Of a DNA stretch of 64,000 nt, positions 1 to 64,000 are shown piece after piece. Source of the DNA: Maribellus maritimus (GTDB taxonomy: Bacteria > Bacteroidota > Bacteroidia > Bacteroidales > Prolixibacteraceae); assembly GCF_022267315.1 (NCBI RefSeq), contig NZ_JAIKLE010000023.1, forward strand, positions 1 through 64,000, in the 5' to 3' direction. Below the pieces are notes generated by a model. It saw only the letters and a list, made by a program, of their open reading frames with translations, was not told where the DNA came from and did no database searches. A program made the translations under genes and the position numbers. Positions within the stretch are counted from its first letter, which is position 1. Each line of letters begins with the position of its first letter.

Positions 1-17
1 TAAATCAGTTCTTAGTC

Positions 18-94
18 ATATTTGAAAAAAGGGTCCAGCTATAAATAGCTAAACCCTCGGTATTTTTAATTTACACACTTTGTGAAACAGTGTC
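18..94 (+). repeat. Dispersed repeat copy 1 (likely insertion-sequence end)
   Basis: This 77-bp stretch matches 54838-54913 almost base for base and in the same orientation. It contains an A-run, a hairpin with AGCTA/TAGCT and GGGT/ACCC arms, a T-run, and a final ACACTTTGTGAAACAGTGTC-like end. Similarity to the other copy stops right after GTGTC at 94. A hairpin terminator followed by a sharp terminal sequence is what the 3' end of an insertion sequence looks like. No transposase lies inside the window, so the assignment is inferred. Confidence 0.5.
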
Positions 95-490
95 GAAAAT
101 ACCTTTTTTACTTAAAATTTTGTTTGGCAATTTGCTTCAAACTGTTAAAATTGTGATTTACTTCTATCTTCCTCTTGCTTCTTTCTTTATGTCATTCTTC
201 ACGCAAAGGTCATCCATTAAATTTTTTGACCTGGCAATTACTTTTCTGTTTTTAAAGAATACAGCCCGTTTTTCTTTTTCTAAAAAAGTTGAAGTCAATA
301 CTTTTCTGGAGTTTACCTTCACCTTTCTTCTGCGTATCTGATGTTATTGCTTCTTCAATATCCGCTCAGCACACCGGCAATCTTCCCTCGAGAACATATA
401 CTATTCAGGCAATGACAAAACCACATTCTAATTATAATACATGAAAGTTACTACTCCTTTGCCTTTCAAGATACTCATTCGCAAGGGGTT
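95..490. other. Intergenic, no supported gene
   Basis: About 400 bp of AT-rich sequence. The one open frame (90-341, plus) has a GTG start lying inside the repeat end, a low-complexity Phe/Leu/Lys-rich product, no ribosome-binding site and no recognisable domain. I do not call it a gene. Confidence 0.5.
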
Positions 491-530
491 AAAAAAAGGC
501 TGTCCAATTTACATTTTTAGAGGACAGCCT
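491..530 (-). terminator. Rho-independent terminator of the hydrolase operon
   Basis: Perfect 9-bp arms AGGCTGTCC (497-505) and GGACAGCCT (522-530). Read on the minus strand, the hairpin is followed by a run of seven T. It lies about 35 bp beyond the stop of the alpha/beta hydrolase gene and ends the leftward CMD-cupin-hydrolase operon. Confidence 0.85.
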
Positions 531-565
531 CTTTAACACTATGTTTATATGCCGTTTACAAATCT

Positions 566-1624
566 TTATTTCAGATTTTCTTTGAAGAATAATTCCAGCT
601 TTTCGAAAGGAATGACATCTACTTTGTCATATAAATCGGTATGAACGGCACCCGGTATAATCATCAGTTCTTTTGGCTCGTTTGCTGCTTTGTATGCATC
701 TTCGCTAAAGTAACGCGAGTGTGCATTTTCCCCGGCGATAATCAACACCGGACGAGGTGAAATTTCGTTGATGTACGTAAGCAAGGGCATGTTCATAAAT
801 GATAATGAGTTGGTTGCAGTCCATGAATCATTTGAGTTAATCGAACGTGGGTGGAATCCGCGCTCTGTTTTGTAGTAGTTAACGTAACCTTGTACAAATT
901 CTGGTTCTTCACCGGTTAACTGATCAGCCTCTGGTAATCCGGCAGCTCCGTATGCTGGTTCTCCGTTCTCAACATCTTTCCAGCGTTGTTCGCCCAATTG
1001 TTCCAGCATTTGTGAACGTTGCTCCGGAGTCATGCTATCAAAATAACCACGAGCAGTTACGCGCGACATGTCGTACATACTGGCAACTGCAATTGCTTTT
1101 ACACGCTTGTCAACAGCTGCAGCGTTTAAGCCCATACCACCGAAACCACAAATACCCATAATTCCAACTTTCTCACGATCAACAAAGGGCTGAATTCCGA
1201 GGAAATCGATAGCTGCGCTAAAATCTTCAGTATTAATATCAGGTGATGCCACATTACGAGGCTCGCCACCACTCTCTCCTGTATAAGAAGGATCGAAAGC
1301 TACCACAGCAAAACCGCGCTGTGTGAATTGGTTGGCGTATACCCCTGATGATTGCTCTTTTACGGCTCCGTAAGGACCACTGATTGCCAATGCAGGTAGT
1401 CGTTCTGTTCCTCTGTCTTTCGGTAAATACAAGTCACCTGCAAGGGTGATTCCATAACGGTTTTTGAAAGTTACTTTTTCTCGGGTAACCTTATCACTTA
1501 ATTCAAAAGTGTAATGCTCTTCTGTCTGTTTCATCTCTGTTTTGTTGTTTGTTTCTTTGTTTTTTGAATATGCCTGCGACAGTACAACGACTGACAGCAG
1601 TGCCATTGCAAATAGTTTTTTCAT
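566..1624 (-). CDS. Exported alpha/beta hydrolase, dienelactone-hydrolase-like
   Basis: A 352-residue protein with an N-terminal signal peptide (residues 1-20, ending AYS). It has an alpha/beta-hydrolase core from about residue 50. The nucleophile elbow reads G-I-C-G-F-G-G with Cys159, so the likely nucleophile is cysteine, as in dienelactone hydrolases, not serine. A C-terminal His (about 328, in PGAVHTD) would complete the triad. It is the last gene of a three-gene leftward operon after a cupin and a carboxymuconolactone-decarboxylase-like protein, and a strong terminator follows. The substrate is unknown. Similar proteins are often annotated only as alpha/beta hydrolases. Export to the periplasm is inferred from the signal. 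Confidence 0.8.
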   Translation of the reverse strand: MKKLFAMALLSVVVLSQAYSKNKETNNKTEMKQTEEHYTFELSDKVTREKVTFKNRYGITLAGDLYLPKDRGTERLPALAISGPYGAVKEQSSGVYANQFTQRGFAVVAFDPSYTGESGGEPRNVASPDINTEDFSAAIDFLGIQPFVDREKVGIMGICGFGGMGLNAAAVDKRVKAIAVASMYDMSRVTARGYFDSMTPEQRSQMLEQLGEQRWKDVENGEPAYGAAGLPEADQLTGEEPEFVQGYVNYYKTERGFHPRSINSNDSWTATNSLSFMNMPLLTYINEISPRPVLIIAGENAHSRYFSEDAYKAANEPKELMIIPGAVHTDLYDKVDVIPFEKLELFFKENLK

Positions 1625-1674
1625 GACTAATTACTTAATTGTTTCTGTTTTCTAAATTGTACTCTGTTTGTTGC

Positions 1675-2073
1675 TTAGTCTAGTTTGTTGTATTCTTCGT
1701 CGGTAACCGGGCCGTTCCATTCTGTGGTCGATCCCTCAACCGGGATTGACAATGCGATGTGTGCAAACCAACTGTCTTTTGCTGCTCCGTGCCAGTGATT
1801 TACTCCGGCTGGGATATTCACTGTATCGCCCGGATTCAATTTTTGGGCAGGCTTGCCTTCTTCCTGGTACCATCCTGTTCCGGCAGTGCAAAACAAAATT
1901 TGTCCACCGCCATTGTGTACGTGCCAGTTGTTGCGGCATCCCGGTTCAAATGTAACGTTGAATGAAGGAACTCCTTCCAAGGTTAATACTGCCAGATAGC
2001 TTTGGCCTGTAAAGTATTCTGCATATGCATCGTTTTTCTGTCCTAATGGAAATGGTTGTTTAAATTCACTCAT
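1675..2073 (-). CDS. Cupin-domain protein, cytoplasmic
   Basis: A single-domain cupin of 132 residues without a signal peptide. Motif 1 is NNWHVHNGGGQ (about 48-58) and motif 2 includes the HWHG pair (about 92-95), supplying histidines for a metal. The C-terminal signature VTDEEYNKLD is nearly repeated in the exported cupin at 10528-11007, so the two are paralogues in different compartments. A strong AGGAGG ribosome-binding site lies 8 bp before the start. It sits between the CMD gene and the hydrolase. Cupins beside CMD proteins are common in Bacteroidota oxidoreductase clusters. The reaction is not known. Confidence 0.85.
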   Translation of the reverse strand: MSEFKQPFPLGQKNDAYAEYFTGQSYLAVLTLEGVPSFNVTFEPGCRNNWHVHNGGGQILFCTAGTGWYQEEGKPAQKLNPGDTVNIPAGVNHWHGAAKDSWFAHIALSIPVEGSTTEWNGPVTDEEYNKLD

Positions 2074-2142
2074 TTTGAAATCCTCCTATTATTTAATGTT
2101 TTTATTCTAATGTTGTCTAATTAAACATTGCCTTTATTTTAG

Positions 2143-2188
2143 GCCCCTGAAGGGGAACAAGGCAAGTCCCCTTTAGGGGATTTAGGGC
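2143..2188. repeat. REP-like palindromic element
   Basis: Two GC-rich palindromes side by side in an AT-rich gap: CCCCTGAAGGGG and TCCCCTTTAGGGGA, enclosed by outer GCCC/GGGC arms. The element sits between the CMD and cupin genes of one operon. It may protect mRNA ends or attenuate transcription. Similar short palindromes are scattered in many Bacteroidota genomes, but I see only this copy here. Confidence 0.5.
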
Positions 2189-2947
2189 TCATTTGTTTTC
2201 TTGTATTACTTCATTAATGCAAGCCAACGCATTTAATGTTCTTGGAAAACCCATGTAAGGTAAGCATTGTGTTACCGCTGTAAGCATGGTGTTTTTATCG
2301 TTTCCAACGCTTAGATTGCCGTTTACGTGCGATTTCACCTGACTTTCGCAACCTCCCAGTGCACTTAAAATACAAAGGGTGAGTAGTTCGCGGTTTTTTA
2401 AATCCAGTGTTCCGCGGGTATAAATATCGCCAAAACAAAATGCAGATAAGTAGTTTTGAATATGCTTCTGGTTTTTGGGAGCCATTTCGTGCATTTTGTC
2501 GATTATCTCGCCGAAGATGCTTTTTTGCACTTTCAAACCATCATCAAAACGGGTCTTTTCTGTCACTGTTTTTTGGCCTTCAACCGGTAGCGAAATATTA
2601 GCTGCCTTAAAAACCTCGTTGGTTCTATTAATGGCATTTAGTGTTTTTGGAAAACCTAAATATGGTGCACATTGGTATATGGCTTCTTTAATTTCAACCG
2701 GCGACACTCCAATATTTAAAGCCGCAAAAACATGTGCCTGCAATTGCTCGAGCGTTTGATTGGTTGTTAGTACAACTATCGTAATTAACTCACGCAATTT
2801 GTCGCTTAAATCGCCCTGATAGAAGACTTCGCCGAAAATGAAACGGTTTAGCATTTCCTGCAAATCCGGATCAGTTTCTGCCAGCGGACCAGTGTGTTGT
2901 CCAAATAATTCTTCAAACTTTTTTTTGCTTAGTTCTATTCTGTCCAT
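2189..2947 (-). CDS. Carboxymuconolactone decarboxylase (CMD/AhpD-like) family, two-domain
   Basis: About 252 residues with two tandem CMD domains (roughly 20-115 and 140-250). Each carries the pattern LRELITI/NRELLTL followed by a LGFPKTLNAI or MGFPRTLNAL tail. The second repeat has Cys before the His-containing helix (GGCESQVKSHV), but no clear AhpD CxxC, so peroxidase activity is doubtful. The open frame begins with GTG at 2950, but ATG at 2947 is the better start. It is the first gene of the leftward operon with the cupin and hydrolase, and is preceded by a regulon repeat (3032-3066). Proteins of this type occur widely with aldo/keto reductases and cupins. The substrate is unknown. Confidence 0.85.
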   Translation of the reverse strand: MDRIELSKKKFEELFGQHTGPLAETDPDLQEMLNRFIFGEVFYQGDLSDKLRELITIVVLTTNQTLEQLQAHVFAALNIGVSPVEIKEAIYQCAPYLGFPKTLNAINRTNEVFKAANISLPVEGQKTVTEKTRFDDGLKVQKSIFGEIIDKMHEMAPKNQKHIQNYLSAFCFGDIYTRGTLDLKNRELLTLCILSALGGCESQVKSHVNGNLSVGNDKNTMLTAVTQCLPYMGFPRTLNALACINEVIQENK

Positions 2948-3001
2948 CACTTTGTTTTTTAGAATTGTTCAACTTCAAACATTTATGAAAGTTTCACAAT
3001 G

Positions 3002-3066
3002 CAAATGTCATTATTAGCAGTCTAATAAAATTACCAAAATAACGGTTAGAAATACCTCGATTACGG
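3002..3066 (-). promoter_or_regulatory. Regulon site A with -7 element (upstream of CMD operon)
   Basis: Tandem direct repeat TACCAAAATAACGG (3032-3045) and TACCTCGATTACGG (3053-3066), period 21 bp. On the minus strand a GACATTTG element (3002-3009, compare TAnnTTTG) ends exactly 23 bp from the first unit, the same spacing as at sites B, C and D. No TTTG lies at the -33 position. An alternative promoter, with CAAA at 3002 as -33 and 2976-2983 as -7, is also possible. Confidence 0.7.
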
Positions 3067-3254
3067 AATGTTGTATAAAAAACGGGAATTGGGGTATATA
3101 AAATAGAAAACAGCTATAAATTACTGGAATATAGCTTTATATTTTGTGATGGATTGCTTAAAAAGTCTAACTGACAATTTTTCACAGAGTGCGATATTGA
3201 TCTAAACAAAAAGTTTGGGAAATGAACAGAAATGTGCTGATCAATGATGATTAC

Positions 3255-3833
3255 TTATCCTGCAACCGGTGCATGAATTTCGCGTAACTCAACTTTTCTG
3301 CTGGTAGCCAAGTTGACTAAAAGGTTTAGCTTCTCTTTATTGGCGGCTGTAATTTCAGTTGGATTTTTAGCATCAAAAAGCGTACTTCTAACCAATGGAG
3401 CACTAAACGGAACAGGCCAGGCTCTTAATGCTTTTGCAATAGCATCCATCGTATTAATTCCCTGCATGGCCTGAATACCATCTGCCCAGCAAATCATGCC
3501 TATATTTTTGTCGGTGAGATAGGGCTGGGGAGCTTTTGAACTCAACTCAAGCCAGTCTAGACAATTTTTCATTGCCCCGGGAATACTACCGTGATATAAA
3601 GGAGCCAGCCAAAAATGTACATCAGCTTCCAGAAATTGTTGATTCATTAACTCTACCGAAAGTGGAATTTTTGTAACTACTGTATCAAACAAAGGAATTC
3701 CGGCATCAGCTAAATTGAAAATGTTGTTTTCAATCCCTAACTCCTGCAATTTGTTGGATAAATAGGTGGAAAGTAATACAGGTGTTGATTGAGGCTTTCT
3801 TTCCATGGCTCCGTTAAATACTAAGGCTTTCAT
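3255..3833 (-). CDS. NADPH-dependent FMN reductase family protein
   Basis: A 192-residue flavodoxin-fold protein. It begins KALVFNGAMERKPQSTPVLL, the phosphate-binding loop pattern of the NADPH-dependent FMN reductase family, followed by LAPLYHGSIPGAMKNCLDW (about 96-114), which is the substrate/flavin loop (PxYHGSxPGxxKNxLDW). It is expected to bind FMN and reduce quinones, azo compounds or flavin with NAD(P)H in the cytoplasm. It stands alone on the minus strand, downstream of superoxide dismutase and separated from it by a terminator-like hairpin. I see no copy of the 21-bp regulon repeat before it. A redox-stress role is inferred from its neighbours. Confidence 0.85.
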   Translation of the reverse strand: MKALVFNGAMERKPQSTPVLLSTYLSNKLQELGIENNIFNLADAGIPLFDTVVTKIPLSVELMNQQFLEADVHFWLAPLYHGSIPGAMKNCLDWLELSSKAPQPYLTDKNIGMICWADGIQAMQGINTMDAIAKALRAWPVPFSAPLVRSTLFDAKNPTEITAANKEKLNLLVNLATSRKVELREIHAPVAG

Positions 3834-3913
3834 TTTTTCTGATTATGGATTTGGTTAAAGTTTTGCACTGGGCTTGCTGTTGTCGTTTTCTATTTTTCGA
3901 ATTGGAAATCAGG

Positions 3914-3946
3914 GAAAAACAGGCCCTGCGTAATTTTAGCAAGGCC
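3914..3946 (-). terminator. Probable terminator after superoxide dismutase gene
   Basis: Hairpin GGCCcTGC (3922-3929) / GCAaGGCC (3939-3946) with one mismatch in the stem, followed on the minus strand by TG and five T. It lies 61 bp beyond the sod stop codon. Confidence 0.6.
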
Positions 3947-4006
3947 AATTTTTGTACTATTGTAAAGTTGATTTTTCCTTTTAATGTTACCAACAAACCA
4001 GTTTTT

Positions 4007-4630
4007 TCAGATTTTCGACAATGCTTCTTCGTATTTTTTCTCTACTGAAGCCCAGTCAAGAACTGACCAGAATGCATCAAGATAATCTGCTCTTTTGTTT
4101 TGATATTTAAGGTAGTAGGCGTGTTCCCAAACATCAACTCCCAAAATTGGGTAGCCTTTGTCTGTTGACTCAACATCCATTAACGGATTGTCCTGGTTTG
4201 GAGTTGCGGTAACTGCTACAGAACCGTCAGCTTTTACGTAAAGCCATGCCCAACCAGAACCAAACTGTCCTAAACCTGCTTTTTTAATTTCAGCTTTCAG
4301 GTTGTCTACATCGCCAAAAGCTTCACTAATTTGTTCTGCCAGTTTTCCAGCAGGATTTGCCTGAGGAGTTGGTGACAAGATTTCCCAAAAGAGTGAGTGA
4401 TTGTAGTGTCCCCCACCGTTGTTACGAACTGCTTTACTGTATTTACTTACTTCTTTGATTATTTCTTCCAGACTTTTGTTTTCTGCTTCACTTCCTTCAA
4501 CAGCATTGTTCAGGTTATTTACATACGCCTGATGGTGACGTTGATGGTGAATTGTCATTGTTTCATTGTCAAAATGTGGCTCCAAGGCATCTGTTGCATA
4601 CGGAAGAGCCGGTAAATTAAATTTGCTCAT
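4007..4630 (-). CDS. sodA: Superoxide dismutase, Mn-type signature
   Basis: A 207-residue Fe/Mn superoxide dismutase of normal length and without a signal peptide, so cytoplasmic. Metal ligands by family alignment are His28, His78 (in HYNHSLFW), Asp166 and His170 (DVWEHAYY). The residues that separate metal types favour manganese: Gly in the GGGHYNH stretch and Gln146 in NQDNPLM, where iron enzymes usually carry Gln earlier and Ala here. Cambialistic use of either metal cannot be excluded. It is divergent from a cysteine-rich HTH regulator, and closely similar palindromes lie before each gene, suggesting direct control by that regulator. Confidence 0.93.
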   Translation of the reverse strand: MSKFNLPALPYATDALEPHFDNETMTIHHQRHHQAYVNNLNNAVEGSEAENKSLEEIIKEVSKYSKAVRNNGGGHYNHSLFWEILSPTPQANPAGKLAEQISEAFGDVDNLKAEIKKAGLGQFGSGWAWLYVKADGSVAVTATPNQDNPLMDVESTDKGYPILGVDVWEHAYYLKYQNKRADYLDAFWSVLDWASVEKKYEEALSKI

Positions 4631-4681
4631 TATGTATATTTTTTATTGTTATTAACTGGTAGCAAAATTACAAAATGAAAT

Positions 4682-4708
4682 AATAAAACAACCAAAAAGT
4701 TGCTAAAT
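4682..4708. promoter_or_regulatory. Palindromic operator candidate before sod
   Basis: AACAAC (4687-4692) and GTTGCT (4699-4704) form an imperfect palindrome inside AATAAAACAAC...GTTGCTAAAT. The same arrangement occurs at 4804-4830, over the start of the divergent regulator gene. The two copies share about 22 of 27 positions. It lies 52-78 bp upstream of the sod start. Confidence 0.6.
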
Positions 4709-4763
4709 ATTAAATTGATTTTATCTATGATTCATTGACAAACCCCCATACACAACTCTTAAA

Positions 4764-4830
4764 TTGCATTTCAAAACATATTTCACTATCTTTACACCGA
4801 ACCAATAAAACAACTAAATGTTGTTAAATA
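4764..4830 (+). promoter_or_regulatory. Promoter and autoregulatory palindrome of the HTH regulator
   Basis: TTG (4764-4766), then 20 bp, then TATCTTTA (4787-4794), close to the Bacteroidota TTTG-N19-TAnnTTTG promoter. Downstream, a perfect palindrome AACAAC-TAAAT-GTTGTT (4809-4825) overlaps the first possible ATG at 4818. This argues that translation starts at 4833 and that the protein can block its own promoter. Confidence 0.55.
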
Positions 4831-4832
4831 AA

Positions 4833-5468
4833 ATGAAAAAAAATTCGTCAGAACGTATTTTAATGTTACTAAAGATGCGGGGTGAAGCAACAGCGCTTCT
4901 TATTTCGGAAGAACTTGGCGTTACCAAAGAGGGAGCAAGAAAACATTTGCTTAACCTCTCTAATGCAAATCTTGTAAAAGCAACGGAAAAGAGTGAAGGT
5001 GTTGGTCGTCCGTCAACATACTACTCACTTACAGACAAAGGCTTATCCCGATTTCCGGACACGCATGCTGATGTCACGGTTCAATTGTTAAGATCGGTGA
5101 AAAAGCTATTGGGAGATAATGCACTGGATCTACTTATCAGCGATAGAGAAGAAACTGTGTACAACCGCTATGAGAAAGAGATGAAAGGTTCAGAAACGCT
5201 TGAACAAAAGCTGAATATTTTGAGCAAAATGCGCTCAGAGGAAGGTTATATGGCTGAATGGAAAAAGGAAGATAATGCATATTATTTAATTGAGAACCAT
5301 TGTCCCATTTGTGCGGCAGCTACAGAGTGCCAAGGATTCTGTCGCTCGGAGTTACACAACTTTAGAAAATTGGTTGGTTCGGAATACGAAATGGAGAGAG
5401 TTGAGTACATCGTAGAAAATGGAAACCGATGCGTGTATAAAATAAAAAACAGAGCGAATCGAATGTAA
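4833..5468 (+). CDS. Cysteine-rich HTH regulator, SufR-like
   Basis: About 211 residues from ATG 4833 (another ATG at 4818 overlaps an operator palindrome). The N-terminal winged helix reads RILMLLKMRGEATALLISEELGVTKEGARKHL, typical of DeoR/ArsR-like repressors of the SufR type. A GVGRPSTYYSLT wing follows. The C-terminal part has a conserved cysteine cluster C-x2-C-x5-C-x3-C (HCPICAAATECQGFC) and a later Cys (NRCVYKI), as in regulators that hold an Fe-S cluster. It is divergent from superoxide dismutase, with matching palindromes by both genes. I infer a redox or iron-sulfur sensing repressor of sod and of itself. The ligand is not proven by sequence. Confidence 0.8.
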   Translation: MKKNSSERILMLLKMRGEATALLISEELGVTKEGARKHLLNLSNANLVKATEKSEGVGRPSTYYSLTDKGLSRFPDTHADVTVQLLRSVKKLLGDNALDLLISDREETVYNRYEKEMKGSETLEQKLNILSKMRSEEGYMAEWKKEDNAYYLIENHCPICAAATECQGFCRSELHNFRKLVGSEYEMERVEYIVENGNRCVYKIKNRANRM

Positions 5469-5596
5469 TTTTTTTCAAATACTTTTTTCCTGCTTGTAAA
5501 AAAAGAATTTAACATTTGTAAAAAAATTTTAGTAACAAATCCACTAATTTAGCCCGATAGTTTAAGCTAAATAAATATATAAAGGAGGATATAATT

Positions 5597-5995
5597 ATGT
5601 CACAGTTAACACCAGAAATGAAAGAGATGGTAATGAGTCATCAATGCTTTCATGCAACTGTTAGTAAAGGTGGAATACCCAACAATGCGCCCAAACGTTC
5701 TACACGTGTTTTTAACGATGAAACATTGATCTTTTCTGAAGGAGTAGGAGGAACAACATATCAAAATATTCTGGACGGATCGAAAATAGCGACAGCTGTT
5801 GTTAATCGCGATGTAATGGACGGATATCGTTTTATTGGAACTCCGGAAGTTATTATTGACGGCGAGATTTATGATAAATCAGCTGAAATGTCGCTTAAGG
5901 CAGGGATGCCCAAACCAAAGGCTGTAATCCTGTTACATATTGAAGAAATTCACAGCCTGAAACCCGGCCCCATGGCAGGCAAAAAAATTGGCTAA
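5597..5995 (+). CDS. Pyridoxamine 5'-phosphate oxidase family (split-barrel flavin) protein
   Basis: A 132-residue single-domain split beta-barrel protein of the PNPOx-like family. Recognisable stretches are the N-terminal CFHATVSKGGIPNNAPKRS, the middle GTTYQNILDGSKIATAVVNRD and the strand RFIGTPEVIIDGEIYDK. Such proteins bind FMN, F420 or heme. Here FMN is the most likely, but no residue decides it. An AAAGGAGG ribosome-binding site sits 8 bp upstream. It lies about 130 bp downstream of the SufR-like regulator in the same direction and may be co-transcribed. The substrate is unknown. Confidence 0.8.
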   Translation: MSQLTPEMKEMVMSHQCFHATVSKGGIPNNAPKRSTRVFNDETLIFSEGVGGTTYQNILDGSKIATAVVNRDVMDGYRFIGTPEVIIDGEIYDKSAEMSLKAGMPKPKAVILLHIEEIHSLKPGPMAGKKIG

Positions 5996-6129
5996 AAACA
6001 TTTGAAATAGAATTTGTCGGAATTTTATGCAAGCAGCAAAAAGTCCAGGCTTTTTACCTAAGAGGAGCGGAAAAATTTTAGGTTAATGTGACTGAATTGA
6101 AACTGAATTCGGGAGTGAATTTTATTTTC

Positions 6130-7098
6130 TCAGTTATGTTTTCTCACTCTAAATTTTATATTACCGGGAAGAAGCAGTAATTTTCTGTTCTTTTCTTTTA
6201 CCTTCCTGTATTTTCGCTTCGTCACCAGATAAACTCCTACTAAAACCAGAAACAAAGCAAGTGGTTTATCCCAAGTCAACATATCCTGCCCGACAATAAT
6301 TCCAAGGATAGAAGCTACGATGGGTTGCCAATTCATAAAAATACTTACCGTACTTGCCTCGAGTCTTTTCAAGGCATAAGGCATCAGAAAAAATGCCAGC
6401 ACTGAAGAAAATAACAACGCAAATACAAGTAAAGAAATAGCCAGTCCTGTTGTTTCAACTGTGTATATTTTTTGGCTTTGGAATTCGAAAATGCCAAAGG
6501 GCATTGCTACAACAGCAGATATGAGAAACATCCATTTTGCAATGGTAACCGGTTGGTATTTTATTGAAATTTTACGGGTTATTACCAGGTAAACAGAATA
6601 GGCAAAAACACAAAAGAGAGCGAAAAAGATACCCAGTAAATTGTTTGAACCGTTCGCTTCTCCGTTTGCTCCCAACAGAATAATTAAGGCCGCTCCCGAA
6701 ATGCTCATCCCTATGCCAAAAACTTTCTGAAAGGGGATGACCTCCTGCAGGAAAATGGCAGAAAGTATTAATACAACTACCGGTGTTAAGGCCATTAGCA
6801 AAGCAAAAATTACCGGAGATGTGTACTCAAGCGATTGCGAAAATAAGAATTGCGTTCCCAGATAGCCAATAAGGCCTCCCAGTAACATGACTATCAAATC
6901 TTTTTTCTCAACTTTTTCTTTTTTAAAAAAAGTTCCAAGCGCCCAAAAAACAAGGGTTCCAAAAATCATCCGGGTGGCTGTATATCCCATGGGGGTCATC
7001 CAATCTGCCATTAACGCTTTTGTAACCGGAATATTTAATCCAAAAAAAGTATTGGCAAAAAATACGGCAAACAATCCCTGCCGATGCTCCTTATTCAT
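6130..7098 (-). CDS. EamA/DMT-family transporter
   Basis: A 322-residue inner-membrane protein with ten predicted membrane segments in two EamA halves (about 8-135 and 155-290) and a basic C-terminal tail of about 25 residues. Drug/metabolite transporters of this kind export amino acids, purines or small metabolites by proton exchange. The substrate cannot be read from the sequence. The start overlaps the end of the DUF2255 gene by 8 bp, so the two are translated together. With the tautomerase upstream they form a small leftward unit after the AKR terminator. Confidence 0.85.
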   Translation of the reverse strand: MNKEHRQGLFAVFFANTFFGLNIPVTKALMADWMTPMGYTATRMIFGTLVFWALGTFFKKEKVEKKDLIVMLLGGLIGYLGTQFLFSQSLEYTSPVIFALLMALTPVVVLILSAIFLQEVIPFQKVFGIGMSISGAALIILLGANGEANGSNNLLGIFFALFCVFAYSVYLVITRKISIKYQPVTIAKWMFLISAVVAMPFGIFEFQSQKIYTVETTGLAISLLVFALLFSSVLAFFLMPYALKRLEASTVSIFMNWQPIVASILGIIVGQDMLTWDKPLALFLVLVGVYLVTKRKYRKVKEKNRKLLLLPGNIKFRVRKHN

Positions 7099-7489
7099 TT
7101 CGATTATCTTCCTTGTATACCCTGACGGTTGCTGCTTTTGCCCTTTTACTTATCATGGATTGTAAATATGGACTATTACTGTATTTCTCACGATAAGCAT
7201 CGTCAATTTTTTCGTTAATATTTCCGGTTACTGGTTCAAACTGAACCTCTTTTACCATACCTGCGGCTTCAATTTTTCCTGCCTTTTGTTTTATGGCCGA
7301 CTGGTACCATCTGGAATTTACTCCATTATATGCTCTCACATAAAGCTGATTATCAACCATTACAACCCATATCCATGTAGGTGTTCCATAGGTTTCTCCG
7401 TCTTCCCGAAAAGGGGCAATATGAAAATCATCCTTTTGTGCTATCTGTTCAATTTCTTCTATTGTTAAACTAGTGATGTTTCCTGTCAT
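7091..7489 (-). CDS. DUF2255 family protein
   Basis: A 132-residue protein that matches the DUF2255 pattern: an acidic HTH-like N-terminus (TIEEIEQIAQKDDFHIAPF), then TPTWIWVVMVDNQLYVRAYNG, then SRWYQSAIKQKAGKI and a C-terminal DDAYREKYSNSPYLQSM. The fold resembles small split-barrel deazaflavin/FMN-binding proteins, but that is only a guess. Cytoplasmic, no signal. It starts 11 bp after the tautomerase gene and overlaps the DMT transporter start by 8 bp. No function is established for the family. Confidence 0.8.
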   Translation of the reverse strand: MTGNITSLTIEEIEQIAQKDDFHIAPFREDGETYGTPTWIWVVMVDNQLYVRAYNGVNSRWYQSAIKQKAGKIEAAGMVKEVQFEPVTGNINEKIDDAYREKYSNSPYLQSMISKRAKAATVRVYKEDNRNE

Positions 7490-7500
7490 TCTTCTGTTTT

Positions 7501-7728
7501 TTACATTTTATAACCGGGTTTTTTGTAGAGTATATCTTTTCTCTCCATAATATCTTTAGGATAAACATCGTTTTTCCATTCTTCGAAGGTAAAATCTTCA
7601 ATCGCCACGGAGTAAGATTCGTCGCCTAATCCAATGACTTTTTGAGCGGCTTTTACTAATTCTTTTGCTAGCTTTTGTTTTTGTTCTTCGGTTTTACCCT
7701 CTATTAATTTAATCTGAATATGTGGCAT
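7501..7728 (-). CDS. 4-oxalocrotonate tautomerase family protein
   Basis: A 75-residue tautomerase with Pro immediately after the initiator Met (MPHIQIKLIEG). This proline becomes the catalytic N-terminal base after Met removal. The pattern EGKTEEQKQKLAKELVKAAQKVIG and the late V(A)IEDFTFEEW segment fit the small 4-OT/PptA-like group, which works as a dimer or hexamer of about 60-76 residues per chain. It may isomerise unsaturated keto acids, though the true substrate is unknown. It is the first gene after the AKR terminator and is followed closely by DUF2255 and DMT genes. Confidence 0.85.
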   Translation of the reverse strand: MPHIQIKLIEGKTEEQKQKLAKELVKAAQKVIGLGDESYSVAIEDFTFEEWKNDVYPKDIMERKDILYKKPGYKM

Positions 7729-7737
7729 ATTAGTATT

Positions 7738-7774
7738 AATTAAAAACAGCCTTTCGAATTTCCGAAAGGCTGTT
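7738..7774 (-). terminator. Rho-independent terminator after aldo/keto reductase
   Basis: Perfect 12-bp arms AACAGCCTTTCG (7745-7756) and CGAAAGGCTGTT (7763-7774) with a 6-nt loop, followed on the minus strand by five T and AATTAAT. It ends the operon that begins at 12193 and separates it from the tautomerase gene. Some read-through is possible. Confidence 0.85.
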
Positions 7775-7792
7775 ATGATACAATTTTATTAT

Positions 7793-8659
7793 TTATTTCA
7801 TCTTTCCTCCATACACAGGGAACATGCTTGCCTCACCGTAATCCTCAATTTGTTCCATGTTTAGCAAAACATGCATATCATCATCTGAAATTACAAAATC
7901 CACTTCGGCATTGTTTTTCATATGCGCCGGATTTGCCGTTTTTGGCAAAGGAAGTGTGTTAAGCTGAAGACAATAACGAATACCTAATTGTGGAACAGAA
8001 ACACCGTATTTGTCAGCTATAGTTTTAACTTCCTGATTTTTCATTAATTCTCCGTGTCCGATTGGTGAATATGCTTCAACAAGAATGTCATTATTCTTAC
8101 AGTATTCAATCAGTTCTTTGGGCGTGTTACTAATGTGCGCCAAAATCTGGTTGACCATTGGTTTAACAGTACATGATTCAAGAATGTTATCGATGTCAGC
8201 TTTTTCAAAGTTTGAAACCCCAATGGCGCGAAGTTTCCCGGCTTCATAAGCTTCTTCAAGTGCTCTCCATGTTTCACGGTTTCCCTCAAAATAGGAATCA
8301 TCGCTATGGAATTCCATCCAGGGCTTTGGGCTGTGAATAATCATCAGATCAATGTAGTCCAGGCCCAAAGTTTTAAGCGAACTATCAATGGATGCAACAG
8401 CTTCGTCATACGATTTTACTTCCGCTGCCAATTTTGTAGTTACAAACAATTCTTCTCTTTTAACACCACAGTCTTTGAGTCCTTTTCCAACTCCGTTTTC
8501 ATTCTGGTAAGCCTGGGCTGTATCGATATGGCGGTAGCCAAGATTAACAGCATCTATTACGGCCTGTACGGCATCGTTATCACTAATAAACCAGGTTCCT
8601 AATCCTAATTTTGGGATTTCAACGCCATTTACCAGCGTAAAATTTTCTTTTAAAATCAT
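7793..8659 (-). CDS. Aldo/keto reductase
   Basis: A 288-residue NADPH-dependent aldo/keto reductase of the 2,5-diketo-D-gluconate reductase/AKR5-like group. The catalytic tetrad is visible: Asp46 and Tyr51 in GYRHIDTAQAY, Lys76 in VTTK and His109 in LMIIHSP. The cofactor region LPLPKTANPAHMKNN is typical. It reduces aldehydes or ketones in the cytoplasm. It is the last gene of the leftward operon with a Tat-type ADH, an acetyltransferase, an exported cupin and cyclophilin-like proteins, followed by a 12-bp-stem terminator. Broad carbonyl detoxification is the likely role. Confidence 0.92.
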   Translation of the reverse strand: MILKENFTLVNGVEIPKLGLGTWFISDNDAVQAVIDAVNLGYRHIDTAQAYQNENGVGKGLKDCGVKREELFVTTKLAAEVKSYDEAVASIDSSLKTLGLDYIDLMIIHSPKPWMEFHSDDSYFEGNRETWRALEEAYEAGKLRAIGVSNFEKADIDNILESCTVKPMVNQILAHISNTPKELIEYCKNNDILVEAYSPIGHGELMKNQEVKTIADKYGVSVPQLGIRYCLQLNTLPLPKTANPAHMKNNAEVDFVISDDDMHVLLNMEQIEDYGEASMFPVYGGKMK

Positions 8660-8715
8660 AACTATATCTTTTTGGTCTGTTTAATAAATTTACTTTTTCT
8701 CTAACTATTTCAATA

Positions 8716-9924
8716 TCAAAATGTTGCCGCGTCAATCACATAACGATAACGTGCTTCTTTATTAACAACTTTATCCCATGCTTCGTTTATTTCATCGGCA
8801 GAAATCATCTGAATTTCCGGTTTAATACCATTGTCGGCACAATAATGAACCACTTCCTGTGTTTCCGGCATTCCACCAATCAACGAAGCATTAAAGTTAA
8901 CCCGTGTGGCAGCTAATGTGATGTTGCTGAGGTTGATTTGAAATCCTTCAGGCATTCCTACATACGTAAAGTTGCCGTTTGGTTTTACACACGATACATA
9001 TGGTGCCGCATTAAACTGGTAAGGAATGGTACAAATCATATAATCCAGTTTCTTATTATAAGGTTGCATGTTTTTAGAAGCATTATCTACAACAATAACT
9101 TCTTTTGCACCCCACGATTTGATATCCTCAACTTTATCGGGTGAGGTAGTAAATGCATACACTTCGGCACCTTTTGATACAGCCAGTTTTACTGCCATGT
9201 GCCCCAATCCGCCAATACCGGCAACCCCCACTTTATCTCCAATTTTAAAATCTTCTTTCATCAACGGTGAATAGGTAGTAATTCCGGCACATAAAAGAGG
9301 GGCAGCTTCCTGAAGGCTGATATGATCAGGAATATGAACGGCAAAATGGTCGCGTACAACAATGCTAGTTGAGTAACCACCCTGGGTAATTCCTGTAGGC
9401 GATTTTTTATCAGGGTAACCATAGGTGAAAAGCGTTTGACCATTTTCACAGTAATGCTCTTCGCCATGTGTACAGCTGTCGCATTCCATACAACTGTCGA
9501 CCATACAACCTACACCGGCTCGGTCGCCCACTTTAAATTTGGTTACATTTTTACCAACTGCAGCCACAATTCCAACAATTTCATGCCCCGGAACCTGAGG
9601 GTATTGTTGCGGTCCCCAATGACCTTTCATCTGGTGAATATCCGAATGGCAAATGCTTGCATATTTGGTATCAATTAAAATATCATTATCACCCACAGGT
9701 CGACGTTCGAATTCCCAGGGCTGAAGTTTCCCTGATGTATCGACGGCAGCATATCCTTTTGATTTTATGTTTTGACCGGCACCACCCTCAACAGAGTTGC
9801 TGTTTTGTGCGAAAACATTTATTGGATTATTAAATAAAACACTGGCACCAACACCAGCTATCGCCGATTTTTGAATAAAATCTCTTCTCGACTGTTTTTT
9901 GTTTAATTGTTTTTTGTTCATCAT
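8716..9924 (-). CDS. Zinc-dependent NAD(P) alcohol dehydrogenase with Tat signal
   Basis: A 402-residue medium-chain dehydrogenase of the YahK/cinnamyl-alcohol type. The N-terminus carries a textbook twin-arginine motif SRRDFIQK (12-19), a hydrophobic stretch and a cleavage region near VFAQ (37-40). The catalytic zinc ligands include Cys92 (ASICHSD) and His114 (VPGHE). The structural zinc site is Cys145, Cys148, Cys151 and Cys159. The nucleotide-binding GIGGLGHMAVKLA follows at about 230-245. Most relatives are cytoplasmic and lack a signal. Export of a folded enzyme with bound cofactor is implied. It lies between the acetyltransferase and AKR genes of the same operon. Confidence 0.9.
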   Translation of the reverse strand: MMNKKQLNKKQSRRDFIQKSAIAGVGASVLFNNPINVFAQNSNSVEGGAGQNIKSKGYAAVDTSGKLQPWEFERRPVGDNDILIDTKYASICHSDIHQMKGHWGPQQYPQVPGHEIVGIVAAVGKNVTKFKVGDRAGVGCMVDSCMECDSCTHGEEHYCENGQTLFTYGYPDKKSPTGITQGGYSTSIVVRDHFAVHIPDHISLQEAAPLLCAGITTYSPLMKEDFKIGDKVGVAGIGGLGHMAVKLAVSKGAEVYAFTTSPDKVEDIKSWGAKEVIVVDNASKNMQPYNKKLDYMICTIPYQFNAAPYVSCVKPNGNFTYVGMPEGFQINLSNITLAATRVNFNASLIGGMPETQEVVHYCADNGIKPEIQMISADEINEAWDKVVNKEARYRYVIDAATF

Positions 9925-9953
9925 TTTATTTTTTTCTTATACTCCAAACTTGT

Positions 9954-10520
9954 TTAATGGTTGTCAATATTTTTAATAAACTTTGCCGGAATGCCTCCAA
10001 CAATCGTATTATCCGGTACATTTTTATTAACAACAGCTCCAGCGGCAACTATTGCATTTTCGCCAACGGTAACACCTGGCAAAATTGTAGCTCCGGCACC
10101 TATCCACGCGCCATTTTTTATTATAACCGGCTTAACTATAAGCGCCTGTCGCTCTTTCGGATTTACCGGATGTTCTTCACTTAAGATATTGACTTTGGGG
10201 CCAATCAATACATTATCGCCAATTGTTATGGTTCCCATGTCGAGCATAGAGCACAGATGATTGATGTAAACATTTTTCCCAATTCGGGTAAACTTCCCAA
10301 TATTGATATAAACAGGTACCTGAATCATCGAACTTGAATCAAGCGGAATGCCGGATATTTCGCCCCAAAGCTTACGAACTTTTTTAGTATCGGCAGTTGC
10401 ATTAAGTTCGATCAACAACTTGGTGGTGCACTCAGCAACTTCACTAATTTGAAAATGTTGTGGGTCTGTATACGGCACTGCTTCTCCCGACTGGAGGCGA
10501 TCAAAAATATTCCTGCTCAT
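9954..10520 (-). CDS. Sugar O-acetyltransferase, hexapeptide-repeat (maltose/galactoside acetyltransferase type)
   Basis: A 188-residue left-handed beta-helix acyltransferase. The N-terminal helical part is followed by hexapeptide repeats such as [54 protein letters not shown] and [10 protein letters not shown]. The catalytic His lies in ILSEEHPV (about 116). The family transfers acetyl from acetyl-CoA to sugars or other hydroxyls. The start is 7 bp after the exported cupin gene, so the genes are surely co-transcribed. The role in an otherwise redox operon is unclear. Confidence 0.88.
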
Positions 10521-10527
10521 TTCTGTT

Positions 10528-11007
10528 TTAATTCAGCTTTAAATATTCTTCATCAGTTACTGCATCTTTCCACTCCACAATACCTTTTTCAGTATTTGGC
10601 ACAATATAGATATGACTCATGCTGGCATCTTTTGATGCTCCATGCCAGTGATCTACATCCGGTGGACATTTTACTACATCACCTTTGTGAATAACTTCGA
10701 TGGGTTGTCCTTTAATTTGATGGTAACCAATGCCGGCTGTTACTATTAGAATTTGACCGGCAGGATGCGAGTGCCAGTTACTGCGGGCGCCGGCTTTAAA
10801 AAAAACTTCACCGCCTGCAGTTGTAAATACATCATCGTTCTCTATTAAACCTGTAACATAAACATTACCTGTAAAAAATTTTGATGGTGCCAGTTGGCCT
10901 TTCTCAAAAACATGTTCAACCTTTTGAGCTTTACTTTCATTACTATAACTGTTTAAAAATAAAACAGCCAATATGCCGATAAGGGCTTTAATAGATAAAT
11001 GTTTCAT
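10528..11007 (-). CDS. Exported cupin-domain protein
   Basis: A 159-residue protein with a signal peptide (1-28, ending SKAQ) and one cupin domain. Motif 1 is [13 protein letters not shown] (about 75-88), motif 2 [15 protein letters not shown] (about 118-132). The tail [10 protein letters not shown] matches that of the cytoplasmic cupin at 1675-2073. The histidines should bind a divalent metal. It is expected in the periplasm. The gene is between the cyclophilin-like gene (15 bp away) and the acetyltransferase (7 bp away). The reaction is not known. Confidence 0.85.
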
Positions 11008-11022
11008 AATCCTTATTTTTAT

Positions 11023-11373
11023 TTATTTAACAATTTCGATAGTAGCTTTCAATTCTTCAGAGGTTTTTAGGATGCTTATATCACCTTCTATTTTCCCAAG
11101 TTTTACCAATTCGCTGGCATAACCAAAATCTTTGTAAAAAATGGAGAGGTTTCCCCAGGGAGCAAAGTAGATTATATCTCCTGCTTTTGGATTGAAACCT
11201 GATGGTGATTCACCGGTTTTAAGTGGTTTGTCAAGGTGTTTAATTTTACTTGATTGGCCATAATCATCCAAATTAAGAGTTAATGGAAGAAAAGAGGCAA
11301 AGTCTTTGGCTGCTTCGCTATTGTTAAGCGTAGCCTTGATAACATTTCCATTAGTTGTTATTTTTATTTTCAT
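11023..11373 (-). CDS. Cyclophilin-like fold protein, cytoplasmic
   Basis: A 116-residue protein of the cyclophilin-like (cyclophil_like, PF18050-type) family. The family pattern is visible: ATLNNSEAAKDFASFLPLTLNLDDYGQ, then KAGDIIYFAPWGNLSIFYKDFGYASELVKLGKI and a final strand ATIEIVK. There is no signal peptide. Two relatives follow at 11510-12193 and 12394-12873 with different export signals. These proteins resemble cyclophilins in fold, but the proline-isomerase active-site residues are not evident, so isomerase activity should not be assumed. In other genomes they sit beside flavodoxins, AKRs and cupins. It is separated from the upstream gene by 136 bp. Confidence 0.83.
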   Translation of the reverse strand: MKIKITTNGNVIKATLNNSEAAKDFASFLPLTLNLDDYGQSSKIKHLDKPLKTGESPSGFNPKAGDIIYFAPWGNLSIFYKDFGYASELVKLGKIEGDISILKTSEELKATIEIVK

Positions 11374-11509
11374 TGTTTTTATAGCTTTTTCGCTTTGCTT
11401 TGATTATACTTCTGATAAGCTCTAATTAAGTGACTTATATCCAGAATGTTGTTTAATTATAAAATCATTATATAGCGTAATTTGTTCATTTATAAGGTGC
11501 AATTTCTTG

Positions 11510-12193
11510 TTAGAATGATCGTTTAACAACCTTTCTGATTACTGCTTCCCTATTTCGTGATTCAATCTTTAAAAAATATATTCCTGATGTCAGACTACCT
11601 ATATCAACAACGTTTTCTTGTGTTTTATAAATTGTTTGGCCTTTCATATTCATAAGTGTTATGGTTTCAAAATCGCCTTTCACTTCAAAATAGTCATCAA
11701 CCGGATTTGGATATACCCGGAAATCGTTTTCACCGGTTTTATTCTCCTCTAAACTTGTTACTGTATCGGACAGAGTTAAAGTAACTGTTACATCACCATC
11801 TCCCAATGACGCTTTTAAATCTTCCTGATTAATATTGTCAATTTTTCCAAGTCGTGTAAAATTCCAGGAGTTGGGAGCATAATAAATGACCAATGCATTT
11901 CCCTGATACAATATGATATCTCCGGGTTCGGTTGTAATCTGTTCATCATTTCGTGGTAACGTTGTTCCAATGCTGCCTACTTTTTCCATATTTCCATAGT
12001 CACGCATTTCTATCGTTAATGAATTGTTTTTCAGTAACTCTATTAATGCAGAAGCAGATGAATTTTCCACTAAAGTGGCTGTCAGCTCAGTTGTTCCGTT
12101 AACAGTTAGGGTTATTTTTGTTCCCTGAGCCGAAATATGAATGGCTATCAAACTTATAACGAATATTAATATGTTAATCTTAATGAATCTCAT
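11510..12193 (-). CDS. Cyclophilin-like protein with type IX secretion sorting domain
   Basis: 227 residues: a signal peptide (1-22, ISAQG), a cyclophilin-like domain (about 25-145, with EMRDYGNMEKVGSIG and ITTEPGDIILYQGNALVIYYAPNSWNFTRLGKI), then a C-terminal type A sorting domain (about 158-227) with RVYPNPVDDYFEV, MNMKGQTIY and LTSGIYFLKI. The sorting domain implies passage through the outer membrane by the type IX system and attachment to, or release from, the cell surface. It shares long identical stretches with the lipoprotein at 12394-12873, so the two are recent paralogues. It is first in the operon controlled by site B. Confidence 0.88.
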   Translation of the reverse strand: MRFIKINILIFVISLIAIHISAQGTKITLTVNGTTELTATLVENSSASALIELLKNNSLTIEMRDYGNMEKVGSIGTTLPRNDEQITTEPGDIILYQGNALVIYYAPNSWNFTRLGKIDNINQEDLKASLGDGDVTVTLTLSDTVTSLEENKTGENDFRVYPNPVDDYFEVKGDFETITLMNMKGQTIYKTQENVVDIGSLTSGIYFLKIESRNREAVIRKVVKRSF

Positions 12194-12253
12194 AGCTTTT
12201 CTTTTTTGAACTTATAAAAGCAAGTCTTTTTTAACAGGTATAAAATTACTTTA

Positions 12254-12318
12254 CAAATATCGATAGAAGAAGCCAAATAAAATGACCTAAATTACGGAGA
12301 CAGCTACCCATATTACGG
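12254..12318 (-). promoter_or_regulatory. Regulon site B with -7 element (upstream of cyclophilin/cupin/ADH/AKR operon)
   Basis: Direct repeat GACCTAAATTACGG (12284-12297) and TACCCATATTACGG (12305-12318), period 21 bp. On the minus strand GATATTTG (12254-12261, compare TAnnTTTG) ends 23 bp from the first unit. The -33 position has no TTTG. The likely transcript start is about 50 bp before the 12193 start codon. Confidence 0.75.
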
Positions 12319-12393
12319 AATTTAATTTATGATCAATCAGTTGACAAACAATATTTTATAATTGATTCTATTAATGGAGGATGGGGCAATCAG

Positions 12394-12873
12394 TTATTTG
12401 TCCTCTGATAATGATAATGTGACAGTCACATTGCCGGCACCAAGAACTTTTTTTAGTTCAGATTGAGTTATATTCTCAATCTTTCCAAGTCTTGTGAAAG
12501 ACCACGAATTGGGCGCATAATAAATTACCAAAGCATTTCCCTGGTATAATATAACATCACCGGCTTCAGTGGTTATCGATTCATCGTTTCTGGGAAAACT
12601 TCTGCCCAGAGAACCTACTTTTTCCATATTGCCATAGTCCCGCATTTCCAGTGTTATCGGTGCTTCTGTCAGTGCATTTATAAGCGCTTCTGCAGAAGAA
12701 TTATCGGCAAGTGTTACCTTGAGAATTGTATCTCCAATTTTGATATTCATTGTAGTCGTATTTTGTTCATTATCATTTGTATTATCAAGTAAGCTGTCTA
12801 AGTTTTCTCCGGAACAGGCCATTGTCATTAAAAATATTAGAGCAATAGAGATTAAAATTGAATATTTTTTCAT
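12394..12873 (-). CDS. Cyclophilin-like fold lipoprotein
   Basis: A 159-residue lipoprotein. The signal reads SILISIALIFLMTMACSG with lipid-attachment Cys20, followed by an acidic/Asn-rich linker (21-42). The cyclophilin-like domain spans about 43-157 and contains EMRDYGNMEKVGSLGRSFPRND and GDVILYQGNALVIYYAPNSW, almost the same as the secreted paralogue next to it. It is probably anchored in the outer or inner membrane facing the periplasm. The gene lies 133 bp after the Gfo/Idh gene and may be read with it from site C. The ligand or reaction is unknown. Confidence 0.85.
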   Translation of the reverse strand: MKKYSILISIALIFLMTMACSGENLDSLLDNTNDNEQNTTTMNIKIGDTILKVTLADNSSAEALINALTEAPITLEMRDYGNMEKVGSLGRSFPRNDESITTEAGDVILYQGNALVIYYAPNSWSFTRLGKIENITQSELKKVLGAGNVTVTLSLSEDK

Positions 12874-13006
12874 TTTGAAAATTTTAATTTATAGTGCAAA
12901 TACAAGGCAATTAAATCACTAAATAACAGTTGGTTCTACTAAAATTAAAAAATTTTATTTATTCGAGTAATTCCAATGTTCCGGACAGACTATTATCAAA
13001 AATAAT

Positions 13007-14095
13007 TCAGTTATTATTCCTGGCTGATTTTTCGATGTTATCATACAACTCATGCAATTTTACAGCATTCTGGAAGGTTGGTGCTTTACGAGTATTGCTC
13101 CGAATGTCTTCAGCCAAAAGTTTATAGATCTGAGCTACGTTTCTTACTACGGAATTATCAGGTAATCCTTCATACATCTCAGCCGGAGGTGTCAAAGGCT
13201 GAAGTGATTCGTCCGAACTTTTAGCTCCTTTTATTGAAAGTTGTATCATTTGGCCATGTCCGTTGTCGCCGGTAACCTGGATATCGCCTTCTGTTCCATT
13301 GATTTCCCAAAGTAAATTTATTCCTTTTGAAAGTCCTCCACGATAATGAACAGAGACCGCTGCTCCGTTTTCCAATTGACCGATAACCAAAATCTGGTCT
13401 TCAGCTGTTTTGGGTTTTACTTCACCCGTATCTGCTAGATTTACAGTTGTATAATTGCTGAACATGTTAGCCTTTAGCGATTTAAAATCACCCAAAACAC
13501 TGGTTAATCCAGCCAAAGTATGTCCTAGAGGAATTGTTAACATATTAGCTCCATTGACATTGTCAAACAAATAATAAAGATCTTTTACCGTTTCATTGGC
13601 CCAATTCCAGCCAGAGCCGATTAATGTAGTTGATAATACTTTGCCAACATACCCGTCTTCAATCAGTTTTTTAAGGTATAGAACTTCGGGAGCATTTACC
13701 ATTTGCGTTCCTACAACGGCAACCACACCTTTACTTTCAGCTAACTCTGTGAGCTTTTTCGTTTCTTCCAAACCATTACCCAACGGATGTTCACAGTACA
13801 CATGTTTACCTGCTCCCAAAGCCGCCTTTACCAACTCGAAGTGATAAGGAACTTTCACGGTTACCACTACAAGATCAACTTCAGGAGATTGAATCAATGC
13901 CAATGGATTATCAAAAGCAAACTTAAGATTCAACGCTTTCGCAGTGGCTTGTGCACTTTCAGGTGAACTGTTTGCTACACCAATAACTTCAAACTTGTCA
14001 GACAATAATTTCAATGCTGGAATATGAGCGGTTGCTGCCCAGTGGCTATCAGGATTTAATCCAATAAATCCTACTCGTATTTTGTTGTTTTCCAT
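13007..14095 (-). CDS. Gfo/Idh/MocA family oxidoreductase
   Basis: About 362 residues from ATG 14095. The frame extends to a GTG at 14119, but that would leave almost no leader after the predicted promoter at 14136-14143. The N-terminal Rossmann fold has RVGFIGLNPDSHWAATAHIPAL and later VDLVVVTVKVPYHFELVKAALGAGKHVYCEHPLG, with the usual EHP in place of EKP. A C-terminal alpha/beta domain follows. The family oxidises or reduces sugars and related molecules with NAD(P). No signal peptide. It is preceded by regulon site C. The substrate is unknown. Confidence 0.88.
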   Translation of the reverse strand: MENNKIRVGFIGLNPDSHWAATAHIPALKLLSDKFEVIGVANSSPESAQATAKALNLKFAFDNPLALIQSPEVDLVVVTVKVPYHFELVKAALGAGKHVYCEHPLGNGLEETKKLTELAESKGVVAVVGTQMVNAPEVLYLKKLIEDGYVGKVLSTTLIGSGWNWANETVKDLYYLFDNVNGANMLTIPLGHTLAGLTSVLGDFKSLKANMFSNYTTVNLADTGEVKPKTAEDQILVIGQLENGAAVSVHYRGGLSKGINLLWEINGTEGDIQVTGDNGHGQMIQLSIKGAKSSDESLQPLTPPAEMYEGLPDNSVVRNVAQIYKLLAEDIRSNTRKAPTFQNAVKLHELYDNIEKSARNNN

Positions 14096-14135
14096 GTGCT
14101 TTATATTGTTCGTTTTCACTTTTTTATGGTTGCTA

Positions 14136-14200
14136 CAAATTTAAATAGAATACTATAAAGTATTTTACCATTATCACTGATTCGGTTACCCGTATTACGG
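14136..14200 (-). promoter_or_regulatory. Regulon site C with -7 element (upstream of Gfo/Idh gene)
   Basis: Direct repeat TACCATTATCACTG (14166-14179) and TACCCGTATTACGG (14187-14200), period 21 bp. On the minus strand TAAATTTG (14136-14143) is a perfect -7 element and ends 23 bp from the first unit. No TTTG is at -33, which fits dependence on an activator. Confidence 0.75.
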
Positions 14201-14247
14201 AATATGTTTTTTGGGGAAGAGTTTTTGAAAAGGCTTTTTCAAATTCA

Positions 14248-15660
14248 TTATAATGATTTGTTCAGCCATTTCCCTTTAAATAACCTGAACAGGAAGATTG
14301 CACCGCGGAAACACAATTCAATACACATCGCTATCCATACTCCTTTTAGTCCCAATACCGGAGCCAGTAGGGCAGCTAAAGTAAGACGGATGGCCCACAT
14401 GCTCGAGAAATTCATAATGCTCGGAATAAACGTGTCTCCGGCACCAACAAAAACACCATAGGCCACAATTGACGCTGCAAACATGGGTTCTGCAAAAGCT
14501 TCAATTTGTAAGGCCATTACTCCCAACGATACAACCTCTGGGACGGATGTCATAAAGCCCATTATCAAAGGAGCGGCAAAATACATTATAGCTCCCATAA
14601 CAGTCATCACTGCCATTCCCATAAAAACCGTGATGTGCGCAAAACGTTTGGTTAGTTCTTTCCTTCCTGCTCCAATACTTTGGCCGACCAATGTTGTGGC
14701 TGCTTCAGCAATCCCATAGCCGGGCATGTAACACAGTCCTTCGGCTGTAATCGCAAACGAGTTGGCGGCAATAGCAGCAATACCTAACGGAGCAACAATA
14801 ACCGTTGACATGATTTGCGCTCCCATTATAACTATGTGCTCCATCGTCATAGGTAAACTAATCTTGAGCGCTTTTTTTAGTACTGCTTTTTTGGGTACAA
14901 AGCTCCCATTTTCTTGGGTGAGGCGTAAATTTTTATCTTTCGTAATCAGGTACAACAACAATAAAATAGCCGTAACAAAATATGAGATGGCCGTTCCCAG
15001 GGCAGCGCCAACAACTCCTAGTCCGGCTCCCGAAACAAAAATATCTGCTCCTAACAGGTGGATTTCTCTTGAAGGAAATATCAGGAAAAAATTAAAAATT
15101 ACATCGAGTACAGTCATAATCACATTTAGAATACTCGGAATATGCATATTGCCGCTGCTACGCAGCATGCCGCTTGCCAGGAAATTCAACTGCAGTGCCG
15201 GTAATGATAATATGAAAATGAGAAAGTATTTCGAGGCGTCTTCTGCAATGGATGCATCTGCGCCCAGCCAGTAAGGTAACTTCTGGCTAACCAAGGCTCC
15301 TATTACTACCAAAACAAAACTAAACAACAGGGTAGACACAATGGCCTGTCTTAATACCGTTCGTGCTCCTATCCGGTCTTTTGCCCCGATAAGATGGGCA
15401 ACATGCACCGAAAAACCTGCTGCGACGGTAGTACATATTCCCCAAAACAACCAGGTTGATGAGACAACAAGACCAATTGACGCTGAGGCATTTGCGCCTA
15501 AACTTCCAACCATCGACGCATCGATGTATTGCATGATGATGGATGAAAATTGTGCAATAATGGCCGGGACACTCAACAGTACCGCCAAATGCAACTGCTG
15601 CATAAATGTCATTGTCTGCCCGTTTTGAATGAGCGACAACAGGTAAGTACTTCTTTTCAA
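14248..15660 (-). CDS. MATE family efflux transporter
   Basis: A 470-residue multidrug and toxic compound extrusion protein with twelve predicted membrane helices in two halves. Typical stretches are VLLSVPAIIAQFSSIIMQYIDASMVGSLG (about 28-56), MLRSSGNMHIPSILNVIMTVLDVIFNFFLIF (about 165-195) and the second-half ISLPMTMEHIVIMGAQIMSTVIV. It exports cationic or amphipathic compounds with sodium or protons. The frame starts with TTG at 15660 (KRSTYLLSL), and an ATG at 15612 is an alternative start. It is the last gene of the DUF3737-MalY-MATE operon downstream of site D. A weak AT-rich hairpin lies beyond its stop. Confidence 0.9.
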   Translation of the reverse strand: MKRSTYLLSLIQNGQTMTFMQQLHLAVLLSVPAIIAQFSSIIMQYIDASMVGSLGANASASIGLVVSSTWLFWGICTTVAAGFSVHVAHLIGAKDRIGARTVLRQAIVSTLLFSFVLVVIGALVSQKLPYWLGADASIAEDASKYFLIFILSLPALQLNFLASGMLRSSGNMHIPSILNVIMTVLDVIFNFFLIFPSREIHLLGADIFVSGAGLGVVGAALGTAISYFVTAILLLLYLITKDKNLRLTQENGSFVPKKAVLKKALKISLPMTMEHIVIMGAQIMSTVIVAPLGIAAIAANSFAITAEGLCYMPGYGIAEAATTLVGQSIGAGRKELTKRFAHITVFMGMAVMTVMGAIMYFAAPLIMGFMTSVPEVVSLGVMALQIEAFAEPMFAASIVAYGVFVGAGDTFIPSIMNFSSMWAIRLTLAALLAPVLGLKGVWIAMCIELCFRGAIFLFRLFKGKWLNKSL

Positions 15661-15709
15661 TTGAAAATTTTATTCAAATGTTTGAAGAAAAACCGCACAA
15701 CAATCAAAA

Positions 15710-16891
15710 TTAATTCTGTGCGATGACTTTATCAAAAGCCTTTTTAATTCTATTCAATCCCTCATGCAAAACGTCTCTCGGACATGCTATATTCATGCGC
15801 ATAAAACCTTCACCTGCATCGCCGTATACTGTTCCTTCGTTCAGCCAAACCTTTCCGTTTTCTATCAGAAGTTCGGTAAGCTTCTCCGATTTAATGTCTA
15901 AAACAGAGGTGTCGATCCATACCAAATAAGTGGCTTCCAGTGGTAAAATCGGGAATTGAGGAAAGTTTTCGGTAAAGAAATCTTTTACCAAAAGGTAGTT
16001 GTCCCGCAAGTAAGCTCTTAAATCATCCAGCCATTTCTCTGAGTCTTCGTGCGTGTAAGCTGCAATCAATCCTTCAACGGCAAACGGACTGATATCGCAT
16101 ACTTCGTTAATATTGATCGCCTTATCCACTTTTTTTCGAATTTCGGGGTCGTATGCAAAAATATTGGCCACCTGCAAGCCGGCTAAGTTGAATGTTTTAC
16201 TGGGGGCGGTGCAGGTTACCGAGTTTTCCAAAAATTGTTGGCCTAACGACGCAAATGGAATGTGAGTATATCCCGGGTGAACCAGATCGCAGTGAATCTC
16301 ATCCGCTACCACAATTACATTATTTCGGAGGCAAATTTCACCTACTTGCTCCAATTCTTCTTTTGTCCAAACACGGCCTGCCGGGTTATGCGGATTGCAT
16401 AAAAGTATCAACTTCGCTTTTGGATCGGACGCTTTTTGTTCCAGATCTTCAAAATCGATGGTATATTTTCCATCTTTACAGATCAGGTCGTTGGAAAAAC
16501 TCTCGCACTTATTATTCCGAATCGACGAGAAAAAACAGTTGTATACCGGCTCCTGCACTATTACTTTATCTCCCGGTTCTGTCAGTGCTAAAATGGTTGC
16601 AGAAATGGCCGGAACTACACCAATTGTATAAATCATCCACTCTTTTTCAACCTTAAAGTTATGTCTGCGTTCAAACCAACGGATTACTGCATTGTAATAA
16701 TCATCTGGCACTTTAGCATAACCAAACACTCCGTGATGGACTCTTTCTGCAAGCGCATCAATTATCGGTTGAGCCGTTTTAAAATCCATGTCAGCCACCC
16801 ACATCGGTAGTACATCACCCTTTTTGTCTGAATCCCATTTGTAAGAGTTGCTTCCTCTGCGTTTTATCTTTTTATCAAAATTGTTTTGCAT
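15710..16891 (-). CDS. MalY/PatB family PLP-dependent C-S beta-lyase/aminotransferase
   Basis: About 393 residues, fold-type I PLP enzyme. Visible landmarks are LPMWVADMDF near the N-terminus, NPHNPAGRVW (about 168-177), the PLP-contact ADEIHCDL (about 199-205) and the Schiff-base lysine in APSKTFNLAGLQ (about 234 counted from the upstream GTG). The family cleaves cystathionine or other C-S bonds, releasing pyruvate, ammonia and a thiol. Some members act as regulators. ATG at 16891 is preferred over GTG at 16897, which overlaps the DUF3737 stop. The pairing with DUF3737 and a MATE pump recurs in other bacteria (from memory). Confidence 0.9.
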   Translation of the reverse strand: MQNNFDKKIKRRGSNSYKWDSDKKGDVLPMWVADMDFKTAQPIIDALAERVHHGVFGYAKVPDDYYNAVIRWFERRHNFKVEKEWMIYTIGVVPAISATILALTEPGDKVIVQEPVYNCFFSSIRNNKCESFSNDLICKDGKYTIDFEDLEQKASDPKAKLILLCNPHNPAGRVWTKEELEQVGEICLRNNVIVVADEIHCDLVHPGYTHIPFASLGQQFLENSVTCTAPSKTFNLAGLQVANIFAYDPEIRKKVDKAININEVCDISPFAVEGLIAAYTHEDSEKWLDDLRAYLRDNYLLVKDFFTENFPQFPILPLEATYLVWIDTSVLDIKSEKLTELLIENGKVWLNEGTVYGDAGEGFMRMNIACPRDVLHEGLNRIKKAFDKVIAQN

Positions 16892-16896
16892 AATCA

Positions 16897-17754
16897 CTAA
16901 ACATTAACTGCTGTTTCAACTATAATTTTGCAGCCACCCGGATTTTTACAGTTTTCATCAAAAATAACCTCACCTATACTTTGTGCTAAAATTTCACCTT
17001 CTGTCGGATTTTTCACACTTGTAATCGGGCTATTTATTTCAGCTTTTAAAGTACTATATTCAAATGCCAAATCAGCATTCTCTTTCATTTCACAGTTCTC
17101 CATAATTAGGTTCTGAGCGTAACACAAAGGTTGTGTTCCACCAATAATAGAATTTACCAGGCGCAGGTTTTTCGAGTGCCATCCCAAATATTCGCCTTCT
17201 ATAACCGAATTGTAAACCGTTACATTCTCGGTATTCCAAAATGCGTCTTTTGAATGAATATGAGAATTGTGAATTTCAACATTTTTGGCATACTGAAAGC
17301 CATAGTTTCCCTGAAGCTCCAGTTCGTTTATATTAATGTTTTTGCTATCCTTAAAGATGTAATCGCCATTTTTCACTTTTACATTTTTAAACCGGATGTT
17401 TTTACACCACCATGTACATTCCTGTGCATCAGTGAGCTCAACGTTTTCAAGGTATAATCCATCAATCTCGCGAAACATTTTAGGGGCTTCTACCCGGGTA
17501 TTCACCATACGAAGGTCTTTGCAATACCAAATGGCAGCACGTCCGCCAGGTGTAAATAATGAATCCTCAATAATGCTGTTTGTATTGTGCCAGAATGGGT
17601 ATTTCCCTCCAAATTTACATGCGGTAGCTTTTATGTTGCTTGCTTCTTTTAGTGCTGATTCTCCAACTCCAATTTCTACCTTTACCAGGTGTAAATCTTT
17701 CTTTGCAAACAGTGGCCGCTCCCCTTCATAAAATTTGTTTTCTATTGTTTCCAT
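16897..17754 (-). CDS. DUF3737 family protein (parallel beta-helix)
   Basis: A 285-residue protein with short repeating units (for example NIRFKNVKVKNGDYIFKDSKN, NVEIHNSHIHSKDAFWNTENV and NLRLVNSIIGGTQPLCYAQNL) that build a right-handed beta-helix. It matches the DUF3737 pattern, including the N-terminal ENKFYEGERPLFAKKDLHL. No signal peptide, so cytoplasmic. It has no established function. It is the first gene of the three-gene leftward operon with MalY/PatB and MATE, and regulon site D lies 66-100 bp before its start. Confidence 0.88.
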   Translation of the reverse strand: METIENKFYEGERPLFAKKDLHLVKVEIGVGESALKEASNIKATACKFGGKYPFWHNTNSIIEDSLFTPGGRAAIWYCKDLRMVNTRVEAPKMFREIDGLYLENVELTDAQECTWWCKNIRFKNVKVKNGDYIFKDSKNININELELQGNYGFQYAKNVEIHNSHIHSKDAFWNTENVTVYNSVIEGEYLGWHSKNLRLVNSIIGGTQPLCYAQNLIMENCEMKENADLAFEYSTLKAEINSPITSVKNPTEGEILAQSIGEVIFDENCKNPGGCKIIVETAVNV

Positions 17755-17789
17755 ATTTCTATAATTGTTTTCATCGAAATTTATGGATA

Positions 17790-17854
17790 CAAAAATCGGG
17801 GTTACAATTTTAATAGGATGACCACTATTCCGGTATTAGCTACCAATATTACGG
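17790..17854 (-). promoter_or_regulatory. Regulon site D with -7 element (upstream of DUF3737/MalY/MATE operon)
   Basis: Direct repeat GACCACTATTCCGG (17820-17833) and TACCAATATTACGG (17841-17854), period 21 bp. On the minus strand GATTTTTG (17790-17797) is a near-match to TAnnTTTG and ends 23 bp from the first unit. No -33 TTTG is present. Confidence 0.75.
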
Positions 17855-17923
17855 AAACGAAACGCGACTTCGCAGAAAAATTTTGCTCCCGGTGAATAAA
17901 TAGCTCCACTACTCTTTTTTGTG

Positions 17924-18862
17924 CTATTTACTGATTAACATTTTCTTTTTAAACCTGATTCTGATTAGCGTTACGCTCACAAGAATAAGAACCAGGCCTG
18001 CAATTTGTATCCTGGTTACTAATTCGTTTCCCAAAGAAACACCGATAATTATTGCGATTACCGGATTAACATAGGCATGTGTAGCTACCTCAGCAGCCGG
18101 ACGAATTTTTAACAACCATATATAGGCTGTATAAGCGAGAATGGAACCAAAAAATATCAAGTACAGAAGCGATGCCCACGACGATATAGAATTATCGCCG
18201 ACATCTGCCTTTTTTATATCACCGGTGGCGAAGGAGAAAATCCAAAACATGGCAGATGCAAATAACATTTGCCAGGCAGAGCCTGCAAAGGAATTATCTG
18301 TGGCTTCGCGCACCGAAAAATATTTAGTATAAAGCGTACCCAAAGCCCATGATATACAGCCGAATATCAAAATATAAATTCCCGTATTATGAATATCCTC
18401 GATTTCTTCGCTCAAATATTGTTCAAGATACAACATTAAAACCCCCAGAAATCCAATTATAATACCCGCCAGTGTAAAGGGATTTCGAAAGTTCTTTTTC
18501 CACATCGGAAAATCCAGCAACAAAATCCAGATGGTAATAGATGAAGCAATGATGGCTACGAGGCTACTGGTTACATATCTCTGTGCCAACATGATAACAG
18601 CCATGTCGATAAAAAGAAGAATTAAGCCACTTACTGCAGACCTTTTTATCAGCGTCTGGTTAAATACATCGTCGCCTCTGAAATAACACCATGTAAGCAA
18701 TATTAAACCTGCTGCCGAAAAGCGGATAGCACCAAGCAAAAAGGGAGGAATCTCTTTCATTACATAACCAATAAAATAATAAGTGGACCCCCAAACCACA
18801 TAAATAAGAAAATAGGCAATTATTATTTGAATTGAGTTTCTATTCCGGATCGGATTTTTCAT
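17924..18862 (-). CDS. EamA/DMT-family transporter
   Basis: A 312-residue inner-membrane protein with about ten membrane segments and two EamA domains (about 12-145 and 165-300). It starts with IIIAYFLIYVVWGSTYYFIGY, typical of the RhaT/EamA-like exporters, and ends with a KKK-rich cytoplasmic tail. It differs clearly from the DMT protein at 6130-7098. Its substrate is unknown. It stands alone on the minus strand with no regulon repeat upstream. The 63-codon open frame just upstream (18867-19058) looks non-coding. Confidence 0.85.
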   Translation of the reverse strand: MKNPIRNRNSIQIIIAYFLIYVVWGSTYYFIGYVMKEIPPFLLGAIRFSAAGLILLTWCYFRGDDVFNQTLIKRSAVSGLILLFIDMAVIMLAQRYVTSSLVAIIASSITIWILLLDFPMWKKNFRNPFTLAGIIIGFLGVLMLYLEQYLSEEIEDIHNTGIYILIFGCISWALGTLYTKYFSVREATDNSFAGSAWQMLFASAMFWIFSFATGDIKKADVGDNSISSWASLLYLIFFGSILAYTAYIWLLKIRPAAEVATHAYVNPVIAIIIGVSLGNELVTRIQIAGLVLILVSVTLIRIRFKKKMLISK

Positions 18863-19473
18863 TTTCCTATAGCTTGATTATTTGGAAGCGGTCAATCAGA
18901 ACCGGTCCCAGGCTGACAATATTATCTTGTAAAAATATTTGCCTTAAATTAGCAGATTCATACTGCAAGAAGAGGAGAACTGGCGCCACTGAGATTCGTA
19001 CTTGTTCTCTTTCAAAAAGATTGTCTTCCGATATTCGCCGTAAGTATTTTGTTCTCATTAATTATATGAGACAATAGTGTCTTAAATAGGTTTAATAAAA
19101 GAATCAAATTCTGACAGTAATTTACGATATTATGAATTCAGAATCTACCTGACATGAAAATTACCAAAACAAACAAGATATATTTATGAGGTTGACTCTG
19201 TACATAAAACTCACTCTGATGATAAACGGATCTTTTAGAACAAAAAGGTGGCTTGTAATAAGTTTATCTCTTCTTTTTTTGTATTTACTTAATACGAGAA
19301 AATATACCGTTGTGAACAATAAGGCTAAATAAATTAAGCCGGAAACTTAAGTCATGTATAAACTGTTATGATATGAACCTGACTTATGTTAACATTAAAT
19401 AAATATTACAACACACTAATTATCAATGCATTTAAACAGCATTATTAAATAATTGAAATAAAAATAAAATATA
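18863..19473. other. Long intergenic region before marR
   Basis: About 610 bp of AT-rich sequence between divergent transcripts. It holds a 7-bp inverted repeat TAAGTCA (19348-19354) / TGACTTA (19380-19386) of unknown role. Overlapping short open frames on both strands at 18832-19077 have no recognisable domain or start signal. I found no RNA gene. Confidence 0.5.
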
Positions 19474-19510
19474 GTTGACTTTTGCAACCATTTCATTTTA
19501 TTTTTGCAAC
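19474..19510 (+). promoter_or_regulatory. marR-RND operon promoter with MarR operator candidate
   Basis: TTG (19475-19477), 21 bp, then TATTTTTG (19499-19506), an exact TAnnTTTG. TTTTGCAAC occurs twice (19480-19488 and 19502-19510, 22 bp apart), and GTTG at 19474 forms a dyad with the first CAAC. The operators overlap both promoter elements, which fits autorepression by the MarR protein. Confidence 0.65.
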
Positions 19511-19529
19511 TCGAAAAAAATAAAAAGTT

Positions 19530-19973
19530 ATGTATTCAAATAAACCGTTGACATACTTGCTTGGCCAGACCATGAAATTGGTCAAATTTAAGTTGTTATC
19601 AAAGTTTAAGGAAAACAATGTCGACTTAAACATGGAACAATTTACTGTACTGATTTATTTAAACCAAAATGATACACTAACTCAACAAGATTTGGCCAAC
19701 CATTTTATGCGCGACAAGTCGATTGTTTTACGCCAGGTAAACACCCTGATAAACCTGGAATTATTAGTACGAAAAGAAAATAAAAATGATAAACGCAAAA
19801 AAAATCTAAAGTTGACAGAGAAAGGAAAAGCGCTGCTGCAATTCTCACAAAAAGTTTCCAGAGAAGTTTCATCAGAGCTTTTAAAAGGTGTAACTGACGA
19901 GGAATTACTGCATTTTGAAAACGTAATTTCAAAGATCCAAATGAACACAGGATTTAAGGAATGTGTTTCATGA
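19530..19973 (+). CDS. MarR family transcriptional regulator
   Basis: A 147-residue winged-helix protein. The helix-turn-helix is LTQQDLANHFMRDKSIVLRQVNTLINLELLVR (about 50-81), and the wing is KNDKRKKNLKLTEKG. It starts a plus-strand operon, with the RND pump adaptor only 32 bp downstream. MarR repressors in this position usually shut off the pump until an amphipathic compound binds. A likely operator with repeated TTTTGCAAC lies over its promoter, so it probably regulates itself and the pump. Confidence 0.92.
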   Translation: MYSNKPLTYLLGQTMKLVKFKLLSKFKENNVDLNMEQFTVLIYLNQNDTLTQQDLANHFMRDKSIVLRQVNTLINLELLVRKENKNDKRKKNLKLTEKGKALLQFSQKVSREVSSELLKGVTDEELLHFENVISKIQMNTGFKECVS

Positions 19974-20005
19974 CAATTGAACAATTTAAAAACTATAAAT
20001 AAAGC

Positions 20006-21181
20006 ATGAAAACAATTAGACAATTCACAAACGTGGCGCTTATTGCCATACCATTTATCTTTCTTTCCTGCTCGAAAAAGCAGCAAGAAAATAGTCAAAC
20101 AGCAAGCCAAATCAGAGAGTATCTTGTACAGGAAGTTACTCCGAGAGACATTACGCTTTACCAGGAATTTCCCGCCACACTAGAAGGCGAACAAACTGTT
20201 GAAATTCGTCCAAGAGTAGCCGGTTATATCGAAAAAATTTTGGTTGATGAAGGCGACTATGTAAAAAAAGGTCAAATCCTTTTTCAATTAAATGCCAATG
20301 ATATCCGTGCACAAGTTCGATCAGCTGAAGCCCAGGTAAAAGTAGCAGAATCGCAGGTAGCCACTGCCCAAATCAACCTTGAAAAAACAGAGCCGCTGGT
20401 AGCGAAAAATATTGTAAGCGAATTTCAGTTGCAATCCAATAAAACAGCCTTACAATCTGCAAACGCTCAACTGGCACAGGCGAAAGCAAATTTAGCAAAT
20501 GCAAAAGCCAACCTCGAATATACGTTAATTACCAGTCCTACAGACGGAATAATCGGGACTTTCCCTTACCGGGTTGGAAGTTTGGTTAACAGTTCAATTA
20601 CATCGCCGTTGACGACTGTTTCAAATACTTCAAATATGCGAGCCTATTTTTCAATAAACGAAAAAGTATTTTTACAGATGACTAAAAGTCTGGAAGGAAG
20701 CACAACACGCGAGAAACTGGCAAAATTACCTGAAGTTGACCTCATTTTACCCGATCAGTCGATACACAGCGATAAAGGCAAAATTGAAATTGCCAGTGGA
20801 ATCGTTGATCCGCAAACCGGCGCTATAAATATGCGTGCATCATTCCCTAATGCGGAGGGCGACTTACGCTCTGGTGGAAGCGGAAACATCCGTTTACCTG
20901 AATACCGCAAAAATGTTTTATTGGTTCCGCAACCTGCCAGTTACGAAATCCAGGGAAAGCATTTTGTTTATGTTGCCAACAGCGAAAACAAAATTGTAAA
21001 CACAGAGATCCAGGTAATTGCGGGAGACTTGAAAGACGTTTTTGTTGTTACTTCAGGCCTCAAATCCGGCGATAGAATTGTAATAGAAGGAATTACTTCG
21101 CTCCGCGACGGCATGGAGATTAAACCCAAATTAGCGGGGCAGCAAGCTCTGGCACAAAATAGTCAACCTTCAAATAATTAA
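20006..21181 (+). CDS. RND efflux pump periplasmic adaptor (membrane fusion) lipoprotein
   Basis: 391 residues of the AcrA/MexA type. The signal peptide ends in FIFLSC with lipid-attachment Cys22. The barrel-sandwich/lipoyl halves are at about 60-100 (VEIRPRVAGYIEKILVDEGDYV) and 175-200 (TSPTDGIIGTFPYRVGSLV), joined by a coiled-coil hairpin (about 100-170, with repeated QVKVAESQVA and QLAQAKANLANAKANLEY). A beta-barrel and a membrane-proximal domain follow. It links the inner-membrane permease to the outer-membrane channel. Spacing to the next gene is 19 bp. Confidence 0.95.
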   Translation: MKTIRQFTNVALIAIPFIFLSCSKKQQENSQTASQIREYLVQEVTPRDITLYQEFPATLEGEQTVEIRPRVAGYIEKILVDEGDYVKKGQILFQLNANDIRAQVRSAEAQVKVAESQVATAQINLEKTEPLVAKNIVSEFQLQSNKTALQSANAQLAQAKANLANAKANLEYTLITSPTDGIIGTFPYRVGSLVNSSITSPLTTVSNTSNMRAYFSINEKVFLQMTKSLEGSTTREKLAKLPEVDLILPDQSIHSDKGKIEIASGIVDPQTGAINMRASFPNAEGDLRSGGSGNIRLPEYRKNVLLVPQPASYEIQGKHFVYVANSENKIVNTEIQVIAGDLKDVFVVTSGLKSGDRIVIEGITSLRDGMEIKPKLAGQQALAQNSQPSNN

Positions 21182-21200
21182 TAATCCAGAACCCAAAAGT

Positions 21201-24200
21201 ATGTTTAGGAGATTTATAGAAAGGCCGGTTTTATCAACGGTCATTTCAATCATATTGGTTATTCTCGGAATACTGGGAATTACCACTTTACCCATCGAGC
21301 AATACCCTGATATTGCTCCGCCAACGATACGAGTATCGGCAAATTACACAGGAGCCGATGCACAAACAGTTCTCAACAGTGTTGTTATTCCACTTGAAGA
21401 ACAGATTAACGGTGTTGAAGATATGATTTATATGAGTTCAACAGCAAGTAACAACGGTTCCGCAACCATTCAGGTTTACTTTAAACAAGGCACAGATCCA
21501 GATATGGCAGCGGTTAATGTTCAGAACAGAGTGGCGCGCGCAAATGCACTTTTACCCGCCGAAGTTACACGCGCCGGGGTTCTTACTGCCAAGCGTCAGA
21601 ATAACATGTTAATGGTATTTTCACTTTACAGTAAAGACGGAAGATACGACGAAACATTCTTGCAGAACTATTCAAAAATTAATTTACTGCCACAAGTGCA
21701 GCGTATTAATGGAGTAGGTGAAGCGATGGTGTTTGGAAGGAAAGATTATTCGATGCGTATATGGTTAAAGCCAGACATCATGTCGAACTATAACTTAATT
21801 CCTGCCGATGTAATTGCCGCATTGAATACACAAAATCTTGAGGCTGCTCCCGGACGTTTTGGCAGCGAAAACAACCAAAGTTTTGAATATGTTATCCGTT
21901 ATCGCGGAAAACTTACTCAACCTGAAGAGTTCGAAAATATTGTTATTAAATCCGACGAAGACGGGAATATCTTAAGACTTGGAGATATCGCTCGTGTGGA
22001 ACTGGGATCGCTTGATAACACAGCAATTACAGAAACTCAGGGACAACCGGGTATTAGTATGGCTATATTCCAATCTGCTGGTTCAAATGCAAGAGAAGTG
22101 ATTCTTGAAGTAGAAAATACACTGGAAGAAGCTTCCAAATCCTTTCCCCCGGGAGTCGACTATCTAGAATTAATGAATACCAACGAATTCCTCGATGCAT
22201 CCATAGAAAAAGTATTACACACTTTGCTTGAGGCTTTTATTCTCGTATTCATTGTTGTATTCGTATTTCTGCAGAATTTCAGGGCAACACTTATCCCGGC
22301 TATTGCCGTTCCGGTTTCCATTATCGGAACTTTCTTTTTTCTGAATTTATTTGGATTTACCATTAACCTGCTCACACTTTTTGCAATGGTTCTGGCTATC
22401 GGAATTGTGGTGGATGATGCCATTGTTGTGGTTGAAGCGGTCCACGCCAAGCTCGATTCGGGCGCAAAAAATGCCAAATCAGCGGCCATTTCTGCCATGA
22501 ATGAAATCTCATCTGCGATTGTGTCCATTACGCTTGTAATGGCCGCAGTATTTATCCCGGTAACTTTTATAACCGGAACGACCGGAGTATTTTACAAACA
22601 ATTTGGAATCACGCTTACCGTAGCAATTGTACTCTCTGCTGTTAATGCACTTACATTAAGCCCTGCATTATGTGCAATATTTCTGAAGCCACACAACGAA
22701 GAAGTGAAAAGCCAAAAAGGCATTATGAAACGTTTTTACACAGCTTTTAACACGGCTTTTGAAACCATGACCGGGAAATACAAAAAAATTACCCATTTTT
22801 TCATCAGCAAACGGTTATTGGCCGGAACAATGATTATAATTTTTGTTGCTTTACTGGCCTACCTTATGAAAACAACCTCTACTGGTTTTGTTCCCTCAGA
22901 AGATACCGGCCGAATGTTTGTAGATATAGCCATGCCTCCCGCTTCATCCGCAGAAAGAACTGCCGAGGTTACCCAACAAGTCGATGCAATATTGGCAACT
23001 GTACCTGAAATTAATGCTCGAACAGCGATTACAGGTTTCTCTTTTATGGGAGGACAAGGCTCACCTTATGCGATGGTAATTGCCGGTCTTAAACCATTTG
23101 ACGAAAGAAAAAAGGAAGGGCAAGACTTAAACAGTATTGTACAAAAGCTTTACATGCTCACTTCGCAAATCAAAGGCGCACGTATTATTATTTTTTCACC
23201 ACCTATGGTTCCTGGTTTTAGTGTTACCGGCGGTTTTGAACTACAGTTGGAAGACAAAACCGGTGGTAACGTTCAAGACTTTGAAAAAGTAGCCAACAAT
23301 TTCCTCGGCGCTTTAAATCAACGCCCGGAAATACAATATGCCCGGACAGCGTTTAACACTGGTTTTCCTCAATATCGTATTGACGTGGACGCGGCAAGAT
23401 GTATGCGTTCAGGATTGGAGGTAAGCACTGTTCTTTCTGTTATGCAAGGGTATATCGGTGGATATTATGCCTCTGATTTTAACCGTTTTGGTAAACAATA
23501 CCGTGTAATGGTGCAGTCTGAAGCACAATATCGTGGAAATCCGGAAGATTTAAACAACATCAAAGTCCGCACATCCAATGGAGAAATGGCTCCAATTTCT
23601 GAATTCATAACACTTACAAGGGTTTATGGCCCAGAAACAATTAACCGTTTTAATATGTACACTGCCATTACGGTGAACGGGAACCCAAATCCGGGCTTTA
23701 GTTCAGGAGACGCGATTGATGCCGTGCGGGAAGTAGCAACAGAGCTTTTGCCAACCGGCTATGCTTACGAATTCTCAGGACTTACTCGTGAGGAAATTAA
23801 TTCAGGAAACCAAACAATGATAATATTTATCTTGAGTTTGATTTTTGTGTACTTCCTTTTGGCTGCTCAGTACGAAAGTTATATTCTGCCGTTGTCGATT
23901 CTTATATCACTGCCAATCGGTATTGCAGGTTCATTTATTTTCGCGCGTATTTTGGGTGTCGACAACAATATCTATCTGCAAATATCTTTAGTAATGTTAA
24001 TCGGTCTTCTGGCTAAGAACGCTATTCTAATCGTGGAGTTCGCCCGCCAGCGAAGAGAATCCGGTATGTCGATTATTGAGGCAGCGGTAGAGGGTGCCAC
24101 TGCCCGACTTCGACCAATTCTGATGACCTCTTTTGCATTTATCGTTGGTTTAATTCCACTGGTTATCGGTACCGGTGTTGGAGCTAATGGCAACCGTTCC

Positions 24201-24353
24201 ATCGGAACAGGAGCAGTTGGTGGTATGCTTATCGGTACGTTGATTGGAATTTTGGTTATTCCTGCCATGTTTGTAGTTTTCCAGATTCTGGAAGAGAAAG
24301 TGAGAAAACCAAAGGAGATTGAAGATATATCAGAAATGAACAGTTTGGGTTAA
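21201..24353 (+). CDS. RND multidrug efflux permease (AcrB/HAE1 family)
   Basis: A full-length 1050-residue inner-membrane RND transporter. It opens MFRRFIERPVLSTVISIILV, with twelve membrane helices in two halves and two large periplasmic loops. The proton-relay acidic pair is Asp405-Asp406 in GIVVDDAIVVVEA, and the second-half relay Lys lies in LIGLLAKNAILIVEFA. It exports hydrophobic and amphipathic compounds with proton influx as a trimer. The genes order as marR-adaptor-permease-outer membrane factor, a complete tripartite system. Typical substrates include detergents, bile salts, dyes and antibiotics, but specificity cannot be read here. Confidence 0.97.
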   Translation: MFRRFIERPVLSTVISIILVILGILGITTLPIEQYPDIAPPTIRVSANYTGADAQTVLNSVVIPLEEQINGVEDMIYMSSTASNNGSATIQVYFKQGTDPDMAAVNVQNRVARANALLPAEVTRAGVLTAKRQNNMLMVFSLYSKDGRYDETFLQNYSKINLLPQVQRINGVGEAMVFGRKDYSMRIWLKPDIMSNYNLIPADVIAALNTQNLEAAPGRFGSENNQSFEYVIRYRGKLTQPEEFENIVIKSDEDGNILRLGDIARVELGSLDNTAITETQGQPGISMAIFQSAGSNAREVILEVENTLEEASKSFPPGVDYLELMNTNEFLDASIEKVLHTLLEAFILVFIVVFVFLQNFRATLIPAIAVPVSIIGTFFFLNLFGFTINLLTLFAMVLAIGIVVDDAIVVVEAVHAKLDSGAKNAKSAAISAMNEISSAIVSITLVMAAVFIPVTFITGTTGVFYKQFGITLTVAIVLSAVNALTLSPALCAIFLKPHNEEVKSQKGIMKRFYTAFNTAFETMTGKYKKITHFFISKRLLAGTMIIIFVALLAYLMKTTSTGFVPSEDTGRMFVDIAMPPASSAERTAEVTQQVDAILATVPEINARTAITGFSFMGGQGSPYAMVIAGLKPFDERKKEGQDLNSIVQKLYMLTSQIKGARIIIFSPPMVPGFSVTGGFELQLEDKTGGNVQDFEKVANNFLGALNQRPEIQYARTAFNTGFPQYRIDVDAARCMRSGLEVSTVLSVMQGYIGGYYASDFNRFGKQYRVMVQSEAQYRGNPEDLNNIKVRTSNGEMAPISEFITLTRVYGPETINRFNMYTAITVNGNPNPGFSSGDAIDAVREVATELLPTGYAYEFSGLTREEINSGNQTMIIFILSLIFVYFLLAAQYESYILPLSILISLPIGIAGSFIFARILGVDNNIYLQISLVMLIGLLAKNAILIVEFARQRRESGMSIIEAAVEGATARLRPILMTSFAFIVGLIPLVIGTGVGANGNRSIGTGAVGGMLIGTLIGILVIPAMFVVFQILEEKVRKPKEIEDISEMNSLG

Positions 24354-24372
24354 GTCCTTAAAAAAAGAAAAG

Positions 24373-25761
24373 ATGAAAACGAATTCAATAAAAAATATAC
24401 TAGTCATTACTGGAATGACAGTATTACTTTGGTCGTGTGCCAGCACAAATCAATACCAGCGAAGTCCTGAGTTTACAGAAGGATTGTATGGCACCGCACA
24501 AACCGACAAAAAAAATCTATCAAACGAACATTGGCAGGATCTGTTCAACGATTCTATACTAGACAGCTTAATTTCAGAAGGATTAAAAAACAATCTTGAT
24601 CTTCAAGCAGCTGTTCAACGGATAATTGCTGCCGAATCTAATTTTTATCAAAGCAAGGCAGCACTTGCCCCTTCATTGTCTGCACAAGCCGGGCACACAT
24701 ATGTTCACAACTCTGAATCGACTAGTCCGAACGGTCCCAGCCACTATAATGCTTCGCAAGCAGCTATACAAAGTAGCTGGGAAATTGATTTCTGGGGAAA
24801 ATTAAGTAACGCAAAAAAAGCGGCTTATGCCAGTTATCTCGCAACCGATGCTGCGCACAAAGCAGTGAAGACCAGACTAATTGCTAACATTGCCTCTGTT
24901 TATTATAACTTGCTTGCGCTCGACGCCAGTTTAGATATCACAAAGGCGACGGTAAAAAACAGTGCCGAGGTAGTTGAAACCATGAAAGCTTTAAAAGAAA
25001 GTGGAGACGTAACGGGGGCAGCAGTCGTTCAAAGTGAAGCATCCCGTTATGCAGCCGAAGTAACCATTCCCGACATCGAACAGCAAATAAAGGAAAATGA
25101 AAATACGCTATGCCTGCTTTTAGGAAGAACTCCGGGAAATGTAGAACGTGGGAAACTAAAAACTCAAAAAGCGCATGAGTTGCTGGCAATTGGAGTTCCC
25201 GCTGACCTGCTGGAGAATCGCCCTGATGTTATGCAGGCTGAATACAACGTAATTAATGCCTACCACATAACCAACAGAGCAAAGGCCTATTTTTACCCGT
25301 CGGTAACACTTACTGCCAGCGCCGGTTTAGAATCGTTAAAACTGGGAGACTTACTCAATCCATCATCGTTTGCAGCTAACATTGTTGGAGGATTGGTTCA
25401 ACCAATATTTAGTCAACGTGCCAACAAAACACGTTTGGAAGTTGCCAAAGCTCAGCAGCAAGAAACACTGTTAAATTTTCAAAGCACCCTACTGAATGCC
25501 GGTGCAGAAGTAACCGACGCTCTTAGTATGTACGATGCGTCGTTACAAAAAATTGAACTCCGTAAAAAACAATTAGATGCACTGAAAAAATCGGTTGAAT
25601 ACACTAAAAATTTGTTGGTTTATGGCTCAGCAACCTACACTGAAGTTTTAAATGCACAACAAAGTTTGTTAAATGCACAGCTGAATAATGTTAACGATCA
25701 TATTCAACAACTGAACTCGATAGTTATGCTATATCGCGCATTGGGAGGTGGGTGGCAATAG
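24373..25761 (+). CDS. Efflux outer-membrane factor lipoprotein (OprM/TolC type)
   Basis: A 462-residue outer-membrane factor with a lipoprotein signal (VLLWSCAST, Cys22). Two OEP domains cover about 60-235 and 260-455. Long helical stretches give the trimeric periplasmic tunnel, and recognisable segments are SSWEIDFWGKLSNAKKAAYA (about 135-155) and IGVPADLLENRPDVMQAEYNV (about 275-295), both hallmarks of the NodT/OprM family. It completes the tripartite pump 19 bp after the permease. The last gene of the operon, it is followed by site E and the araC gene. Confidence 0.95.
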   Translation: MKTNSIKNILVITGMTVLLWSCASTNQYQRSPEFTEGLYGTAQTDKKNLSNEHWQDLFNDSILDSLISEGLKNNLDLQAAVQRIIAAESNFYQSKAALAPSLSAQAGHTYVHNSESTSPNGPSHYNASQAAIQSSWEIDFWGKLSNAKKAAYASYLATDAAHKAVKTRLIANIASVYYNLLALDASLDITKATVKNSAEVVETMKALKESGDVTGAAVVQSEASRYAAEVTIPDIEQQIKENENTLCLLLGRTPGNVERGKLKTQKAHELLAIGVPADLLENRPDVMQAEYNVINAYHITNRAKAYFYPSVTLTASAGLESLKLGDLLNPSSFAANIVGGLVQPIFSQRANKTRLEVAKAQQQETLLNFQSTLLNAGAEVTDALSMYDASLQKIELRKKQLDALKKSVEYTKNLLVYGSATYTEVLNAQQSLLNAQLNNVNDHIQQLNSIVMLYRALGGGWQ

Positions 25762-25790
25762 AATTTGATATTTATTGCAAAGGGGTTTAT

Positions 25791-25873
25791 TACCCAAATC
25801 ATCGAATTACTTACCCAAATTACGGAATATGAATACTGAGGGTAATATCCTAAAAAATAGTTATTTAAATTTG
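25791..25873 (+). promoter_or_regulatory. Regulon site E and promoter upstream of araC
   Basis: Direct repeat TACCCAAATCATCG (25791-25804) and TACCCAAATTACGG (25812-25825), period 21 bp. Further downstream, TAAATTTG (25866-25873) is a perfect -7 element for the plus-strand araC gene, 40 bp from the repeat. Relative to the gene, this site is in the opposite orientation from sites A-D. It suggests autoregulation, perhaps with a different effect. Confidence 0.65.
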
Positions 25874-25900
25874 TATTGCACTTATTTTAAAATATAAACT

Positions 25901-26797
25901 ATGAATGACATTTTTAAGATAAAATCGGTAACCGAATATAATAATCTCGTTGGGCAGGAGACTTTACATCCATTGGTAAGTATTATTGACTTTTCGAAGG
26001 TGGAACCTTTCCACTTTTTTAAAGCTCAAATGAATGTGTATGCCATCTTTTTAAAAGACATAAAGTGTGGTAATATAACTTACGGCATTAACAACTACGA
26101 TTATGAAGAAGGCACCTTAATATTTATTTCGCCCGGACAGGTTTACGGAGTAGAAAGTACAGGAGAAAAACAACAGCCATTTGGTACAGCCTTAATTTTT
26201 CATCCGGACCTCATACATGGTACATCATTAGGCAAAAACATCAACGATTATACTTTTTTTTCATACGAAGTGAATGAAGCGCTCCACCTGTCAGCAAGGG
26301 AAAGAACGGTAGTGAACGATTGCCTCGCCAATATTCAATACGAACTGGAACATGCTATCGACAACCACAGTAAGACCTTAATTGTATCGTATCTGGAACT
26401 GTTTCTAAATTACAGCAAACGCTTTTACGAACGTCAGTTTATCACTCGCAGTCATGCAAACAAGGATATTTTGGTTCGTTTTGAGAAAGTAATAAACGAC
26501 TATTTCAATTCAGAGCGGCCACTTGAATCAGGATTACCTTCTGTTCGTTACTGTGCCGATAAACTATTTATCTCTCCAAATTACTTAGGTGATCTTTTGA
26601 AAAAAGAAACGGGGAAATCGGCCCAGGAACACATACAACTTAAAATGATCGATGTGGCCAAAGAAAAGATATATGATTCGCAGAAATCAATCAGTGAAAT
26701 TGCTTACGAATTAGGATTTAAACATCCGCAACATTTTACTCGCATGTTTAAAAAACAGGTAGGTATATCGCCCAACGAATACAGGAATTTAAACTAA
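25901..26797 (+). CDS. AraC family transcriptional regulator
   Basis: 298 residues. The N-terminal half is a cupin-like sensor domain (about 25-180, with EEGTLIFISPGQVYGVES). The C-terminal half has the double helix-turn-helix of the AraC/XylS family, with VRYCADKLFISPNYLGDLLKKETGKSAQEHI (about 224-254) and KSISEIAYELGFKHPQHFTRMFKKQVGISPNEYR (about 264-297). A regulon repeat lies 76-110 bp before it, matching four other sites before oxidoreductase operons to the left. It is the best candidate for the protein that binds these repeats, since AraC proteins commonly bind direct repeats about 21 bp apart. The inducer is unknown. Confidence 0.9.
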   Translation: MNDIFKIKSVTEYNNLVGQETLHPLVSIIDFSKVEPFHFFKAQMNVYAIFLKDIKCGNITYGINNYDYEEGTLIFISPGQVYGVESTGEKQQPFGTALIFHPDLIHGTSLGKNINDYTFFSYEVNEALHLSARERTVVNDCLANIQYELEHAIDNHSKTLIVSYLELFLNYSKRFYERQFITRSHANKDILVRFEKVINDYFNSERPLESGLPSVRYCADKLFISPNYLGDLLKKETGKSAQEHIQLKMIDVAKEKIYDSQKSISEIAYELGFKHPQHFTRMFKKQVGISPNEYRNLN

Positions 26798-27311
26798 ATA
26801 AAACGGATACAAAAAAACATTGATCGGTTAATCGACCTAAAAACAAAAAGACACGCTGGCAGTGAAACAAACTACGAAAACAACCACTTTGGTGAATCAA
26901 AAAATGAAACTTTCAATATACGTTTCTTTCTTATAAAACCCCGAAATTCAATTTCGAGTCTTTCAGTCAAAATTAAATTCCAAATATAATTTACAAGTGA
27001 ATGCTCTTATTTTGCTTCATGAACATAACAGACACAAATATCCTCAAAGACCTAAAACCCTTTTATTCAACAAATAGACTTACAAACTATTAAAAAATCC
27101 GAAAAATTGGAATTACCTGATGGTATTCTGGGCTCTGTCAAAAAAAAGTATTATTTTATTGACATAGCTGTCTGCCCTTAATATAGCATGCCCGAACAAC
27201 AACCTTAACTGGTCGATTATTGGGGCTTTACAAACATAAAATCCAAAGGCCGGCTATGACATAGTTGCAAAGCTAAATGACAATCAAGCTTGTATCAATT
27301 AAAAAAAGATT
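26798..27311. other. Intergenic region before the BCCT operon
   Basis: About 510 bp with no supported gene. It holds a perfect 7-bp inverted repeat CGAAATT-C-AATTTCG (26942-26956). Another near-palindrome is GCTCTGTCA...TGACATAGC (27132-27140 / 27160-27168). TGACATAG recurs at 27257-27264. A TTGACA-N17-TATAGC arrangement (27159-27187) resembles an enterobacterial sigma-70 promoter, but this is not the normal Bacteroidota form. Confidence 0.5.
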
Positions 27312-28973
27312 ATGGCAAAAAATGAAAAAGCACATCACGACGGAGAGGATCACTTAGTTAGTACCAACAAATATTTCGATGTTGACGGGCCTGTATTTTG
27401 GCCCGCAGCAATACTAATCGTCCTTTTTATTGCAATCACCCTAATTGTTGGTGAACCGATGAACAAGATCTTTTCAGCAATTCAAACATCGATTTCAAAC
27501 TATGGTGGATGGTTTTTTATCGTCAGCGTCAATGTATTCCTCTTTTTTGTGCTTTTTATTGCATTTAGCAAATTCGGAAAAATAAAACTGGGAGGAAGTA
27601 AAGCCAAGCCTGAATTTTCAAAAGGAGCATGGTTTGCTATGCTTTTCAGTGCAGGGATGGGAATTGGAATCTTATTTTGGAGTGTTGGCGAACCCATTAA
27701 TCATTTCATAAGTCCCCCTGGCGGAGAACCACGCACAACAGAAGCTGCCCGTTTGTCGATGGAAGTTACTTTTTTACATTGGGGATTACACGCGTGGGGA
27801 ATTTATGCGCTGGTCGGAATGTCGCTGGCTTTTTTTACTTTTAACAAAAAACTACCCCTTACCATCAGTTCCATTTTTTATCCGTTACTGGGAAACAAAA
27901 TTTATGGTCCCTGGGGAAAAGCCATTAATGTTTTGGCGGTAGTAGCCACGCTTTTTGGTCTAGCTACGTCTCTCGGGATGGGCGTGCAACAAGTAAGTGC
28001 CGGATTAGCACACCTTTTTAACATGCCCGACACCCTTACTTCTCAGGTCATTCTTATTACGCTTATTACGCTGGCAGCAACAGCATCAGTGGTAGCCGGT
28101 CTGAGCAGTGGTGTTAAACGCTTAAGTGAAATAAACATCATAATCGGAGCCATATTTCTTCTTTTTATGATCATTGTGGGCCCTACTCTCTTCATTTTGG
28201 ATTCTTTTATTCAAAACATTGGTGGATACATTCAAAACTTCTTTGAATTATCAACCTGGACTGAAACGTATCAGCAATCTGACTGGCAAAACGACTGGAC
28301 TGTTTTTTACTGGGCCTGGTGGGTCAGCTGGTCACCTTTTGTTGGGATGTTTATTGCCCGTATCTCCAGAGGAAGAACCTTAAAAGAATTCGTATTGGGA
28401 GTCCTAATTGTTCCTACCCTGCTTACTTTTTTATGGCTTTCTACATTTGGTGGCAGTGCCATGTTCCTGGAACTAAACTCAATGGCCGATATAGCCGGAG
28501 CCGTATCCGATAATATTGCCACGTCATTATATGTGTTGCTGGAACAATTTCCGATATCAGCAGTAACTTCTACTGTCGGAGTGATTTTGGTAACCAGCTT
28601 TTTTATTACATCATCTGACTCGGGGTCTCTGGTAGTAGATTCACTAACTGCTGGCGGAAAATTGGACGCACCGGTTCCGCAACGTATTTTTTGGGCATTG
28701 ACAGAAGGCGCTGTTGCCGCAGTATTATTAGTTGGCGGAGGGCTCGGAGCATTGCAAACAGCTGCAATTTCAACCGGATTACCCTTTGTCATTATTTTAC
28801 TGATTTTAGTTTGGAGCCTGTTAAAAGGATTGCGAGAAGAACACGAGGGATTAATGGAGATAAAACTAGAAAAAGAACGTAAAGAATATGCGGATACAAT
28901 TTCCAAAATGCTCCAAAAGCGGGGAAAAATACAATCCACAACTAAAACACCAACAGATAAAGAAAAACTATAA
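27312..28973 (+). CDS. BCCT family betaine/choline/carnitine transporter
   Basis: 553 residues with twelve membrane segments. The BCCT tryptophan-rich signature is clear: TVFYWAWWVSWSPFVGMFI (about 330-350), and SAGMGIGILFWSVGEPINHF lies near residue 115-135, the region lining the substrate path. The C-terminal tail (about 510-553) is charged and may sense osmotic stress. It takes up glycine betaine or related compatible solutes with sodium or proton. The operon continues with a universal stress protein (18 bp) and a betaine-binding-like lipoprotein. This fits a saline habitat. Confidence 0.95.
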   Translation: MAKNEKAHHDGEDHLVSTNKYFDVDGPVFWPAAILIVLFIAITLIVGEPMNKIFSAIQTSISNYGGWFFIVSVNVFLFFVLFIAFSKFGKIKLGGSKAKPEFSKGAWFAMLFSAGMGIGILFWSVGEPINHFISPPGGEPRTTEAARLSMEVTFLHWGLHAWGIYALVGMSLAFFTFNKKLPLTISSIFYPLLGNKIYGPWGKAINVLAVVATLFGLATSLGMGVQQVSAGLAHLFNMPDTLTSQVILITLITLAATASVVAGLSSGVKRLSEINIIIGAIFLLFMIIVGPTLFILDSFIQNIGGYIQNFFELSTWTETYQQSDWQNDWTVFYWAWWVSWSPFVGMFIARISRGRTLKEFVLGVLIVPTLLTFLWLSTFGGSAMFLELNSMADIAGAVSDNIATSLYVLLEQFPISAVTSTVGVILVTSFFITSSDSGSLVVDSLTAGGKLDAPVPQRIFWALTEGAVAAVLLVGGGLGALQTAAISTGLPFVIILLILVWSLLKGLREEHEGLMEIKLEKERKEYADTISKMLQKRGKIQSTTKTPTDKEKL

Positions 28974-28991
28974 ACGTTTAAAAGTATAGCT

Positions 28992-29921
28992 ATGTATCAG
29001 TTAAATCATATTTTGGTCTGCCTGGACTTAACAGAAATGGACGATTCCCTCATACGTTATGCCGGTTTTTTGGTTAATAAAATAAAACCGGAACGTATAA
29101 CATTCCTGCATATCATGAGCCCGTACGATATTCCAAAAGAAATTCTGGAAGCTTTTCCTGAACTTGAAGAACCAATTCCCGATATTATTCGGGATGAACT
29201 TCAGGAAAAAATCAACAATCAGTTCCAGCCTGATATTACGATTCAAATTGATACTGTAGTAAGAGAAGGTTATCCGGTAGAAAGCATTGTTAAATATTCT
29301 CAAAAAAACGACGTTACCCTTACCCTAATGGGGAAGAAAATCGGGTACGATGGGCATGGCAGTATTGTCCGGAAAATTTTGGGTATCATTCCTTCTTCCG
29401 TATTATTGGTCAGCGAGACGGTTCACGAGCAAATAGAAAATCTTTTGGTAAGAATGGATTTCTCAAAAGCCAGCGAAATGGCTTTACAAATGGCTTTTCG
29501 GATAAAAGAATTAACCGGCGCAAATGTCGCATGTCATCATATCCATAAGCTACCCATGACTTACTTCCCTCAAAGCCAGCCTGAAAACGACAAAAAACTA
29601 CAGCAATATGTTGAAAAAATAAGCAACAAAGAGTTTCAGAAATTTTTGAAACGTTACAAACACGAGAGCGATAAAATTCCCTTTTCTTATTCACTGGATG
29701 TAGAAAATGAAGAAGCTCAGATTTTATACCGATGTGCACTGACAACAGGAGCAGATATGATTGTAATTGGTTCTATTGTAAGATCCGAACTTGCTGATAT
29801 TCTTATTGATTCCACATCAGAAAAACTGGCAGCTTCGGATAAAAATATCCCGGTTCTTATCGTCAATGATCGGAAACAATCCATGGGATTTTTAAAAACA
29901 ATATTTCAAAAAAACAGTTAG
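28992..29921 (+). CDS. Tandem universal stress protein (UspA-type)
   Basis: 309 residues with two UspA domains (about 1-140 and 150-295). The N-terminal domain begins NHILVCLDLTEMDDSLIRYAGFLV and has VTLTLMGKKIGYDGHGSIVRKILG; the second ends with ADMIVIGSIVRSELADILIDSTSEKLAA then IPVLIVND. The second domain keeps a more degenerate ATP-binding Gly pattern. It is cytoplasmic. Universal stress proteins beside transporters often bind or regulate the transporter's cytoplasmic part, which I infer here from the tight operon. Confidence 0.88.
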   Translation: MYQLNHILVCLDLTEMDDSLIRYAGFLVNKIKPERITFLHIMSPYDIPKEILEAFPELEEPIPDIIRDELQEKINNQFQPDITIQIDTVVREGYPVESIVKYSQKNDVTLTLMGKKIGYDGHGSIVRKILGIIPSSVLLVSETVHEQIENLLVRMDFSKASEMALQMAFRIKELTGANVACHHIHKLPMTYFPQSQPENDKKLQQYVEKISNKEFQKFLKRYKHESDKIPFSYSLDVENEEAQILYRCALTTGADMIVIGSIVRSELADILIDSTSEKLAASDKNIPVLIVNDRKQSMGFLKTIFQKNS

Positions 29922-29924
29922 AAA

Positions 29925-30806
29925 ATGATACGATATTCTTCAAAAATCAGATTAATCTTTTTGATTCTATTGATAACACTTTTTAATTCTTGTAATACAG
30001 AGACCAGCAGAGAAGCTGAACGCAAACTAGAGATTGTCTATACAGATTGGTCGGAAAGTATAGCGATCACTTATCTGTCTTATGTACTGCTTGAAGAAAA
30101 AATGGATTACACGGTTATTCTGAAATTAACGGATGTAGAATCAGCTTACCGTGAAGTTGCAGAAGGTGAAGCCGATATTTTTACAGATGCCTGGTTACCG
30201 GAAACACACAAAACATACATCGATGAATACAGAGATGAAATTGAAATGGTTGGAATCACTTATCCTGAAGCACGCACAGGTCTTGTTGTTCCTGCTTACA
30301 GCAGTATGAACTCGATTTCTGACCTTAAAAACTATAACCAACCGATCGTTGGAATTGATGCCGGTGCCGGTATAATGCAAAAAACAAAAACCGCAATTCA
30401 AGCCTATTCCTTACCCAATTCGTTACTTGAACTTTCAGAGGAAAAAATGCTCGAACAACTGGCTGATTCCATTCAGCGAAGAAAAGAAATTGTAATAACC
30501 GGATGGGAACCCCACTGGATATTTGCGCGCTACGATTTAAAATTTTTAGATGATGTGCAGAATATTTTTGGGCAGAAAGAAAAAATTTACACAATTGCAC
30601 ATAAAAATCTGGAAGAGAGCCATCCGAATGCCGTTCGCTTTTTCGAACGGATGCAGTTGTCTGAAAAACAACTAAACAGCCTTGTTTACGAGATAAAAAT
30701 AAGCGAAGATCCTGTAAATGGTGCTAAAAAGTGGATAGAACAAAATGAATACGTGGTAAACCAATGGCTAAAAAACCTGACCCTTGAACGCAAGAAAATC
30801 ATGTAA
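29925..30806 (+). CDS. Glycine betaine/proline-type substrate-binding lipoprotein (OpuAC/ProX-like)
   Basis: 293 residues, lipoprotein signal ending LITLFNSC (Cys23). The OpuAC-type binding domain spans about 33-285. Aromatic residues that form the quaternary-amine cage are seen in YTDWSES, FTDAWLPETHKTY and VITGWEPHWIFARY. Such proteins usually feed an ABC importer, but no ABC permease or ATPase is nearby. Here it starts 3 bp after the stress protein gene and forms an operon with a BCCT carrier. The tight pairing suggests it helps this carrier or senses betaine. Confidence 0.88.
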   Translation: MIRYSSKIRLIFLILLITLFNSCNTETSREAERKLEIVYTDWSESIAITYLSYVLLEEKMDYTVILKLTDVESAYREVAEGEADIFTDAWLPETHKTYIDEYRDEIEMVGITYPEARTGLVVPAYSSMNSISDLKNYNQPIVGIDAGAGIMQKTKTAIQAYSLPNSLLELSEEKMLEQLADSIQRRKEIVITGWEPHWIFARYDLKFLDDVQNIFGQKEKIYTIAHKNLEESHPNAVRFFERMQLSEKQLNSLVYEIKISEDPVNGAKKWIEQNEYVVNQWLKNLTLERKKIM

Positions 30807-30855
30807 AACAGGGTAAATGCAAATATACTGCTGATGAAAATTCCCTGTTTTAAAC
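30805..30855 (+). terminator. Terminator of the BCCT-USP-binding protein operon
   Basis: Perfect arms AAAACAGGG (30805-30813) and CCCTGTTTT (30843-30851), with T-run inside the second arm and at its end. It follows the stop codon of the binding-protein gene. The loop is long (29 nt). Confidence 0.65.
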
Positions 30856-30888
30856 ACGAGATCAAGTTATTTCAAGGCTGTTTTTATT

Positions 30889-31554
30889 CTAACTTTTACC
30901 GAACACCTTTAGCAAAGCATTTGCAATACTTAACTCTCCGCTGCTCATTTCTAAAATTTTTCCATAGGAATCCTTGTCTTTCAGAACTGCCAAAATTGTT
31001 TCTGCTACCGCCACCCTTGGTATCTCGCGCTCCAGTTGGTTCGGATCGTTTGTAATTCTAACTTCTCCTGCTTCAGGTTCATCGGTCAGACGCACAGGCC
31101 TCAAAATAGTATAATCCAATTCGCTTTCAGAGAGTTCTTTATCAGCATAGTGTTTAGCAATGTAATAGGGTTTAATGCTCGAACGCTCCCAATATGGTCT
31201 GTCGTCTGCATGAGCAGCACTCACCATAATAAAACGTTTTATATTATTTTCTTTAGCTGCATTAATGGCTTTTATCGCTCCATCTAAATCTATTTCAAGC
31301 GTTTTGTCGTATCCTGTTTTACCGCCGGAACCTGCTGTAAAAACTACAGCATCAAAATCTTTTATAACCTTGCCAAGCTCCTTTTTGGAATTCTCCAAGC
31401 TGCTAACAATGGCCGGAACTCCCAATTCGTTGAAAAAAGCACGCTGTTCCTCTTTTCGAATAAATACTGTGGCTTGGTATTTTTCTGAAACACTTATCTT
31501 TTTTGAAAGGATTCGTCCGATTTTTCCGTTTGCTCCAATAATTAAAACTTTCAT
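30889..31554 (-). CDS. NAD(P)-binding atypical SDR (NmrA/YwnB-like)
   Basis: A 221-residue single-domain Rossmann protein. The glycine motif is VLIIGANGKIGRILSKKI (3-20), typical of the NAD(P)H-binding PF13460 group, followed by DAVVFTAGSGGKTG (about 71-84) and YYIAKHYADKELSESELDYTILRPVRLTD (about 128-156), which keeps the YxxxK-like stretch. It may act as a redox sensor or reductase. Its start is followed on the other side by convergent transcription from the BCCT operon, and a terminator lies between. It sits before (downstream of) an MFS gene on the same strand. Confidence 0.85.
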   Translation of the reverse strand: MKVLIIGANGKIGRILSKKISVSEKYQATVFIRKEEQRAFFNELGVPAIVSSLENSKKELGKVIKDFDAVVFTAGSGGKTGYDKTLEIDLDGAIKAINAAKENNIKRFIMVSAAHADDRPYWERSSIKPYYIAKHYADKELSESELDYTILRPVRLTDEPEAGEVRITNDPNQLEREIPRVAVAETILAVLKDKDSYGKILEMSSGELSIANALLKVFGKS

Positions 31555-31696
31555 GCTACATCATTTTATTGATATTCTTTTCATAAAAAACACATCACTA
31601 ATCAATATGTTTTTCCAACTTTAAAAGGTAAACAATGAAAGTTAAAAGCAAATAAAATACCTGAAAAAAAATTGGATAAGGTAAAAACTGAAATAA

Positions 31697-31909
31697 TCAG
31701 CTTTTACTTTTGTTTCTTTTTTGCAGCAATAAATAGCCGACTATTCCCATAAACCCTCCCATAAATCCGCTAATTGCACCACTAATTCCGTTTCCAAAAG
31801 CATGATCCATCAGAGTTTCAGGCACTGGTGTCATTAAATAGCTCATTATAAAACTCATTATAAATCCCATTACACCACCGATAATTCCTTGTTTTATAAA
31901 GTTTTTCAT
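31697..31909 (-). CDS. Small glycine-rich two-helix membrane protein
   Basis: 70 residues with two hydrophobic segments (about 7-28 and 42-63) rich in Gly and Met, separated by PVPETLMDHAFGNG, and a basic tail. This resembles DUF2798-like small membrane proteins, but I am not sure of the family. It starts 34 bp after the MFS transporter gene, so it is probably co-transcribed. Function unknown. Confidence 0.6.
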   Translation of the reverse strand: MKNFIKQGIIGGVMGFIMSFIMSYLMTPVPETLMDHAFGNGISGAISGFMGGFMGIVGYLLLQKRNKSKS

Positions 31910-31943
31910 CTCTATCTGATCTTAAATAAAAGTGATTTTGTAA

Positions 31944-33104
31944 TTAGTTATTATTTATCCGTTTCTGAATAATAAAATACACAATGGATAAAATCGCTAA
32001 TGCAACTGCCAGTACAATAAAGCTTGCACTGATACCAACCATATTCTGGATGGGTTGAATGATTATTGGAGAAAAAAACATACCTAAAAAAGTAGCCGTA
32101 GTTAAAAAGCCAACATATTTCCCCCGAACCTGAAAAGGAACCAAATTAATCATCCATAAATTTCCGTTGGGAATTAAAATACCTACGCCGAGACCGCTGA
32201 TTAAAACTCCTGCAATTGTTTGCAAGTAGGTTTGGCTAAGTCCGATTACCAAAAAACCAATTGCCATTGGAATGAATCCCAAACTATATATGCTTGTAAA
32301 ATCGAACTTCTTTTTCACCCTCTTGTAATAGAAAGAAGCAATGGCCTGAGCAAACGGAAGGCTGCCAAGTGCCAGTCCCATTTTATTTCCGTTAATACTG
32401 TCCAGCTTTTGCAGAAAAAAAGGCAGCTGAACAGGAATCATGTAAAAACTAACGGTAGTAATAAAAGCGCTTATAAAAACCAGCCAAACAACGGGAGAAA
32501 CAGATGTACCGTTTTGCATATTAACGGTGTTTTTCTCTACTGCTATTTTTGGCTCGTGTAAGGCAAATGGTACCAAAACCAGAACAACCGCTGAAAAGCC
32601 GTAAATTAAAAAGGCCAGTCTCCAGTTGATATCAGTGAGTACACCAGCGGCTGTAATAAATATGAGTCCTCCGAGCGCAACAAATGCTCCCTGTAATCCC
32701 ATAAAGTGCTCGCGTTTGGCCCCGGTAAAATAATCGCCAATCAAAGTGGTTGAAACAGTCATGATTCCTGCAACACCAAGTCCGAAGACAACTCGTCCCA
32801 CCAAAATCGGAAAAAGATTGCCGAGCCAGTAACCTGATGTTCCGGCCAGCAGATAAATTAACAGTGAAATATACAATACTTTAATTCTTCCGATTTTATC
32901 CAACAGCCGCCCCGCCAACGGAGCAACAAGAGCAATGGTAAGTGCCGGAAGTGTTAACATTAACTTGGTCAATATTTCAACATTTCTTACGTCCTCAAAA
33001 GTTCTGCTAATCAGCGGTAATGACGGAGCAATAATGGCATTGGCCAAAATAGTCAGCATACTCGCCAGCAACAAAGTAACCTCAAGCAATTTTGTATTTC
33101 TCAT
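31944..33104 (-). CDS. MFS family transporter
   Basis: A 386-residue major facilitator with twelve membrane segments. The motif A-like segment between helices 2 and 3 reads APLAGRLLDKIGRIKVLY (about 61-78), and a second LQGAFVALGGLIFITAAGVLTDINWRLAFLIYGF follows. Drug-proton antiporter-1-like; it exports small molecules with proton influx. The specificity is unknown. It is followed by a tiny membrane protein and lies in a leftward group with an azoreductase, an outer-membrane-like protein and a Crp/Fnr regulator. Confidence 0.9.
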   Translation of the reverse strand: MRNTKLLEVTLLLASMLTILANAIIAPSLPLISRTFEDVRNVEILTKLMLTLPALTIALVAPLAGRLLDKIGRIKVLYISLLIYLLAGTSGYWLGNLFPILVGRVVFGLGVAGIMTVSTTLIGDYFTGAKREHFMGLQGAFVALGGLIFITAAGVLTDINWRLAFLIYGFSAVVLVLVPFALHEPKIAVEKNTVNMQNGTSVSPVVWLVFISAFITTVSFYMIPVQLPFFLQKLDSINGNKMGLALGSLPFAQAIASFYYKRVKKKFDFTSIYSLGFIPMAIGFLVIGLSQTYLQTIAGVLISGLGVGILIPNGNLWMINLVPFQVRGKYVGFLTTATFLGMFFSPIIIQPIQNMVGISASFIVLAVALAILSIVYFIIQKRINNN

Positions 33105-33153
33105 TCTTGTTTTCCGCTAATTTGGAACATTGTTAAACAGAACAACAAAAACG

Positions 33154-33828
33154 CTATTTCAGGACGGTGCTTATGAAAATTCCCCATTGCTGATCTTCTA
33201 TTTTCGTAGGTCCGTAACAGTCGTAATTAAAAGCCGCTCCAAATGAAAACGATTTGTAGCTTAGCCCCAAACGACTGTATAAAAAGCTGCGATCGTGTTT
33301 GCTAATCTCGGTATTTTGACTGTAAATTCCCTGAATATGTGTGTATAACGACCATGCGCCCTTTATTGGCGGCCGGTACTCAACGATTGCCAACGATTCA
33401 AAATTTTGAGTTTCGGTAAGGTGAAAACCTGAATTAATTACTCCCATAAAATTCTTGCTGTGATAAGCATATTGAGCTCCGGCATACGGCCTGAATCCCC
33501 AATGTGAATTAAATACTGCTCCCGAAAGCAGGCTCACACCTTTAAACAAATCGTATTTCAGAAATGCCAGGTTAATCGATTCTCTTAAAAATTCAGCATT
33601 GTCGTAATCTGCTTTCAAATACGACAAACCGAAAAATCCAAACTTACTGCCTGCAGCAAGTTTTTTATCAATAATTAACTGAGAGGTCCAGCCATCCGTT
33701 CCCAGAAAAATTTCCAAAGGTATAGGCGCCGATTGTTGAGCCGGTGCCTCAGCAGGCTGGGCCTTAACCAAATTCGAAGTAAAAATAACAACCGTAAAAA
33801 GTAGTATTCCAACAATATTTTTTTTCAT
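33154..33828 (-). CDS. Outer-membrane beta-barrel-like protein of unknown function
   Basis: 224 residues from ATG 33828; the frame runs upstream to 33966 but the signal peptide begins here (MKKNIVGILLFTVVIFTSNLVKAQP), with GAGAG before the start. The mature protein has alternating strands rich in Tyr, Phe and Trp, such as GFRPYAGAQYAYHSKNFMGVINSGF and SFLYSRLGLSYKSFSFGAAFNYD, and ends in a WGIFISTVLK strand. This suits a small outer-membrane barrel of the DUF6733 or similar kind. It sits 76 bp downstream of the azoreductase. The role is unknown. Confidence 0.7.
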   Translation of the reverse strand: MKKNIVGILLFTVVIFTSNLVKAQPAEAPAQQSAPIPLEIFLGTDGWTSQLIIDKKLAAGSKFGFFGLSYLKADYDNAEFLRESINLAFLKYDLFKGVSLLSGAVFNSHWGFRPYAGAQYAYHSKNFMGVINSGFHLTETQNFESLAIVEYRPPIKGAWSLYTHIQGIYSQNTEISKHDRSFLYSRLGLSYKSFSFGAAFNYDCYGPTKIEDQQWGIFISTVLK

Positions 33829-33904
33829 AGTTATTCTCTCAAAATTGACAATTGTGCTTAAAATTGATATGCAATGACCGAGGTATTTCTCAATAAAGTC
33901 CGGT

Positions 33905-34510
33905 TTAGAATGCCAGTGCCAGTTCCTCTGCTTTTTCGATTGCAGAATGTAAAATTTGCTCTGCATCTTCTGTTATAACATCAAGACGATCGGCCGCAAC
34001 AGTCGTGAAGTCAGTAATTCCCATGAACCTGAAAATATTACGAAGGTATTTGTCAGCCATCTCAAGCGACTCCATTGGTTCTGATGAGTAGTCTCCTCCG
34101 CGGGTGATAATATTTACCGCCTTTTTATTCTGACACATTCCGACCGGCCCGTTTTCAGTATAAGTAAAAGTAATGCCCCCCACTGCAACATAATCAATGT
34201 AAGCTTTCAGAATGGCAGGAATTCCAAGATTCCAGATGGGTTCAGAGATGATGTATTTATCAGCTTCCCGAAACTGATAGGCATATTTTAAAATAGGATG
34301 ATCTTTACCATATTCTCCGGTTATGTTGCGCAATTCCTGCAACTTTCCTTTAGGCAAAAACTGCAGGTTCTCTTCATATAAATCAAGTACTGTAATTTCA
34401 TCTTCGGGATGTATTTCCATGTACTTATGAATTAAACTATCTGAAATACGAAATGTCCTTGATTCTCCTTCCGGTTTCGCATTGGCTTTAATATACAATA
34501 CTTTGCTCAT
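33905..34510 (-). CDS. azoR: FMN-dependent NADH-azoreductase
   Basis: A 201-residue flavodoxin-fold enzyme of the AzoR/AcpD family. Its N-terminal loop is YIKANAKPEGESRTFRISDSLI, its central segment SEPIWNLGIPAILKAYIDYVAVGGITFTYTENGPVGM, and its C-terminal segment RGGDYSSEP, both typical of AzoR. It reduces quinones and azo compounds with NADH and FMN as a homodimer in the cytoplasm. It lies between a Crp/Fnr regulator and the outer-membrane-like protein, suggesting a quinone or electrophile response. Confidence 0.92.
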   Translation of the reverse strand: MSKVLYIKANAKPEGESRTFRISDSLIHKYMEIHPEDEITVLDLYEENLQFLPKGKLQELRNITGEYGKDHPILKYAYQFREADKYIISEPIWNLGIPAILKAYIDYVAVGGITFTYTENGPVGMCQNKKAVNIITRGGDYSSEPMESLEMADKYLRNIFRFMGITDFTTVAADRLDVITEDAEQILHSAIEKAEELALAF

Positions 34511-34758
34511 TGTTATTCATTTAAATTGTTTAATAACACTAAATCAGTCACTTAATTCCTGATTCCTCTTTCTTCTTCTCTATAAGCCGATTACAAGCGA
34601 ATCATTCAGGGTATAAAACCCCAACTAAAGCATGCTGATCTGGCTCTGTTACAAGTCGATTTTTCTAGTCTTTAAGCCAATCGATATCGAATAATAAAAA
34701 GACTGTGATGCAAATGTATTGTCCCGGGATTAGAATCCTTTTTACAAATGTTAAAAAG

Positions 34759-35322
34759 TTATTTTTTGGATCTGATCCGGCTTAACTGGACTTGCGAAAT
34801 GCCCAAATAACCGGCTGTGTCGCCCAGACTTATACGCTGTTGAAGGTGACCGTATTCCTTTATAAATTTTGCGTAACGTTCTGTGGCATCAAGATAGAGC
34901 AGGCCTTTCAGATTTGAAATAGCGGTGTAGGCAACTATGGAAACAAATTTTCGTGCAAAACTTTCAAACGAATGGTATTTCTGACAAAGACGTTCAAAAT
35001 CATCATATTCCAAATGGCTGATTACCGTCTCTTCCAGAGCAAGTGTTGAATATTCGGCTGGCAAGTCATTGAAGAAACTGTCGGTTGCAATAAAAAAGTT
35101 GTTTTCTTCAAAAAATCTAAGTACAAATTGATTTCCATCGTGGTAGTAAAAATGTTTAACCAGGCCTGATTCAACAAAAAACAGTTGTTTATTAACTCTC
35201 CCCTCTGTATGAATTAAAATTCCTTTATCATATACTTTGGTCTGAATACATTTCACCAATTCCTCTAAAGCTTCAACTGATAAGGGTGAAATATCATTGA
35301 CCTTCTTTAATAAATCACTCAT
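34759..35322 (-). CDS. Crp/Fnr family transcriptional regulator
   Basis: About 187 residues from ATG 35322 (MSDLLKKVNDISPLS), which matches the usual family start. The frame extends to an ATG at 35397 with an unconvincing leader. The cyclic-nucleotide-binding-like barrel covers about 15-125 (DKGILIHTEGRVNKQLFFVESGLVKHFYY). The C-terminal helix-turn-helix is RISLGDTAGYLGISQVQLSRIR (at the C-terminus). There is no Fnr cysteine cluster. It is likely a sensor of a small ligand and may control the azoreductase and MFS genes in the same direction. The ligand is unknown. Confidence 0.85.
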   Translation of the reverse strand: MSDLLKKVNDISPLSVEALEELVKCIQTKVYDKGILIHTEGRVNKQLFFVESGLVKHFYYHDGNQFVLRFFEENNFFIATDSFFNDLPAEYSTLALEETVISHLEYDDFERLCQKYHSFESFARKFVSIVAYTAISNLKGLLYLDATERYAKFIKEYGHLQQRISLGDTAGYLGISQVQLSRIRSKK

Positions 35323-35397
35323 CTCCCATTCATTTACTTCAAAAATAATAGAACTTGTTATAATATCGAAATCTAAGATTTCCCATATCCCTATCAT

Positions 35398-35854
35398 TTT
35401 GTCAACTACATTTGAATGTCATCATTTCCTCCGGTCTGTATCTGTCAAATAAATTAAAACAGGAGCAGCTAAAAGACCGATAAGCCATTCAGTGACAAAA
35501 GGAACCTTGAAATAAAGCAGACACTAACAAATATATAAACAACAGGATATTAATTTTACTTTTTATATTTCTCACAGCTGCAATTTACAAATGCTATTTA
35601 TACCAGATTTTTGACGAGTAGAGATATAACCAAAGTTAATAATAATTGGATTTACGAGTTTCAAGACTAAAAGTAGATCTCTCATACCGTTTTTACAGCA
35701 AGTTGTGTTTCCCAAAATTCCGTTTATATCATTTGGTATCAACCGAGGAGAATCTACTTATATACAAATTCCGGTTGTGTTTGCAGACAATTTTTTAAAT
35801 ACACGTCTGATAAAAATCGCGTAAAAGTGTTACAAATAAGAACCTTCTTAATTT
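35398..35854. other. Intergenic region between PUL1 and the left part, with a two-helix inverted repeat
   Basis: About 460 bp without a gene. It contains AAGTAGAT (35671-35678) pairing perfectly with ATCTACTT (35752-35759), and inside it ATACC (35684-35688) pairing with GGTAT (35735-35739). This two-stage stem encloses about 45 nt. Together they could form an RNA or an attenuator. It lies downstream of the sulfatase gene and upstream of the Crp gene. The rest is AT-rich. Confidence 0.5.
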
Positions 35855-37420
35855 TTAATGCCCGCTCTTGATCCACCCTATTTGTGGCCAGCTGCCAACT
35901 TCATCGTTTTTTTGTGGTTTGCCGGGTGTGCTTCTTCCACGAACAATATAACCTGTTAGCAAAGCTTTTAATTCTTCAACCTTATCCGGAAAATCATTCA
36001 CCAAATTTGTTCTTTCTGAAGGATCATCCTTCAAGTTAAACAACTGGTACTCCGGCAATCCTTTCAGTTCCTTTTCTGTCTTTGGGAAGCTCCAACCACC
36101 GGAACCGGGCCATAAAACCAGTTTCCAGTCTCCTTTCCTTATCGCAAATCTTCCATCGATAGAATGATTCACAATGGCCTCCCGAATCGGGCTTTTATAA
36201 TTTTCACCGGTTAAAACGGGCAAAAAGCTGTAACTGTCTTCAGCAGCATTTTCAGGCAAAGTGAAATCCACAATATCGGCAACTGTTGCCATTAAATCGG
36301 TGGTACAGATTATCTCATCTGACTTGCGGCCAGGCTTTACTTTTTGCGGCCATTTCACCACAAATGGTACTCGGTGGCCACCTTCATAAATATCCGCCTT
36401 ATGCCCTCTGAATATATAACTTGGATTGTGATCGACCGTCTTAAGTTCTGCAAAATTTGCTTTGGGAGAACAACCATTATCAGATGTAAATATTATAACA
36501 GTGTTGTTGCCGATTCCGCTTTTATCAATCGCCTCAGTAATTCTTCTGACAACGTCATCAACCTGTAAAACAAAATCGCCGTAAAAGTTCGTATTACTTT
36601 TGCCTAAAAATTCAGTTGAAGGAAGTATTGGCGTATGTGGTGCAGGTAAAGCAAAGTATAAAAAGAATGGTTGATTGTTTTGTGCCTGTTCATTAATATA
36701 TTGAACAGATTTATCGGTAAGGTGCGACAATACCTCAGTATGTTTGAAATCGGAACCCGTTAATCCTTTTCTCCAGAAACCTTTGTCATCAACACAAACG
36801 GTGGTATCAGTCGGGATTGATGTAGGCATACCATTTTCCACGTATACATAGGGTGGCATATCTAACGAACCGGAAAAACCGTAAGAGTAACTAAATCCCC
36901 TCTCATTGGGTCCGTTTTTAATGGCCTTGCCAAAGTCAACTTCAGGATCTTTCCCGGAACCAAGTGGCCCTGATTGCCAATCTTCAGACTTTATGATATT
37001 CCAGTCCCAGCCCAAGTGCCACTTCCCAATAAACGCTGTATGGTAATTATTTTTTTGCAGCAATTCTTCCACGGTTAATCTGTCTGCGGCTATCAATGCT
37101 TTAGAATAGCCCGACAAAACACTTCTTTTTAGCGTAGACCTCCAATTGTATCTTCCGGTTAAAATACCGTAGCGGGTTGGTGTACAAACTGCTGAACTGG
37201 TATGGGCATCCGTGAACAAGACCCCTTCGTTTGCAAGTTTATCAATCGCAGGTGTGTGCAATTTCGAATTCTCATTTAAACAGGAAACATCGCCATATCC
37301 CAAATCATCGGCCAAAATGTAAATGATATTAGGATAAACAGACTTTTCCTTTAACGCGTTATCCGTCTTTTTGCAGCCCGCAATAAAAATTATCAATAAA
37401 AAAATATTCACATATTTCAT
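35855..37420 (-). CDS. Sulfatase lipoprotein (arylsulfatase type, Cys-formylglycine)
   Basis: About 521 residues from ATG 37420. The frame reaches 37450, but the lipoprotein signal MKYVNIFLLIIFIAGCK (Cys16) and an upstream GGAAAG site fix this start. The formylglycine motif CTPTR has Cys79, and the metal Asp residues are in LADDLGYGD (38-39). Later metal-binding parts read FTSDNGC and HKADIYEGGHRVPFVVKWP. It removes sulfate esters from carbohydrate at the cell surface or periplasm once a maturase converts the Cys. No maturase lies in the window. It is the last gene of PUL1, 13 bp after the FGGY kinase. Confidence 0.93.
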   Translation of the reverse strand: MKYVNIFLLIIFIAGCKKTDNALKEKSVYPNIIYILADDLGYGDVSCLNENSKLHTPAIDKLANEGVLFTDAHTSSAVCTPTRYGILTGRYNWRSTLKRSVLSGYSKALIAADRLTVEELLQKNNYHTAFIGKWHLGWDWNIIKSEDWQSGPLGSGKDPEVDFGKAIKNGPNERGFSYSYGFSGSLDMPPYVYVENGMPTSIPTDTTVCVDDKGFWRKGLTGSDFKHTEVLSHLTDKSVQYINEQAQNNQPFFLYFALPAPHTPILPSTEFLGKSNTNFYGDFVLQVDDVVRRITEAIDKSGIGNNTVIIFTSDNGCSPKANFAELKTVDHNPSYIFRGHKADIYEGGHRVPFVVKWPQKVKPGRKSDEIICTTDLMATVADIVDFTLPENAAEDSYSFLPVLTGENYKSPIREAIVNHSIDGRFAIRKGDWKLVLWPGSGGWSFPKTEKELKGLPEYQLFNLKDDPSERTNLVNDFPDKVEELKALLTGYIVRGRSTPGKPQKNDEVGSWPQIGWIKSGH

Positions 37421-37433
37421 CTTTCCAGTTCCT

Positions 37434-38942
37434 TTAAGTTGGCAAGTCATTATTTTTTAGCGGGAAACTACGAATTATATTCTGATAAACATAAAATTTC
37501 TCCTGATAGATTTCATGAATTATCATGTTGGGTTCATAAATGTGCTCAATTCTGACCATACTTTGAATTCCTTCATTAAAATCTCTATAAACTCCGGTAC
37601 ACACAGCAGCGGCAATGGCCGCTCCTAAGGCACCCAATTGTATTCCTGCCGGAATTTCGACAGGGATACCAATCGCATCGGCAAACATTTGCATCCAAAC
37701 CTCACTTTGAGTAGCACCGCCGGTACAGCGGATAACATCCGGTGGGTTACGAAAATTCAGCAATCGTTCAATGTGTGTTCTATGCGAAAATACAATTCCC
37801 TCGTAAACTGCCCTGATTAGATGGGCCCGCTTGTGCCTGCCTTCCAGTCCGTAAAAAGTTGCCGGGATATTTTTCCCTGTATTATTCCCGTAAAGAAAAG
37901 GTAAAAAGATAACACCGGATGATTCAGGTGAAACGGAACACACCTGTTTGTTTAACCATTCAAAAAAACGGCTTCCATGTCGTTTTTTCTCATCCTGAAG
38001 AAAAGTATCAATAAACCAGTCAAGATTCCCTGCGGATGTAGGGCTACCTTCCAGCATCAGGTACCATCCGGGGATGGCATATATACTGGACATAAACAAA
38101 TCCTTGTCGATAAGAGGATTCTTTGCAATATACTGGTTATTTCCCCAGGTACCTGCCACCAGCGACATCTGGTTTTCATCTGCAATACCTGATGCCAGTG
38201 CACATGCGTCAATATCAAACATTCCTCCGGCGACAGGAGTCCCAGCCTTTAGCCCGGTTTGAACCGCTGCTTTTTGCGTAACATTCCCTGCCGGTTCGGA
38301 AGAATCAATTAGGGGGGGCAACACATCTTCCATTTCTTCTAATCCAAATAATCTCAGGATATGATTATCATAACTCCTTTTAGTAACACTCATCAGACTT
38401 GTCCCTGACATATCGGTAATTTCAGCAAAAAATTCACCAGTCAGTTTCATTCGGATAAAATCTTTCGCCATCAATACAAATTTTGCTTTATTTAACGATT
38501 CCGGCTCATGTTCTTTAAGCCATGCCAGAATAGCATTTGGTTGTCCGGGCCACAGGCTTTGTGTTGTATAAGGCAAAACCAATTTATCAATACCTGATTT
38601 TTTCCAGCTTTCAACATATTTTTGAGCTCTGGTATCGGTTGAATTAATGGCATTTCGTACCGGCATTCCATTCCCGTCAACGAGGTATAACCCGTTTCCA
38701 TGCCCTGTACAGGCAACTCCAAGTACCTGTTCTGATTTTATCGCAGAAAGGCTTAGAACTTCTCTGATAACTTCGCAGGTATCTTTCCACATTTTTTCGG
38801 CATCGCGTTCATTCCAGCCGTGGAATAACTGCAGAATCTCCACTTTTCGGGTGGCCACTGCAACTTCATTTCCTTCGGTGTCAAACACTGCGGCTTTTGT
38901 AACCGTTCCCCCGTTATCTATTCCTAACAAATACCCTTTCAT
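37434..38942 (-). CDS. FGGY-family carbohydrate kinase, L-xylulokinase (LyxK)-like
   Basis: 502 residues. The N-terminal actin-fold loop GYLLGIDNGGTVTKAAVFD (3-21) and C-terminal RCTGGATQSEVWMQMFADA (about 407-425) are the FGGY hallmarks. Long stretches recall E. coli LyxK from memory: LWPGQPNAILAWLKEHEPE, LVAGTWGNNQY, EGSPTSAGNLDWF, IFLPFLYGNNTG and RAHLIRAVYEGIVFSH. It phosphorylates a ketose or polyol in the cytoplasm. L-xylulose or a related sugar is likely, though specificity in FGGY enzymes shifts easily. In PUL1 it would act on what the dehydrogenases produce. Confidence 0.9.
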   Translation of the reverse strand: MKGYLLGIDNGGTVTKAAVFDTEGNEVAVATRKVEILQLFHGWNERDAEKMWKDTCEVIREVLSLSAIKSEQVLGVACTGHGNGLYLVDGNGMPVRNAINSTDTRAQKYVESWKKSGIDKLVLPYTTQSLWPGQPNAILAWLKEHEPESLNKAKFVLMAKDFIRMKLTGEFFAEITDMSGTSLMSVTKRSYDNHILRLFGLEEMEDVLPPLIDSSEPAGNVTQKAAVQTGLKAGTPVAGGMFDIDACALASGIADENQMSLVAGTWGNNQYIAKNPLIDKDLFMSSIYAIPGWYLMLEGSPTSAGNLDWFIDTFLQDEKKRHGSRFFEWLNKQVCSVSPESSGVIFLPFLYGNNTGKNIPATFYGLEGRHKRAHLIRAVYEGIVFSHRTHIERLLNFRNPPDVIRCTGGATQSEVWMQMFADAIGIPVEIPAGIQLGALGAAIAAAVCTGVYRDFNEGIQSMVRIEHIYEPNMIIHEIYQEKFYVYQNIIRSFPLKNNDLPT

Positions 38943-39059
38943 AAAATCTCATTTTGTAATTGAACAGAAAACTAAAAAATACCTGTAATAACTGAAGAAG
39001 TATCATCAGTCAAACCTTAATGTAAATAGAATTGAATATCATAAAAAATTTTATTCGGA

Positions 39060-39821
39060 TTAACGCATCATCATCCCACCACTGGCATCAATGGTTGCTC
39101 CGGTTATATAACTGGCTGCATCAGATGCCAGGAAAACAGCTATCCGGGCAATTTCTTCCGGTTCTGCAATCCGGTATAGAGGTATTCGTTCCAGGTACTT
39201 TTCTTTTTTCTTTTCCCAGGTTTCAGCAACCATTTCGGTACGCACCAGACCGGGAGCGACTGCGTTTACCCTAATTCCCTGTTTTGCAACTTCGCGAGCC
39301 AGCCCAATGGTAAATGAGACCATTGCTCCTTTGCTGCTATCGTAAGGCAAATGTCCGCTGGTTGAACCGCGAAAAGCAGCCTGGGAGGCAATATTAACGA
39401 CAACACCTTTTTTGTTTCCGGACTGCCATTCTTTTATCAATTCACGACTGGCCAAAAAGGTGCCCCGCATATTAATGGCAAAAGTTTTATCCCATTCTTC
39501 CGAAGTGTAAGACGCTATTGGTCCGGACGGGCAATAGGCAGCATTATTGACAAGAATATCAACCGTGCCAAGCTCTTTTTCAGCAGATGCTATCATGTCC
39601 AGAACTTCCTGTTCACAAGACATGTCCGCTTTAACTGCGATGGCACCCACCTGGTATTTCTCTTTTATTTTGGCTACTGTTTCTTCTGCCAACTCCCTGT
39701 TTCGCAAATAGTTTACAACTACTTTTGCTCCTTCTTCAGCAAATGCCAGACAAATGGCTTTGCCTATGCCCCTGCTCCCTCCGGTTACCAACACAACTTT
39801 ATCTTTTAAATTCAATTTCAT
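39060..39821 (-). CDS. Short-chain dehydrogenase/reductase
   Basis: About 253 residues from ATG 39821 (MKLNLKDKVVLVTGG); an upstream ATG at 39866 adds a leader unlike the family. The nucleotide motif is TGGSRGIG (13-20), with NNAA and the catalytic YDSSK (about 156-160). Its ending AASYITGATIDASGGMMMR is typical of classical SDRs that oxidise a sugar or alcohol. Cytoplasmic. It is a member of PUL1, between the kinase and the zinc dehydrogenase. A substrate such as a deoxy-sugar or polyol is inferred. Confidence 0.9.
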   Translation of the reverse strand: MKLNLKDKVVLVTGGSRGIGKAICLAFAEEGAKVVVNYLRNRELAEETVAKIKEKYQVGAIAVKADMSCEQEVLDMIASAEKELGTVDILVNNAAYCPSGPIASYTSEEWDKTFAINMRGTFLASRELIKEWQSGNKKGVVVNIASQAAFRGSTSGHLPYDSSKGAMVSFTIGLAREVAKQGIRVNAVAPGLVRTEMVAETWEKKKEKYLERIPLYRIAEPEEIARIAVFLASDAASYITGATIDASGGMMMR

Positions 39822-39962
39822 CTGTATAAATTTTAAATTCAAATTTGACGAAGGGAACTGCTCCATCCGTCGCTCTTACATAAAATTTATTCATCCTTTT
39901 TGTGTGATTTCTGAGTGAAAAATTTCATGTTCGTTTTAGAATTTGTTTTTATGCATATAAAT

Positions 39963-41000
39963 TCATGGCTTTAACACAACCCTCAATGCTTCGCCTCTCT
40001 CCATCAGTTCAAATGCATCTTTTATATTATTAAGTCCTAATATATGCGTAACCAGCTTTCCGGCAGGAAAACGGGGAGATGAAAGCATATTAACAGCGCG
40101 CTTTACATGTTCAGCCGTTGAGTCGCTGCTACCTGTAAGGCGGATTTCATTGTAATGGATTAACCGGCTATCGATATTTAAACTGCTTTTTCCTTTAGGA
40201 AGTGAGGCAAACAAACATACGGTTCCCTGTTTCCTGACCAGCTCCAGTGATTCTTCCTGAGGAGCTGCCGCCGGAGCTGCTACAATGACTACATCAGCGC
40301 CACAGCCATCCGTCTCTTCCTCTATTATCTCCTTCAGATTTTCATTGGCAGGATTAATGATACGGTCGATATCAAATAAACGGGCCTGTTCAAGCCGCGG
40401 TTCGGATAATTCGGTCATAAAAATTTTTGAAGCGCCAAATTCGCGGGCTGCCAAAGCATTGAGAATGGCCATCGGGCCGGCCCCCATGATCAGCACAAAA
40501 TCGTCTTTACGGATATTACTTTGACTCACCGAATTCACTGCACAACTTAGGGGCTCAGCAAGTGCAGCGTACTCCGCCTTGATATCTTTGGGAACTTTTA
40601 TCAAATGCCCGTTTGCGATGGCTTTTTGAGGTATAACTACATATTCCGCCATGCCCCCGTTATATACAAACCCCATTGGTGCAAGGTTTATACACAGATT
40701 GGTCAGGCCTTTTTTACAATACAGACATTTCCCGCAACTAATGCTGGTAGCCATTACAATACGATCGCCTTCCTCAAAACCGGAAATCCTTTCAGGCATT
40801 CTCTCAATAATCCCCGTAAACTCATGCCCCATCGTTATCGGAGGCTTCATTCTGGGATTTCCAACCCGAAAAGTTTTAAGATCGGATCCACAAACGGCAC
40901 AGGCATCTACTTTAACACGTATTTCTCCAGGGTTACAATCCGGCACAGGAATTTCTTCAACCCGCACATCTCCGGGAGCATAGAACCTTACTGCTTTCAT
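39963..41000 (-). CDS. Zinc-dependent dehydrogenase (sorbitol/threonine dehydrogenase-like)
   Basis: A 345-residue medium-chain dehydrogenase. The catalytic zinc ligands are Cys37 (AVCGSD) and His59-Glu60 (MGHEF), and the structural zinc site is Cys89, Cys92, Cys95 and Cys103. The Rossmann part has VLIMGAGPMAILNALAAREFGASKIF. The family oxidises polyols or sugar alcohols with NAD. It starts 6 bp after the deoC gene, so translation is coupled. In this locus it probably oxidises a sugar or polyol. Galactitol, sorbitol, or a C1/C2 alcohol are all possible. Confidence 0.9.
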   Translation of the reverse strand: MKAVRFYAPGDVRVEEIPVPDCNPGEIRVKVDACAVCGSDLKTFRVGNPRMKPPITMGHEFTGIIERMPERISGFEEGDRIVMATSISCGKCLYCKKGLTNLCINLAPMGFVYNGGMAEYVVIPQKAIANGHLIKVPKDIKAEYAALAEPLSCAVNSVSQSNIRKDDFVLIMGAGPMAILNALAAREFGASKIFMTELSEPRLEQARLFDIDRIINPANENLKEIIEEETDGCGADVVIVAAPAAAPQEESLELVRKQGTVCLFASLPKGKSSLNIDSRLIHYNEIRLTGSSDSTAEHVKRAVNMLSSPRFPAGKLVTHILGLNNIKDAFELMERGEALRVVLKP

Positions 41001-41006
41001 ACTGAT

Positions 41007-41687
41007 TTAATAATTACCGTTTGCAACACTTCCTTCCAAAACAGCTTTTGTAGAACCAACCCCCAAACGATCGGCTCCCTGCTCCAGGTAACCGACTGCG
41101 GTATCCCAACTGCGAATCCCGCCTGAAGGTTTAATTTTCATTTTATCACCCACTGTTTTTATCATTACATCAATGATTTCAGGGGTGGCTGAACCTGCTC
41201 CAAATCCGGTTGAAGTTTTTACAAAATCCGCTCCTGCCTGGTAAGATAACTCACATGCCTTGGCTACCTGTTCCAGGGTAAGATAACCGCTTTCCTGTAT
41301 CACTTTCACCAGTACACCTTTTTTGTGAGCTGTTTCAACCACTGCTTTTATATCATTCAAAATATAGTCATAATCTCCTGACAAAAATTTACCGATATTC
41401 ATAACCATGTCAATTTCGTCCACACCTTCTTTTATGGCCTGAGCTGCCTGAAAGGCTTTTACACCGGAAGTATCAGCTCCATGGGGAAAACTCAGCACAC
41501 AAGAGACTTTAACATCACTTCCGGCCAATAACTCTTTTGCATATTTTACATCGCAGGGGCGAACACACATGCTGTAAACTCCGTAATCCTTGCACATTTC
41601 TGCATGTTCTCTAATATCTGAATCCGTAAATTCAGGTTTCAGTACAGCATGATCTATTGTCTTAGCAACTTGTTCTTTTGTATACAT
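41007..41687 (-). CDS. deoC: Deoxyribose-phosphate aldolase
   Basis: A 226-residue class I aldolase of normal length. The Schiff-base lysine is Lys157 in GADFVKTSTGFG, and the other key residues are Asp93 (EIDMVMNIG) and Lys186 (KIKPSGGIR). It cleaves 2-deoxyribose 5-phosphate into glyceraldehyde 3-phosphate and acetaldehyde, and relatives accept other 2-deoxy sugars. No deoxynucleoside phosphorylase or phosphopentomutase is nearby. Within a PUL next to SDRs, a zinc dehydrogenase and a sugar kinase, it may cleave a deoxy-sugar phosphate made in this pathway. Confidence 0.93.
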   Translation of the reverse strand: MYTKEQVAKTIDHAVLKPEFTDSDIREHAEMCKDYGVYSMCVRPCDVKYAKELLAGSDVKVSCVLSFPHGADTSGVKAFQAAQAIKEGVDEIDMVMNIGKFLSGDYDYILNDIKAVVETAHKKGVLVKVIQESGYLTLEQVAKACELSYQAGADFVKTSTGFGAGSATPEIIDVMIKTVGDKMKIKPSGGIRSWDTAVGYLEQGADRLGVGSTKAVLEGSVANGNY

Positions 41688-41705
41688 AATTTTCTTATTT
41701 TTAAA

Positions 41706-42476
41706 TTAATGCATTTCCCGTCCACCGGTAACATTTATTGCCTGGCCCGTCATATAATCAGATCCTTCTGATGCCAGGAAAACAGCTACTGATGTTACGT
41801 CTTTAACGGATGCCAGGCGGCCTAATGGTATCTTAGCGGTGAATTTATTTACTACATCCTCACGCGGCAAATTCATATCGCGAATATATCCCTCGGAACA
41901 GGTATCCCAAACTCCTGTATTATCAGTTATTCCAGGGCAAAGACAGTTAACATTTATCTGAAAGGACGCAAGTTCAAATGCCAGGGCCTGAGTAAAGGAA
42001 ATAATAGCTCCTTTGGCAGCGCAGTAGTGACTCATTAAAGCAGAGCCGGTTTTGCCGGATTTGGATGAAAAGTTGATGATTTTTCCTTTCTTTTTTTCTT
42101 TGAATACCGGGACAACATATTTGGTGAAAAAGAAGGTCCCTTTGCAGTTCACTGCAAACATCTGGTCCCAGGCAGCTTCGGTGATGTCCTCCACCGGAGT
42201 GGTGCCAATAATTCCGGCAACATTCACTAAAATATCAATGGTTCCATATTCCTGCAACGTCTTTGCTACAACGGCTTTAACCTGTTTTTCGCTGGTTACA
42301 TCAGCTGACTGTCCTTTACACTCCAACTCTGAGGCAACCGCCTGAACTGCATCATGTTTTAAATCGGTAATAAACAACCTGGCGCCGCTTTCTTTTAATT
42401 CTTTGGCAATACTTTTGCCTATGGCTCCGGCTGCACCTGTTACCAGCGCCACTTTCCCTTCAAATTCTATTTGCAT
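41706..42476 (-). CDS. Short-chain dehydrogenase/reductase
   Basis: A 256-residue classical SDR with TGAAGAIG (14-21), NVAG (about 86-89) and the catalytic YCAAK (about 149-153). The ending GSDYMTGQAINVTGGREMH is typical. It is only modestly similar to the SDR at 39060, so the two likely have different substrates. It lies between deoC (18 bp) and the SMP-30-like lipoprotein (17 bp). It would be expected to use NAD(P) to oxidise or reduce a sugar or sugar acid in the cytoplasm. Confidence 0.9.
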   Translation of the reverse strand: MQIEFEGKVALVTGAAGAIGKSIAKELKESGARLFITDLKHDAVQAVASELECKGQSADVTSEKQVKAVVAKTLQEYGTIDILVNVAGIIGTTPVEDITEAAWDQMFAVNCKGTFFFTKYVVPVFKEKKKGKIINFSSKSGKTGSALMSHYCAAKGAIISFTQALAFELASFQINVNCLCPGITDNTGVWDTCSEGYIRDMNLPREDVVNKFTAKIPLGRLASVKDVTSVAVFLASEGSDYMTGQAINVTGGREMH

Positions 42477-42493
42477 AATGATTTCTTTTAAAC

Positions 42494-43546
42494 TTATTTC
42501 AGCTTTATTACACTCAGGGTATAGGGAGCATCAAATGCTGAATTTTTCAAGCCTGGAAAAGGCATATCGAAATTGGCAATAATCATTTCATCTCCCCTGA
42601 TTAGAATTTCACAAGGCTGGTCCATGCCTCCGTCTGCCCCATTTGTATCGTCATTTTCACTTAAAGTACCTACCTTGCCTTCCATTGTAACAGTGCGAAC
42701 GGCATTTTTTTCGGAATCGGCCACATAAATCAGGTTTGTTTCGGCGTCGTAAAAAATACCATCAACACAGGTCATTTTTTTATCCTGAACAAATATCTCG
42801 TTTGATTTAACCGTTCCGTTTCCATTAAATGTTATTTTAGACATCACTCCGTTACCAAAATTACCGGTATACAGATTGCCTTCTGAATCAATGGTCATAC
42901 CATCAGCACCTGCCCAATCTCCACGGTTTGTAAAAGCTGTTTTAAAATCAGCAATCAAATGCTTATCCGCTTTCCCCGGTTTTATTTTTACTGGTTCCCG
43001 ATTCATTTCTTCAAGTGTAAAGCGGTAAATTCCACTGGTACTTTCGTCTCCATCCTGATTAAGGCGTGTTTCGCTTACAAAACAGTCGTTTCCTTTCCAA
43101 ATCACAGCGTTTGCCAGGTTCATTCCTTCAACAACTATTTCGCTTTTCACAGGTTTGCCGTCTTTGAAAACAATCCTAATTAAGCGTGATTTATGATCGG
43201 TATCGTAGAAATACTGGTTATCGGCAATGTATAAGTTGCCGTCCGGACCAAAATCGAGCCCCATGGGACAAGCCATTTTCGTTTCAGGGTGCGCCGGCGT
43301 GGCATAAAAAATCGAAAGTTCGTTTTGGGGATTGATTTTCATAACCAGTCCCGGAAACGCAGGATTGTTAAAATTTGGACAGGAAAGGAAAATGTTCCCG
43401 TCATCTCCAAGCGTCATCCCGTCGGGAGTATTACAATACTCCGGTAAATCAAGAAATAACTCTGCCTTTTTTTGTGCCTGAGAAGTACAGGATACAACTG
43501 AAAAAAGACTTACCACTATAATTGTATAAAATTTAAATCGTTTCAT
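42494..43546 (-). CDS. SMP-30/gluconolactonase-like lipoprotein
   Basis: 350 residues. The lipoprotein signal ends VVSLFSVVSC (Cys20). The rest is a six-bladed propeller, with YCNTPDGMTLGDDGNIFLSCPN, GLDFGPDGNLYIADN and GADGMTIDSEGNLYTGNFGNG as blade motifs like those of SMP-30 lactonases. Metal-ligand residues (Glu/Asp/Asn) are probable but not placed with certainty. It would hydrolyse an aldonolactone in the periplasm. The FAD oxidoreductase, also exported, sits two genes upstream and could make the lactone. It lies 59 bp after the GH29 gene. Confidence 0.85.
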   Translation of the reverse strand: MKRFKFYTIIVVSLFSVVSCTSQAQKKAELFLDLPEYCNTPDGMTLGDDGNIFLSCPNFNNPAFPGLVMKINPQNELSIFYATPAHPETKMACPMGLDFGPDGNLYIADNQYFYDTDHKSRLIRIVFKDGKPVKSEIVVEGMNLANAVIWKGNDCFVSETRLNQDGDESTSGIYRFTLEEMNREPVKIKPGKADKHLIADFKTAFTNRGDWAGADGMTIDSEGNLYTGNFGNGVMSKITFNGNGTVKSNEIFVQDKKMTCVDGIFYDAETNLIYVADSEKNAVRTVTMEGKVGTLSENDDTNGADGGMDQPCEILIRGDEMIIANFDMPFPGLKNSAFDAPYTLSVIKLK

Positions 43547-43605
43547 TTTTTATTATTTATTATGAATACTTAATGTAGTTTCTAAAACCTACTGCAAATC
43601 ATTGA

Positions 43606-45042
43606 TTACTCTATAACGCAACCCGGCAAAAGAGAAAACTTGATAACATAAGCATGTTTCCCTGAAATATCACCTGAAAAATTGATCTTTACATTGGTTC
43701 CATCCTGTTTCCATTTTGGATTAAAATGGTTTCCGAGTAAACTTAGCTCTGTGTCTTTTTCAAGAACTATATTCCTAAATACTTCCTCATATTCAGGAAT
43801 TTCGAACATAATCAGATACAATTCATCTCCCTTTTTTGTAAAGCGGTATTCTTTCCCGGAGACGGTTTCCCCGAAGTAAACCTGCCATGTTTTTGTATCA
43901 TAAATAGCTTCCCCGTTAATTTTCATCCACTCACCCAATTCTTTCAGGCGATCTAACTGAATAGCCGGAATTGTCCCATCGGGTTTCGGCCCCACATTGA
44001 TTAAGAGGTTACCATTTTTACTGACCACATCTATCAACAGGTGAATTAAATCGGTAGAACTCAGTGTATGGGCATCCTCTTCAAACTGATTGTAACCAAA
44101 AGAATAACCTAATCCACGGCAACTTTCCCATTTATCCTCCTGTATCGATTCGAATTTACTGTATTCGGGAGTACTGAAATCAGATAACCCAGATGCCCCC
44201 CAACGATTGTTGATAACGCCTTCTGGAATAAGGTTATAATAGTCGGCAACAATGCCTGAAATATTTCCTTGATCTGGATAATAAATATCGCCCCATAAAA
44301 CCGATGGCTGATACTTTTCGATTAGCTCGCGAAGATGAGCATCCGCTATATTGGCATATTCCAATGAATGTGGCATTGAAACTTTTATATCGCGCATTCC
44401 TAAAATAGGAGTACGGTTAAAAGTCCAGTCTAGCCCGCCAGAATAGTAAAGTCCCATTTTCATACCTTTATCCCTCACGGCTTTCGTCAATTCTCCAACA
44501 ATATCGCGTGATACGGACTCTGCTTTCTCTGTTATGTTGTTGTTGTTTACACGCGAGGGCCAAAGCGTATATCCATCATGATGTTTAGAGGTTAACACCA
44601 CATACCTTGCACCTGTATTTTTAAAAATCTCAGCCATTTCTTCCGGCTTCCAAGCGGCAAGTTCCTTATTGAAAGTTTCGGAGAATCTATAGTAATTAAA
44701 ATCCAGCCCGTAATGATTCTTGTGGTATTCATAAGTTGGGGAACCTTTTATACGCAGGGTATTAAGGTACCATTCAGCATAAGCATTATTCATAAACCAA
44801 TCACGGGGATCTTTATTCATTACATCGGTTATAGTCCCTTTTGTTGGAGCAAAAGCAGGAACAGAATACAATCCCCAGTGGATGAAGATGCCCAATTTGG
44901 CATCGTTAAACCATTGAGGGGATTTGTGTTGTTTAAGCTGATTTAAATCGTTAAAATAGATAACCTGAGAGGTGTCAACAGATTGTGATTTAGCTGACAA
45001 AACACAAAGCGTCAGCACAAAAAATGTCAATTTTTTCCACAT
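43606..45042 (-). CDS. Exported GH29 alpha-L-fucosidase
   Basis: 478 residues with a signal peptide (1-19). The catalytic (beta/alpha)8 barrel has KLGIFIHWGLYSVPAFAP (His55), LTSKHHDGYTLWPS (His154-His155), GLYYSGGLDW and the proposed nucleophile Asp252 in SVLWGDIYYPD. The downstream part gives NGNLLINVGPKPDGTIP, a strong GH29 mark, and a beta-sandwich C-terminal domain. It releases alpha-linked L-fucose, or occasionally other 6-deoxy sugars, in the periplasm. It is placed between the FAD enzyme and the SMP-30-like protein in PUL1. Confidence 0.95.
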   Translation of the reverse strand: MWKKLTFFVLTLCVLSAKSQSVDTSQVIYFNDLNQLKQHKSPQWFNDAKLGIFIHWGLYSVPAFAPTKGTITDVMNKDPRDWFMNNAYAEWYLNTLRIKGSPTYEYHKNHYGLDFNYYRFSETFNKELAAWKPEEMAEIFKNTGARYVVLTSKHHDGYTLWPSRVNNNNITEKAESVSRDIVGELTKAVRDKGMKMGLYYSGGLDWTFNRTPILGMRDIKVSMPHSLEYANIADAHLRELIEKYQPSVLWGDIYYPDQGNISGIVADYYNLIPEGVINNRWGASGLSDFSTPEYSKFESIQEDKWESCRGLGYSFGYNQFEEDAHTLSSTDLIHLLIDVVSKNGNLLINVGPKPDGTIPAIQLDRLKELGEWMKINGEAIYDTKTWQVYFGETVSGKEYRFTKKGDELYLIMFEIPEYEEVFRNIVLEKDTELSLLGNHFNPKWKQDGTNVKINFSGDISGKHAYVIKFSLLPGCVIE

Positions 45043-45078
45043 AAAAACTTAGATTAATTAATGAGCACTTACCGAATA

Positions 45079-47370
45079 TTATTTATCCTTTATTACACTG
45101 ATATTCGATATCGATTTTGTACGTACATTGTCGGTGTAGTATACTGCTATTTTTTTATCTTTTGATATTTCAAATACAGGAATACCATTTCCTGATTGCC
45201 CGTGTCCCAGCCAGTTACAGACCAAAATATTGCCGTTGGACAGGACATCGATACCTGCCAGCCAGTTCATTTTTATTTCAGGAAAATCTTTTTTGGACAC
45301 TCGCCAAACTACATTTCCCTTTGAGTCTAACTCTCTGACAGAACATGCTGAACCATCACAAATTATGGTATTTCCGGTATCCAAACGAACCGCTTCGAAA
45401 CATTTGCCGGGAGAATTGAATGTTCTTAATAATTTACCGTTTTTATTGTATTCAGCCACCAGATTGTCTCCTTCCTGGCAAACCAGATAGTTATCATTTT
45501 TAAGCTGGCGTGCCATTCGAATAGCATCGTGCCCGCGTTTATCTGTTTTTAGTTGAATTTTTTTTCTTACATTTCCCTCATTGTCAACTTCCACGAGGCT
45601 AGCATCTTTATTGATCCCAATTAAAGTATGCCCGTTATTTAGCCGCTGACAAGTATGAATTTCGCCCTCTGTTTCAAAGTTGAAAATTACTTTTTTTTGC
45701 TTTGTTACCTCCATTACACCACCGCGCCCGTTTTTTCCATGATGATAAGTAAAAAGAACATTACCATTAGGGAGGTTCCAGATATCCTGACAATTGGATG
45801 CGGGGTAACTCCATTCAATCTCTCCTGTGGTGGATATGTGATAAATAGAATCATTACCATTATCACTGCATAAAAAGCTATATTCTTTTTTACCGATTGT
45901 TTGATTTATTGGTAACGGATCGGCATCCAATATTTCTTTGGGGCGCAATTTCAGGTTCATTTCTGCCTGGACTCTTTCTACAGGAATATTCCAAACGGGC
46001 CTATCCAAATTCACACATAGCCAGGCTGCAAAGCCCGCAGCGTGTCCTAAACTCATCATTGTTCGTGACAACCGGCAACTAGAGGCTGCAATATGGCTAA
46101 ATCCCGCCCCGCGGCATGCAATAAGCACATTGTCCCAACCAACCGGCAACATACAACGGTAAGGGACACCGTATGCTTCCTTCAATATCTTTAAGTTACT
46201 GGTCTTCCCGTGTATGTCCATTGGATGATCTGCTACTGTAACAATATCAGGGTGATTTTGCCCGGAAAGACCGGCGAGCAAATCATGTTGAGTCAATACA
46301 TATTCACATACAGTTCTGTAGCTTTCCCGGATACCAAGCATTGGAGCATAACTATCAAATTCATAATCCTTAAAGTGTGGGTATGTACGAAGTTTTGCCC
46401 AATGTTTATCCACCTGTTTACATCCATATGAATAAACACTATCTCTTTCCCGGTTAAGGAAAAGGTCGCCTTCAATTATTCCAAGAGGGTTGACAGTAAT
46501 TTTTTGTTGTTCGCCAACCGGCCCCGTTGTATGTGCAACTACATTATATTTAAAGTCGTCGGGCGTTCCACGGTTTTCTTTTTTTAATCCTTTTGATGGT
46601 TTTATCTGATAGCACAACGACAATGCATTCAGCGAATGGGTTCCCTGTTCTGGTGCCGACGGCTCTCCAAAACGCGATTGGGATTCTTCACCAAGCATCA
46701 TTTCGCAACCAATATCCCTGCAAAAAAAGGCTCCTCCTGTACAATCGATAAATACTTTTGCATTTATAATATATTTCTCTCCGGTAGTTGAAATTGCTTC
46801 AATACTTTTTACCTGTGAATTCTCCGTTATTGCATTGGTGAATTTCGTGTTAAGTAATAAACGACAATTCCCGGTCTCGCCTAACATTTGCCGAACTGTT
46901 TTATCAAATTTATCGACATCGAAGACAACATTTGAACATTGCAAGTTTACGTTGAGATCAGAGCGTCGTAATGAATGGCTATAATTCAATTTATCATCCG
47001 TTAAAAAGATACCATAAGGCTCGTCACTTTGGTAAGCGTGAACTTGCTTACAAACTCCAACTGCATTCTCTATTTCCGACAAACGATTAAATATTTCCTG
47101 CGAGAAAGAACATCCGGGCCCCGGCTCCCAACTGTTCACATAGGCCTGCGTACTGGTACCTCCTACTTTGTCTTGTTTCTCCACTACAACAACTTTGGCA
47201 CCCGCTCTGGAAGCAGCCAGAGCAGCACCAATTCCTGAACTACCTGCGCCAATTACACAGACATCAGTACTGAATTTTATTGTTTTGTCATTGCTACTGT
47301 ATAAATTATGGATATTAAATACAGCAATTAAAAACACGGCGAAACACTTTATGCTGAATATATTATTCAT
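45079..47370 (-). CDS. Exported FAD-dependent oxidoreductase fused to a beta-propeller
   Basis: 763 residues with an N-terminal signal (about 1-25). The FAD domain (about 35-490, PF12831-like) begins VCVIGAGSSGIGAALAASRAG with GAGSSG at 41-46, then VVVVEKQDKVGGTSTQAYVNSW. A second FAD contact is FIDCTGGAFFCRDIG, and AACRGAGFSHIA-like residues close the domain. After about 495 a PQQ/NHL-type propeller follows, with repeated blades such as LPNGNVLFTYHHGK, LNNGHTLIGINKDASLVEVDNEGNVRKK and LDTGNTIICDGS. Fusion of these two domains is unusual. I infer oxidation of a sugar in the periplasm. The electron acceptor is unknown. Confidence 0.85.
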   Translation of the reverse strand: MNNIFSIKCFAVFLIAVFNIHNLYSSNDKTIKFSTDVCVIGAGSSGIGAALAASRAGAKVVVVEKQDKVGGTSTQAYVNSWEPGPGCSFSQEIFNRLSEIENAVGVCKQVHAYQSDEPYGIFLTDDKLNYSHSLRRSDLNVNLQCSNVVFDVDKFDKTVRQMLGETGNCRLLLNTKFTNAITENSQVKSIEAISTTGEKYIINAKVFIDCTGGAFFCRDIGCEMMLGEESQSRFGEPSAPEQGTHSLNALSLCYQIKPSKGLKKENRGTPDDFKYNVVAHTTGPVGEQQKITVNPLGIIEGDLFLNRERDSVYSYGCKQVDKHWAKLRTYPHFKDYEFDSYAPMLGIRESYRTVCEYVLTQHDLLAGLSGQNHPDIVTVADHPMDIHGKTSNLKILKEAYGVPYRCMLPVGWDNVLIACRGAGFSHIAASSCRLSRTMMSLGHAAGFAAWLCVNLDRPVWNIPVERVQAEMNLKLRPKEILDADPLPINQTIGKKEYSFLCSDNGNDSIYHISTTGEIEWSYPASNCQDIWNLPNGNVLFTYHHGKNGRGGVMEVTKQKKVIFNFETEGEIHTCQRLNNGHTLIGINKDASLVEVDNEGNVRKKIQLKTDKRGHDAIRMARQLKNDNYLVCQEGDNLVAEYNKNGKLLRTFNSPGKCFEAVRLDTGNTIICDGSACSVRELDSKGNVVWRVSKKDFPEIKMNWLAGIDVLSNGNILVCNWLGHGQSGNGIPVFEISKDKKIAVYYTDNVRTKSISNISVIKDK

Positions 47371-47454
47371 TCTTAAGCTCCTTTCGAAATTTGTAATTAT
47401 TTGGGCAGAAGAGCCAATTTTCAGGTTTAAAACTTTTTCTTAAAAGAAAAGGCC

Positions 47455-47489
47455 AGTTGATTAAATCGTATATACTGACTCAATCAACT
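47455..47489. promoter_or_regulatory. Inverted repeat between susD and the PUL1 enzyme genes
   Basis: AGTTGATT (47455-47462) and AATCAACT (47482-47489) form a perfect 8-bp stem with a 19-nt loop. On the minus strand it is followed by GGCC and a T-rich run. It lies 16 bp beyond the SusD stop codon and could reduce read-through or stabilise the susCD mRNA, giving higher expression of susCD than of the enzymes. Confidence 0.5.
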
Positions 47490-47504
47490 AACCTTTACAA
47501 AACA

Positions 47505-49013
47505 CTAATAACCAGGATTCTGTTCCAAAACGTCATTCGCCATAATTTCAAGATCCGGTATAGGAAAAAGCCTGTTTGTTTGTGTAACTTTTGACGCTAT
47601 ACTGCTGGCATTTACTACCTCTACAAACCTATTTTGTCTGATCAGATCCCATCGATGATGTCCTTCAAAACAAAGCTCCATATCACGTTCTTTCCATACA
47701 GCCTGTCTAAATTCATCCTGACTTAATCCGGATAAATCAGGTAACTCAGCAATCTCCTCCTGCTCATCGATGTTATTTTGATTCTCATCACGAGCTCTTT
47801 TCCGAATACTGTTTATCGCTTCATATGCCTCCGTTGTCGGACCATTCACTTCATTCTCAGCTTCAGCAAATATTAGTAAAACATCTGCATATCTTATTAC
47901 CATCCAATTCGCATCATCGCCCCCTATTCTTGTCGTATACAAAGGGTCCCAAAATTTCATACAACAAGGGCCAGCCTGAGCCGGTCCGGTTGCTGTAATT
48001 TCAGGATAATAAGGAGATGGAAATTGGTCTACAATGGTCAGTCTTTTTCTGTAGTGGTTGGGAACAGAATTGAAAAACTGACTCTCAGCAGCGATTGCAG
48101 AATAAGAAGGCTCTCCATTACCGTTTGGATTTATTTCAACATTCCTTGAAGCAAATTGTCTGCTTAAAGTGCTTCCTAACCCCTCGGTAGTTCCTCCCAT
48201 AAATTGAATGGAAAATATGTGTTCTTTTCCGTTCTCTTTTGTTATATCAAACACATCTTTAAGATTAGCTAATAATTCATATGTACCGGAACTTATAACT
48301 TCCTTTGATTTACTTAATGCGTTTGAAAAGTCACCTTTTTGTAAATATGCTTTGGCCATTAAAGCTTTGCTGGCCCCCCTGGTTGCACGACCAATATTTG
48401 TCCCTTCATATGTGTCCGGCAAAACCGTTTCACAGAATTCCAAATCGTCAAATATTAAATTATATATTTCTTCAACAGAAGCTCTGGGCAAACGATTATT
48501 CGTATCATCTACAGTTGGTTCTGTTATTTTGGGCACACCTCCAAATGCTCTAACAAGTTCAAAATATGAAAGGGCTCTCAAAAAACGAGCTTCCCCCACA
48601 TATCTTTCTTTCAGATCGGTATCCATTGTTATATCGGGAATATTCTTAATCGCGACGTTCGCATAATTAATGGTTCTGTACATTTGCGTCCAAAATCCTC
48701 TAAAAGTTGGATCTGCCGCGGTATATTCACCATTGTCCAATGTCGCAGATCCTTCGCCATTATTAGCCACTTCTGTTGAGATGTCGCCATAATACCAGGC
48801 ATTAAACGTATAATGTCCTTTAATGGAAGAATAAATAGCTGAAATGCTGGCATCAGCATCTTTGGCTGTTTTAAAAAAGTTTTCTCCTCCAACAGAAGAT
48901 CGGGGGGTTTCAGTTAAAAATTCTTCACATGAAAGCAATAAAGACGAAAGGAAAATGAAAACTAAAAAATATTTTCCATTATACCTCTTAAAATAATTGT
49001 ATGATTTTTTCAT
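47505..49013 (-). CDS. SusD/RagB glycan-binding lipoprotein
   Basis: 502 residues. The lipoprotein signal is FLSSLLLSC with Cys29, followed by EEFLTETPRS, a normal SusD mature start. The SusD-like helical TPR core has YRTINYANVAIKNIPDI, EARFLRALSYFELVRAFGGVP and the C-terminal LRQ-type EGHHRWDLIRQ. The last residues LEQNPGY fit the family. It binds glycan at the cell surface and lids the SusC transporter next to it (18 bp upstream). The glycan is unknown, but sulfated and fucosylated ones suit the enzymes nearby. Confidence 0.95.
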   Translation of the reverse strand: MKKSYNYFKRYNGKYFLVFIFLSSLLLSCEEFLTETPRSSVGGENFFKTAKDADASISAIYSSIKGHYTFNAWYYGDISTEVANNGEGSATLDNGEYTAADPTFRGFWTQMYRTINYANVAIKNIPDITMDTDLKERYVGEARFLRALSYFELVRAFGGVPKITEPTVDDTNNRLPRASVEEIYNLIFDDLEFCETVLPDTYEGTNIGRATRGASKALMAKAYLQKGDFSNALSKSKEVISSGTYELLANLKDVFDITKENGKEHIFSIQFMGGTTEGLGSTLSRQFASRNVEINPNGNGEPSYSAIAAESQFFNSVPNHYRKRLTIVDQFPSPYYPEITATGPAQAGPCCMKFWDPLYTTRIGGDDANWMVIRYADVLLIFAEAENEVNGPTTEAYEAINSIRKRARDENQNNIDEQEEIAELPDLSGLSQDEFRQAVWKERDMELCFEGHHRWDLIRQNRFVEVVNASSIASKVTQTNRLFPIPDLEIMANDVLEQNPGY

Positions 49014-49031
49014 TTTGTTACGTTTTAAAAA

Positions 49032-52000
49032 TTAGAAATCAACTTGAACCCCAAATCTCAATATTTTTGCAATTGGATAAGTACCTGCATCAATGCCCAT
49101 TGCTGTGCTGGTGTTCCCCATAACGCTTACTTCAGGATTATAGCCGGAATAATTTGTTAATGTAACCAGATTGTCGGCCGAAACATATATTCTAAATCGA
49201 TCAAATAAATTAACCGGGATCTTGTAACCAAACGTTAAATTTTGAAGTCGAACATAAGAACCATCTTCGATGTATTGTGTGGATACACGATTTACAAAAG
49301 TTCCTGATCTTCCAGAAGGACGATCATTTTTAAACATTGTATTTGAAGTCCCTGTACCGTCCCAGGCGTTAATGTACTCAGTGAGGGCGTTATTTACATT
49401 TACCTGTGAAGTTAACTCAATGGCGTTTGCATTAAATACATCGTTCCCGTATACGCCGTTAATCTGGAAACTCAAATCAAAGTTCTTATAAGTAAATGAG
49501 TTATTGATCCCAAACTCAAAATCAGGATGTGGATTACCGATGATTGTTTCATCCTTTCCCTCCTCGAAAACTCCGTTGCCATCAATATCCCGGTAATTTT
49601 CGAAACCAGGTCCCACATTCGTATTTTCAGACATATGTCCAGCCAGAAATTCTTCTTCTGTTTGCCAAAGCCCGTCAAATATATTTCCCCAGAAAACTCC
49701 GATTGGCTCTCCAACCATAATAACTGTTGCTGCTCCACCATTTTTTTGTACCAATCCTCGGCCAAATGAAGGTCCAAAGAAACGGTCGGCATCAGCAAGA
49801 GCAATTACCTTGTTTCTGTTGAAAGAAATATTTCCTGAAGCGTTCCAGCTAAAATTTCCTTTGTTTACATTAACATTTAAACCCAGTTCAAGACCTTTAT
49901 TTTCTACGCTACCTATATTTTGTAAAACTGTCGCATACCCGCCCTGTCTGGGTACCGAAACAGGGAATAAAAGGTCGTTGGTTTTCTTGTAATAATAGTC
50001 AGCCGTAAAGCTTAACAAATTGTTGAAAATTCCCAAATCCACACCGGCATCGTACTGGTTTGTTGTTTCCCATTTCAAATCGGGGTTAACCAATGCTCCC
50101 GGAGCAACAGCGGTACTTGAACTTTCGCCAAAAACATAAGAATCAATTTTGTTGTACAACTGAACGTTTTGGTACAAAGGAATATCCTGGTTACCTGTTC
50201 GTCCATAGCTTGCTCTTACTTTCAAATTACTCATCCAATCAACATCCTGCAAAAACTCCTCCTGATTCACTCTCCATGCCAAAGCTCCGGATGGGAAAAA
50301 GCCAAAACGATTATTCTCTCCAAAGCGGCTTGAACCGTCATATCTGGCAGAAACCGTTACTAAATATTTGTTTGCATAATCATAGTTGATACGGCCAATG
50401 GTAGAGGCCATAGACCATCTGTTGTATCCGGATGAAGGGAAAGTAGGTTCACTTCCAATCCCCAAGTCATAATATTGCGTAATATCTGAGAAGAAATCAG
50501 TACTACCAGCCGCCAGGGTCTCTCCGATTGCCTGTTGAGCAGTGAAACCAACCAAAGCTGTAAAAGAATGAACTTCATTGAATTGTTTGGTGTATGTTAG
50601 GGTATTTTCATTTACCCAATTAAATCTTTGTGATGTTGATACACTTGCACTTCCGTTTGAAGCAGTTTGTGAAATAAAATAAGATGGAATATATGAATTT
50701 GATCTCCCGTAAAGTATGTCAACCCCTAAAGCAACTTTTGCAGTTAACCCCTCTATTATTTCGTATGAACCTGCAAAATTATTTAAAATATGTGTCCGGT
50801 TATAATTGCTTGCTTGCTCATATGCCATCTGAACCGGATTTTGTACATTTATATTTGCCATTATACCCGTTTCCTGCCAGTATTCCCGCTGGCTGAAATA
50901 ACTTCCGTCATCATTCTTAACCGGCGAAGTTGGTGCAGCAATGAGTGCATTGTATATAACTCCACCACTATTCACACCGGCATTCGTATTTATGCTGCGA
51001 TTATATTCGTAACTGGCGTTAATATTTGCATTAAAGCTAAATTTTTCGTTTGCTTTATGTTCAACATTTATTCCAAAAGTTCCTCTGCTATATTCTGAAT
51101 TAATTACGATTCCTTCCTGGTTTAAATAATTAGCTGAAACTGAAAATGTAGTTTTTTCATTTCCTCCACTAACCGATACATTATGACTTTGCATAATCGC
51201 CGTTCTGAATATTTCATCCTGCCAATCAGTCCCTTGTCCCATTTGATCAATTTCAGACTGAGGGAAGGCCCTCCCAATTAAGGAACCATTTCTGAAACGG
51301 TCCCAAAATGTACGCTGAGCGGTTGCCCATTCATTTGCATTCATGAGATCAATTTTTTTAGCAATATTTTGAGCTCCGTAATACGCTTGATAGCTCACTC
51401 GTGTATCGCCAGACTGCCCTTTTCTGGTTGTCACCAATATCACTCCATTCGCTCCCCTGGCACCGTAAATAGCTGTAGCAGAAGCATCTTTCAAAACGGT
51501 AATTGATTCTATATCGTTAGGATTTATAAATGATATTCCAGAACTTAAAGGAAAGCCGTCAACAACCCATAAAGGATCGTTTCCGTATTGAATTGAATTA
51601 ATCCCTCTGATTCGAACAATTGGTGTTTGCCCGGGAGCACTGTTCGGCTGAACAATCTGTACACCCGACACCTGCCCCTGAAGTCCTTGATCTATAGATG
51701 TAATTCCGCGTTGTGTAATCTTTTCATTATTGATAGAAGATATTGAACCGGTAAGATCACTTTTTTTCATTGTTCCATAACCAATGGCAACTACTTCTTC
51801 AATTCCAATGGCATCGACCACCATAGTTATATCGATTGTTGATTGAGTCCCGACAATAACTTCTTGTGTCTTCATTCCAACAAAAGAAAATATCAATTTG
51901 TCTTCAGGTTGAATGTTCATTAATGAATATTGTCCATCGGCCCCGGTTACCGTACCATTTGATGTTCCGCTAACAACCACAGTTACACCCGGAACGGGAG

Positions 52001-52445
52001 CGCCGGAAGCATCGGTTACCTTCCCTGAAACTGCTTTTTGTTGCAGCAGCACCACGTTTTTCTCAAAATTACTCTGATTCCCCTTCTTTTTAACTATTAT
52101 ATAGCGATCAAAAATTTCATATGAAATATCTAAATCGTTAAATACGCCATTTAGAATTTCTTCAATTTTTGAATCATCTGCATTAATAGTTACTTTTCTG
52201 GAGAGATCTACGTCTCCTGACTCGTAGAAAAATCGGAACTCAGTGTCTTTTTCGATCTGATCAAAAACTTCCGAAAGCATCACATCTTTTAGTTTAAAGG
52301 TTAGCCTTGCAGATTGTGAATATGTAGAGGCTGAAACCTGAACGAGGGCAATCATCAGAAACAAACACGTTATTTTCATAACTCTCAAAAGCTTAGTTAA
52401 ATGGGAAACTCTCCTATTCCCATTATAGGTTTTAATTTTTTTCAT
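49032..52445 (-). CDS. SusC/RagA TonB-dependent receptor with STN domain
   Basis: 1137 residues. After the signal sequence (to about 45, VSASTYSQ), the STN domain (about 48-120, LTFKLKDVMLSEVFDQIEKD) can contact FecR. A carboxypeptidase-like regulatory domain (about 137-215, GKVTDASGAPVPGVTVVV) follows, then the plug domain with VRIRGINSIQYGNDPLWVVDGFPL, and the 22-strand barrel ending RFGVQVDF. It imports oligosaccharides through the outer membrane with TonB energy. The STN domain indicates signalling to the upstream FecR and sigma factor when ligand is bound. It is followed by susD after 18 bp. Confidence 0.96.
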   Translation of the reverse strand: MKKIKTYNGNRRVSHLTKLLRVMKITCLFLMIALVQVSASTYSQSARLTFKLKDVMLSEVFDQIEKDTEFRFFYESGDVDLSRKVTINADDSKIEEILNGVFNDLDISYEIFDRYIIVKKKGNQSNFEKNVVLLQQKAVSGKVTDASGAPVPGVTVVVSGTSNGTVTGADGQYSLMNIQPEDKLIFSFVGMKTQEVIVGTQSTIDITMVVDAIGIEEVVAIGYGTMKKSDLTGSISSINNEKITQRGITSIDQGLQGQVSGVQIVQPNSAPGQTPIVRIRGINSIQYGNDPLWVVDGFPLSSGISFINPNDIESITVLKDASATAIYGARGANGVILVTTRKGQSGDTRVSYQAYYGAQNIAKKIDLMNANEWATAQRTFWDRFRNGSLIGRAFPQSEIDQMGQGTDWQDEIFRTAIMQSHNVSVSGGNEKTTFSVSANYLNQEGIVINSEYSRGTFGINVEHKANEKFSFNANINASYEYNRSINTNAGVNSGGVIYNALIAAPTSPVKNDDGSYFSQREYWQETGIMANINVQNPVQMAYEQASNYNRTHILNNFAGSYEIIEGLTAKVALGVDILYGRSNSYIPSYFISQTASNGSASVSTSQRFNWVNENTLTYTKQFNEVHSFTALVGFTAQQAIGETLAAGSTDFFSDITQYYDLGIGSEPTFPSSGYNRWSMASTIGRINYDYANKYLVTVSARYDGSSRFGENNRFGFFPSGALAWRVNQEEFLQDVDWMSNLKVRASYGRTGNQDIPLYQNVQLYNKIDSYVFGESSSTAVAPGALVNPDLKWETTNQYDAGVDLGIFNNLLSFTADYYYKKTNDLLFPVSVPRQGGYATVLQNIGSVENKGLELGLNVNVNKGNFSWNASGNISFNRNKVIALADADRFFGPSFGRGLVQKNGGAATVIMVGEPIGVFWGNIFDGLWQTEEEFLAGHMSENTNVGPGFENYRDIDGNGVFEEGKDETIIGNPHPDFEFGINNSFTYKNFDLSFQINGVYGNDVFNANAIELTSQVNVNNALTEYINAWDGTGTSNTMFKNDRPSGRSGTFVNRVSTQYIEDGSYVRLQNLTFGYKIPVNLFDRFRIYVSADNLVTLTNYSGYNPEVSVMGNTSTAMGIDAGTYPIAKILRFGVQVDF

Positions 52446-52500
52446 ACATTTGAAATGTTTAAGTTCGATAATTAAGCCAGTGGCTTTTTTATTGATTTTT

Positions 52501-52557
52501 AAAAAGGAAACACTGGAATGTTTCCGCTAATGAAGGGAAATGCTGGCGGCATTTCTC
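52501..52557 (-). terminator. Double-hairpin terminator between fecR and susC
   Basis: On the minus strand, a first hairpin GAAATGC/GCATTTC (52537-52555, extended with one G-U) is followed by GGAAACA/TGTTTCC (52506-52525), and then TTTTT. The second is a normal rho-independent terminator. It separates the sigma-fecR transcript from susC, which must have its own promoter at about 52446-52500. Confidence 0.75.
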
Positions 52558-52592
52558 TTCTTTTTAGTTCATTTAGTTTTCACATAAGCTAT

Positions 52593-53582
52593 TTATTTTT
52601 CACGTTTTAAATAAATTTGGTTCTTGTCAATTGTATATTCAAACGGTATAGAGGAAGCTCGCCTGAAAGTTTCTATAATTGTGTAAATATTAGAATCTAA
52701 AAAGAAAGCTCCTGTGAAGGTACATCCCTTTAAAGTGTTGTCTTCAAAAATAACTTTAATACCATATATGCGGTCGATCTTTTTAGCAAGACTGACGAAT
52801 GGCTCATTTTTAAATTCGTAAATCCCTTGTTGCCAATATTTGTAAAAGCTATCCGGGATCTTGTAGTTTTTTAAGCTCCCGGATGTTTTATCTAATACTA
52901 AACTATACGAAGGTTTTAACTGGTACGATTTATATTTATCGGAGCCGATCTCTTCAAACACATCAAGTTGCACTTTTCCAGTGATCAAGTCCACCTGAAC
53001 AATATTATCATCGGGATAGGCCAGGACAGAGAATTCAGTTCCCAGCACTTTTATCTGTTGCCCCCCGATATCAACAATAAATGGCTTCGATTCATCATGA
53101 GAAATGGTAAAATACGCCTCACCTTCCAGCTTCACGTTTCTTATTTTATCATTAAAAACTTCAGGATAAATCAGTCTTGAGCCATTGGTTAACCAGACTT
53201 TGCTGCCATCCGGTAAAACAATAGAACTCCGATTCCCCTTGGGAACAGATACCTCGTTCATGAATACTTCACCGGAATTTGGTATCGAATGTATCAGATA
53301 TCCCCCAATTAAAGCTAAAACGATTATGGCAACATACCTAATTAATTCCGGGACTTTAAATCCCGTCCCGGTTTTTTTCATTCGCTTTTTAACTAAAATA
53401 AAATCTTCATTTACATATTTACGATCTAATTCATTGCCCGTTCTCAATAAAGCCCAGAGATTTTTATAACGTATAAATTCCTTTCTATTTTCCTCCGACT
53501 TTTGAACCCAAGATAAAAACTCATTGGAATGCAGTGAAGATTTACTTTTTATAATATTTTTTATAATTTCTTCTTTCTTCAT
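52593..53582 (-). CDS. FecR family anti-sigma factor
   Basis: 329 residues. The cytoplasmic N-terminal part (1-85) has the WVQKSEENRKEFIRYKNLW stretch. A membrane helix follows (about 84-104, YVAIIVLALIGGYLI). The periplasmic FecR domain (about 120-220, GNRSSIVLPDGSKVWLTNGSRLIYPEVF) and a C-terminal STN-like/DUF4974 domain (about 250-329, FVSLAKKIDRIYGIKVIFED) complete it. It holds the sigma factor inactive until SusC's STN domain signals ligand. It is separated from the sigma gene by 117 bp and ends before a terminator. Confidence 0.93.
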   Translation of the reverse strand: MKKEEIIKNIIKSKSSLHSNEFLSWVQKSEENRKEFIRYKNLWALLRTGNELDRKYVNEDFILVKKRMKKTGTGFKVPELIRYVAIIVLALIGGYLIHSIPNSGEVFMNEVSVPKGNRSSIVLPDGSKVWLTNGSRLIYPEVFNDKIRNVKLEGEAYFTISHDESKPFIVDIGGQQIKVLGTEFSVLAYPDDNIVQVDLITGKVQLDVFEEIGSDKYKSYQLKPSYSLVLDKTSGSLKNYKIPDSFYKYWQQGIYEFKNEPFVSLAKKIDRIYGIKVIFEDNTLKGCTFTGAFFLDSNIYTIIETFRRASSIPFEYTIDKNQIYLKREK

Positions 53583-53699
53583 TTTTCCGTATCTATATAG
53601 TAAAACGCATCACATTACATACACCCTATCCCGGAACAAAAGATTTTTGTGTTTTTATAATGGCAGAATAGCGGTGTTAAAAAAACTGTTAAAAGCTAT

Positions 53700-54287
53700 C
53701 TACCTTACAACCAAAAGATACGCAACAAGAGGAAGAAAATCCTTTAGGGCAATCCTGAATATCTTTAGCGCTTTGGTTATTTGAGCTTCTACTGCCTTTT
53801 GCGAAATATTTAACTCTCCGGCAACTTCGTGATTCTTTTTGCCTTCAAAACGACTTAAAATAAATACTTTACGACAGCGAGGGGGTAAATCGGCAAGTGT
53901 TCTTTCAATTATCACTTCAATTTCCTGAAAAGCGATAGTTGAAGTGTCTAAATTTTCCAAAGCCGATATGTACAATTGTTTTTGAATCTTACGCTCAGAC
54001 TCCTCAATGAATTTCTTTTTAATCTTCTCATGTCTTAAACGTGAAATACAACTGTTTTTTACCGTAGTATATAAATAACTTTGCAACTGGGATTCACTTA
54101 TAACTGGAGGATTCTTTTCCCAAAAAGAAAGAAAAGCGTCCTGAACAAGGTTTCGTGCCACTTCAAACGAAACATATTCTTGTGCAAAACATACCAAACG
54201 AGGATAATATAAGTTAAAAATTACTTCAAAGGCGGCTTTTTGTTTTTGGTTTAATAAAGTTATTATCTCGCTTGACAAAGAATTCAT
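53700..54287 (-). CDS. ECF RNA polymerase sigma factor
   Basis: 195 residues. Sigma region 2 (about 15-85) includes YYPRLVCFAQEYVSFEVARNLVQDAFLSFWEK. Region 4 (about 125-180) has LADLPPRCRKVFILSRFEGKKNHEVAGELNISQKAVEAQI, with the helix-turn-helix at the end. It belongs to the FecI-like group found with SusCD loci in Bacteroidota. Its role is to turn on PUL1 when FecR releases it. It is the first gene of the locus on the minus strand. Confidence 0.95.
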   Translation of the reverse strand: MNSLSSEIITLLNQKQKAAFEVIFNLYYPRLVCFAQEYVSFEVARNLVQDAFLSFWEKNPPVISESQLQSYLYTTVKNSCISRLRHEKIKKKFIEESERKIQKQLYISALENLDTSTIAFQEIEVIIERTLADLPPRCRKVFILSRFEGKKNHEVAGELNISQKAVEAQITKALKIFRIALKDFLPLVAYLLVVR

Positions 54288-54837
54288 TTAGGTTCAGTTT
54301 TAAATGCAATTATAAACATTTTTAGACTCGCAGAAAGCCAATTCTTCCAAAAATAATACAAGTGCAAGATTTTCCGAATTCTTTTAAGCAATAAACGAGG
54401 TGCACTCTATACCCCTTCCCAAAAAAATAGTAATGTACGCAATGAAAGTTAAGATAAAAGCAGCAACTTAAGAAAAAGTATAATTTCTCGAAGGAATAAA
54501 AACGAATTCACTTTTCAACATTTATTTGATAATATAAAAAAAACTAAGCATAAGAAAAGACACCACAAACAAAAATCTTAGCATAAAAGACGGAACAAAG
54601 TTTTACCTGGTGTTTGATGAAAATCAACAAAGAAAAAATTTACAAAAAGGCAAATTCAGGAATAATAAAAAATTCACCAATCAGTCAAAAATGAAATAAA
54701 GCCCCGATGTTTATGTTTCTACTCTGCTCAGATAGAAAAATATAAATCAGAACGACAAAGAAACAGAATAAAAACAGTTTCAAAAAAAGTCAATGCCCGT
54801 TCGGAATAGAGGTGCCGTCCTGAATTAACTCAAGGTT
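54288..54837. other. Intergenic region between the two PULs, AT-rich
   Basis: About 550 bp of very AT-rich sequence upstream of the sigma gene. I see no gene that I can support. It is followed directly by the second copy of the dispersed repeat. The sigma gene's promoter should lie in the first 150 bp, but no clear TTTG/TAnnTTTG pair stands out. Confidence 0.45.
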
Positions 54838-54913
54838 ATATTTGAAAAAAGGGTTCAGCTATAAAAGCTAAACCCCCGGCATTTTTTAATTCTACACTTT
54901 GTGAAACAGTGTC
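54838..54913 (+). repeat. Dispersed repeat copy 2 (likely insertion-sequence end)
   Basis: A 76-bp direct copy of 18-94 with few changes. The stem is better paired here: GGGTT/AACCC and AGCT/AGCT, with a T-run after it. This means base changes kept the hairpin. It ends at the same GTGTC position. It separates PUL1 from PUL2. No transposase is visible to its left. Confidence 0.5.
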
Positions 54914-54972
54914 TAAATTTATTTCTGCAACAAAAAAAAGTATTTCTCTTCCCGGCCATTTTATCTTAATAT

Positions 54973-55896
54973 TCAATTTTCGATTTCCTCCAGAATCTCT
55001 TTTACTATTCCCCGTTCAGGTTCTTTAAAACGACGAAATGGTTCAGCCATAAAATCGTTGCAAATCCCCATTACGGATAAAGCACATTTAAGGCCTTTCA
55101 GATAACTTGATCCATATTGGCCTACATTATATAAAGAGGTACTTATTCTCAATATTTTCTCACGAAGTTTCTCTATCTGGTCAAAATCCCGTTTTATCGA
55201 AGCTTCATATAAATCAACATAAAGACGGGGAAAAAGATTTGCTCCGCCATTTACTCCGCCATGGCCTCCCATTAATATAAATTCAGATAAAAGTTCTTCG
55301 GGGCCAATCATAAATGTAAAATCAGGATGGCCCTCTTTCATTAAATACCGGATCTGGTTAAAATAAGATAAATTACCTGAACTATCCTTCATTCCTATTA
55401 TTCCCGGTATGTCAGCTGCTGCCTTTACGGTATCAGGCGCAAACATAACTTTCGTATGAGCGGGCATATTGTAGATAAACAATGGTAAAGGTATTTTCTT
55501 CATAATTCTTTCCAGGTATTCAAGTAACTCCGGTTGCCCGGATGAAAAATAATACGGAGGCGTTAAAACAACAGCATCAACCCCTTTTTCCTCAGCAAAT
55601 TGCGCCAGTTTTACACTCTCTACAAAAGCTGAATCTGAAACACCTGCAAGAACAGGAACACGTTTATTTACAAAGCAACAAGTCTTTTGAATTAACTCTC
55701 GCCTTAATTTATACCCCAAGCTTGCAAATTCACCGGTAGTACCTAAAATAAAAATACCATGTACACCACCAGAAATTACATGCTCAATTAATTGTTCCAA
55801 ACCCTCAACATCGAGAGTTTCGTTATTAATTAGTGGGGTTACTAATGGGGGGATAATTCCTTTCAAAGGAAGAGGAAGAGTTGTAGTATTCTTCAT
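54973..55896 (-). CDS. DHDPS/NAL-family lyase
   Basis: About 307 residues from ATG 55896 (MKNTTTLPLPLKGIIPP). The frame continues to 55959 but without a plausible leader. The (beta/alpha)8 class I aldolase has the pyruvate carboxylate loop GTTGE (52-56), Tyr142 in FIYNMPA and the Schiff-base Lys170 in GIIGMKDSSG. The family includes dihydrodipicolinate synthase, N-acetylneuraminate lyase and 2-keto-3-deoxy-sugar acid aldolases. In this locus a sugar-acid aldolase is likely, as housekeeping DHDPS would not sit with a symporter and sulfatase. Confidence 0.9.
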   Translation of the reverse strand: MKNTTTLPLPLKGIIPPLVTPLINNETLDVEGLEQLIEHVISGGVHGIFILGTTGEFASLGYKLRRELIQKTCCFVNKRVPVLAGVSDSAFVESVKLAQFAEEKGVDAVVLTPPYYFSSGQPELLEYLERIMKKIPLPLFIYNMPAHTKVMFAPDTVKAAADIPGIIGMKDSSGNLSYFNQIRYLMKEGHPDFTFMIGPEELLSEFILMGGHGGVNGGANLFPRLYVDLYEASIKRDFDQIEKLREKILRISTSLYNVGQYGSSYLKGLKCALSVMGICNDFMAEPFRRFKEPERGIVKEILEEIEN

Positions 55897-55930
55897 TTTA
55901 ATAATTTTATATTTTTTCTTTCTGTAAGAT

Positions 55931-57508
55931 TTAATACATCTTACGTCTGGTTTTAACATGACTTATTAATATTCCTACTGTAAACATACTTATCGTGGCG
56001 ATAACAACACTCATATATGTGTGGAAGGGGCTTTTTAGGAAATCCGGCAAAAAAGATACTTTTGAGGAGAATCCAATCCATGCAATAACAATGATTCCAA
56101 AAAATACTGATATTGCTGCACCCTGTCCATCTACTTTTTTGGATACAAATCCTAAAAGGAAAAGTCCTAACATTGCTCCCGCCACTATACTGCTAAGCTC
56201 CCACCAAACAGCTAAAATGCTTTCAGAACCAATCATAAGTAACGCGGCTATGGAACCTAATATGCCCCAAATAAACGTAGCTATGCGCAAGAAATACATT
56301 AATTCCTTTTCACTTATATTGCCTCGGATTTTTTTATAAATATCACTATATAATACCGTTGCCGAACTGTTTAGACAAGTGCTAATTGTGCTCATAGCAG
56401 CTGCCATTATTGCTGCAATTATTAATCCGGCAACCCCGCCGGGTAACTTTTTAGACATAAAATGGGGTAAAGCGTGATCGGCGATATCTGTAATTTTTAA
56501 TGTTGATTCCTTTTTTTGAACCCTCATTAAATAGTCTTCGGGGCTTAAATCCGATGTTTCCCTATTTACAATTGCCATGGCTGTTTTTGCTTTTAAGTCT
56601 TTCTCTAAACCAGGAGATGTTTGATAGAGTGAGAAGAGAATAGACCCTATAAAGAAGAAAAGTAATGAAATAGGTACATAAAGCAAAGAACCAAAATATA
56701 ATGAATTTTTTGCTTCTTTATTTGATTTCGCTGCGTGATAACGCTGTACGTAATTCTGATCAAATCCAAATGCTTTTAGATTCATAAATAACCCGTACAA
56801 AAAAACAACCCAAAAAGTTGATTTTGAAAATGATAATTTAAATGAACCTAATGAGAATTTGCTATTTTCATTGGCAACGGCAAGTAATTCAGGGGGACTT
56901 ATCTGGGCCTCATAGAAAATATAAATTATTATAATGATTGTGCCAGATACTAACACAAATGATTGAACTACATCAGTCCAGATAACTGCTTTCATGCCAC
57001 CTAACATAGTATAAAGTGTAATAGAAATACCCGAAATAATTATTATATATGACATTTCCCAACCTGCGAGACCATGCAAGGCCAGAGCCATTCCGTAAGT
57101 TATTGTAGCAATACGGGCAAGTTGCAATAACAAATAGCAGCTTACACTATATATTCTTGCCCAGGATCCAAAACGTTTTTCGATATGATGATAGGCAGAT
57201 ATTTCACCGCTTTTTCGATAGAAAGGAATGAAGTATTTAACTCCTATCCAGGCTGCCAAAGGAATCACAAGGCTAAATGTAAAATAATTCCAGTTCGTTC
57301 CAAAGGCCCTTCCAACAACTCCTATAAAAGTATTACTACTTAGATATGTGCCAAAAAAAGAAAGCCCAACCGCCCATCCGGGTATTGAACTTCCGGCAAT
57401 CATAAAATCTTCACCGGTTTTATTGTATCTAACAAACCAGCTTCCAAAAATGATTATTCCAACCAAGTATATAAAAATAACTATTAGGTCTAATAAAGGT
57501 AAATCCAT
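55931..57508 (-). CDS. Sodium/solute symporter (SSS family)
   Basis: 525 residues and about fourteen membrane segments. Typical SSS stretches are AVGLSFFGTYLSSNTFIGVVGRAFGTNW (about 46-73), GGMKAVIWTDVVQSFVLVSGTI (about 170-191, the family signature) and AAAMSTISTCLNSSATVLYSDIYKKI (about 366-391). It brings a sugar, sialic acid or acid anion into the cytoplasm with sodium. It begins 35 bp after the FAD oxidoreductase gene and precedes the lyase. This suggests it imports the monomer released by the PUL2 enzymes. Confidence 0.93.
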   Translation of the reverse strand: MDLPLLDLIVIFIYLVGIIIFGSWFVRYNKTGEDFMIAGSSIPGWAVGLSFFGTYLSSNTFIGVVGRAFGTNWNYFTFSLVIPLAAWIGVKYFIPFYRKSGEISAYHHIEKRFGSWARIYSVSCYLLLQLARIATITYGMALALHGLAGWEMSYIIIISGISITLYTMLGGMKAVIWTDVVQSFVLVSGTIIIIIYIFYEAQISPPELLAVANENSKFSLGSFKLSFSKSTFWVVFLYGLFMNLKAFGFDQNYVQRYHAAKSNKEAKNSLYFGSLLYVPISLLFFFIGSILFSLYQTSPGLEKDLKAKTAMAIVNRETSDLSPEDYLMRVQKKESTLKITDIADHALPHFMSKKLPGGVAGLIIAAIMAAAMSTISTCLNSSATVLYSDIYKKIRGNISEKELMYFLRIATFIWGILGSIAALLMIGSESILAVWWELSSIVAGAMLGLFLLGFVSKKVDGQGAAISVFFGIIVIAWIGFSSKVSFLPDFLKSPFHTYMSVVIATISMFTVGILISHVKTRRKMY

Positions 57509-57543
57509 AAATACGATTTAAAAGATTTATATTTGGGTTAGCA

Positions 57544-58905
57544 TTAATTTTTTGTCCAGGGTATGCCAAAATCAGGTTTCTCAGACATATATGGAATTTG
57601 ATTGCGCACCCATTCCCCCGAAATTTGTGCAACGTCTTTCTGTTGTATGCTGGCTTCGGCAGCAGCTATTCCCGCTGCTTCCCCTATTCCGTGCATAGTT
57701 GCCATTACCCGGATAGCCGCAGAGGATTCGTGCGTAGCAGATAGTGCCCTACATGCGACAACCAGATTTGAACATTTTTTTGGAAGTAAACTTCGAAAAG
57801 GTATTTCATAATAATCACCTTCAGGAGGAGCAAAACCGGACTTAACTTCTCCTAGCTTTCCCGGAATTTGTTGAACATCTTTAGCTCCCTTGGGATTATG
57901 TATATCAATAAAATATCTGGACCTCGCAATGCCATCCTTAAATTTGGCTGCATTAACTATATCGTCCTGATTAATTGTATAATAACCTTCGATATGCCTG
58001 GTTTCCCGAACTCCAACCTGCGTGGCAACTTTTTCAACATAAGCATTTTTAAACCAGGATATATTTTTAATCAGCCAATTACCAATAAGAAAAGCTTGTC
58101 TCCTTCCTTCTATTTCTGCATGAGTTAGATCATCAGGTAATAATCCTGAAACCTCGTTGATTCTGGTCATATTAAAATGAAGAATTCCTGGTCTTGGATA
58201 ATCATAAAAGTGAATAAAATTTCGATAAGGATAGTGCAATTTTCCTGAGGCAAGGTCCCGCTGAAAATAGGGTTCCACTAAAGCTCTGGCAGAGCGTAAT
58301 TTTCCTGTGGCAATTATGTCCTTTTTATCTACATTACCCATTCTAAAACTTACTGTCATTGCCTGTGTCAGCCCATCTTCATTGCGGCCAACTTTGAATG
58401 GAAGGTTGGCTAGGGAGGCCAGGTCTCCATCCCCGGTACAATCAATAAAATTTTTAGCATAAAACATTTCGCTTCCCCCTTTTGAAAAAACTTCAACAGA
58501 TAAAATATGTTCCCCTTCTTTCTCAATGGATTTAATATAAGAATGAAATCGAACTTTAACGCCGGCTTCAATAAGCATTGAATCGTAAACGTATTTTAAG
58601 AGCTCTTCGTCGAACGCCGATGCACTTAAATCAGAACCAAAACCACCAAGCTCGAATAATTTAGTTGCAACTTCCTTAAAGATACCCCCAATTATTGAAC
58701 CTTCTTTTTTTGTTTCCGGATCAGTATATTCGTGTCCCGACCATGGATTTACCAAAGCTGCAGTAGACATACCACCACAAAATCCATAACGCTCAATTAA
58801 CAATGTTTTGGCCCCATGTCGCGAGGCTGATAGAGCAGCGGCCACCCCTGACGGGCCTCCTCCGCAAACTACTACATCAAAAGAATTATCAGAATTATCT
58901 ATCAT
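57544..58905 (-). CDS. Cytoplasmic FAD-dependent oxidoreductase (PF12831-like)
   Basis: A 453-residue flavoprotein without a signal peptide. The dinucleotide motif is DVVVCGGGPSGVAAALSASRHG with GGGPSG at 15-20, then LLIERYGFCGGMSTAALVNPWSG. A second FAD contact is NFIDCTGDGDLASLANLPF, and the end is GIGEAAGIAAAEAS. It is related to the FAD domain of the exported enzyme at 45079-47370 but lacks the propeller. It probably oxidises the imported sugar or a derivative. The electron acceptor is unknown. It lies between sulfatase and symporter. Confidence 0.88.
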   Translation of the reverse strand: MIDNSDNSFDVVVCGGGPSGVAAALSASRHGAKTLLIERYGFCGGMSTAALVNPWSGHEYTDPETKKEGSIIGGIFKEVATKLFELGGFGSDLSASAFDEELLKYVYDSMLIEAGVKVRFHSYIKSIEKEGEHILSVEVFSKGGSEMFYAKNFIDCTGDGDLASLANLPFKVGRNEDGLTQAMTVSFRMGNVDKKDIIATGKLRSARALVEPYFQRDLASGKLHYPYRNFIHFYDYPRPGILHFNMTRINEVSGLLPDDLTHAEIEGRRQAFLIGNWLIKNISWFKNAYVEKVATQVGVRETRHIEGYYTINQDDIVNAAKFKDGIARSRYFIDIHNPKGAKDVQQIPGKLGEVKSGFAPPEGDYYEIPFRSLLPKKCSNLVVACRALSATHESSAAIRVMATMHGIGEAAGIAAAEASIQQKDVAQISGEWVRNQIPYMSEKPDFGIPWTKN

Positions 58906-58985
58906 AATTATCAGTCTTAAAAAACTATTTGAATTTATACTTTAGCAACTATGTAATTTTTGCAAATTGTTGAATTTGTGTTTAA

Positions 58986-60371
58986 CTAATTATTATTTAC
59001 ATTTTTCTCCCAAATCTCTAACTCCGATTTTAATTGATATACTTTTTCAGGGAACAGGGAAGCTATGTCATCTGCTTCCCTAATATCTTCTCGTAAATTG
59101 TACAACTCAGGTTTATCTGCCTGGTCACCTATTACAAGTTTCCAGTCGCCAAATCGAACAGCCTTTTGATTTGGGGTTCGCCAAAATAGTAATCTGGGCT
59201 TTAGCAATTTGTTTCCCAGTAACAATGGCAGGATGCTAATTCCATCAACTAAATTAGGAGAGTCTTTCGTTGAGAATGATATGTTCAGTAAATCAAGTAC
59301 TGTTGGCAATATATCCATGCTCATAACAGTTTTATTTGAAACCGACATGGAAGAAATTTTTCCGGGCCACCAAGCAATTGCTGGTACACGGTGCCCTCCT
59401 TCCCATAAATTACCTTTTTGTCCTCGAAGAATGCCGTTTGAGCCAACATGGGGCCATTCTTCGCCATAATTGATGTATTGACCGTTGTCTGACATAAAAA
59501 AAACCAATGTATGGTCGTCGAGATTAAATTCATGCAGAGCGCTGATGATCTCACCTACACTTTCATCTAATTCTTCAATCATTTCGGCCAATACAAATGG
59601 AATGGTATTAGGAAGATGTGGCCCGAGTTTGTTATTGAGCCCCATGTTTGCGAGAGTGTAGTGATTACCCTCCTGTCTTTTCCATAAACTATCATCCTTT
59701 GAATCCTGCCATGGGAAATGAACAGCAAGATGAGAAACATATAAAAAAAACGGCTTGTTTTTACTTTCTTTTATAAACTGAACAGAATATTTTGTAATAA
59801 GTTGGGTCACATAACCTTCCTCATCGAGTAAAGTTTCATTATACCACCAATCCTTTCTTCCGTAACGATCTATTTTTGAAAAATAATCTAAATCACCACC
59901 GTAATAACCAATAAATCTTTCAAATCCAAATTTTGTTGGGCTTCCCTTTTGTGGACGTCCCAAATGCCATTTGCCAATTATTCCCGTAAAATATCCCTCT
60001 TTATGTAAATATTCTGCAATTGTAATCTCATTTTGGTTTTGAGGTAAATCCAGTACATTACTTTGCGGAGTTTCTACTCCCAATCTTTGCGGATAGCGTC
60101 CCGTAAGCAATGATGCTCTGGTAGGAGAACAAGTAGGACCATTGGTATGAAAATCAGTAAACAACATTCCTTCTTGAGCCAAGCTATTTATATGAGGTGT
60201 TTTGGACTTCCCTCCGTATTGTCCACTCAGATCCCCATATCCTAGATCATCTGCCATAATTATAATAATATTTGGCCGTTGGGTTGGAGAGACTGTGGTT
60301 GCATTAGAAAGGAGGCTACATATCTCAAAAAGCAGCCACAATATTCCTGTAAAATTTTTTAGAAATATCAT
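58986..60371 (-). CDS. Exported sulfatase (Cys-formylglycine)
   Basis: 461 residues with a signal peptide (about 1-25) and no lipobox, so periplasmic. The catalytic motif CSPTR has Cys81, and the metal site begins with Asp41-Asp42 in MADDLGYGD. Further marks are GKWHLGRPQKGSPTKFGFERFIGYYGG, MSDNGQYINYGEEWPHVGSNG and KGNLWEGGHRVPAIAWWPG. It hydrolyses sulfate esters on sugars of the PUL2 glycan. It differs clearly from the PUL1 sulfatase in length and substrate loops. Activity requires an anaerobic sulfatase-maturating enzyme that is not in the window. Confidence 0.94.
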   Translation of the reverse strand: MIFLKNFTGILWLLFEICSLLSNATTVSPTQRPNIIIIMADDLGYGDLSGQYGGKSKTPHINSLAQEGMLFTDFHTNGPTCSPTRASLLTGRYPQRLGVETPQSNVLDLPQNQNEITIAEYLHKEGYFTGIIGKWHLGRPQKGSPTKFGFERFIGYYGGDLDYFSKIDRYGRKDWWYNETLLDEEGYVTQLITKYSVQFIKESKNKPFFLYVSHLAVHFPWQDSKDDSLWKRQEGNHYTLANMGLNNKLGPHLPNTIPFVLAEMIEELDESVGEIISALHEFNLDDHTLVFFMSDNGQYINYGEEWPHVGSNGILRGQKGNLWEGGHRVPAIAWWPGKISSMSVSNKTVMSMDILPTVLDLLNISFSTKDSPNLVDGISILPLLLGNKLLKPRLLFWRTPNQKAVRFGDWKLVIGDQADKPELYNLREDIREADDIASLFPEKVYQLKSELEIWEKNVNNN

Positions 60372-60396
60372 TTAATGAATAGATCAAAGGATAATT

Positions 60397-61587
60397 TTAT
60401 TTTTGGACCGGATCAAAAATACTGGTAGCTATATAACGATACTTATTACCAAGATCAGCGTTATTATAATAATATACTGCCACTATTTTGCCATCAGGAA
60501 GTTCAACTGATCTTGGATAACCAATGTCCCATATTGCACCGTCATTCCCTCTTAAAAGAGAAGGGCTGTCCCAGGTTAACCCATTGTCAGAACTGAATGT
60601 GACGTACATTCCAATCCCTTCAGGCATAGTTTCACTTCTGCGAATTCCATAAACTAAACATAATTGACCGTCTTTGAGCTTTAATAATGCGGGAGGATTA
60701 CCGTTTGAATCAACAATTACCGGATCATCTAATTGTTTCCATGAATATCCGTTGTCCTCAGATAAATAACTCACCATTCTTGGGGGATTTGTTCTTCTTA
60801 TAACAGATAATAACCGAGAGGAATCCAAACGAATAGAAGAAGGCATAATTGAATTGATTTTTTCAGGACCTATCCATGAAAGAAAGTTCCAGGTCAGCCC
60901 TCCATCAGTTGTTCTTACGCAGGCAATTTGTCTCCAGTTTTCGGTAGATTCGTAAAATCCCACTGTTAAAAATGCTGTTAATTCATGTTTCCCATCAACA
61001 ATATAGTCAGTACGGGTAACAATGCCTGCAGGATTATTTCCGGGAAAATGAACTTCAAGGTTATAGGCTCCATTCCAGGATTTTCCCCGATCATAAGAAT
61101 AATAGAATGAAGATGGGCCTCTAAGCATATCAACCATTCGAAAAGTTAAAGCAAAATCAGGATGTGTAAAATCAATGCTTTCAGTAAGAGCTGTTGCAGG
61201 TTTAGATTTATCTCCAATATTATGCTCTACGGTCGCCTCTGTAATTCCGTGTTCATAAGCATCCTCAACCTTCCAGGAAAGACCACCGTCAAGACTTCGA
61301 GCAAATTTTGCCATAGCTGTTTTTTGGTTAAAAGTATGACCGCCTGTTTTATCCTCATGGTCTGCTTCTGTAAATCCAACTAATATTTCTTCACCCCAAT
61401 TCCAAATTCCCCAATTGGCTGGCCAACCACCATACTTGCCGATTTCGTAAAAAACTTTAATATGCTGGACTTTATTTTTAGATGTTTTATCATTATTTTC
61501 TGATTTACAGGAGTACGCGAATGAGATAAAGAAATACGCGATTAATATTTTTAATATTCCTGATTGATTTATAAAATGAATTTTCAT
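60397..61587 (-). CDS. Asp-box sialidase-fold lipoprotein
   Basis: 396 residues, lipoprotein signal ending FISFAYSC (Cys27). Five Asp boxes (SxDxGxTW type) are visible: SLDGGLSW, SYDRGKSW, TTDGGLTW, SEDNGYSW and SSDNGLTW, giving a six-bladed propeller of the sialidase superfamily. The FRIP motif of GH33 near the N-terminus is absent, so a true exo-alpha-sialidase is doubtful. It may act on another acidic or deoxy-sugar linkage. It is cell-surface or periplasmic and lies between SusD and the sulfatase in PUL2. Confidence 0.8.
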   Translation of the reverse strand: MKIHFINQSGILKILIAYFFISFAYSCKSENNDKTSKNKVQHIKVFYEIGKYGGWPANWGIWNWGEEILVGFTEADHEDKTGGHTFNQKTAMAKFARSLDGGLSWKVEDAYEHGITEATVEHNIGDKSKPATALTESIDFTHPDFALTFRMVDMLRGPSSFYYSYDRGKSWNGAYNLEVHFPGNNPAGIVTRTDYIVDGKHELTAFLTVGFYESTENWRQIACVRTTDGGLTWNFLSWIGPEKINSIMPSSIRLDSSRLLSVIRRTNPPRMVSYLSEDNGYSWKQLDDPVIVDSNGNPPALLKLKDGQLCLVYGIRRSETMPEGIGMYVTFSSDNGLTWDSPSLLRGNDGAIWDIGYPRSVELPDGKIVAVYYYNNADLGNKYRYIATSIFDPVQK

Positions 61588-61686
61588 ATTTTAATAATTA
61601 TAATTTTAAACATAATAATGCCAAATAAAGTATTTGGGGAAAGGAATTCAAATAAATATGAATTCCCTTGTAAATATCAAAACGGG

Positions 61687-63363
61687 TTAATATCCAGGAT
61701 TTTGAACTAACTGATCATTCACGTCCATATCCTTTTGTGGGATAGGCCATAAATAGTCTCGGGTAGGATTAAATGATCTTATTTCAACAACCCTAAGCTT
61801 GTCAGCATAAGAAGAATAATCAGGGATACCGTCATTATCAAATAAAGGTATTCCTTGATCTGAATAATTATACGGTTTTTGAGGTCTACCGTAAAGGGAG
61901 CCTGACATAGCTTTTTCAGCTATTCCCCAACGACGAATATCCTGTAATCGAAATCCTTCAAAAGCAAGTTCTATTTTTCTTTCTCTTCGAATTATCTGTC
62001 GCATTTCAGTTTGAGACTTTGCGGTGACAATTAGAGGCATTTTTACACTTTCCCTATCACGTATTGCATTGATAGCATCAAGACAATCCTGATCAATTTG
62101 GTTTAATTCAATTTTTGCTTCAGCGTAATTTAACAATACTTCAGCTAACCTAATAATTATAAAATTTAGTGATGAATTATTTCTATTGTCAGGATAATCA
62201 ATTGGATCTGCCATTTTTTTCCAACAGTAGCCAGTAAAAGTAGCATAGGCATTTGTAGCATCTTGATTTGAAATCCGTACAGCTGGCGTTACATTATAAT
62301 TCCAGCACATAACACTATCTTTATGCGTTTCAAATTGGTATCCAAGAAAAATATCGCCAGGTACAGCAATTGATTGTTTTAACCTAGGATCTCTATTCTC
62401 AAAAGGCTTTGCAGGATTATACAGAGGAGACTTGTCAATGGTCATTCCATCAACACATTCATAAGAATCAACCATAGATTGTGAAGGAACTTTAGTGCTT
62501 GTACATCTTGCATTTCTTGAACCTACAGAATAAGACATCCTGTGATCTTCTATACCATATTGGTACATTATTTCAAATATAACCTCGGAACAACTCTCCC
62601 CTTCATACTGGAATAGCGCCCTATAATCTGGATAAAGCTCATAAATATTCAAATCAATCACTTGTTTAGCAGATGAAGCTGCAATATCATATCTGCCTGC
62701 ATATAGTGCGATTCTGGATTTTAGCGCCAGGGCTGCCCCTTTTGTTGCTCGTCCTTTATTTTCATTAGCCCAGCTATCAGGTAGGTTTTGAGAAGCAATA
62801 TCAAGTTCTGATAGCAGAAAATCTACAATTTCAGCTTTATTGGTTCGAGATACCTTATTCTCGTTAAGACCATAGGTTTGAGTTACTAATGGTACATCGC
62901 CCCAAAGTGATATTAACTGGTGATACCAATACGCTCTTAAAAATCGAACCTGTCCTTCTGCATTTTCAATTGTTTCCTGTGATGTATTTTCAATTCGGTC
63001 AATATTTTCTATCACAAAATTACATCTAGCTATCCCTTTATAAAGATGCTCCCATAATGTAGCAAATGATTCATCGGTTGGGCTTTGGCTTCCATTTCCT
63101 AGATCTGTAAAAACACCCCCGTTTCTATCCCAACTAATATCTGTGGTACAATCCAAAAGATATTCCCATTGTCCTGACGCACTTATACTATGAAACCACA
63201 AATTATTATATATACCATTAATCGCCATAGCCAACTCCTCTTCAGTTTTAAGAAATGATACATCTGATGGCCCGTCAAGAGGTGTTTTATCTAAATAATC
63301 TGTACAAGAGCCAACTAATATAAGGAAAGTAACTATTAATAAGTTGAATATTTTATTTTTCAT
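61687..63363 (-). CDS. SusD/RagB glycan-binding lipoprotein
   Basis: 558 residues. The lipoprotein signal VTFLILVGSC has Cys20, followed by TDYLDKTPLDGPSD, a standard SusD start. The helical TPR core has LYKGIARCNFVIENIDRI, QVRFLRAYWYHQLISLWGDVPLV and the C-terminal AFEGFRLQDIRRWG. It ends NDQLVQNPGY. It works with the adjacent SusC (5 bp) to catch and import a glycan. It differs strongly from the SusD of PUL1, so the two loci have different targets. The mature enzyme genes follow after 99 bp. Confidence 0.95.
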   Translation of the reverse strand: MKNKIFNLLIVTFLILVGSCTDYLDKTPLDGPSDVSFLKTEEELAMAINGIYNNLWFHSISASGQWEYLLDCTTDISWDRNGGVFTDLGNGSQSPTDESFATLWEHLYKGIARCNFVIENIDRIENTSQETIENAEGQVRFLRAYWYHQLISLWGDVPLVTQTYGLNENKVSRTNKAEIVDFLLSELDIASQNLPDSWANENKGRATKGAALALKSRIALYAGRYDIAASSAKQVIDLNIYELYPDYRALFQYEGESCSEVIFEIMYQYGIEDHRMSYSVGSRNARCTSTKVPSQSMVDSYECVDGMTIDKSPLYNPAKPFENRDPRLKQSIAVPGDIFLGYQFETHKDSVMCWNYNVTPAVRISNQDATNAYATFTGYCWKKMADPIDYPDNRNNSSLNFIIIRLAEVLLNYAEAKIELNQIDQDCLDAINAIRDRESVKMPLIVTAKSQTEMRQIIRRERKIELAFEGFRLQDIRRWGIAEKAMSGSLYGRPQKPYNYSDQGIPLFDNDGIPDYSSYADKLRVVEIRSFNPTRDYLWPIPQKDMDVNDQLVQNPGY

Positions 63364-63368
63364 GATAA

Positions 63369-64000
63369 TTAAAATTTAGCGTTAATTCCAAATGTGAAAG
63401 TTTTAACCACTGGGTAAAACCCACTATTACCAACAGGAGATTCAACATCAAAGCCATCCAGAAAATTATCAATAGTGAATAAGTTCTGTCCACTTACGTA
63501 CAAGCGAAAACTGTCCATAAACGTTTTTTCCAGTATTTTTTGCGGAAATGAATATCCTATCTGAATATTTTTCATTCTGAGATAAGATGCATCCAGCATC
63601 CAGTAATCTGACACTTGCTCATTATTAGGATAATTGAATGTGAGTCTTGGGTAAGATGCATCAGTATTTTGAGGTGTCCACCTGTCCAAATGCCTTTCCA
63701 TAGCAGTACTTCCAACATAAAAAGCCCAAACTCCTGAGTGATCCAAATAACCGTTTGCTTTACCAACTCCCTGAAGAAAAGCATTCAAATCAAATCCTTT
63801 ATAAGAAGCGCTGAGATTCAAACTGTATGTATATCTTGGAATTGAAGAACCTAGAATTACACGGTCTCCGTCCGGAGTAATTACGCCATCCTCCATGTCA
63901 GGTTTTCCATCACCATCACTATCAATTGATGGCTGATCGATATACTTAATATCTCCGGGTGCAACCAATCCACCAAATTGAACTGCATGCTCCAAAACCT
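63369..64000 (-). CDS. SusC/RagA TonB-dependent receptor, partial (C-terminal part)
   Basis: Only the last 210 residues or so lie in the window; the gene runs off the right edge. The visible part is the C-terminal barrel, with the sequence DSDGDGKPDMEDGVITPDGDRV that binds calcium in a loop, RYTYSLNLSASYKGFDLNAFLQG, the signature YLRMKNIQIGYSFPQKIL, LYVSGQNLFTIDNF and the terminal TFGINAKF with final Phe. All are normal for SusC. It is the first visible gene of PUL2, followed after 5 bp by SusD. Whether it has an STN domain cannot be seen. Confidence 0.95.
   Translation of the reverse strand, partial: VLEHAVQFGGLVAPGDIKYIDQPSIDSDGDGKPDMEDGVITPDGDRVILGSSIPRYTYSLNLSASYKGFDLNAFLQGVGKANGYLDHSGVWAFYVGSTAMERHLDRWTPQNTDASYPRLTFNYPNNEQVSDYWMLDASYLRMKNIQIGYSFPQKILEKTFMDSFRLYVSGQNLFTIDNFLDGFDVESPVGNSGFYPVVKTFTFGINAKF

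Follow-up and report, generated by a model that had tools for sequence, protein, structure and literature searches.

The stretch of DNA studied here (the window, 64,000 nucleotides of a Maribellus maritimus contig) carries one tandem motif before several operons, and the question it raises is which protein reads these sites, with what effect and in response to what. The first-pass annotation had listed five pairs of the unit (T/G)ACC-N3-ATTACGG, and their positions proved right, the two units of each pair being offset by exactly 21 bp (Table 1); the operator pattern used for the window and the whole genome is KACCNNNATNACGG-N7-KACCNNNATTACGG with this same distance. In every pair the second unit agrees with the pattern at all 11 fixed positions; the claim that it is the better one in each pair holds for four pairs, while at 12284 the two units tie (11 vs 11). 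All five operators are intergenic and each lies immediately upstream of a gene. The list of downstream operons was also correct, except that the cyclophilin-like gene which follows the Gfo/Idh gene has to be counted too. The best explanation as a whole, to which we give a probability of about 0.88, is that the local AraC-family protein regulates the five sites as an activator. It rests on computed evidence, namely the sites, their conservation, their restriction to one AraC subfamily, an orientation rule and a fixed promoter spacing.

Table 1. Operators, predicted promoter boxes and genes of the putative regulon (positions in the window; operons from ORFs and Pfam where marked).
Feature	Position	Strand	Remarks
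araC, AraC-family regulator	25901..26797	+	298 aa; C-terminal HTH_18/HTH_AraC; predicted N-terminal cupin-like domain; Cys56
Operator of araC	25791..25825	+	units 25791-25804 and 25812-25825; 2 mismatches; first unit 8 of 11; kept before araC in homologues
Predicted -7 box of araC	25866..25873	+	TAAATTTG; 40 bp from operator (usual distance at araC sites 39-40 bp)
Operator of CMD-cupin-hydrolase operon	3032..3066	+	genes on -; 0 mismatches; first unit 10 of 11
Predicted -7 box of CMD operon	3002..3009	-	GACATTTG; 22 bp from operator
CMD operon	566..2950	-	CMD (2189-2950), cupin (1675-2073), S15/DLH-like hydrolase (566-1624); ORFs and Pfam
Operator of cyclophilin-like/cupin/acetyltransferase/ADH/AKR operon	12284..12318	+	0 mismatches; first unit 11 of 11
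Predicted -7 box of the same operon	12254..12261	-	GATATTTG; 22 bp from operator
Cyclophilin-like/cupin/acetyltransferase/ADH/AKR operon	7793..12193	-	six genes
Cyclophilin-like with T9SS tail	11510-12193	-	first gene of 7793..12193
Cyclophilin-like	11023-11373	-	gene of 7793..12193
Mandelonitrile-lyase-type cupin	10528-11007	-	gene of 7793..12193
Hexapeptide acetyltransferase	9954-10520	-	gene of 7793..12193
Zn-ADH	8716-9924	-	gene of 7793..12193
AKR	7793-8659	-	gene of 7793..12193
Operator of Gfo/Idh gene	14166..14200	+	1 mismatch; first unit 9 of 11
Predicted -7 box of Gfo/Idh gene	14136..14143	-	TAAATTTG; 22 bp from operator
Gfo/Idh unit	12394..14119	-	Gfo/Idh oxidoreductase (13007-14119), cyclophilin-like gene (12394-12873); ORFs and Pfam
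Operator of DUF3737-MalY-MATE operon	17820..17854	+	1 mismatch; first unit 10 of 11
Predicted -7 box of DUF3737-MalY-MATE operon	17790..17797	-	GATTTTTG; 22 bp from operator
DUF3737-MalY-MATE operon	14248..17754	-	DUF3737 (16897-17754), PatB/MalY C-S lyase (15710-16897), MATE transporter (14248-15660)

With up to three mismatches the pattern has five matches in the whole genome (7,334,083 bp, 201 contigs), all intergenic and inside the window, which excludes that the motif is scattered at random or through coding regions of this genome, an objection raised at the outset. Read backwards, the pattern has no match in the genome under the same limit; 100 shuffles gave none either, and the chance that five uniformly placed matches fall within 22.8 kb is about 5e-10. 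A spacing scan of 133 loci found 156 strong sites at a lag of 21, whereas 17 other lags yielded 0-5 each. The genome and shuffle counts and the spacing scan rule out a chance origin of the sites, against which weaker evidence comes from the backwards controls in the genus (looser pattern, 74 matches vs 27) and in a phylum sample (broad pattern, 24 vs 4).

The motif was then scored, out of 22, in the 250 bp before araC. Among homologues of at least 53% identity it is found upstream of araC in every one of the 103 that allowed scoring (104 in all), at 21-bp spacing with scores of 19-22 in 102 and at 20-bp spacing with a score of 17 in one; 80 of these come from loci chosen solely through AraC peptides, where the motif is present in 80 of 80. 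Below 50% identity 16 of the 18 homologues are without it and score only 13-16, the two that bear it being L070 and L083. In the separate phylum sample it is present at 15 of 16 loci with at least 439 bits vs none of 13 loci with 410 bits or fewer. One orthologue of this sample, L192 (55% identity), has no motif in the scored orientation, and its upstream stretch holds a match with two mismatches on the opposite strand. The expectation that the motif is kept beside araC orthologues was thus borne out, and since it follows the AraC subfamily, being present above about 51-53% identity, the local AraC is the likely reader of the sites, as had been suspected, and would bind them. Genes for two other regulators, MarR (19530) and a winged-helix-like protein (4818), are both close and one of their products might read the sites instead, or the repeat might be non-regulatory, but the constant presence of the motif before araC and its fixed distance from the promoter boxes (see below) make either idea hardly credible, and we do not favour these two proteins as readers.

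Not every match is a neighbor of an AraC gene. In the genus 24 of the 74 looser matches have no AraC homologue within 25 kb; nine of these regions were inspected, and six (L171-L174, L179, L181) have a site of score at least 20 upstream of a gene and oriented as at targets, while three (L178, L180, L182) score below 20. Five of the 24 phylum-sample matches are away from any AraC match (compared by hand). The broader pattern was used for that sample; the tight pattern, with two mismatches, matches in only 13 of 395 genomes across the phylum, because the first unit outside the nearest relatives is TATAC and not TACC. By eye, some of the tight-pattern matches in the phylum resemble TAC-rich coding repeats. 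On a tree built by a quick method from 77 rows (the window, 60 randomly picked motif-bearing homologues and the 16 that lack it) three changes of the motif label suffice vs 14.7 in shuffles, and the type of first unit (TACC in 12, TATA in 45, other in 4) needs four. The starred branches force at least two motif changes, therefore a single origin of the motif is not shown; among the motif-free rows several sit on very long branches.

The C-terminal double helix-turn-helix domain of the AraC protein is matched above the curated cut-off by both PF12833 (E 1.4e-21) and PF00165 (E 7.1e-16). At E 0.001 the N-terminal domain has no Pfam match, and AraC_N (PF06719), the effector domain by which a YqhC-type protein would be recognized, is not among the matches of the protein. 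The best fold matches of the predicted model (mean pLDDT 84, pTM 0.68) are AraC-family structures; its N-terminal domain compares with the regulatory domains of RhaR at TM 0.70-0.72, depending on the target, and of AraC at 0.56-0.63, and the fold search also matched full-length ToxT/Rns. The model therefore suggests a cupin-like effector/dimerisation domain of AraC/XylS type, while the low full-length TM (about 0.4) is probably a consequence of different domain placement. Among named NCBIfam AraC equivalogs, 24 models match at E 0.001 and none above its cut-off, the best being HpaA with 58.2 of 274.65. Thousands of proteins resemble the window AraC (at E 1e-60, 7,998 of the 8,000 candidates that were scored), and where the 120 listed relatives carry names these are generic, except for two called 'transcriptional activator of pobA' (P0092, P0097).

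The operator is directional, with targets on one side and araC on the opposite side. The 156 sites of the spacing scan comprise 78 that separate araC from a divergent target, 50 that stand before a target only, 24 before araC only and four before neither. The -7 box, TTTG, is about 26 bp off on the target side and about 40 bp off on the araC side. At sites without araC TTTG occurs 25-27 bp away on the target side in 50 of 53 and 42-45 bp away on the opposite side in five of 53; at sites with araC it is found on the target side in 80 of 102 and on the araC side in 82 of 102, compared with a mean of about 2% (maximum 11%) in 3-bp windows at other offsets. Base counts gave no -33 consensus in the stretch that separates operator and box, whichever the direction. 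In each operator two units follow one another head to tail with a start-to-start distance of two helix turns, which would put two protomers on one face of the DNA. Read towards the target operon the unit is CCGTAAT-N3-GGTA, and the operator, whose end is about 22 bp from the -7 box, would replace or contact the -33 region; AraC is most likely a class II activator of target promoters without a -33 element. Towards araC, where the box is about 40 bp off, the operator stands upstream of the predicted promoter, a class I position which fits self-activation better than repression, and AraC probably activates its own gene too. It is improbable that AraC binds the sites but represses the targets, araC or both until an inducer releases it: on the target side the operator could block the -33 region, but promoters in which no -33 consensus is seen appear activator-dependent, although this element is also hard to discern elsewhere in the phylum, as described for Flavobacterium johnsoniae (PMC7366714), and the araC operator is poorly placed for blocking. 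Judged by operator position, which is what speaks for activation, AraC very probably switches on the four neighboring detoxification-like gene sets and its own gene.

No description of this motif or regulon was found in the open-access literature, by titles and abstract openings among the matches listed, a scope that leaves subscription journals mostly outside. Bacteroides has AraC-type regulators for which direct repeats of 21-bp period are on record (PMC3878776, PMC3870299), so that the regulon is new but its kind is known. Those regulators (hybrid two-component systems and RhaR) also have an AraC-type DNA-binding domain and 21-bp repeats before local operons, and their regulons were likewise inferred by a comparative method, but they control polysaccharide or rhamnose use and the hybrid systems are large sensor-kinase fusions (PMC3878776, PMC3870299). 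The window regulator is instead a one-component protein of 298 aa, in which Pfam gives HTH domains only and sensor, histidine kinase and receiver domains are absent, and it is accompanied by reductases, cupins, CMD and exporters. XylS, the activator of the Pm promoter of Pseudomonas putida, has two direct 15-bp repeats with a GGTA box at their 3' ends and acts beside the -35 region (PMC5481539), and the window unit likewise ends in GGTA when read towards targets. Box A differs (TGCA in XylS, GTAAT in the window), and XylS fills the proximal site first whereas in the window the better-conserved unit is distal to the target promoter (PMC5481539). The window system further differs from XylS/Pm in its Bacteroidota -7 box and in an operator common to the regulator's own gene. 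The XylS repeats, too, reportedly have a 21-bp period.

YqhC of Escherichia coli is an AraC-type activator of the aldehyde reductase gene yqhD and the adjoining aldo-keto reductase gene dkgA, with self-regulation suggested by expression data (PMC6115493, PMC8262776); the window system differs by the missing AraC_N match and by more operons. RclR of E. coli is an AraC-family sensor of reactive chlorine that uses cysteines: oxidation of Cys21 and Cys89 activates it, and its targets are rclABC (PMC7464077). The window AraC has cysteines at 56, 141 and 218 and none at 21 or 89, each protein in its own numbering, so that equivalent places are conceivable; one of its cysteines is near-invariant among close homologues. 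We do not claim membership in YqhC, the hybrid two-component systems or RclR.

As the first-pass annotation had led us to look for, the same gene families recur downstream of the motif in other genomes. Target sets differ between genomes and are centred on reductases, with MATE and MFS exporters included; the regulon brings together genes for reductases, cupins, CMD, flavodoxin and SnoaL-like proteins. The AKR of the window scores against the DkgA and DkgB models below their cut-offs, and the nearest PDB relative of the ADH is YahK, which reduces many aldehydes (PMC3684718). The gene set points to no one inducer. Since reductase families, joined by accessory ones of a detoxification-like sort, are the most frequent targets, our tentative guess, with the odds slightly against it, is reactive aldehydes, alpha-dicarbonyls or other electrophiles. 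It is possible, if doubtful, that the operons form a catabolic pathway and that they are induced by no electrophile but by a specific small molecule of that pathway, either aromatic/phenolic or a sugar of an uncommon kind; XylS with its benzoates would be the parallel. CMD, hydrolase, tautomerase, SnoaL-like, ABM and Gfo/Idh families are known also from catabolic pathways, RhaR, AraC and ToxT have effector domains similar to the predicted N-terminal domain, and pobA, after which two relatives are named, is a gene of 4-hydroxybenzoate use. However, this name seems automatic, the classified window proteins (a subset of its ORFs) include no ring-cleavage enzyme or pobA, and the exporters and target sets varying around reductases are less expected of such a pathway.

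An electrophile or aldehyde inducer would make the system a Bacteroidota counterpart of YqhC or RclR. The same motif arrangement recurs beside AraC relatives in many Bacteroidota, where the operator, now defined and at a constant distance from the promoter, makes the regulon of an orphan regulator predictable and offers a ready reporter for an inducer search. It is speculative, and rather unlikely in all its parts, that the subfamily is a widespread Bacteroidota sensor of electrophiles or reactive carbonyls, with Cys56 in a cupin loop as the switch and one directional operator driving two promoters, class II at detoxification operons and class I at araC. The thiol switch is suggested by conservation of this residue: a cysteine occurs at positions 53-57 in 104 of 104 homologues of at least 53% identity (at 56 in 101), and also in 11 of the 18 more distant, mostly motif-free homologues (two at 56).

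The five tandem pairs that the first-pass annotation had proposed as operators are real and lie exactly where it had placed them, and they are intergenic without exception. Four precede minus-strand operons, at 46-90 bp from the leading gene, and the fifth precedes araC, on the plus strand, by 75 bp. Single units with at most one mismatch number 10 in the window, where 1.16 would be expected. Nor is the paired pattern scattered: at up to three mismatches it has five matches in the whole genome, all in the window and on one strand. The regulon to which these sites belong is real, well supported and widespread, and its AraC subfamily is uncharacterised.

Positions of operators and associated genes (window coordinates unless a locus is named; operators by start of first unit)
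Feature	Position	Description
Operator	3032	Ahead of CMD, cupin, hydrolase
Genes between two regulon operons	3255-5995	FMN reductase, iron/manganese superoxide dismutase, winged-helix-like protein, pyridoxamine-oxidase-like gene; no operator
Zinc ADH	8716-9924	Tat-like signal at start (RRDF..., by eye)
Cyclophilin-like gene	11510-12193	Domain fused to type IX secretion C-terminal tail
Operator	12284	Ahead of two cyclophilin-like genes, mandelonitrile-lyase-type cupin, acetyltransferase, zinc ADH, AKR
Operator	14166	Ahead of Gfo/Idh and another cyclophilin-like protein
Operator	17820	Ahead of DUF3737, C-S lyase, MATE exporter
Genes directly ahead of araC	19530-25761	MarR regulator, then RND adaptor, pump, outer-membrane factor (last three by eye); no site of their own
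Operator	25791	Ahead of araC
araC	25901-26797 (+)	298 aa
Second AraC locus, own genome	G000:C123:8000-27999	L081
376-aa family, representative	L167:8713-9843	No Pfam match

The earlier expectation of conservation beside araC orthologues was borne out in neighbourhoods of AraC homologues from relatives and in 80 named loci of a species-genome collection, chosen by AraC peptides alone (Mangrovibacterium, Bacteroides, Parabacteroides, Alistipes, Mucilaginibacter, Pedobacter, Chitinophaga, Dyadobacter, Flavobacterium and others). All 80 scored homologues of the named loci, at ≥53% identity, carry the tandem motif, 57-76 bp upstream of the araC start in 79 cases; in the remaining one the distance is 166 bp. 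Together the sets hold 122 full-length homologues, 104 at ≥53% identity and 18 below 50%. The motif is present in all 103 scorable members of the first group; 102 score 19-22 of 22, and the lowest score, 17 upstream of araC in Bacteroidetes bacterium SZAS-49 (L162), arises because its units, by eye, are 20 and not 21 bp apart. Below 50% identity 16 of 18 score 13-16, which is background, while L070 and L083 do carry the motif. From 247 genomes drawn evenly across the phylum, best-match loci were obtained for 29 genomes besides the window's own; the motif was found at 15 of 16 loci at ≥439 bits versus none of 13 at ≤410 bits. The exception (L192, G238:C10) is an orthologue of 55% identity with a two-mismatch match in its upstream stretch, where the motif seems to lie on the opposite strand. 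Presence beside close homologues and absence from most distant ones therefore indicate that the motif follows this AraC subfamily. The subfamily itself is patchy (17 of the 247 genomes at bit score ≥434, counted by hand). A broad pattern gave 24 matches in 14 of these genomes versus 4 control matches, 19 of the 24 having an AraC match no more than 25 kb away (places compared by hand).

A scan of 133 loci (2.47 Mb) with a relaxed unit and a pair threshold of ≥20 of 22 found 156 pairs at lag 21 versus 0-5 at each of 17 other lags between 15 and 32; the window's araC operator scores 19 and is not counted among the 156. Since 14 of these loci (L069, L070, L171-L182) were chosen for motif matches or as extensions, the named loci and the phylum sample are cleaner evidence. 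Except in the closest relatives, the usual form is TATAC-N2-ATTAC[GT]G for the first unit and TACC-N3-[AT]TTAC[GT]G for the second. The second unit is the more conserved of the two (155 sites, 14 positions: 19.6 bits, against 16.9 for the first). Judging from sequence, the real unit probably spans some 17 bp, a little more than the (T/G)ACC-N3-ATTACGG first described, because a weaker A[TA]T trails each unit (positions 15-17, 0.3, 0.65 and 0.6 bits; positions 36-38, 1.2, 1.0 and 0.7 bits). Rikenella and relatives (L125, L136, L143) have, upstream of araC, two complete tandem operators at a spacing of 98-99 bp.

The motif is non-palindromic, and the way it points follows a rule. Among the 156 sites, 78 separate a divergent target gene from an araC that runs in the motif's direction. 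Another 50 are ahead of a target only, 24 ahead of araC only and four ahead of neither. Seventeen lie inside called ORFs, which look like over-long or spurious calls, since all 17 also adjoin an araC or target start. The -7 box described for Bacteroidota promoters is TAnnTTTG, and those of B. fragilis have TTTG near -33 (PMC7366714). We counted such boxes at 155 distinct sites (the 156 plus the window's araC site, minus two duplicates). Of the 53 sites without araC, 50 have TTTG 25-27 bp away towards the target and five have it 42-45 bp away towards the araC side; at the 102 sites with araC the same offsets gave 80 and 82, and background at other offsets averages about 2% (11% at most). For the window's four target operators the distance from operator edge to a [TG]AnnTTTG box is exactly 22 bp in every case; at araC the box reads TAAATTTG and the distance is 40 bp. 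Neither direction shows a conspicuous -33 element at the 155 sites. At the targets this is class II activator geometry and at araC an upstream, class I-like placement, from which we infer activation of the targets and positive self-control of araC.

Direct repeats of the same 21-bp geometry are described for AraC-type Bacteroides regulators, namely hybrid two-component systems (average period 21 bp, PMC3878776) and RhaR (PMC3870299), and XylS binds two 15-bp direct repeats, each ending in GGTA (PMC5481539); the kind of system is therefore already known. Titles and abstract openings listed by searches of an open-access library gave no description of this regulon, its operator, the two-promoter rule or the inducer, and what is new is the regulon.

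A target operon lies within 400 bp at 137 of the 156 sites. By sites, the target families (single-linkage BLAST clusters, named from one Pfam-scanned member or the window's genes) are AKR 60, cupin 42, CMD 36, DUF4440/SnoaL-like 26, hydrolase 26, the 376-aa family 24, acetyltransferase 19, carboxylesterase 15, cyclophilin-like 14, flavodoxin 14, zinc ADH 13, DUF3737 12 and iron ADH 9; an operon with two sites is counted twice, and some counted genes may escape control because operons are mere same-strand ORF runs. The 376-aa family (L065, L072, L167 and others) comes first at 14 sites and by eye resembles a secreted alpha/beta hydrolase. The type IX tail on one of the window's cyclophilin-like products makes that product probably exported. 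Regulons can extend outside the cluster, since distant sites precede a second CMD-cupin-cyclophilin operon in three relatives (L171, L172, L173) and an MFS transporter in L174, L175 and L179.

That reductases (AKR, zinc ADH, iron ADH), flavodoxin and exporters are frequent suggests, by analogy with YqhC, which is linked to aldehydes (PMC6115493, PMC8262776), a role in defence against reactive carbonyls or other electrophiles. The nearest PDB entries are E. coli YahK for the zinc ADH, reported to reduce many aldehydes with a preference for NADPH (PMC3684718), and a prostaglandin F synthase and YvgN for the AKR. An inducer from catabolism is possible; two of 120 relatives among the matches listed are named "transcriptional activator of pobA" in the source. 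Cys56 of the window's AraC lies in a lower-confidence stretch between two strands of the predicted model (pLDDT 61-69 for residues 51-70), and a cysteine within residues 53-57 is common to all 104 close homologues; a thiol switch there is only a lead, because 11 of 18 distant homologues share a cysteine in that stretch.

Elsewhere in the same genome, L081 holds a second AraC of the subfamily (57% identity) and a fragment of a third with an in-frame TAG. A TATAC-type operator is kept at each, and the genes these operators precede are a set with the 376-aa family at its head and an AKR/SDR set.
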